A stretch of DNA of 24,836 nucleotides from a virus. Location: positions 1 through 24,836 of IMG/VR virus record IMGVR_UViG_3300007960_000172. One strand, written 5' to 3'. Position 1 is the stretch's first letter; the number at the start of each line of letters is the position of its first letter. This document shows positions 1 through 24,836 of the stretch, piece after piece. Both the position numbers and the translations under genes were made by a program. Below the pieces are notes generated by a model. It was not told the DNA's origin, ran no database searches, and was given only the letters and a program-made list of their open reading frames with translations.

Positions 1-57
1 GGGTCTGTAAAAATTTTCAAACACTTTTTTGAGTTTATATATTAGATATGAAATGAT

Positions 58-537
58 TTATTTAGATGATTTAGTAAATTCACTACCACAATTAGGACAC
101 TTGATTAGTTTTTTATTATCTAATTTACTTTTTTCTTCTAAATTAGTTAAATTTTCCCATACTCCTGTGTTTATACCCCAATCATCTAAGGGTAAGTTAT
201 CCCACTCATTTGCTAGTATGTCATCATCAAAACTACCTGATAAACCTGTGGGGTTGTTATCTTTAATAGCAAACTCTCTTTTTTGTTTAAGTGTCCATTT
301 TTTAGGAAGTTTTTTAAAATATTTCTTGTTGTACTCTACCTCACCTTGTTCAACTAGCATCTTATAAGCCCTAAATCTTTGATTTCCACCCCAAATTACA
401 AAATTATCATCATAAACTATCTGTCTTACTTCTAACATCTCTAAAAACTCTTTTAATGACTTTTTTAGTTTAAAAAACTGCTTTTCTGTGATTTGTCTGG
501 GATTATTTTCTAACAATTTAAGTTTATTTAGTAGCAT
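58..537 (-). CDS. ParB-like nuclease-fold (ParB/sulfiredoxin superfamily) protein
   Basis: A 159-residue protein and the only convincing minus-strand gene. The N-terminal half has the ParB N-terminal domain pattern: an N-P-R stretch near residue 12, a basic helix, then the G-G-N-Q-R-F box (about residues 50-55) that forms the nucleotide or phosphate-binding core. It continues with a conserved 'KDN' and a 'D-D-I-L-A-N-E-W' patch typical of the short phage ParB-like proteins. The C-terminus ends in a single C-P-N-C-G knuckle, half of a zinc ribbon. Phage proteins of this family often sit near DNA methyltransferases and terminases, and both occur here (886-2627 and 24135 onward). The start is chosen because an extended -10 element lies exactly 6 bases before this ATG and there is no Shine-Dalgarno. 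Real partition activity is unlikely because no ParA is seen; a role in DNA modification or nicking is inference. Confidence 0.8.
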   Translation of the reverse strand: MLLNKLKLLENNPRQITEKQFFKLKKSLKEFLEMLEVRQIVYDDNFVIWGGNQRFRAYKMLVEQGEVEYNKKYFKKLPKKWTLKQKREFAIKDNNPTGLSGSFDDDILANEWDNLPLDDWGINTGVWENLTNLEEKSKLDNKKLIKCPNCGSEFTKSSK

Positions 538-543
538 AATAAT

Positions 544-552
544 ATTCTAGCA
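544..552 (-). promoter_or_regulatory. Extended -10 promoter for the ParB-like gene (leaderless)
   Basis: Read on the minus strand this is TGCTAGAAT, a match to TGnTAnnnT, followed by six bases (attatt) and then the ATG at 537. Transcription would be expected to start at or next to the A of the start codon. There is no Shine-Dalgarno sequence, which fits a leaderless mRNA. Confidence 0.6.
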
Positions 553-664
553 TATAGATTGGGTAATAAAATAACTCACAAATAACGACCTCCCCTTTTA
601 AACCCCTCATTTTGTATCGTTTCCTTCTCATAGATAGATAGTTTGTATATCTACTATATCTCAC

Positions 665-681
665 CCCTGAAAAAGTCAGGG
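665..681. repeat. Perfect 6-bp hairpin in the divergent region
   Basis: CCCTGA (665-670), loop AAAAG, TCAGGG (676-681). No T-tract follows on the plus strand (next bases tcttgg), so it is not a standard intrinsic terminator. It could be a structured RNA element or a protein-binding site. Confidence 0.5.
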
Positions 682-827
682 TCTTGGTAACTCTTACCTA
701 TGTATGTTCTCGTTTCTTGTGTTATCTAGTCGTGAGGTATCCGTACTTGTTATTTATAGGATAAATTTAACTTTTTTGCAATATTTAAAAGATTTTTTTT
801 CTTAAAAGATGTCGTTATTTCTATATT

Positions 828-850
828 AGCACTTTACCTTTACGAGTGCT
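828..850. repeat. Inverted repeat upstream of the terminase-block promoter; possible operator
   Basis: AGCACT (828-833) is repeated inverted as AGTGCT (845-850) with an 11-base spacer. It sits just upstream of where a -35 element for the 871-879 promoter would lie, a plausible place for an activator or repressor site. The role is inferred from position only. Confidence 0.4.
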
Positions 851-870
851 TAATATATATTAACAAAAAG

Positions 871-879
871 TGTTACAAT
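871..879 (+). promoter_or_regulatory. Extended -10 promoter of the packaging block (leaderless)
   Basis: TGTTACAAT matches TGnTAnnnT and is close to the -10 consensus. Six bases (ttagtt) separate it from the ATG at 886, so the mRNA would begin at the start codon. No Shine-Dalgarno precedes this gene and no convincing -35 is seen. Confidence 0.65.
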
Positions 880-885
880 TTAGTT

Positions 886-1221
886 ATGGAGAAAACAATA
901 GATAAACCAATAAAGAAAAAGCAAGGATTTGCAGCACACCCTGAGAATATTAATAGAAATGGTAGACCTAAAAAGGGGCAAACACTTACTGATATTGCAA
1001 AAATAGTATTAGATGAAGAATTACCTAGTGGTATTACTAGAAAAGAAGCATTAATTAAAAAAGTAGCACAACTTGCTTACGATGGTGATAGTACAATGAT
1101 AAAATTGTTATGGAACTACATAGATGGTATGCCAAGACAAAGACAAGAGGTAACTGGTGCTGATGGTGATGGATTAGTAATTAAAGTAATTGATTACGAT
1201 GCAAATGATGCAGAGGAATAG
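886..1221 (+). CDS. Putative small terminase subunit (DUF5681-like)
   Basis: A 111-residue protein immediately upstream of the large terminase; its TAG stop overlaps the next GTG start by one base (TAGTG). The N-terminus is lysine-rich and contains a 'G-R-P-K-K-G' patch followed by a short helical region (about residues 33-85), as in the DUF5681 proteins commonly found next to phage TerL genes. The C-terminus is acidic. By position and family it most likely recognises phage DNA for packaging; the sequence does not show a classical TerS helix-turn-helix, so the role is inferred. It is the first gene of the plus-strand block and is preceded by an extended -10 promoter spaced for leaderless translation rather than by a ribosome binding site. 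Confidence 0.65.
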   Translation: MEKTIDKPIKKKQGFAAHPENINRNGRPKKGQTLTDIAKIVLDEELPSGITRKEALIKKVAQLAYDGDSTMIKLLWNYIDGMPRQRQEVTGADGDGLVIKVIDYDANDAEE

Positions 1222-2627
1222 TGCAACTAGAACTAAAACTACAACCAAAACAAAAAGAGGCTTTTCTTAAAAGTCAAGAAACACCCGTACTCTTTTATGG
1301 TGGTGCAAAAGGTGGTGGTAAAAGTTACCTTGTTAGAGCAAGGGAGTTATATAGAAGATTAAAATATCCAAACACAAGGGGTTTAATTATTAGAAAAACC
1401 TATCCCGAGTTAGTTGACAACCACATTACTAAATTTTTTGAGGAATACCCTATTACTAAGAAGTGGTTTAACAAGCAAGAAAAAGCAATTATTTACCCCA
1501 ATGGTTCAAAAACCCAATTTAGTTACCTACAAAATACAAATGATGTCTACACCTATCAGGGTAGAGAATTTGAAGATATTAGTATTGACGAGGCAACACA
1601 ACACGAGGAAGTTACACTTAAAATATTAAGAACCAGTAATAGAACAAGTAATGCTAAGTTTATTAAAATGGGGGGGCAAGTAAGTATGTTTTTAACTGGA
1701 AATCCTGGTGGAATTGGACACCAATGGGTTAAAAGGATATTTATTGATAAGATTTTTAGGGAAAGGGAAAACCCAGCAGATTTTGATTTTGTACAGGCAT
1801 TTGTACAAGATAACAAGGCAATGCTTACTGTTGACCCTAACTATATTGATAGATTAAAAGATAACCCCGAAGCAATTGTTAAGGCATACTTATATGGTGA
1901 TTGGAATATACACGAGGGTATTGCATTTAATGAGATGAACGAGCAGAAACATATTGTTGACCCCAAAGAGTTACCAGCAGGTACTACCTATTTTGCAGGG
2001 TATGACCACGGATATAACCACCCTTATAGTTTTGTTTTATTTGCAATAACACCAAATAGTGAAATTTATGTCGTTAATTACTTAAAAGATAGACTTAAAA
2101 GAATTGATGAGATTAGTAGTGATATTTTAGCAACCATACAGAGTTTAGATACAAAAGTTGTTGATATGTATTGTGGTATTGACTGTTGGAGTAGGGGTAG
2201 AGATGGTAGTCCAACAATAGCAGAGCAATTTTACAGGTTTGGACTTACTAGGACTAATGGTGTTAATGTTTTAAAAGCATACAATAATAGAGTGCAGGGT
2301 GTTAATGAAATTAGAAAGTTTGTTGCTTGGCAGAATACTGAAACAGAAATACCCCAAGTAAGGTTTTTTAAAAATGCTAAACCTGTTTTTGATATTGTTA
2401 GTGGTATGCAGTTTGATACACTTAAACCAGAAGATGTTATGAAAACTAATGCTGTTGATGGTGTTGGTGGTGATGACTTGTATGATGCTTTTAGGTATGG
2501 ACTTGTTAGTAGGGTTAAAACACCAAAAGTACCAGAGCAAGATTTACCAGAAAATAGCATTTATAGATTACTTCTTGAAGATATGCAAAAAGAGCAAATG
2601 TATGCAAATTTAGGAGAATTTTTATGA
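1221..2627 (+). CDS. terL: Large terminase subunit (DNA-packaging ATPase/nuclease)
   Basis: 468 residues, full length for the family. The N-terminal ATPase has a Walker A loop G-G-A-K-G-G-G-K-S at residues 27-35 and a Walker B ending in D123-E124 within 'I-S-I-D-E-A'. The C-terminal RNase H-like nuclease shows spaced acidic residues: D262 in 'G-Y-D-H-G', D321 in 'G-I-D-C', and D418/D419/D422 in 'G-G-D-D-L-Y-D-A-F-R-Y'. It pumps DNA into the prohead through the portal and cuts the concatemer. The start is GTG, overlapping the stop of the small terminase gene, with an AGGA a few bases upstream. The stop is TGA, the only TGA stop among the genes here, overlapping the ATG of the next gene; an in-frame TAA follows two codons later. 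Confidence 0.96.
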   Translation: MQLELKLQPKQKEAFLKSQETPVLFYGGAKGGGKSYLVRARELYRRLKYPNTRGLIIRKTYPELVDNHITKFFEEYPITKKWFNKQEKAIIYPNGSKTQFSYLQNTNDVYTYQGREFEDISIDEATQHEEVTLKILRTSNRTSNAKFIKMGGQVSMFLTGNPGGIGHQWVKRIFIDKIFRERENPADFDFVQAFVQDNKAMLTVDPNYIDRLKDNPEAIVKAYLYGDWNIHEGIAFNEMNEQKHIVDPKELPAGTTYFAGYDHGYNHPYSFVLFAITPNSEIYVVNYLKDRLKRIDEISSDILATIQSLDTKVVDMYCGIDCWSRGRDGSPTIAEQFYRFGLTRTNGVNVLKAYNNRVQGVNEIRKFVAWQNTETEIPQVRFFKNAKPVFDIVSGMQFDTLKPEDVMKTNAVDGVGGDDLYDAFRYGLVSRVKTPKVPEQDLPENSIYRLLLEDMQKEQMYANLGEFL

Positions 2628-3139
2628 CACTAATAATGTTTGATAAACCAGATGAAAATGTGGTTAAACAAGAGATACTTAAAATATTACAACCCCACTT
2701 TAAATTTGATATTAGTAAAAGAATTAGTGTTAGGGCTGATGTTAAACAATTTAAAATAAAAGAAGATGAGGGTGTTTGGAAACAAGCAAAGGGTAAAAGA
2801 CCACACTATTTTGAGATTTATTGGGATAGTGAGTGGATTAGTGATTTTGATACTAAAACAATAGGTGGGCACATTTTATACTCATTTTTAAAAGGATTTG
2901 CTAAAAAATACGAAGATGGACTTATTAACATAAACACCCTAGATAAATACAAAGAAATAGAAGATAAACAAAATACTGAAAAGATGATTGATGATGCTAT
3001 TAAAGAGCAACAAACAATGGTTAAAAAAGATGAAAATGAACAAATTGCTAGTAATGTTGTTGTTGAACTTTTAGAAGATAAAAAGGAAAAAGTTATAAAA
3101 ACTAAAAAGAAGATGGAGAAAATTTATGGAGAGATATAA
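2624..3139 (+). CDS. Unknown protein between terminase and helix-turn-helix gene
   Basis: A 171-residue protein I do not recognise. The first two thirds look globular, with aromatic residues around 'H-Y-F-E-I-Y-W-D-S-E-W'. The last 60 residues are highly charged, Lys/Glu-rich and probably helical or coiled coil. There is no signal peptide or membrane segment. The start at 2624 is supported by AGGAG at 2612-2616 with 7-base spacing; a second ATG at 2636 would remove four residues. It overlaps terL by ATGA and the next gene by TAATG, so it is translated as part of the packaging operon. A packaging accessory or head protein is possible, but this is only context. Confidence 0.75.
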   Translation: MTLIMFDKPDENVVKQEILKILQPHFKFDISKRISVRADVKQFKIKEDEGVWKQAKGKRPHYFEIYWDSEWISDFDTKTIGGHILYSFLKGFAKKYEDGLININTLDKYKEIEDKQNTEKMIDDAIKEQQTMVKKDENEQIASNVVVELLEDKKEKVIKTKKKMEKIYGEI

Positions 3140-3384
3140 TGTTTACAAGTTTACTGCCACCAGATGCAACACCAGAGGAACTTATGATATTAAATGCACT
3201 CGCTGTATATGTTTATCAGAAACTGGATAATCCTACTGATAAATTTATAGTAGCAATGATTTACGATATGGGTTATTCAAGAGAAGATACTGCAAGAGCA
3301 TTGGGAGTTAGTTATGTTACTGTCTATAAAAGGGACAAAGCAATTAAGCAAATTTTAAAGAAAGAATATAAAATTAAGGATTAA
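3139..3384 (+). CDS. Small helix-turn-helix protein
   Basis: 81 residues. The C-terminal half (about 48-75) reads as a sigma-region-4-like helix-turn-helix: 'Y-S-R-E-D-T-A-R-A-L-G-V-S-Y-V-T-V-Y-K-R', with the expected small residue and turn glycine, then a lysine-rich tail. It would bind DNA. It lies between the terminase genes and the portal, overlaps the previous gene by TAATG, and has GGAG 7 bases upstream. It could be a transcription regulator of the late genes or a second DNA-recognition subunit for packaging. A weak hairpin with a T-run overlaps its stop codon, suggesting that transcription may end or attenuate here before the portal promoter. Confidence 0.75.
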   Translation: MFTSLLPPDATPEELMILNALAVYVYQKLDNPTDKFIVAMIYDMGYSREDTARALGVSYVTVYKRDKAIKQILKKEYKIKD

Positions 3385-3395
3385 AACCTTTTTTT
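3376..3395 (+). terminator. Weak candidate terminator after the helix-turn-helix gene
   Basis: AAGG (3376-3379), a 7-base A/T loop, CCTT (3387-3390) and a continuous run of Ts to 3395. The stem is only 4 bp and overlaps the stop codon, so at best it attenuates transcription. Confidence 0.3.
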
Positions 3396-3403
3396 GATAG
3401 AGT
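3395..3403 (+). promoter_or_regulatory. Extended -10 promoter before the portal gene
   Basis: TGATAGAGT fits TGnTAnnnT and ends 7 bases before the portal ATG at 3411. There is no Shine-Dalgarno in the 26-base gap, so the portal mRNA is probably leaderless or nearly so. Confidence 0.5.
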
Positions 3404-3410
3404 TATTAAT

Positions 3411-5162
3411 ATGAATAGTTTATTGGAACTACTAAAATATAGATACAAAGTTTCCGAAGCACACAATAAAAATCAACACGAAGAAATTAAAAGATGTATT
3501 GCAGATTATGAAGCAGCAGAGTACAAAAGGGGTGGACTTGGTAAAGTATCATCAAGTAACACAGTTAGAACTGTACTAGATAGCGAGGGTAGGTATGTAA
3601 TTAGAATACCCTATATTTTTGCAACACACGAAAGTATGCTTGCATCTTTTTTTGATAGAGAACCCGATTTAGTTTTTAGGGGTAGAGGACAAGATGATTA
3701 CGAAAAAGAAGAAAAGGTTAAAGCAACCTACCAATACTTAATAGATAAGACTGACTTTCCACTTTTTATGAACGAAACTGCTTGGTGGTTTATTTTAACA
3801 GGTAACACCTATGGTGGTGCAGTATTTAAATCAGAAACCAAACAAGTACCTATGTATGATGATATGGGCGAGGTTATGGTTGATGAAAATGGTAAAGAAC
3901 TTACAAGAGAGGTTTATATTTACAATGACCCTGTACTTAATAGTTATGACCCTTTAAAGTTGTACTTTTCACCCGAAGCAAAGTTTAAAGAAAATGCTAG
4001 TGAAGTACCTTACTTTTTTTACAAAGCACAAATGGAAGTTGATGAGATTAAAAATGTTTATGGTGTTGAGGTTGAACCCGATAGCACTATAAAGATTGAA
4101 CTTAATGGTGTTGAAAAAGATAATGATGATATTAAAAGAGCAACAGTTTACTTCTATCAAGGACAAATACCTGAAAAACATAAAAAAGAAGTTAAAAACT
4201 GGAAATATGGTAATAATTACAACATAATTTACACAGATAATAAGATTTTATTAAAAGAAGAGATTAACGAAAAAACAATAAGGCTTGGAAGTTGGTATAG
4301 AATACCTAACAAGTTTTATGGGTTTGGTATTGGTAAAACTTTAAGGGAATTACAAAAAGAAATAATAATTAGAAGAAGTCAACAGATTAGATTTGCTGAC
4401 TTAAATGCTTTTCCTAAAATTGCTGTTGATGGTACTACCGAAGTTGATGAAAAAGCACTACTTGACCCAAGAGTTAATACTGTTTTGGTTTACAAGGAAG
4501 CACCACCACAATATTTAACCCCACCACCAATGAGCGACACTATACTAGGTATGGACGAAATCGCTAGAAGAGATGCACAGTTTGTATCAGGTATGATGGA
4601 CTTAACAAATGCAGCACAAAGTACATCAGTAGACACAGCAACAGGACAAACTATTTTTGCAGATGCTGCTGAAAGAAGAATTAGGCAAGGTAAAAGGCAA
4701 TTTGGTAGGTTTATTAGAGAAGTAGTTATTTTAATGCTTAAACTAGCACAAGAAAATTGGGACGAAGAAAAACTTGTAAGTATTACTGATGAAGACGGTA
4801 TGTCGAAAGAAATGGTACTAACTAAGTATGATTTACAGGATATTGATTTTGATAGAGATATTGATGTTGATTTAGAAAACATAAGTGTTAATAAAGATGT
4901 TTTAAGAGCACAGGCTATTGAAATGTACGATAGAATTAAAGATGACCCACTTGTTGATAGAGCAAAAGTATTTAAGAAGATGTTAAGAGATGGATTTAAT
5001 GAACAAAACCCAGATAACTTTTTAAAATCAGAAGAAGAGGTTATGCAAGAACAAATGCAAGAAATGCAACAAGGAGATATGCCAAAACCATCACCTAGAA
5101 ATGGGGAGATGCCAACAAGTCAAGAAGCAGTAGCAAGTACACCATTTCAGAATTTATTTTAA
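3411..5162 (+). CDS. Portal protein
   Basis: A 583-residue protein located between the terminase and scaffold/capsid genes, with the length and composition of short-tailed-phage portals. Visible portal features include an early D-R-E-P-D patch (about residues 81-85), the segment 'N-E-T-A-W-W-F-I-L-T-G-N-T-Y-G' around residues 120-135, and a long alpha-helical stretch near residues 370-450 ('A-R-R-D-A-Q-F-V-S-G', 'A-E-R-R-I-R-Q-G-K-R-Q-F-G-R-F') matching the stem and crown helices. The C-terminus is Met/Gln-rich. Twelve copies would form the DNA channel that docks the terminase and later the tail adaptor. No ribosome binding site is present; an extended -10 motif lies just upstream. Confidence 0.88.
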   Translation: MNSLLELLKYRYKVSEAHNKNQHEEIKRCIADYEAAEYKRGGLGKVSSSNTVRTVLDSEGRYVIRIPYIFATHESMLASFFDREPDLVFRGRGQDDYEKEEKVKATYQYLIDKTDFPLFMNETAWWFILTGNTYGGAVFKSETKQVPMYDDMGEVMVDENGKELTREVYIYNDPVLNSYDPLKLYFSPEAKFKENASEVPYFFYKAQMEVDEIKNVYGVEVEPDSTIKIELNGVEKDNDDIKRATVYFYQGQIPEKHKKEVKNWKYGNNYNIIYTDNKILLKEEINEKTIRLGSWYRIPNKFYGFGIGKTLRELQKEIIIRRSQQIRFADLNAFPKIAVDGTTEVDEKALLDPRVNTVLVYKEAPPQYLTPPPMSDTILGMDEIARRDAQFVSGMMDLTNAAQSTSVDTATGQTIFADAAERRIRQGKRQFGRFIREVVILMLKLAQENWDEEKLVSITDEDGMSKEMVLTKYDLQDIDFDRDIDVDLENISVNKDVLRAQAIEMYDRIKDDPLVDRAKVFKKMLRDGFNEQNPDNFLKSEEEVMQEQMQEMQQGDMPKPSPRNGEMPTSQEAVASTPFQNLF

Positions 5163-5164
5163 CT

Positions 5165-5434
5165 ATGATTAAAAAAGGTAAAGAAACATTTAAGGGATAC
5201 AACAAACCAAAAAGAACACCAAACCACCCAACTAAATCCCATGCAGTATTTGCTAAAAGTGGTGGTAAGGAAAAACTTATTAGATTTGGACAACAAGGTG
5301 TTAGTGGTGCAGGTGCAAATCCCAAAAGCAAAAAACAAAAGGCAAGGCAAAAATCTTTTAAAGCAAGGCACTCTAAAAATATAGCAAAAGGTAAAATGAG
5401 TGCTGCTTATTGGGCAGATAAGGTTAAGTGGTAG
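5165..5434 (+). CDS. Small conserved basic phage protein (DUF6321-like)
   Basis: 89 residues, strongly basic, starting two bases after the portal stop with no Shine-Dalgarno, so translation is probably coupled to the portal. It has the pattern I associate with a widespread small phage protein: an N-terminal 'K-R-T-P-N-H-P-T-K-S-H' motif, a central 'R-F-G-Q-Q-G-V-S-G-A-G' motif, and a C-terminus ending 'A-K-G-K-M-S-A-A-Y-W-A-D-K-V-K-W'. Its function is not established to my knowledge. The many Lys/Arg residues and the position among head genes suggest a DNA-associated or virion role. The only CATG found in the window (5240-5243) lies in this gene. Confidence 0.8.
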   Translation: MIKKGKETFKGYNKPKRTPNHPTKSHAVFAKSGGKEKLIRFGQQGVSGAGANPKSKKQKARQKSFKARHSKNIAKGKMSAAYWADKVKW

Positions 5435-5437
5435 TAT
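5429..5437 (+). promoter_or_regulatory. Possible extended -10 element
   Basis: TGGTAGTAT fits TGnTAnnnT, overlaps the end of the 5165 gene and would give a leader of about 15 bases with the GAAAGG site before the 5459 ATG. A match of this quality can occur by chance in AT-rich DNA. Confidence 0.3.
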
Positions 5438-5458
5438 AAAATTTATGAAAGGTATTTT

Positions 5459-5641
5459 ATGCCAAAAGTAGGTAATAAAGAATACTCATACACTAAAAAA
5501 GGTATGGAGATGGCTAAGAAAATGGCTAAAAAGATGGGCAAAAAAATGACATCTAAACCAACATCTAAACCAATGATGAAAAGAGAAATGAAACCAAAAG
5601 GCACTACTATTACAGAAATGCTTAAAAGAAGAAAAAAATAA
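5459..5641 (+). CDS. Lys/Met-rich small basic protein
   Basis: 60 residues, more than a third lysine, with a repeated K-K-M pattern (about residues 14-30) and a T-S-K-P repeat. The N-terminus 'M-P-K-V-G-N-K-E-Y-S-Y-T' resembles the start of short basic proteins found among phage head genes. GAAAGG lies 6 bases before the ATG. It is unlikely to be a shadow, since no larger ORF covers it and it fits exactly between its neighbours. Possible roles are DNA condensation or head assembly, by composition only. Confidence 0.65.
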   Translation: MPKVGNKEYSYTKKGMEMAKKMAKKMGKKMTSKPTSKPMMKREMKPKGTTITEMLKRRKK

Positions 5642-5642
5642 T

Positions 5643-5870
5643 ATGAATAACAATTTAGGTTTATGGAACAATGTTAAAGACCAATATGGTAATAATAGTT
5701 TAAGTGAACATAAACCTAAACTTGTTAGTAGTTTTTGTAAACAAAATGAACACTATTTTGAACCCCTATCACCCACATCAAGACAATTAAGATGCAAAAA
5801 ATGTAATATGGAAAGTTATTACATACTAGGTAAGCAACAATTAGTAGATGGTAAAGTAATTAACAGTTAA
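5643..5870 (+). CDS. Small protein with a Cys/His cluster
   Basis: 75 residues, starting one base after the previous stop and lacking a Shine-Dalgarno, so it is probably translated by coupling. It contains C..H (C-K-Q-N-E-H, about residues 32-37) followed some 20 residues later by C-K-K-C, a spacing that could bind one zinc ion like a small zinc ribbon. The surrounding 'F-E-P-L-S-P-T-S-R-Q-L-R-C-K-K-C' resembles cell-surface-unrelated zinc-ribbon proteins rather than a known enzyme. No function assigned. It is the last gene before the gap and promoter that precede the scaffold gene. Confidence 0.65.
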   Translation: MNNNLGLWNNVKDQYGNNSLSEHKPKLVSSFCKQNEHYFEPLSPTSRQLRCKKCNMESYYILGKQQLVDGKVINS

Positions 5871-5887
5871 TATATTAACCCCTATTG

Positions 5888-5896
5888 TGATATTAT
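5888..5896 (+). promoter_or_regulatory. Extended -10 promoter upstream of the scaffold/capsid genes
   Basis: TGATATTAT is a full match to TGnTAnnnT in the 87-base gap before the scaffold gene. Transcription would start near 5903, giving a leader of about 55 bases with a small CCC-TTAT-GGG hairpin (5918-5927) and an AAGGA site at 5946-5950. A separate capsid promoter fits the need for high capsid expression. Confidence 0.5.
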
Positions 5897-5957
5897 TTTT
5901 TTAAGTATATGAAACAACCCTTATGGGACTTCTAAATTTTTAAAAAAGGAACAAGTT

Positions 5958-6773
5958 ATGGAAAATAACACTCCTACACAGAATATATCTAACTTAGACC
6001 AAGAAATTGGTGCTAGTTTTGATAGTTCTTTAACAACAGAAAATTCAGATGTTCAAGAAGAACCAGAGATTGTTCAAGAAGAACAACAACCTGAAACAGA
6101 AATTGAACAAGAAGAGCAAGATATTATGGGGGGAAATGAAAACTCAGAAGCAGAAGATAGTTTTACACCAACATCTTATGACGAACTGCCAGATGAGTTA
6201 AAACCTCTCCACAAATCTTTACAGGCTGACTACACTAGAAAGCGTCAACTAGAAAGACAGCAAGTAAAGGATTTGGAAACTAAGTTAGCAGACTTGGAAA
6301 GTAAATTAGAAAATGCTGACCAAACAACTGATGATTTAGAAAGTGATGAATATATTAGTGAAGAAGATAGAATTCGAAACTATATAAAGGCAGAAAGAGA
6401 GGCTGAGTGGGAAAAACAAGCACAAACAGACATTGTTAATTTAGATAATAGACTAAATGACAATCACCCTGATAGTGATAAGTTTTTTGATACCTTTGCA
6501 AGAGATATCTTAGAACAAAGACTTGTTGAACACGAGCAAGAAAATGGTACAAAGTTAGGGTTTGATTACAAATCTGTACTAAATGAAGTATCTGATGAGT
6601 GGCAAAGTTACATTGATGGAAAAATCAAAAGTTACATTGCTAACCAAAACAAGATAATGAAAAAAAATGCAGTACAGACTAAAAAATCAAACCCAAGCAC
6701 TAAATCTGCAAATGTTGAAAGAAGTGGCAATATGTCATTTGATGAAGCAGTTGCAAGTGCTTTTAATAAGTAA
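5958..6773 (+). CDS. Scaffold protein
   Basis: 271 residues, immediately before the major capsid gene, the usual scaffold position. The first 60 residues are extremely acidic and rich in Glu/Gln, followed by 'T-S-Y-D-E-L-P-D-E-L-K-P-L-H-K-S-L-Q' and a long helix/coiled coil (about 85-125, 'R-Q-L-E-R-Q-Q-V-K-D-L-E-T-K-L'). The final 30 residues are basic, matching the capsid-binding helix expected at a scaffold C-terminus. It would guide coat assembly into the prohead and leave before or during packaging. No protease motif is visible. AAGGA lies 7 bases before the ATG, and a separate promoter is proposed upstream. Confidence 0.82.
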   Translation: MENNTPTQNISNLDQEIGASFDSSLTTENSDVQEEPEIVQEEQQPETEIEQEEQDIMGGNENSEAEDSFTPTSYDELPDELKPLHKSLQADYTRKRQLERQQVKDLETKLADLESKLENADQTTDDLESDEYISEEDRIRNYIKAEREAEWEKQAQTDIVNLDNRLNDNHPDSDKFFDTFARDILEQRLVEHEQENGTKLGFDYKSVLNEVSDEWQSYIDGKIKSYIANQNKIMKKNAVQTKKSNPSTKSANVERSGNMSFDEAVASAFNK

Positions 6774-6793
6774 AAAATTAAATTAAGGATAAT

Positions 6794-7738
6794 ATGACAG
6801 TAAATTTAGGGGTTATTGCTTCAACAACCTTACAGAATTACAGAAAAACATTAGCAGATAATATATTTAAAGATAATGTTTTACTAAATCACTTCCAAAA
6901 TAATAACGGAATTGAATACAAAGATGGTGGTAGAAGCATCGTAGTTCCAGTAATGTATGGAACAAACACAACAGTAGAAACTTTTACAGGTACAGATACT
7001 CTTGACCTTACTTACCAAGATGGTATTGATGCTGCTGAATACAACTGGGCTTTATACAATGTAAACATTGTTATAAGTTTAGAAGATGAAGCAAAAAATG
7101 CAGGTAGAAGTCAAGTAGTAGATTTGTTAAAGGCTAAGATAATGCAAGCAGAAAATTCATTAAAAGAAAGAATTAATAATGACTTCTTTAATGGTACTTC
7201 TGCAAACAAAGAGATAGTCGGTTTACAAACTGCTATTGGTACAGGTACTTATGGTGGTATTGCAGGTGGTACTTATACTTGGTGGAACTCTTATGTAGAA
7301 AGTTCAGCAGGTGCATTAAGTATTGATGACATCAGAACAGGATTAAACACAGTTAATAACGGTGCAGGTGGTTCAAAAGTATCCATAATGGTTACTACAC
7401 AAACACTACACGAAAAATATGAAAGTTTACTAACTACAACTATTAACTACGAAAGTTCATCAACAAAAGAAATGAAAAGATTAGGTGATGCAGGATTTTT
7501 AGCATTAGGTTTTAGAGGTATTCCAGTAGTATTTGATGAACAAACACCAAGTGGAGAGTTCTACTTCTTAAATACAGATAATCTAAAAATTGCTATGCAC
7601 AATGGTTATGACTTTAAAGTTATAGACAAAGGTGAACCTACAAACCAACACATCTCAGTACAAAGTATTGTTACTATGTTACAAAGTGTTGTTAATAGAA
7701 GAGCAAGTTTAGGTAAATTAACAGGTAAAACTGCTTAA
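6794..7738 (+). CDS. Major capsid protein
   Basis: 314 residues, directly after the scaffold gene with AAGGAT as ribosome binding site. The N-terminal pattern ('T-L-Q-N-Y-R-K-T-L-A-D-N-I-F-K-D-N'), 'G-G-R-S-I-V-V-P-V-M-Y-G', 'D-G-I-D-A-A-E-Y-N-W' and a long helix with 'L-L-K-A-K-I-M-Q-A-E' resemble a family of capsid proteins from environmental phages, expected to have the HK97 fold. The segment 'Y-F-L-N-T-D-N-L-K-I-A-M-H' near residue 260 and the C-terminal helix fit the A domain and spine. It forms the icosahedral shell. Like its neighbours it uses AGA for almost all arginine. Confidence 0.9.
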   Translation: MTVNLGVIASTTLQNYRKTLADNIFKDNVLLNHFQNNNGIEYKDGGRSIVVPVMYGTNTTVETFTGTDTLDLTYQDGIDAAEYNWALYNVNIVISLEDEAKNAGRSQVVDLLKAKIMQAENSLKERINNDFFNGTSANKEIVGLQTAIGTGTYGGIAGGTYTWWNSYVESSAGALSIDDIRTGLNTVNNGAGGSKVSIMVTTQTLHEKYESLLTTTINYESSSTKEMKRLGDAGFLALGFRGIPVVFDEQTPSGEFYFLNTDNLKIAMHNGYDFKVIDKGEPTNQHISVQSIVTMLQSVVNRRASLGKLTGKTA

Positions 7739-7763
7739 TAGTATAAATTTAGGAGATTAAAAT

Positions 7764-8225
7764 ATGGCATTCGCACAAGTTTTAAATCCATCACTTACAA
7801 GTAACGAAAGTACAGCAACTGCACAATTAGGAACTATATTTGAACAACCTAAAACAGGTAATATATTCAGATATATTCAAGTTGAAGATGCTAACTTAGT
7901 TGCAGGTGATGTTGTTGAATATGCAGACACAACAGGTTATTTAGTTACCAAAGATAGAGCAGGTGGTTCTTCTGTTGGTAGATTTGTAGCAGGTGTAGCA
8001 GTATCAGCAATAACTGATGGTAACTATGGTTGGGTACAAGTTAGTGGTGTAGCAACTGTAACTACTGATGGTGGTGTTGTTAAAGGTGATAGATTAGTTC
8101 CTCACGCAACAGCAGATGGACAGGCTGACACAGAAACAGCAGGTACAACAAGTGGTCAAGTATTTGGTGTAGCATTAGCAGATGATGTATCTAATGATGT
8201 AACAGCAATGATTAGATGCTTATAA
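7764..8225 (+). CDS. Capsid decoration-like protein (DUF2190-like)
   Basis: 153 residues, beta-rich, Gly/Val/Ala/Thr-rich and nearly free of long helices, following the capsid gene with AGGAG upstream. The alternation of 'G-D-V-V-E-Y-A', 'G-R-F-V-A-G-V-A', 'Y-G-W-V-Q-V-S-G' and 'G-D-R-L-V-P' is the pattern of DUF2190/decoration-type proteins, which form small beta barrels bound to the outside of the capsid. It probably stabilises the shell. It is the last gene before the only strong intrinsic terminator in the window, so it ends the head transcription unit. Confidence 0.72.
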   Translation: MAFAQVLNPSLTSNESTATAQLGTIFEQPKTGNIFRYIQVEDANLVAGDVVEYADTTGYLVTKDRAGGSSVGRFVAGVAVSAITDGNYGWVQVSGVATVTTDGGVVKGDRLVPHATADGQADTETAGTTSGQVFGVALADDVSNDVTAMIRCL

Positions 8226-8246
8226 GCATTTAGCACACTTAAACAG

Positions 8247-8277
8247 ACCCCTAGCAATAGGGGTTTTGTTTTTTATT
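8247..8277 (+). terminator. Strong Rho-independent terminator after the capsid genes
   Basis: A perfect 7-bp stem, ACCCCTA (8247-8253), loop GCAA, TAGGGGT (8258-8264), followed by a T-rich tract (ttt g tttttt a tt). The stable GNRA-type tetraloop and U-tract make this the clearest terminator seen; it separates the head genes from the tail genes. Confidence 0.92.
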
Positions 8278-8296
8278 AAGGTTTTTAAGCAAAATT

Positions 8297-8305
8297 TGAT
8301 AACCT
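8297..8305 (+). promoter_or_regulatory. Extended -10 promoter restarting transcription after the terminator
   Basis: TGATAACCT fits TGnTAnnnT and lies about 20 bases beyond the terminator. A start near 8312 would give a short leader containing GGAG at 8324-8327 for the gene at 8334. The position after the terminator makes it functionally sensible. Confidence 0.5.
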
Positions 8306-8333
8306 TAAAATAGTAATTAATTTGGAGATAAAT

Positions 8334-8765
8334 ATGTCAATTTTAAATATTGCATCTCAAATGGAAGCAGAACTTAATGCAAAAGAAAAATCCTTAAAAG
8401 ATAAGGAATTAGAAATTGCAAAAGAAACTACTACATTAAAAGCATTAAAAAAAGAATTGGAAACTAAAAGAAAAGAATTAGTTAAGGCTGATAAAGAACT
8501 TACTTTAAGAGAAAAAGAAGTTATAAATGGTTTAACTAATATTAGAAGAGATACTGAACTTACAGAGGCACTTGCTAGTGTTGAAGTATCCAAAGATAAT
8601 GTTAAAAAAATGCTTAAAGAGGCAAATGAAAAAAATGCAGATGCTGATATGAAACTTGCAGAAGTTACAAAAAGAGAATTAGCATTGGCACAAAAACAAA
8701 AAGAATATAAAGATAAGATAAAGAAAGAAATTGTCGAGGGATTTCTTAAAGGTATCAAATTATAA
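8334..8765 (+). CDS. Coiled-coil protein of unknown function
   Basis: 143 residues when started at the ATG at 8334, which has GGAG 6 bases upstream; the TTG at 8322 overlaps that site and was not used. Almost the whole protein is charged heptad-like helix rich in Lys, Glu, Ala and Leu ('L-K-D-K-E-L-E-I-A', 'L-K-K-E-L-E-T-K-R-K-E-L'), with no cysteine, tryptophan or membrane segment. It is the first gene after the terminator, before the head-tail adaptor. The composition is like small scaffolds or internal head/tail proteins, but I do not recognise a family. Confidence 0.7.
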   Translation: MSILNIASQMEAELNAKEKSLKDKELEIAKETTTLKALKKELETKRKELVKADKELTLREKEVINGLTNIRRDTELTEALASVEVSKDNVKKMLKEANEKNADADMKLAEVTKRELALAQKQKEYKDKIKKEIVEGFLKGIKL

Positions 8766-8774
8766 GGATACTTA

Positions 8775-9425
8775 ATGCCACTTACATTAGCAGATTTATT
8801 AACATCACTAGCATACAGATTAGGCGAAGATAGTTCACCAGATGATGCAACAGAAAAATCAAGAAGAGTTAGGTTTATTAACGAGGGTTATAGAAAGTTA
8901 ATTGCAACCCAACCTATGTGGTTTAGTGAAACAAGTACAACTTTAAGTAGTGTTGCATTACAAGAAACTTACACATTACCTAGTGATTTTAGAGATATTA
9001 TTGAACTTAGGGTTGATAATGAAGTTTATGATGCAATATCACAGGCAGAGGTTTTTCAATTAGAAAATACTGATGATACTGAGTACCTTTACAATAGATT
9101 TTATATTTACCAAAACGAACTGCATATACTACCAAAACCCGAAGATAGTGGCACAAACAACATTGCTATTAAATATTTTAAATATCCAACATTAGTTAGT
9201 AGTGATAGCGATACTTTTATAATACCCGACTTTTATTTAGATGCACTTGTTGCTTATGCTTATGCAAGAATTAACCAACTAGATGATAGACGAGGTGATA
9301 GTGCCGATGGCTTTGATGAGTTTAATGAAATTGTTAGGGACTTGATGGTAGAGAATAATAGACAAAAGTTCTACAACAAATCTATTAGACCTTTTTACCC
9401 AATAGACATACAGTATGCAGATTAA
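8775..9425 (+). CDS. Head-tail adaptor (connector) protein
   Basis: 216 residues, with AAGGA upstream. The opening 'L-L-T-S-L-A-Y-R-L-G-E-D-S-S-P' followed by 'R-V-R-F-I-N-E-G-Y-R-K-L' is the typical start of short-tailed-phage adaptor proteins of the P22 gp4/T7 gp11 class, in which a helical bundle docks under the portal. Further on come 'Y-T-L-P-S-D-F-R-D-I', 'L-H-I-L-P-K-P' and a helix with 'D-A-L-V-A-Y-A-Y-A-R', all common in this family. A ring of copies would bridge portal and nozzle. It overlaps the next gene by 11 bases. Confidence 0.8.
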   Translation: MPLTLADLLTSLAYRLGEDSSPDDATEKSRRVRFINEGYRKLIATQPMWFSETSTTLSSVALQETYTLPSDFRDIIELRVDNEVYDAISQAEVFQLENTDDTEYLYNRFYIYQNELHILPKPEDSGTNNIAIKYFKYPTLVSSDSDTFIIPDFYLDALVAYAYARINQLDDRRGDSADGFDEFNEIVRDLMVENNRQKFYNKSIRPFYPIDIQYAD

Positions 9426-11328
9426 TACAAAAGCAAGAAATAATCCAAGAAAAATAGATGTATCACAAGGTTTTATAGGTGGTTTAAATACCTTTCAAGA
9501 CCAAAATATAATTAAGGAAAGCGAACTTACAGAGGCTAGAAATATTGAATTACAAGTTGATGGTATTGTACCTAGAAGAGGTACTAGCACTTATGGTAAT
9601 TCAAGTGGTACTAAAACTTATGGTTTATTTGGTTACTATAAAGCAGATGGTACTAGAAAGTTTTTAAGAATTAACAATCAAAAATTAGAATACTACAATA
9701 GTGGTACTTGGACACAAATTGGTAGTACAACTTTTGCAAATAGCAAAACCACAATGGTACAAGCAATAAATGATGTTTATTTTTTTGATGGTACTAATAA
9801 TTTACGAAAATATGATGGTAGTACAATAAGTACATACACAGCACTAACAACACCAACAGGTTTAGCAGTAACAGCAACAGGTTCAACAGGTTCAACAGCA
9901 TACAGTTATAAAGTTAGTGCTTTTAACAAGCAGGGTGAAACACTTGCCACAACAGCAGTAGCAATAACAAATGGTAATGCAGAACTTACTGAAACTAACT
10001 ACAACAATATAACTTGGACAGCAGTTACTGGTGCTGAGGGTTACAATATATGGGGTAGAAAAGCAACAGGACTTGGTGAAACTTATATGACTACTGTTTA
10101 TACAAACTCCTATAAAGATATTGGTGAGTTTGAACCTAGTATTGTAGTTTTACCACCAGAGGGTAATACAAGTGGTGGTATAAAAGGTAAGTATTCTTGT
10201 TTTGCCATAAGTAGGTTATTTGTAGCAGGTAATCCTGATGACCCATCAAGATTGTATTGGGGTGGTGTTGGTGAAAATATTGCTAACTTTTCAGGTGATG
10301 TTGGTGGTGGTGGTAGTACCCCAGTATTTCAAAATGATGGTTATGCTATTAAAGCAATAATACCTTTTCAAGGTGGTGTTATAGTTGGTAAAGAAAATGC
10401 TATTTACAAGTTCTTTTTTAACGAAAATGGTAACCCACAACTAGAAGAAATAACTAGGTCTTTTGGTATGATATCCCACTATGCAACAATAGCAGTTGAA
10501 AATGACATAGTATTTCCTGCAAAAAAAGATGGAAGACTTGCTTTTTATAGTTTAGGTAACCAAGAAAATTATGCAGCGAGTATTTTAAGAACTAACGAAC
10601 TTTCTATTAAGATTGCTGAAAGTTTAAAGGATGTAAATTTAGGACAATTAGAAGATAGTGCTGGTGGTTACTTCAACAACCTATTTATGTGTAGTGTTGC
10701 AAAAGAAGATAGCACTAATAATGATAGGGTTTGGGTACTTGATACTAGATTTGGTAGTTGGGTTTATTGGGAGGGTATTGAACCTAATATAATGGCTGAA
10801 TTTATTGATACTAATGGTAACCAAGATTTTTACTACGGACACTCACAAGATGGTTACATTTATAAAATGTTTCAAGAAGATAGAAGTGATAATGGTACTG
10901 CAATAGATGTTCAGTTTTCAACAAAGGCTTATGATGAGGGTGCATTTCATAAATTTAAACAATACTTTCACCCCACATTTCAATTTAAAGATATAACTAA
11001 CTTTGGTAACATTGATGGTGAGATAATTGTTGATGGTGCTATTGTTAATAGTGAGTTTAATATTAGTGCATCAATATCAGGTGGTTTAGGTTTTGGTGCA
11101 ATGCTAGTTGGACAACCCTTATTTGGTGATGCAACAGGTGGTACACCAGCAAGTGGTGAAAGTAGCGACCAATTAGTAGAAGTTCAAAAAAGATTAAAAA
11201 GCAGGTCAATTAAATACTCATTTAATTCAAATACTGCTGATTTATATTATAAATTTTTATCACTAGCACACGAATATATGGTGTTAGAGGGGAAAAGGTT
11301 ACCAAGTAGATTTAAGGTTTATTCTTAA
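9415..11328 (+). CDS. Tail nozzle-like protein (P22 gp10-type position)
   Basis: A 637-residue beta-rich protein following the adaptor, where short-tailed phages encode the nozzle/tail-tube protein. After an N-terminal 'F-I-G-G-L-N-T-F-Q-D' patch with 'R-N-I-E-L-Q-V-D-G-I-V-P-R-R-G-T', repeated blade-like segments suggest a beta-propeller. A fibronectin-type-III-like insertion is visible at about residues 145-245 ('P-T-G-L-A-V-T' to 'Y-T-N-S-Y-K-D'). Later 'W-V-L-D-T-R-F-G-S-W-V-Y-W' and 'F-Y-Y-G-H-S-Q-D-G-Y-I-Y-K-M-F' are characteristic of this class. It likely closes the portal channel and forms the nozzle. The assignment rests on position and these motifs; the Fn3-like insert is inferred by eye. 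Confidence 0.75.
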   Translation: MQINTKARNNPRKIDVSQGFIGGLNTFQDQNIIKESELTEARNIELQVDGIVPRRGTSTYGNSSGTKTYGLFGYYKADGTRKFLRINNQKLEYYNSGTWTQIGSTTFANSKTTMVQAINDVYFFDGTNNLRKYDGSTISTYTALTTPTGLAVTATGSTGSTAYSYKVSAFNKQGETLATTAVAITNGNAELTETNYNNITWTAVTGAEGYNIWGRKATGLGETYMTTVYTNSYKDIGEFEPSIVVLPPEGNTSGGIKGKYSCFAISRLFVAGNPDDPSRLYWGGVGENIANFSGDVGGGGSTPVFQNDGYAIKAIIPFQGGVIVGKENAIYKFFFNENGNPQLEEITRSFGMISHYATIAVENDIVFPAKKDGRLAFYSLGNQENYAASILRTNELSIKIAESLKDVNLGQLEDSAGGYFNNLFMCSVAKEDSTNNDRVWVLDTRFGSWVYWEGIEPNIMAEFIDTNGNQDFYYGHSQDGYIYKMFQEDRSDNGTAIDVQFSTKAYDEGAFHKFKQYFHPTFQFKDITNFGNIDGEIIVDGAIVNSEFNISASISGGLGFGAMLVGQPLFGDATGGTPASGESSDQLVEVQKRLKSRSIKYSFNSNTADLYYKFLSLAHEYMVLEGKRLPSRFKVYS

Positions 11329-11332
11329 ATAT

Positions 11333-11341
11333 TGGTAAGAT
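11333..11341 (+). promoter_or_regulatory. Extended -10 promoter, leaderless spacing
   Basis: TGGTAAGAT fits TGnTAnnnT and is followed by six bases (aaagat) and the ATG at 11348. The 19-base gap has no G-rich Shine-Dalgarno. Confidence 0.6.
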
Positions 11342-11347
11342 AAAGAT

Positions 11348-12043
11348 ATGCCATTATATTATGCACAACAATACATAACTAAAACTTTAAATGGTGCAAT
11401 AGATGCTTCACAAACAACAAATATAACACTATCAAACACAACAGGTATAGATACAACAGTTCCTGGCATAATTGCAGTAAGTTGGACTAACCCATTAAAT
11501 ACATCAATAGTAGAGTGGATTAGTTACACTTCTATAAATGCAAGTAATGTTTTACAAGGTGTTACTAGGGGTGTTGAGGGTTCAACAGGTAAAGCACATA
11601 GTAATGGTGTAGTAGTTGCTTATCCTTTAACAAAAGCACACATTAACGATTTAAACGATATTGTAAAATATAAAAATATAGAAAATTATGTAGTTGAAGC
11701 AACTGTAAACACAACAACAGGTGATGGTAAGGCATACATAACAATTCCAGAAGATTTAAATGGTTGGGATTTAGTTGGCTGCCACGCAAGGGTTATTACT
11801 GCTGGTACAACTGGTACTACTGATATACAGATTAGAAATGTTACAGATAGTGTTGATATGTTAAGTACCAAATTAACAATAGATAGTGGAGAAACTGGTT
11901 CTGATACTGCTTCAACACCTTATGTTATTGATACAAGCAATGATGATGTTGCTACAAACGATTTACTAGCAATAGATATAGATGCTGTATCTACAACACC
12001 AGCAAAAGGTTTGATAATCAGACTTAGATTTATAAAACCATAA
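11348..12043 (+). CDS. Beta-rich tail surface protein
   Basis: 231 residues. The N-terminal part ('N-G-A-I-D-A-S-Q-T-T-N-I-T-L-S-N-T-T-G-I') looks like the beta-rich attachment segment of phage fibre proteins. The C-terminal 100 residues form a second beta module with 'G-W-D-L-V-G-C-H-A-R-V', 'I-Q-I-R-N-V-T', 'L-S-T-K-L-T-I-D-S-G-E' and 'G-L-I-I-R-L-R-F', a module I recognise from many phage tail fibre and receptor-binding proteins without a firm function. It overlaps the LamG gene by TAATG, suggesting that the two are made together and act in the same structure. It is preceded by an extended -10 promoter spaced for leaderless translation. Confidence 0.65.
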   Translation: MPLYYAQQYITKTLNGAIDASQTTNITLSNTTGIDTTVPGIIAVSWTNPLNTSIVEWISYTSINASNVLQGVTRGVEGSTGKAHSNGVVVAYPLTKAHINDLNDIVKYKNIENYVVEATVNTTTGDGKAYITIPEDLNGWDLVGCHARVITAGTTGTTDIQIRNVTDSVDMLSTKLTIDSGETGSDTASTPYVIDTSNDDVATNDLLAIDIDAVSTTPAKGLIIRLRFIKP

Positions 12044-14073
12044 TGCCATCAATACAAAACACAGATTTATTAACAAAATACTCACAAAGAGATTTAAGTT
12101 TTGCAGGAATACCTACAACCAACTTGCAAGGTTATTGGAAACTTAATGGTAATGCTAATGATGAAAGCACTAACAGTTACAATCTAACAGCAAATGGTTC
12201 ACCAACTTACACAGCAGGTATTTTTGATAATGCAGTTACATTAAATGGTAGCAGTCAATATTTAAGTATTGCTGATGCTAGTTGTCTTAATTTAGAAATA
12301 TCTACAAGTCAAAGTTGGTCAGTATGGATAAAACCAGACACTTCACCATCAACTTACAGTTATAGAATTATAAATAAAGGTAAACTAACACTCCCAAATA
12401 ATAGGCACGAAATATCTCTTGGTACTGATGATAAGGTTACCTTTTGGTTAGGTGGCTTAACAACAAATTTCAATGTTATAAGTTCAAATACAGTAGAAAT
12501 TGGTAAATGGAACTATATTGCAGGAGTTTATGACAGCAGTTCAAGCAAACTTAAAGTATTTGTTAATGGTATTAAAACAGAAGTTACTGCAAGTGGAACA
12601 GTAGCAGATAGTGATGCTAACTTTTTAATAGGTGCAAGTAGTTTTGGTAGTGGGGATACACCAGCACAATGGTTTGATGGACAAATTGATGATGTTGCTA
12701 TTTATAATACTGCTTTAACTGATGAACAAATTAGAGTTATTTACAACACAGGTGGTAGTTGTTTAGGTTATTGGAAATTCAATCAATCAGAAGATACAAA
12801 TACAAAACTATTACTTCATTTTAATGGTACTGATGGACAAACAAGCACACTAGATAGTGCAGGTAAGTTAACTGCTACTTTTGTGGGTAATGCACAATTA
12901 GATACATCACAAAAAAAGTTTGGTGTAAGTTCATTATTATTAGACGGAACAGGGGACTACATAACACTTGCAGACAGTACAGATTGGCATTTTGGTAGTG
13001 GTGATTTTACAATAGATTTGTGGGTTAGATTTAATGATTTAACTGATAACCAACAATTTGCAAATCAGTATGTAGATGCAAATAACTTTTGGACTTTTTA
13101 TAAAAATACAAATAATGGAATTAGTTTTTATGTAAGACAATCATCAGTAGATGAAGTTTTAATGAGTACAGGTAATAATTTAGTTACCACAAACAACTGG
13201 TATCACATTGCAATGGTTAGAGATGGTGCTAATTGTAAAATATTTATTGATGGAGAAAGCAAAACACTTACAGGTACTGATTTTAGTACAACAACTTTAA
13301 GTGATTTAGCAACAACACTAAAAATTGGTTACCTAGCAAGTGGTAATGAACAAGAATTAAATGGTTGGGTAGATGAATTAAGAATAGTTAAAGGTGTTGC
13401 AAAATATACTGCCAACTTTACCCCACCAACTGAACCATACTCATTTTTTAGAGATAATGAAATTAATAATGATTATTCTTTTAATTTTGTTAATGGACCG
13501 ATAGCAACAACAGGTGTTTTTGATGAAGCAATAGAAATGGAAGCAAGTAGTTCTTCTTATGGATACATAGCAACAAGCGAATACAATGATAGTCAATTTT
13601 CAATATCTAGTTGGATAAAATTAGAAAGTGATATGACTTTATCTGCTATATTTAGTAGATGGGATAGCGTTGGTGGTGTTAATTTAAGAACTTATTTTAT
13701 TTATTTAGGTACAACAAATATACCAACTTTTAGAATATCAAGTGATGGTACTGATGCAGGTGCAAATAATGCAACAGCAACAACTGCACTTTCGTTAGAT
13801 ACTTGGCATCACATAACAGGTACTTATGATGGTGCAAATATAAAAATATATGTTAATGGTGTTTTAGAGGATACAACTGCACATACTGGTGTAAAAAGTA
13901 GTCCAACTAATAGAGTTGGTTTAGCAGCAATAGTAGGTAGAAGTGGCGATACACCAGTTAGTTACTATGATGGTGATATTGATGACCTTGCATACTTTAA
14001 TAGAGCATTAACAGCAGAAGAGGTATATCAAATTTATTTAGGTTTTACACCAAAAATAAGTATAATTGAGTAA
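12043..14073 (+). CDS. Triple LamG/concanavalin-like surface protein
   Basis: 676 residues with three laminin-G/jelly-roll modules: about 30-235, 254-466 and a third formed mainly by 476-670. Each shows the family landmarks: a 'G-Y-W-K-L-N-G' type entry strand, 'W-S-V-W-I-K' or 'F-T-I-D-L-W-V-R-F' or 'F-S-I-S-S-W-I-K', 'W-(N/H)-(Y/H)-I-(A/T)-G-(V/T)-Y-D', and a closing 'G-(Q/D)-I-D-D-(V/L)-A-(I/Y)-(Y/F)-N-(T/R)-A-L-T' motif. Such domains bind glycans, so a receptor-binding or virion-decoration role is likely. The second module is of a different LamG subtype and appears to be inserted inside the third (see findings). No catalytic motif seen. The start overlaps the previous stop. Confidence 0.82.
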   Translation: MPSIQNTDLLTKYSQRDLSFAGIPTTNLQGYWKLNGNANDESTNSYNLTANGSPTYTAGIFDNAVTLNGSSQYLSIADASCLNLEISTSQSWSVWIKPDTSPSTYSYRIINKGKLTLPNNRHEISLGTDDKVTFWLGGLTTNFNVISSNTVEIGKWNYIAGVYDSSSSKLKVFVNGIKTEVTASGTVADSDANFLIGASSFGSGDTPAQWFDGQIDDVAIYNTALTDEQIRVIYNTGGSCLGYWKFNQSEDTNTKLLLHFNGTDGQTSTLDSAGKLTATFVGNAQLDTSQKKFGVSSLLLDGTGDYITLADSTDWHFGSGDFTIDLWVRFNDLTDNQQFANQYVDANNFWTFYKNTNNGISFYVRQSSVDEVLMSTGNNLVTTNNWYHIAMVRDGANCKIFIDGESKTLTGTDFSTTTLSDLATTLKIGYLASGNEQELNGWVDELRIVKGVAKYTANFTPPTEPYSFFRDNEINNDYSFNFVNGPIATTGVFDEAIEMEASSSSYGYIATSEYNDSQFSISSWIKLESDMTLSAIFSRWDSVGGVNLRTYFIYLGTTNIPTFRISSDGTDAGANNATATTALSLDTWHHITGTYDGANIKIYVNGVLEDTTAHTGVKSSPTNRVGLAAIVGRSGDTPVSYYDGDIDDLAYFNRALTAEEVYQIYLGFTPKISIIE

Positions 14074-14083
14074 GGAAAATATT

Positions 14084-16366
14084 ATGGCAACATTTAAACC
14101 AGTAGCAAGAAACATAGCACAAACACCACAATCATCTGCTGAATACTTAGCAATGATTGAAGAAAGAAATAGATTAAGAAGACCACAAGATACAGCAATG
14201 GGTTTTGATATTGATAGAAGACCTGCATCTTTTGCACTTCCACAAACTAGGGGTGTATCACAGGTTCTACCATCAACACAATTACAAACACCTGTAACAC
14301 CATCACAAACTTTACAAAATGCTTACACAACACCTTTACAACCACAACAACCTATGCAACAACCAATGTCTGCATTAAATCAGGAAATGAGTTCAAATAT
14401 TAAACCTCAATCTATTAATTTTATTGAAAATTTAATACAAGCATCACAACCACAAATAACTGGTAGAGATAGAGATGGAAATATTTACTACAACAATAAT
14501 ACTGTTAAAGATGTTACTGGTGTTACTTACGATTTAGGTACAGGAGAAATTCTTAGTATTGAACCTGAGTTTGTAAGTTTTAGAGATGATTTACTTATTA
14601 GTAGAGATGGACAAGTTTTTAGAGATTATACAAGTGAGTTTAAACCAACAGGTAATGCTTCAAGAGATTTACAATCAATGCTTTTTAATGGTAATCAGTA
14701 CCAAATAACACAAGAATATGGAAACTATAACCCAAACCGTTATTACACTTATCATCAAGGTTTAGATATTGCTGGTGCAGGTGAGTGGAAAGTACCTTTA
14801 TCACTACCTTTTGAAACACAAGTAGTTGGTAAATTAATTGATGGTGTTAACGACCAAGGATATGGTAACTCAATATTAGTACAACTACCTACTGGTGAAA
14901 GATTTAGACTATCACATTTATCACAAACAAACTTTAATGTTGGGGACACAATTAGGGCTGGTGAAATCATAGGTATTACTGGTACAACAGGAAATTCAAC
15001 AGGTTATCACTTAGACTTAGAATACTATGATGAAAATAATCAAAGACAAAATCCATACAATTTTATACAAAAAGTACAACAAAACCCACAAGAATACCGA
15101 ATACAAAGCAGAGTACCTGTTAGTTATGATGATTTAACACCAGACCAAAGAGCAGAAGCAATGTATTGGAGAGCAAGTAGTGGTAAGTTAACAGAAGAGG
15201 ATAGAGTTTTATATCCCGATGCAGTTGCTAGTGCTGAAAGAAGAATTAACACACCAAGAACTATTGCAAGAGCATTGCCAGAAACTGAAACACCAACTGA
15301 AACACCAACAGAAACACCAATGAATTTGAGTAATAGAGTTGCACAATTTGGTACTAATAGAAATTTACCAGAATTAGGTGCATCTGAACTTCTTGCTGGT
15401 GATATTAGAGGTGCTTCAAGAAATATAGGTCAAACTTTGGCACAAACTGGTAGAAATATTAATGCACCAGACTTAGGAGTTTCTGAACTTTTAGCAGGTG
15501 ATTTTAGGGGTGCTACAAGTAACTTAGGTGAAACTATTGGACAGATTGGTAGAGATGTTAATGCACCAGAATTTGGTGTATCTGAAACAATAAGTTCTTT
15601 ACCTGATTTCTTACAAAGAGGACAACAACTAGCAAATAACATTTTAAATAATTTAAACCCAACAGCAGAAGCACAATCAGATATACAAGATTTTAGTAGA
15701 CAAGAGTTAGGTAAAAAATCAACCATAGATGAAAATAGAGGATTACAATTTGGTAACTTCCAACCATCTAACTTAGGTAGACAATACAATCAGCAAAGAA
15801 CAATTATTGATAATGAGTTTAAACAACCTACAAACCCATTAAGTTCTGTAACTAAACCTATTGGACAAGAGGGTTTCGCTGGTAATCAATTAATGTCTGG
15901 TGTTACTGCAAAAGGTTCACAATCAGCAGATAGAACAAATACTTCAAGTGATATTGCAGGTTTAGATAACCAACAAAGTAGAGAAAGTTCAGTACAACAA
16001 TTATTCTCACCATCAAAAACTGTATTTAGTAGACCTGTAAGTACATCAAAATCAAGTTCATCAAGTAAAAAATCTAGTTCTAAGAAATCTGATGATAAAA
16101 AGAAATCAAGTAGTTCAAGTAGTAAATCTAGTAGCAAATCTAGTTCAAGTAAATCTAGTAGCAAATCTAGTAGTAAATCAAGTAGTTCGAGCAGTAAATC
16201 AAGTTCTAGTATAAAAAAATACTACTCACCACCTAAATCACAATCAAAGTCATCAAAAGTAAAAGAGGCTTTTAAAAAAGCAACACCAAAGAAATCAACA
16301 TCAAAACCAAAAAAGAGTGTATTTAAAAAGGTAAGTTCTTGGATTAAAAGTATTTTTAAAAGATAA
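14084..16366 (+). CDS. Large virion protein with M23 peptidase-like domain
   Basis: 760 residues from the ATG at 14084, which has AAGGA 7 bases upstream; the TTG at 14066 lies before that site and was rejected. Residues 1-120 are Gln/Pro-rich. At about 205-335 there is an M23/LytM-type endopeptidase domain: H224-x-x-x-D228, H278 in 'L-S-H-L-S' and 'G-Y-H309-L-D311', with the family's Gly-rich turns between. The usual second His of HxH is Asp here. Next come an E-T-P-T repeat (about 401-414), two to three related 31-35-residue repeats (about 426-515), and a Ser/Lys low-complexity stretch (about 654-715) before a basic C-terminus. A virion-borne wall-cutting protein for genome entry is likely. 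Confidence 0.78.
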   Translation: MATFKPVARNIAQTPQSSAEYLAMIEERNRLRRPQDTAMGFDIDRRPASFALPQTRGVSQVLPSTQLQTPVTPSQTLQNAYTTPLQPQQPMQQPMSALNQEMSSNIKPQSINFIENLIQASQPQITGRDRDGNIYYNNNTVKDVTGVTYDLGTGEILSIEPEFVSFRDDLLISRDGQVFRDYTSEFKPTGNASRDLQSMLFNGNQYQITQEYGNYNPNRYYTYHQGLDIAGAGEWKVPLSLPFETQVVGKLIDGVNDQGYGNSILVQLPTGERFRLSHLSQTNFNVGDTIRAGEIIGITGTTGNSTGYHLDLEYYDENNQRQNPYNFIQKVQQNPQEYRIQSRVPVSYDDLTPDQRAEAMYWRASSGKLTEEDRVLYPDAVASAERRINTPRTIARALPETETPTETPTETPMNLSNRVAQFGTNRNLPELGASELLAGDIRGASRNIGQTLAQTGRNINAPDLGVSELLAGDFRGATSNLGETIGQIGRDVNAPEFGVSETISSLPDFLQRGQQLANNILNNLNPTAEAQSDIQDFSRQELGKKSTIDENRGLQFGNFQPSNLGRQYNQQRTIIDNEFKQPTNPLSSVTKPIGQEGFAGNQLMSGVTAKGSQSADRTNTSSDIAGLDNQQSRESSVQQLFSPSKTVFSRPVSTSKSSSSSKKSSSKKSDDKKKSSSSSSKSSSKSSSSKSSSKSSSKSSSSSSKSSSSIKKYYSPPKSQSKSSKVKEAFKKATPKKSTSKPKKSVFKKVSSWIKSIFKR
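15285..15323 (+). repeat. 12-base tandem repeat encoding an E-T-P-T linker
   Basis: Three near-identical copies of a 12-base unit (gaaacaccaact type) encode E-T-P-T-E-T-P-T-E-T-P. It forms a probable flexible linker between the peptidase half and the repeat half of the 14084 gene. Confidence 0.7.
15359..15630 (+). repeat. Imperfect ~31-35-residue internal repeats in the M23 virion protein
   Basis: Two long and one partial copy of a unit beginning R-N-(I-N-A/L)-P-(E/D)-L-G-(A/V)-S-E-L-L-A-G-D and ending I-G-Q-x-x-x-Q-x-G. The third copy keeps 'N-A-P-E-F-G-V-S-E' and then diverges. The divergence at DNA level shows the duplication is not recent. Confidence 0.75.
16041..16222 (+). repeat. Ser/Lys low-complexity segment
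   Basis: About 60 residues of alternating serine runs and lysines, written with a mix of AGT, AGC, TCA and TCT codons (many 'aaatctagt' units). It precedes a Lys-rich C-terminal tail. A disordered, DNA- or membrane-contacting linker is plausible. Confidence 0.8.
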
Positions 16367-16389
16367 TTGTAAGGTTTTAGTTAAAAAAT

Positions 16390-16398
16390 TGATAATAT
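16390..16398 (+). promoter_or_regulatory. Extended -10 promoter, leaderless spacing
   Basis: TGATAATAT fits TGnTAnnnT and is followed by six bases (aaaggt) and the ATG at 16405. An AAAGG occurs within those six bases but is only one base from the ATG, too close to act as a normal ribosome binding site. Confidence 0.6.
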
Positions 16399-16404
16399 AA
16401 AGGT

Positions 16405-17880
16405 ATGGCAGTATTTAGAAGAAAAAAAGATAATCAGTTTGCAGAAAACAATAAAAATATGGTTAATAGTAACAGAAATGTAAGTTTTTCTAGTGCTGTT
16501 AGACCAGAGGGTATGTCAAGAAACACACCTATGCCAAATAATAAGGCAAGAAGTATTTTTCAACCAAATACTTTATATGGTATGCCAGTAACTTATCAAT
16601 CAACAAGTAAAGGTGCTAAACCAACAGTACAGACACCAAGATTTACAAAACCAAAACAACCAGAGAAAAAAGAACAAACAAGACAACCATCACCAACTGT
16701 TAAAAGTATTAATGAGTTAGCAAGGCAATCACTACAACAAGGTGTTGATGCTAGAAATTTAGCACAACAAAGTTACCAGCAACAAGCACCTGAAATTATG
16801 GCTGCTTATGATACACAAATGGCTAACTATCAAAAACAACAACAAGATATACAAGCACAAATGGATTTAGCAAGACAACAAGAAGCACAAAATAGAGCAT
16901 TAATTGAACAACAATATGGACAACAAGCACAACAGGCAGAAGTTAGTAGCGAAAGAGATTTAAGAAGAGCAGCAGAGGCAAGAAGATTACAACAAGCACA
17001 ATTAGAAAGAAAGTTTGCTAACTTAGGTACATTAGGTTCAACAGGTTATTTTGGACAAAGTGGTGAAACACAAAGAAGCGAAAGTGAGTTTTTAAGAGGT
17101 CAACAAGATATAATGGCACAAAGACAAGCAACTATAAATGACATCAACAACCAAAAAAATACAGCAATAATAAATGCACAAAATAATGTAAATACTATAC
17201 TTTCAAACTACCAACAACAAATTAATGATTTAAATAATAATATGGCAATCGCTTATGGTGATAAGGTTGTAATGGCAAACCAACTATATACTGATTTACA
17301 AGATAGATTAAGTAAAATAGATAGTGATACTAGAAATGAAATTGCTACATACAACAAGCAATTATTTGATATAGAACAAACTGAATTAAAAACATTATCA
17401 GATATTGAAAAAGCAAGATTAGAAAATATGCCAGAAACACCAACTATTGAAGAAGTTTTAAATGTAGAAGATGCTTTAAATTTAACTAATAACTTACTAG
17501 ACGAGGGTAATATAGGTGCAATAACAGGTACAATGAGAGGTGTTGAAGTACCCTTTTGGACTAGATGGAGTGGTGCATTGGAAACACAAGAAAAGGTAAA
17601 TAGTTTAATTAACAAACTAACTTTACTTGAAAGGTCAGGATTAAAGGGACAAGGACAAATTACTGACTTTGAAACAAGAATTTTACAAAATGCTTTCAAA
17701 CCTGAAAATATTGGTAATGTTAGTGAAACATATTTAAGGCAAATATTAGGGCAAATACAAAGAAAATTAATTGCAAAAAATAATGAAAATATGCAGTTAT
17801 TACAAGAACAAAAAAACCCTAGTAGATTACAAAATATTGAAAGTAGTGTGGGTAACTACACAATTACGGAGATACAATAA
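16405..17880 (+). CDS. Gln-rich coiled-coil virion protein (putative internal/ejection protein)
   Basis: 491 residues. The first 100 are basic and Pro/Asn-rich and look disordered. From about 105 to 345 the chain is helical and extremely Gln/Ala-rich ('Q-Q-A-P-E-I-M-A-A-Y-D-T-Q-M', 'A-R-Q-Q-E-A-Q-N-R-A-L-I-E-Q-Q'), interrupted by a short glycine-containing turn ('L-G-T-L-G-S-T-G-Y-F-G-Q-S-G'). The last 140 residues appear globular and helical. There is no signal peptide or membrane segment. It lies between two other large virion-type genes and its stop overlaps the next ATG (TAATGG), a setting like the ejection-protein trio of short-tailed phages. I infer delivery into the host during infection, but no specific family is recognised. 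Confidence 0.6.
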   Translation: MAVFRRKKDNQFAENNKNMVNSNRNVSFSSAVRPEGMSRNTPMPNNKARSIFQPNTLYGMPVTYQSTSKGAKPTVQTPRFTKPKQPEKKEQTRQPSPTVKSINELARQSLQQGVDARNLAQQSYQQQAPEIMAAYDTQMANYQKQQQDIQAQMDLARQQEAQNRALIEQQYGQQAQQAEVSSERDLRRAAEARRLQQAQLERKFANLGTLGSTGYFGQSGETQRSESEFLRGQQDIMAQRQATINDINNQKNTAIINAQNNVNTILSNYQQQINDLNNNMAIAYGDKVVMANQLYTDLQDRLSKIDSDTRNEIATYNKQLFDIEQTELKTLSDIEKARLENMPETPTIEEVLNVEDALNLTNNLLDEGNIGAITGTMRGVEVPFWTRWSGALETQEKVNSLINKLTLLERSGLKGQGQITDFETRILQNAFKPENIGNVSETYLRQILGQIQRKLIAKNNENMQLLQEQKNPSRLQNIESSVGNYTITEIQ

Positions 17881-20183
17881 TGGCTAAATTTAAAATAACA
17901 GACAATGCAACAGGTAGGTCAGTTGTAGTTAGAGGTGATAAAGCACCAACACCAGAAGAAGCAGAAAATATATTTGTTACAGCAGGTATTAAACAGAGAA
18001 ATCCTTATGCTACCAGACCTATGAGGCAAGATATACCCAACTATAATGAGTGGGCAATGTCCCAAAAATCAGCACCTTTATCAGAAGCAATTTCTACAAG
18101 GGGTAATTTAGGTGCAGTTAGTGGTGCAATTTTAAACCCAGCAGAACAAGTTGTTAGAAGTGGTTTAGGTGCAGTAGAGGGTTTAACACAAAGTGCTAGG
18201 GCATTAAGGGGGGATAAAAAGGCAGAAAGAACTGTTTTAAGTGGTAACATACCTTATTTATCAGGAACACAAGAAAGTGCTATTAGAAGTAAAAGTTCAC
18301 TACCAGTAGCAGTAGAGGGTGTAAGGCAAGGTGCAAATATAATTGCATACAACCCAGCAACAGCATCAAGTGTTAGAGGTAATGCTGCATTAGGTTCTAT
18401 AAGGGGTGCAAGTGCTGGTTTTGGACAAACATATAGTGGACAACCAATAAGTGAGCAAATTGGACAAACATTAGAGGGTGCTACTACTGGTGCTTTAATT
18501 GAGGGTAGTTTACCAGCAGTAGGTAAAGGTGTTCAAACAACAGGTAGAGCAGTTAAAAGAGGTGCAAGTAATGTTGCAGATGCTACAAGAAGTGGTTTGC
18601 AAACTGCAAGGGCAGGTATTGAGGCAGGTATTGAAAGAGCAAGACCTTACACACAAGGTATGGGTGAAAGAATTACACAAGGTGCTGAAAGATTAATTCC
18701 AGAAGAAAGTACTAGGGCATTAGAACTTGCAGGTAAGTATGATGTTGATTTACCTTTATCAGCAAGAAGACCTAGTGGAACTACTGAAATTGCAGAAGCA
18801 ACGGCAGTTAGGGGTTTATTTGGTGGTGATATTGCTAAAAAGATTAATACTGCTTTTGATAGGGTTAATGAGTTACAACAAAACTTACGAAGAACTAATG
18901 CACCAGAAACTTTCGAAACACTAGCAACAGGTAAAAAGGTACAAAGTGCATTTAAGAAATATGTTGATGATTTTACAAGACAAGCAAGTCAAAAATATGA
19001 CAATATACCTAGTTTAGATAAAGTACCAGCAACTGCAAATAGTACACACAAATTTTTAAAAAATACAATTTCAAGTAAATTAAAATCAAGAGTTAAACCA
19101 AGAGATTTAAAGTTTTACGAAGATAGTTTTCAAACATTTTTTGATGCAGATACCTTGTCAGCACAAGATTTAAGAGAAACATTAAAAGCAGTTGGTAGTA
19201 GAATTGATGATAATGCTGATATAGTAGCAAAATCAGATATGGGTGCTTTAAAGAAGTTTTATTCTGTTTTAGAAGAAGATTTAGAAAGAACCTTATCTGG
19301 TAAAAAACTTCCAAAATCTAAATTTCCAAAACTAAACATAACTGATACTAGGTTAGGTGCAAAAGCACCACAACTAAATACTAAGGAAATTCTAAAACAA
19401 ATTAGGGAAGCAGATAGATTTTATAAAGGTAATATTAAAAAGATTAGGTCGCAAATTGGTAGAAATATAACTAGATTAGACCCTGAAAAAGTATTAGAAA
19501 GTGTTGTTAAACCAAACAATCCAACTGGTGTAAAACTTTTAAAAGATGTTTTAGGTGATGAGGGTATTGAACCAATAAGAGAAAGTTTAGTACAAAAAAT
19601 AGTTTATGAAAGTCTTGATAGAACTGGTGAGTTAATTGACCCTATTAAGTTAAAAAATAAAATAAATAAATATGGGTACTCAACACTAGAACAACTACTT
19701 GATAAGAAACAATTTGATAATTTAAAGCAAATACTTGACCAAGCAGAAGAATTGGCTGAATTAAAACAACTATTAACAAAAAGTCAAAAAGTAGCACAAG
19801 GTTCACAAACAGGTTTTATAGCAAGTAACATACTAGCAGGTGGTGGTTTAGCAATTTTAAATCCTTTAAATTTAATACCTTATTTAGGTGGACAATATAC
19901 ACTTGCAAAAATAGTTGGTAGTGAGCAAACACTTAGCAGTTTAATAAATAGTGCTAAAAAAACATTAAAAAATGCACCAATAGAAAAAATTAAGAGTGGT
20001 GTTAAAGGTGCAAAAGCAGTTGGTACAGCAACAGAAAAAGCAAGAAAAGCAACACAAAGTATAAAAAAAGCAGGTAGTAAAGCAGGAAGTAATATTAAAA
20101 GGACAGCAAAAACAGTAGATAGGGCTAGACCAACATTTACTAGACTTACAAATGTAGCAGTACAAAACGAAAAGGAGAAATAA
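17880..20183 (+). CDS. Large internal virion protein (putative DNA ejection protein)
   Basis: 767 residues, with GGAG 8 bases before the ATG. The first 35 residues ('F-K-I-T-D-N-A-T-G-R-S-V-V-V-R-G-D' then 'P-T-P-E-E-A-E-N-I-F') match a short N-terminal motif common in large internal proteins of environmental podoviruses. Residues 75-265 are Gly/Ala-rich with weak amphipathic segments ('L-N-P-A-E-Q-V-V-R-S-G-L-G-A-V-E-G'), and 270-620 are mostly helical. A hydrophobic stretch at about 640-675 ('A-S-N-I-L-A-G-G-G-L-A-I-L-N-P-L-N-L-I-P') could insert in membranes, and the last 90 residues are very basic. This fits a protein ejected with the DNA to form part of a trans-envelope conduit. Confidence 0.65.
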   Translation: MAKFKITDNATGRSVVVRGDKAPTPEEAENIFVTAGIKQRNPYATRPMRQDIPNYNEWAMSQKSAPLSEAISTRGNLGAVSGAILNPAEQVVRSGLGAVEGLTQSARALRGDKKAERTVLSGNIPYLSGTQESAIRSKSSLPVAVEGVRQGANIIAYNPATASSVRGNAALGSIRGASAGFGQTYSGQPISEQIGQTLEGATTGALIEGSLPAVGKGVQTTGRAVKRGASNVADATRSGLQTARAGIEAGIERARPYTQGMGERITQGAERLIPEESTRALELAGKYDVDLPLSARRPSGTTEIAEATAVRGLFGGDIAKKINTAFDRVNELQQNLRRTNAPETFETLATGKKVQSAFKKYVDDFTRQASQKYDNIPSLDKVPATANSTHKFLKNTISSKLKSRVKPRDLKFYEDSFQTFFDADTLSAQDLRETLKAVGSRIDDNADIVAKSDMGALKKFYSVLEEDLERTLSGKKLPKSKFPKLNITDTRLGAKAPQLNTKEILKQIREADRFYKGNIKKIRSQIGRNITRLDPEKVLESVVKPNNPTGVKLLKDVLGDEGIEPIRESLVQKIVYESLDRTGELIDPIKLKNKINKYGYSTLEQLLDKKQFDNLKQILDQAEELAELKQLLTKSQKVAQGSQTGFIASNILAGGGLAILNPLNLIPYLGGQYTLAKIVGSEQTLSSLINSAKKTLKNAPIEKIKSGVKGAKAVGTATEKARKATQSIKKAGSKAGSNIKRTAKTVDRARPTFTRLTNVAVQNEKEK

Positions 20184-20440
20184 TGGCAATACCATTAAGT
20201 TTAAATGACAGAGAACACAGAAAGTTTAAAGATGTTCAAAATGATGTTGCAGTAAAAGTTACTGATATAGTTGGTAACTCACTTGTTCCCAGCACCTACG
20301 ATTACATAAATTTATCTTATACAGATGGAAATTTAACTACTGTAATTTATAAGATTGGTGGAAGTGCTGGTACAACAGTATCTACACTAACCCTTGCTTA
20401 TGATGTAGATAATAACCTAATATCTGTGGAGAAATCATAA
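20183..20440 (+). CDS. Small tail-associated protein
   Basis: 85 residues, mostly beta, with AAGGAG upstream and one-base stop/start overlaps on both sides. The pattern 'D-V-A-V-K-V-T-D-I-V-G', 'S-Y-T-D-G-N-L-T-T-V-I-Y-K-I-G-G' and 'V-S-T-L-T-L-A-Y-D' is one I associate with small proteins encoded next to phage tail fibres, of unproven function. It may be a fibre base or head-fibre connector. The lack of membrane segments argues against a lysis role. Confidence 0.65.
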   Translation: MAIPLSLNDREHRKFKDVQNDVAVKVTDIVGNSLVPSTYDYINLSYTDGNLTTVIYKIGGSAGTTVSTLTLAYDVDNNLISVEKS

Positions 20441-21291
20441 TGGCAAATAAGATTGTATTTAATCCATTTACAAGTAGTTTTGATTATATAAATGCAGAAT
20501 TACCACAATCACTATACTTTTACGGTAAGGCAAGTGGTGCAATAACAAAGGGTGATTTGGTTCAATTTGCAGGAGTTCAGGGCGACCATATACTAATAAA
20601 AAAGTGTGTGGTTAGTGAAATACAGGCAAACCCTACTTATTTTATTGGAGTTGCAACACAAGACTTATCAAATGGTGATTTTGGTTACTCTACTTGGTTT
20701 GGAGAAGTTGATAAGATTTATACAGATACACCAGATAATGGTGATAGTGCAGATTGGGCAGGAGGAGATATACTTTACTTTTCAAATACAACAGGGGGTT
20801 TAACAAATACAGCACCTACACCACCAGATACCTACATTGAAATTGCAGCAGTAGAAAAAGTACAAACAGGAAATAGTCAAACAGGTAGGATAGTAGTTAG
20901 ACCCACAATACACCATAAGTTAGATAAATTATCAGATGTAGATACAACAGGAATTGCAGATGGATATGTTTTGAAATGGGACAACACAAATAGCAAATGG
21001 ATTGTAGGAACAGTTACAGCAACAACAAATTGGGGTTCAATTACAGGAACATTATCAAATCAAACAGACTTACAAACAGCATTAGATACAAAAGTTACAT
21101 ATCACGGAGAACACGATACAGACCCAGCAGTTACACCATCTAATGGCGATGAGTATTGGAATAATTTAGATGAAAAAATACAAGTGTATATAAATAGATG
21201 GAGAGAATTAAATGGGGCAGATAGGTTTCAATTTACAGATGATAGCGATTTTCAATTTACTGATGATAGTTATTATCAACTAACAAGTTAA
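20440..21291 (+). CDS. Tail fibre protein with C-terminal tandem repeats
   Basis: 283 residues. The N-terminal 150 residues are a beta module ('Y-F-Y-G-K-A-S-G-A-I-T-K-G-D-L-V-Q-F') resembling phage fibre proteins, with 'I-G-V-A-T-Q-D-L-S-N-G-D-F-G-Y' typical of capsid/fibre beta barrels. Then 'L-D-K-L-S-D-V-D-T-T-G-I-A-D-G-Y-V-L-K-W-D' is the short repeat unit common in phage fibre shafts. The C-terminus has three tandem copies of an 8-residue F-Q-F-T-D-D-S-(D/Y) unit. Translation starts inside the previous stop (TAATGG) with GGAG upstream. It probably forms a trimeric fibre with the following glycine-rich protein. Confidence 0.72.
   Translation: MANKIVFNPFTSSFDYINAELPQSLYFYGKASGAITKGDLVQFAGVQGDHILIKKCVVSEIQANPTYFIGVATQDLSNGDFGYSTWFGEVDKIYTDTPDNGDSADWAGGDILYFSNTTGGLTNTAPTPPDTYIEIAAVEKVQTGNSQTGRIVVRPTIHHKLDKLSDVDTTGIADGYVLKWDNTNSKWIVGTVTATTNWGSITGTLSNQTDLQTALDTKVTYHGEHDTDPAVTPSNGDEYWNNLDEKIQVYINRWRELNGADRFQFTDDSDFQFTDDSYYQLTS
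21226..21288 (+). repeat. 24-base tandem repeat at the fibre C-terminus
   Basis: Two full copies and one partial copy of a 24-base unit encode F-Q-F-T-D-D-S-D, F-Q-F-T-D-D-S-Y and Y-Q-L-T-S. Short aromatic/acidic tandem tails like this are found at the ends of many phage fibre proteins. Confidence 0.8.
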
Positions 21292-21293
21292 GG

Positions 21294-21299
21294 TATAAT
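21294..21299 (+). promoter_or_regulatory. TATAAT -10 element, leaderless spacing
   Basis: A perfect consensus TATAAT followed by six bases (ttatat) and the ATG at 21306. It lacks the TG extension and has no clear -35. The nearest AGG is 12 bases from the ATG, too far for a good ribosome binding site, so initiation may be leaderless. Confidence 0.5.
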
Positions 21300-21305
21300 T
21301 TATAT

Positions 21306-22481
21306 ATGGCACAATTAACTAGCAGAACAGAATTAACAACACCAGCAGATGATGATTTACTGCACATAATAGATAAGTCAGATACAACTGATGGGGTTAA
21401 TGGTACTTCAAAAAAGATACAAAAAAGTAATTTAATATCAGGATTAACTGCAAGCGATATTACAGATTTTGATACAGAAGTTGCAAACAATTCAGCAGTA
21501 ACACTAAATACTGCAAAGGTAACAAATGCAACACATACAGGTGAAGTTACAGGAAGTGGTGCTTTAACAATAGCAGATAATGTAGTTGATGAGGCAAATC
21601 TAAAACTAGATACAGCACCAACAAATGATTATATTTTAACAGCAGATAGCACAGCAAGTGGGGGTATGAAATGGGCAGAAGCACCAGCAAGTTCCCCACT
21701 TACTACAAAGGGTGATTTATATACTTACGATACAGATAATGCCAGATTACCAATAGGTACAGATGGGCAAATGCTAGTAGCAGATAGTGTTGAAACCACA
21801 GGACTTAAATGGGTAGATACAGGAATTGATGAAATAAATATAAATGTTTTTACAGGAAATGGAACTTGGACAAAACCAGCAGGGCTAAAATACATAATAG
21901 TTGAAGTCGTTGGTGGTGGAGGTGGTGGTGGAGGTTGTGATGGTGATGTAGGAGATACTGCTAACTCTGGTGGAGGTGGTGGTGGTGGTTACACCCTTAA
22001 AAAGATACTAGCATCTTCACTAGGTTCAACAGAAACAGTAACAGTAGGAACAGGTGGTGCAGGTGCAACAGGAGCCAGTACAGGAACAGCAGGTGGTACT
22101 TCTTCATTTGGCAGTCATTGTTCAGCAACAGGTGGTGCTGGTGGTGCTGGAAATAGCCCATCTAATCTAGTTCCTAGAAGAGGGCTTAGTTGTGGTGCAG
22201 GTGGTGTAGGCACAGGTGGAGATGTTAATGGAGCAGGACAAACAGGACCAAATGGATTTAATTTAGCACTTGCTGGATATGGACAAGTATCTGGTGGTGG
22301 TGGTGGTTCAATGTATGGTGGTGGTGGCAGACAGCAAATAGCAGTCAATTCAACAGGTGATAATGGAATTGGATATGGTGGTGGTGGTGGTGGTACTGTT
22401 GCTTATAATGTTAATGCCAACTACACAGGTGGAGATGGTACAGATGGAGTAGTAGTAGTTTATGAATATATGGAGGCATAA
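21306..22481 (+). CDS. Tail fibre/tip protein with glycine-rich adhesin-like domain
   Basis: 391 residues. The N-terminus ('S-R-T-E-L-T-T-P-A-D-D-D-L-L-H-I-I-D') is the common phage fibre start in which a small beta repeat lists 'DDLLHIID'-like units. A central shaft has 'G-E-V-T-G-S-G-A-L-T-I-A-D-N-V-V-D-E'. From about residue 180 a 'F-T-G-N-G-T-W-T-K-P-A-G' strand leads into a large glycine-rich domain (about 195-391) with several runs of five or more glycines, encoded by GGT/GGA repeats. Such domains fold as polyglycine-II-type sheets in phage adhesin tips and determine receptor specificity. It is followed by a tail-assembly chaperone, which fits a trimeric fibre needing help to fold. Confidence 0.78.
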   Translation: MAQLTSRTELTTPADDDLLHIIDKSDTTDGVNGTSKKIQKSNLISGLTASDITDFDTEVANNSAVTLNTAKVTNATHTGEVTGSGALTIADNVVDEANLKLDTAPTNDYILTADSTASGGMKWAEAPASSPLTTKGDLYTYDTDNARLPIGTDGQMLVADSVETTGLKWVDTGIDEININVFTGNGTWTKPAGLKYIIVEVVGGGGGGGGCDGDVGDTANSGGGGGGGYTLKKILASSLGSTETVTVGTGGAGATGASTGTAGGTSSFGSHCSATGGAGGAGNSPSNLVPRRGLSCGAGGVGTGGDVNGAGQTGPNGFNLALAGYGQVSGGGGGSMYGGGGRQQIAVNSTGDNGIGYGGGGGGTVAYNVNANYTGGDGTDGVVVVYEYMEA

Positions 22482-22822
22482 TGAAAGCACTAATACACAA
22501 CGATAAAATAATAGAGATAACAGAAAATACTTACCCAACACACGAAAGTCTTACCTGGATAGATTTACCACAAGGTGCAGAAGTAGGAGATGGATATGTT
22601 GATGGGCAGTTAGTTAAACCACAACAAGCAGGAGTAACTTGGGATGATATTAGAGCAGAAAGAAATTATTTACTAGCACAAAGTGATTGGCACATAACCT
22701 ATGCAACAGAAAAAGGTACAGCAGTTCCACAAAATGTTTTAGATTACAGGGCAAAGTTAAGAAATATTCCACAAGACTTTGCTACACCAGAGGAAGTCGT
22801 GTTCCCAACCTTAATGTTCTAG
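22481..22822 (+). CDS. Tail fibre assembly chaperone-like protein
   Basis: 113 residues, overlapping the previous stop by one base and preceded by GGAGG. The C-terminal half has the pattern of phage tail assembly chaperones (Phage_tail_APC/XkdW-like): 'W-D-D-I-R-A-E-R-N-Y-L-L-A-Q-S-D-W', then 'V-L-D-Y-R-A-K-L-R-N-I-P-Q' and a proline-rich C-terminus. The N-terminal half ('A-L-I-H-N-D-K-I-I-E-I') is a small beta unit. Its position straight after the glycine-rich fibre supports a role in folding that fibre; the stop is TAG. Confidence 0.72.
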   Translation: MKALIHNDKIIEITENTYPTHESLTWIDLPQGAEVGDGYVDGQLVKPQQAGVTWDDIRAERNYLLAQSDWHITYATEKGTAVPQNVLDYRAKLRNIPQDFATPEEVVFPTLMF

Positions 22823-22831
22823 TGTGAAATT

Positions 22832-22840
22832 TGCTAATAT
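22832..22840 (+). promoter_or_regulatory. Possible extended -10 promoter of the lysis block
   Basis: TGCTAATAT fits TGnTAnnnT in the 90-base gap 22823-22912 before the lysis genes. A start near 22847 would give a leader of about 66 bases. No terminator or strong -35 is seen in the gap. Confidence 0.35.
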
Positions 22841-22912
22841 TTAAGTGTCTGGGATAAACGATTAATATAAATACACCTATTATGTTTTTACGATATTCTG
22901 GACAATAATAAT

Positions 22913-23137
22913 ATGATGAAAACTGACACAATACTAAAATATTTAATACCTTTACTCACACTAGCAGTCGCTTGGGGTGTTATGGAAACAAAAATTGCTC
23001 ATTTTGACCAAAGAATAACAAAGGTTGAAGATAAGATTGAAAGGTTAGATGAAACCTTTATCAGTATTGAGATTAGACTGACAGAAATACAAAAAGATAT
23101 ACAAGCAATTAATTCAAAATTAGATGAAAGGCAGTAA
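22913..23137 (+). CDS. Membrane-anchored coiled-coil protein (lysis-associated)
   Basis: 74 residues: a short N-terminal charged segment, one membrane segment (about 8-23, 'L-K-Y-L-I-P-L-L-T-L-A-V-A-W-G'), then a coiled coil with heptads ('F-D-Q-R-I-T-K-V-E-D-K-I-E-R-L-D-E') to the end. The stop overlaps the endolysin start by TAATG. Its architecture resembles small proteins that accompany holins and spanins (XhlA- or Rz-like in general form), but there is no lipoprotein box or second partner to call a spanin. The start has no ribosome binding site; the ATG at 22916 is an equally possible start. Confidence 0.65.
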   Translation: MMKTDTILKYLIPLLTLAVAWGVMETKIAHFDQRITKVEDKIERLDETFISIEIRLTEIQKDIQAINSKLDERQ

Positions 23138-23952
23138 TGCTTACACTTAAAGAATTTATAAAAAAATATACAGGTGTTAAATGTGGAAACACAGATGCTA
23201 ACTTTGGAGAGTGTGTTGGACTTGCAATGTTATGGACTGAAAATCTTGGACTTGCACACACTTGGGGAAATGCAAAAGATACTTACTCAAATGCCAAAAC
23301 AGCAGATTTTATAAAAATACCAAACTCACCAAATGCTTATCCTGTTGCTGGTGACCTTATGTGCTGGGATAGTTCTATGGGTGGTGGTTATGGACACATA
23401 GGGGTTATTACAGAAAGTAATGCAGATGAAGATACTTTTACAGTATTTGAACAAAACAACCCATTAGGTTCTCCACCAAAGATAACTAAATACACAAAGT
23501 GGAGTGGTGTTATCGGGTGGCTTAGACCAAAAGTATTAGCAGAGCAGACAGATGACTGCGAGAAAAAGATTAAGGAATTAGAAAAAGATATACAAAAGGT
23601 AACTACTGAAAAAGATAAGTACAAAAACGAAGCAAGGGATAGTAGAGCAGAAATTAAAGAATTAAAAAAGCAGGTAGAGGATAGGGATACCTTAGTAAAT
23701 AACATTAAAGAAATAAATGCAGAATTAGAAAACCAATTAAATGACTGTAAGGTCGAAAATGCCAATCTAAGAGATGAAATTAGTGAAAGTAATAAAACAC
23801 TAGGGATAGTTAAGGCAAACTACACAAAATGCAAAAACAGGCTTTCTAAGTGCAAAGAAAATAAGAATTGCACACTAGAAGATTTAGTTGAATTTATTAA
23901 AAATAAAATTTTAGAAATTTGGAACAATGTTAAACAAACAAAACTTAAATAA
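23137..23952 (+). CDS. CHAP-domain endolysin
   Basis: 271 residues. The N-terminal CHAP domain (about 1-132) shows the amidase/endopeptidase residues: C26 in 'G-E-C-V-G-L-A', H87 in 'Y-G-H-I-G-V-I' and E105-Q-N near 'T-V-F-E-Q-N-N', plus the conserved 'P-V-A-G-D-L-M-C-W'. It cleaves peptidoglycan at the end of infection. The remaining 140 residues are a long charged coiled coil with six scattered cysteines rather than an SH3 or other known wall-binding domain, which is unusual. There is no signal peptide, so release depends on a holin. The start overlaps the previous stop with AAGG upstream. The holin-like gene overlaps its 3' end. Confidence 0.85.
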   Translation: MLTLKEFIKKYTGVKCGNTDANFGECVGLAMLWTENLGLAHTWGNAKDTYSNAKTADFIKIPNSPNAYPVAGDLMCWDSSMGGGYGHIGVITESNADEDTFTVFEQNNPLGSPPKITKYTKWSGVIGWLRPKVLAEQTDDCEKKIKELEKDIQKVTTEKDKYKNEARDSRAEIKELKKQVEDRDTLVNNIKEINAELENQLNDCKVENANLRDEISESNKTLGIVKANYTKCKNRLSKCKENKNCTLEDLVEFIKNKILEIWNNVKQTKLK

Positions 23953-24148
23953 ATGGAAAAATAACTCATTAACTTTTTTAGCACCCCTATTTATTCTATA
24001 TCTAGTAACCATACAAGGTAGAATACAAGAAAATGGTATTACACTTGATGATTTTTACCTCGATGAAAAAATGATAGGTGCAATGAGTTTATATGTTATA
24101 AATGTCTTATTAGATTTTTTTAAGAAGTACAAAAGTGATAATAAATAA
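23927..24148 (+). CDS. Holin-like membrane protein
   Basis: 73 residues with two membrane segments: about 14-31 ('L-T-F-L-A-P-L-F-I-L-Y-L-V-T-I-Q') and about 49-67 ('M-I-G-A-M-S-L-Y-V-I-N-V-L-L-D-F-F'), separated by a short polar loop, and a basic C-terminus ('K-K-Y-K-S-D-N-K'). This is the shape of a class II holin. It starts inside the last 26 bases of the endolysin gene and itself overlaps the methyltransferase gene, so the three are translated as a cassette. Holin function is inferred from topology and context. A GGA close to the start is the only ribosome binding site-like signal. Confidence 0.72.
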   Translation: MLNKQNLNKWKNNSLTFLAPLFILYLVTIQGRIQENGITLDDFYLDEKMIGAMSLYVINVLLDFFKKYKSDNK

Positions 24149-24836
24149 CGACAACATACAAGCATTAAAAGAACTAGAAGATAATAGCATTGATAGTGTT
24201 GTTACAGACCCACCCTACGGATTGTCATTTATGGGTAAGAAGTGGGACTATGATGTACCCAGCAAAGAGTTATGGCTTGAAGTATTCAGAGTACTAAAAC
24301 CAGGTGGGCACTTATTATCATTTGGTGGCAGTAGAACTTATCACAGACTAGCAGTAGGTATTGAAGATGCAGGTTTTGAAATCCGTGACCAAATAATGTG
24401 GGTTTATGGTAGTGGGTTTCCTAAATCACACAATATAGGTAAAGCAGTTGATAAGTTACAAGGCAACTCAAAATGGGAAGGATGGGGAACAGCACTTAAA
24501 CCAGCACACGAACCTATTGTACTAGCAAGAAAACCATTATCTGAAAAGACAGTTGCTGAAAATGTATTGAAATGGGGAACAGGTGGAATAAACATTGATG
24601 AGTGTAGGGTTGAGGCAAATGAGGAAATTACTGAAAGAGTAAGTAAAGGTGGTAACAAAAACAAATCAAATGCAATGAATGAATTAAAAGAAGTTATTTA
24701 TCAAGGAAATGTTTTAGGCAGATTTCCAGCAAACTTTATTCACGATGGAAGTGATGAGGTTGTTGATATGTTTCCTAATTCTAAAAGTAATTGGAAAAAT
24801 AAAGATATTCATAAAGGAGATTTAGGAATATCTAAC
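24135..24836 (+). CDS. DNA methyltransferase (beta-type, N6-adenine or N4-cytosine), cut by the window end
   Basis: 234 codons are visible and the reading frame is open to the last base, so the gene is 3'-truncated here. It is not visible in any other frame and begins at a GTG; the frame upstream is closed by a TAG at 24111. The GTG start lies inside the holin-like gene (14-base overlap). The catalytic D-P-P-Y motif is at about residues 25-28, followed by 'G-L-S-F-M-G-K-K-W-D', 'V-L-K-P-G-G-H-L-L-S-F-G-G', and 'Q-I-M-W-V-Y-G-S-G-F-P-K-S'. The DPPY motif near the N-terminus puts the cofactor-binding part downstream, the order of beta-class enzymes. The target site cannot be read from sequence. 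Confidence 0.88.
   Translation, partial: MIINNDNIQALKELEDNSIDSVVTDPPYGLSFMGKKWDYDVPSKELWLEVFRVLKPGGHLLSFGGSRTYHRLAVGIEDAGFEIRDQIMWVYGSGFPKSHNIGKAVDKLQGNSKWEGWGTALKPAHEPIVLARKPLSEKTVAENVLKWGTGGINIDECRVEANEEITERVSKGGNKNKSNAMNELKEVIYQGNVLGRFPANFIHDGSDEVVDMFPNSKSNWKNKDIHKGDLGISN

Follow-up and report, generated by a model that had tools for sequence, protein, structure and literature searches.

A metagenomic tailed-phage fragment nearly free of at least seven short, mostly palindromic words

Gene content and extent of the window

The window, by which we mean the whole 24,836 bp stretch analysed here (IMG/VR record IMGVR_UViG_3300007960_000172), reads as the late-gene part of a tailed phage (Caudoviricetes) that is probably podovirus-like. 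Terminase, portal and major capsid genes are present in late-gene order, and the terminase marks a tailed phage. The podovirus-like morphology is suggested by the P22/SU10-like portal and by the annotation of podovirus ct52p938 (MW202803.1), the nearest annotated relative sharing the head module order. The main genes are as follows, L001 and L010 being the two syntenic related contigs compared with the window below.

58..537, minus strand: ParB-like domain protein (phrog_498, 3e-16; phrog_620, 1e-13)
1221..2627, plus strand: terminase large subunit (phrog_979, 3e-45; Pfam Terminase_3/6N)
3411..5162, plus strand: portal protein (Pfam SU10_portal / P22_portal; ~56% identical to those of L001 and L010)
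6794..7738, plus strand: major capsid protein, SU10-like (phrog_9953, 2e-58), the query used to find relatives
14084..16366, plus strand: virion protein with M23 peptidase domain (Pfam PF01551)
23137..23952, plus strand: CHAP-domain endolysin (Pfam PF05257; phrog_635)
24135..24836, plus strand: DNA methyltransferase (N6_N4_Mtase, DPPY), truncated where the window stops (PF01555, 4e-12; phrog_67, 7e-40)

Other products are tail and virion proteins, LamG proteins and glycine-rich proteins, and no tRNA was found in the window. The methyltransferase is up to ~60% identical to phage methyltransferases, and the ParB-like protein resembles the N-terminal part of some of these enzymes. A phage-borne methyltransferase might have protected some recognition sites, a point that weighs against a restriction origin of the word losses described below. 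Since there was no terminal repeat and the methyltransferase gene did not continue across the window ends, we treated the window as a linear fragment. The virus record gives no completeness estimate. By comparison, the window probably makes up roughly 60% of a genome and carries none of the replication genes; the missing-word counts thus apply to roughly 60% of the phage genome, the other ~40% being unseen.

Missing words and controls for composition and codon use

The original prediction held that GATC, GANTC and AGCT are absent from the window and that CATG occurs once. Exact counts over positions 1-24836 agree: the first three words occur 0 times in 24,836 bp, with GAATC, GATTC, GAGTC and GACTC each at 0, and these zeros persist in each of the three reading frames. 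The list of four was itself too short, as CTNNAG, ACGT (or RCGY), CCTTC, CATTC, GTCTC and probably CACTG are also missing or nearly so. The extent of the loss and the few leftover copies are located as follows.

1..24836, no strand: stretch without GATC, GANTC, AGCT, CTNNAG, ACGT, GTCTC/GAGAC and CACTG/CAGTG (all counts 0)
5240..5243, no strand: the sole CATG of the window (exact count)
623..627, plus strand: leftover CCTTC, non-coding (2 copies of the word in the window, ~26 expected in coding sequence)
24477..24481, plus strand: leftover GAAGG (CCTTC on the minus strand), within the methyltransferase gene
7768..7772, plus strand: leftover CATTC (2 copies of the word in the window, ~22 expected)
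24677..24681, plus strand: leftover GAATG (CATTC on the minus strand), within the methyltransferase gene

Codon choice carries the imprint that had been described from reading the sequence. A GAT codon is followed by C in 0 of 438 cases, whereas GAC is followed by C 26 times, and GCT never follows an A, whereas GCA does so 200 times. Other palindromes were kept, as had also been claimed, with TGCA (164), GTAC (95) and CTAG (83) all close to expectation.

The composition of the window (A 39.3, T 28.0, G 19.1 and C 13.6%) predicts, under independence, 71 copies of any one of the 4-mers and likewise 71 of GANTC over its four forms. In 300 synonymous codon shuffles of 28 genes, which together span 97% of the window, the means were 45.3 for GATC, 35.8 for GANTC, 76.5 for AGCT and 22.9 for CATG, with minima of 31, 23, 59 and 14, none of them near zero. 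For the coding sequence, the rounded shuffle expectations were GATC 45, GANTC 36, AGCT 77, CTNNAG 67-88, ACGT 20, GTCTC 15-17 and CACTG 14. A second-order Markov simulation expected GATC 51, GANTC 32, AGCT 62 and CATG 49. The earlier estimate of 60-70 copies per site is therefore too high for GATC, GANTC and CATG, though not for AGCT (76.5 by shuffle, 62 by Markov model), and the conclusion drawn from it holds. The strictest shuffle also fixes the dinucleotides at codon junctions, which by design takes away some of the signal and makes it very conservative, and it still expected AGCT 59, CTNNAG 76, CATG 14 and GATC 8. GANTC was the only word among the original four to lose significance there (4.9 expected, minimum 0), so that the deficits otherwise survive both the codon-shuffled and the Markov controls.

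Because codon shuffles give ~45, 36, 77 and 23 copies of GATC, GANTC, AGCT and CATG, amino-acid and codon use leave the deficits unexplained. That the words vanished through nothing more than amino-acid composition, codon preference and low G+C, with no selection on sites, is accordingly a reading to which we give almost no credence: the window does have a G+C content of 33%, strongly depleted CpG (rho 0.19), rare C-ending codons and no CCGG, GCGC or GGCC (words of low expectation), but shuffles still return 23-88 copies of the main words, the dinucleotide-keeping shuffle retains AGCT and CTNNAG in the numbers given above, spacing variants of CTNNAG lie near expectation, and for AGCT, CTNNAG, GATC, CATG and CCTTC the shuffles refute it.

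The remaining words came from a greedy motif caller, in which each called word was masked before the search for the next. Given as observed/expected, it called AGCT (0/75, z -12.4), CTNNAG (0/75, z -9.4), GATC (0/42, z -9.0), GANTC (0/33, z -7.4), CCTTC (1/24, z -6.6), CATG (1/22, z -5.9), ACGT (0/20, z -5.6), CATTC (2/21, z -5.6), GAGAC, that is GTCTC (0/15, z -4.6), and CACTG (0/12, z -4.3), while the calling step made zero calls in 20 shuffled control genomes. Among words with an expectation of 15 or more, the observed/expected ratio fell below 0.1 for AGCT, CTNNAG, GATC, GANTC, CCTTC, CATG and ACGT, and it was ~0.095 for CATTC. In a scan of spaced palindromes CTNNAG was again at 0 against 67-88 expected, and the loss is specific to this spacing, as CTNAG (34/47) and CTNNNAG (79/80) lie near expectation when CTNNAG itself is 0/88. 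With the nine strongest words masked, 4-base words at many spacings showed no further elimination except CGCA (4/29). CRTAYG, CAATTG, CATATG, CTCCAG and other 6-mers were dropped as avoided words, being too rare for a call.

AGCT, GATC, CATG, ACGT, GANTC and CTNNAG are palindromic. CCTTC, CATTC, GTCTC and CACTG are asymmetric and type IIS-like at best; their asymmetry counts against an origin in type II-like systems, though it would be compatible with type IIS sites. A single degenerate word, CMTTC (GAAKG), covers both CCTTC and CATTC, which perhaps represent one specificity; its neighbour GAAAG is undepleted (66/49). Avoidance of GTCTC is likely and that of CACTG possible; some of the weaker words (GTCTC, CACTG, and ACGT as opposed to RCGY) may not be specificities in their own right.

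ACGT needs separate consideration, since its signal overlaps in part with the CpG depletion, and a specificity separate from that depletion may be doubtful. The depletion is confined to CGC, CGG and CGT contexts, with NCGA at expectation (98/99) and RCGY at 4/50, so that part of it may reflect another specificity, ACGT perhaps in the form RCGY. Plain CpG mutation bias as its sole cause was rejected on the NCGA count.

Related phages and known systems

Relatives found in IMG/VR by capsid search provided a natural experiment; a single-protein search with the terminase returned zero relatives there, and portal and terminase alignments yielded no additional close relative. A literature search on the IMG sample numbers of the relatives turned up no paper. 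The closest capsid is that of L010 (63% identical), and L001 (capsid 59%) has the same gene order as the window. L010 has no deficit in the four original words (observed/expected GATC 45/42, GANTC 42/47, AGCT 37/37, CATG 33/35). L001 has lost GATC (0/48) and CATG (0/31), yet retains GANTC (55/56) and AGCT (93/89), and eliminates GGCC, CCGG, GGNNCC and GCNNGC instead. In all 13 related contigs checked CTNNAG was near expectation, and GAAKG was eliminated in none. At residues identical in the window and its relatives, the window kept 0 of the 66 sites of avoided type carried by the relatives, against 45 of 116 sites of eight control words matched only approximately in composition (Fisher p 3e-11); at the tested homologous positions silent changes are the sole differences.

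Since relatives differ in their deficits, the avoided set appears to be a property of the window's lineage and not of the phage family or its proteins, and avoided words that vary between related phages are expected of host-driven avoidance. Selection against several sites at once, as originally proposed, is thus borne out by the shuffle and Markov controls, by the relatives and by the homologous-residue test, although "at least four" specificities was an undercount. On the time scale of the phage family the pressure is recent, because L010 has no deficit in GATC, GANTC, AGCT or CATG. The loss of GATC and CATG common to the window and L001 might suggest an old avoidance inherited by the entire family, but a closest relative normal for the four words and CTNNAG near expectation in 13 of 13 related contigs refute this, and we regard it as hardly credible.

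Phages are documented to eliminate type II sites (PMC6286503). In about one tenth of viral genomes the loss is complete or almost complete, and it concerns nearly only orthodox type II sites (Rusinov et al. 2018, PMC6286503); for type III and IIG sites such loss is reported as rare (PMC6286503). The window resembles the non-temperate dsDNA phages of that study in losing short, mostly palindromic type II-like words with observed/expected below 0.1. Unlike those cases it loses at least seven words in 25 kb, including CTNNAG and several asymmetric 5-mers, and its words predict the host's enzymes, rather than the reverse.

The same caller was applied to a small, hand-picked panel of 11 comparison phages, which is not a survey, with a strong call defined as z below -4.3. 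The window received nine strong calls and the comparison phages 0-6. Avoidance was detected in T7 (GATC, CCWGG; 4-6 strong calls) and phi29 (GATCC, GGCC, CGCG, GCAGC; 5), and strong calls numbered 5-6 in Bacteroides phage B40-8, 5 in L001, 2 in KHP30, 1-3 in sk1 and zero in Flavobacterium phage 11b, 44AHJD and L010. Pelagibacter phage HTVC010P is likewise A+T-rich and CpG-poor (0.31) and eliminates CTNAG (0/62) and ACGG (0/41), but it has five strong calls, another word set and no close kinship with the window. Podovirus ct52p938 (MW202803.1; 42,055 bp, circular), with five strong calls, has a similar head module and gene order and a capsid 33% identical to that of the window, and avoids other words (CCGG 0/104, TTAA 1/45). 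The window therefore shows a known avoidance strategy carried further than in any of the 11 comparison phages.

A probable restriction origin of the avoidance

Short, mostly palindromic avoided words are a type II signature, and we consider it highly probable that the sites were selectively purged because they are cut by type II-like restriction systems in the host or hosts that the phage now infects. The phage DNA would enter hosts guarded by several restriction-modification systems, in which every unmodified copy of a recognised word would expose the incoming DNA to cleavage. Variants losing a word through a mostly silent change would survive more often, and repeated selection of this kind could have left hardly a copy of seven or more words: AGCT, CTNNAG, GATC, GANTC, CATG, ACGT (perhaps RCGY), and CCTTC with CATTC (perhaps CMTTC), with GTCTC a likely and CACTG a possible addition.

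The original prediction named host systems of MboI/DpnII, HinfI, AluI and NlaIII type; the specific selection that this implies is supported, and we infer the enzymes themselves from the words. The palindromic words fit type II specificities of the MboI/DpnII, HinfI, AluI, NlaIII and HpyCH4IV types, and CCTTC, GTCTC and CACTG fit known asymmetric or related specificities of the HpyAV, BsmAI and TspRI types.

CTNNAG is known as an m6A methylation motif in Mycoplasma dispar GS01 (PMC6385981) and as a target of adenine methylation in AaV, a giant virus of algae (PMC12700378); its avoidance in the window points to an endonuclease. Our literature search, which did not extend to REBASE, found CTNNAG only as a methylation motif and with no endonuclease, and found no paper on CMTTC/GAAKG as a methylation motif. 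CTNNAG together with low CpG had suggested a Mycoplasma host. This was rejected on the genetic code: tryptophan is TGG in 88 of 88 cases in the window genes and TGA serves as stop, so the host is not a mycoplasma reading TGA as tryptophan. A single scan of genomes returned only a distant relative, a contig of 5.3 kb from a Planctomycetales bin, and with a capsid 35% identical to that of the window it was rejected as evidence for the host. No host, host endonuclease, host methyltransferase or host methylome was identified, which counts against the restriction reading.

If the avoidance stemmed instead from methyltransferases or nucleases encoded by the phage itself, or from another sequence-specific process such as mutational bias, the candidates would be the methyltransferase gene at 24135-24836, the ParB-like gene at 58-537 and the context-dependent CpG depletion. 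Self-methylation would, however, ease the avoidance of its word and not bring it about, nine words are too many for one or two methyltransferases to explain, and NCGA at expectation does not fit plain CpG mutation bias. We hold this to be very unlikely.

Restriction-driven purging might also have been spread over several alternating hosts with a few systems each, a variant that would accommodate nine strong words where no comparison phage exceeds six, and which we judge possible if somewhat improbable. Near-complete elimination of each word would be hard to maintain by rarely visited hosts, though this is an argument and not a test, and by judgement we modestly favour endonucleases in one host. 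That a single cell holds an active CTNNAG endonuclease together with at least six other short-word systems, the missing words being a readout of an uncultured host's enzymes, we put forward tentatively, at a little under an even chance.

Site elimination is already known, and the window is an extreme and clean case of it: at least seven words are lost from 25 kb, spacing variants and other palindromes are near normal, and a deficit-free relative serves as a natural control. The missing words of a metagenomic phage can thus predict restriction specificities of its host, CTNNAG among them, and the set of missing words is a signature for phage-host matching.

CpG depletion and an over-represented word

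Across the whole window, CpG occurred at 0.19 of expectation, far below the 0.59-0.93 of expectation measured in the relatives. This depletion was uneven: RCGY was found at 4/50 (observed/expected) and CCGC at 0/12, yet NCGA was normal. The window also carried an excess of CTNNNNAG (66-68 occurrences versus 35-44 expected), which was the strongest excess among the spaced palindromes tested over the whole window.

Related phages

GGNNCC, an NlaIV-type word, was strongly depleted in most relatives (L001, L002, L004, L008, L010, L011, L012 and L013; e.g. 0/23, 1/26, 0/15), and in several of these CCGG and GGCC were depleted beside it. A different set was eliminated in the relative L005, namely GGCC (0/22), CGCG (0/15), CCAGG (1/18), CTNAG (1/21) and CGTCC (0/18). 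The podovirus relative MW202803.1 showed CCGG at 0/104 and TTAA at 1/45, and the codon-shuffle test on Pelagibacter phage HTVC010P (NC_020481) gave CTNAG at 0/62 and ACGG at 0/41. Downstream of the capsid genes, the syntenic relatives L010 (10855-13899) and L001 (7285-8545) carry glycosyltransferase-like and methyltransferase-like genes that were not seen in the window, both points being judged by eye from translations.

Methyltransferase-related genes in the window

58-537, minus strand: ParB-like protein, match to phrog_498
24135-24836: N6/N4 DNA methyltransferase, truncated

The ParB-like protein matches the N-terminal part of phrog_498, a phage methyltransferase family, and is without a methyltransferase domain. 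The truncated methyltransferase shares up to ~60% identity with phage methyltransferases, including Klebsiella and Salmonella 9NA examples. The window retains four CCTTC/CATTC sites, and two of them (24477 and 24677) lie inside this gene; their position may hint that it was recently acquired.
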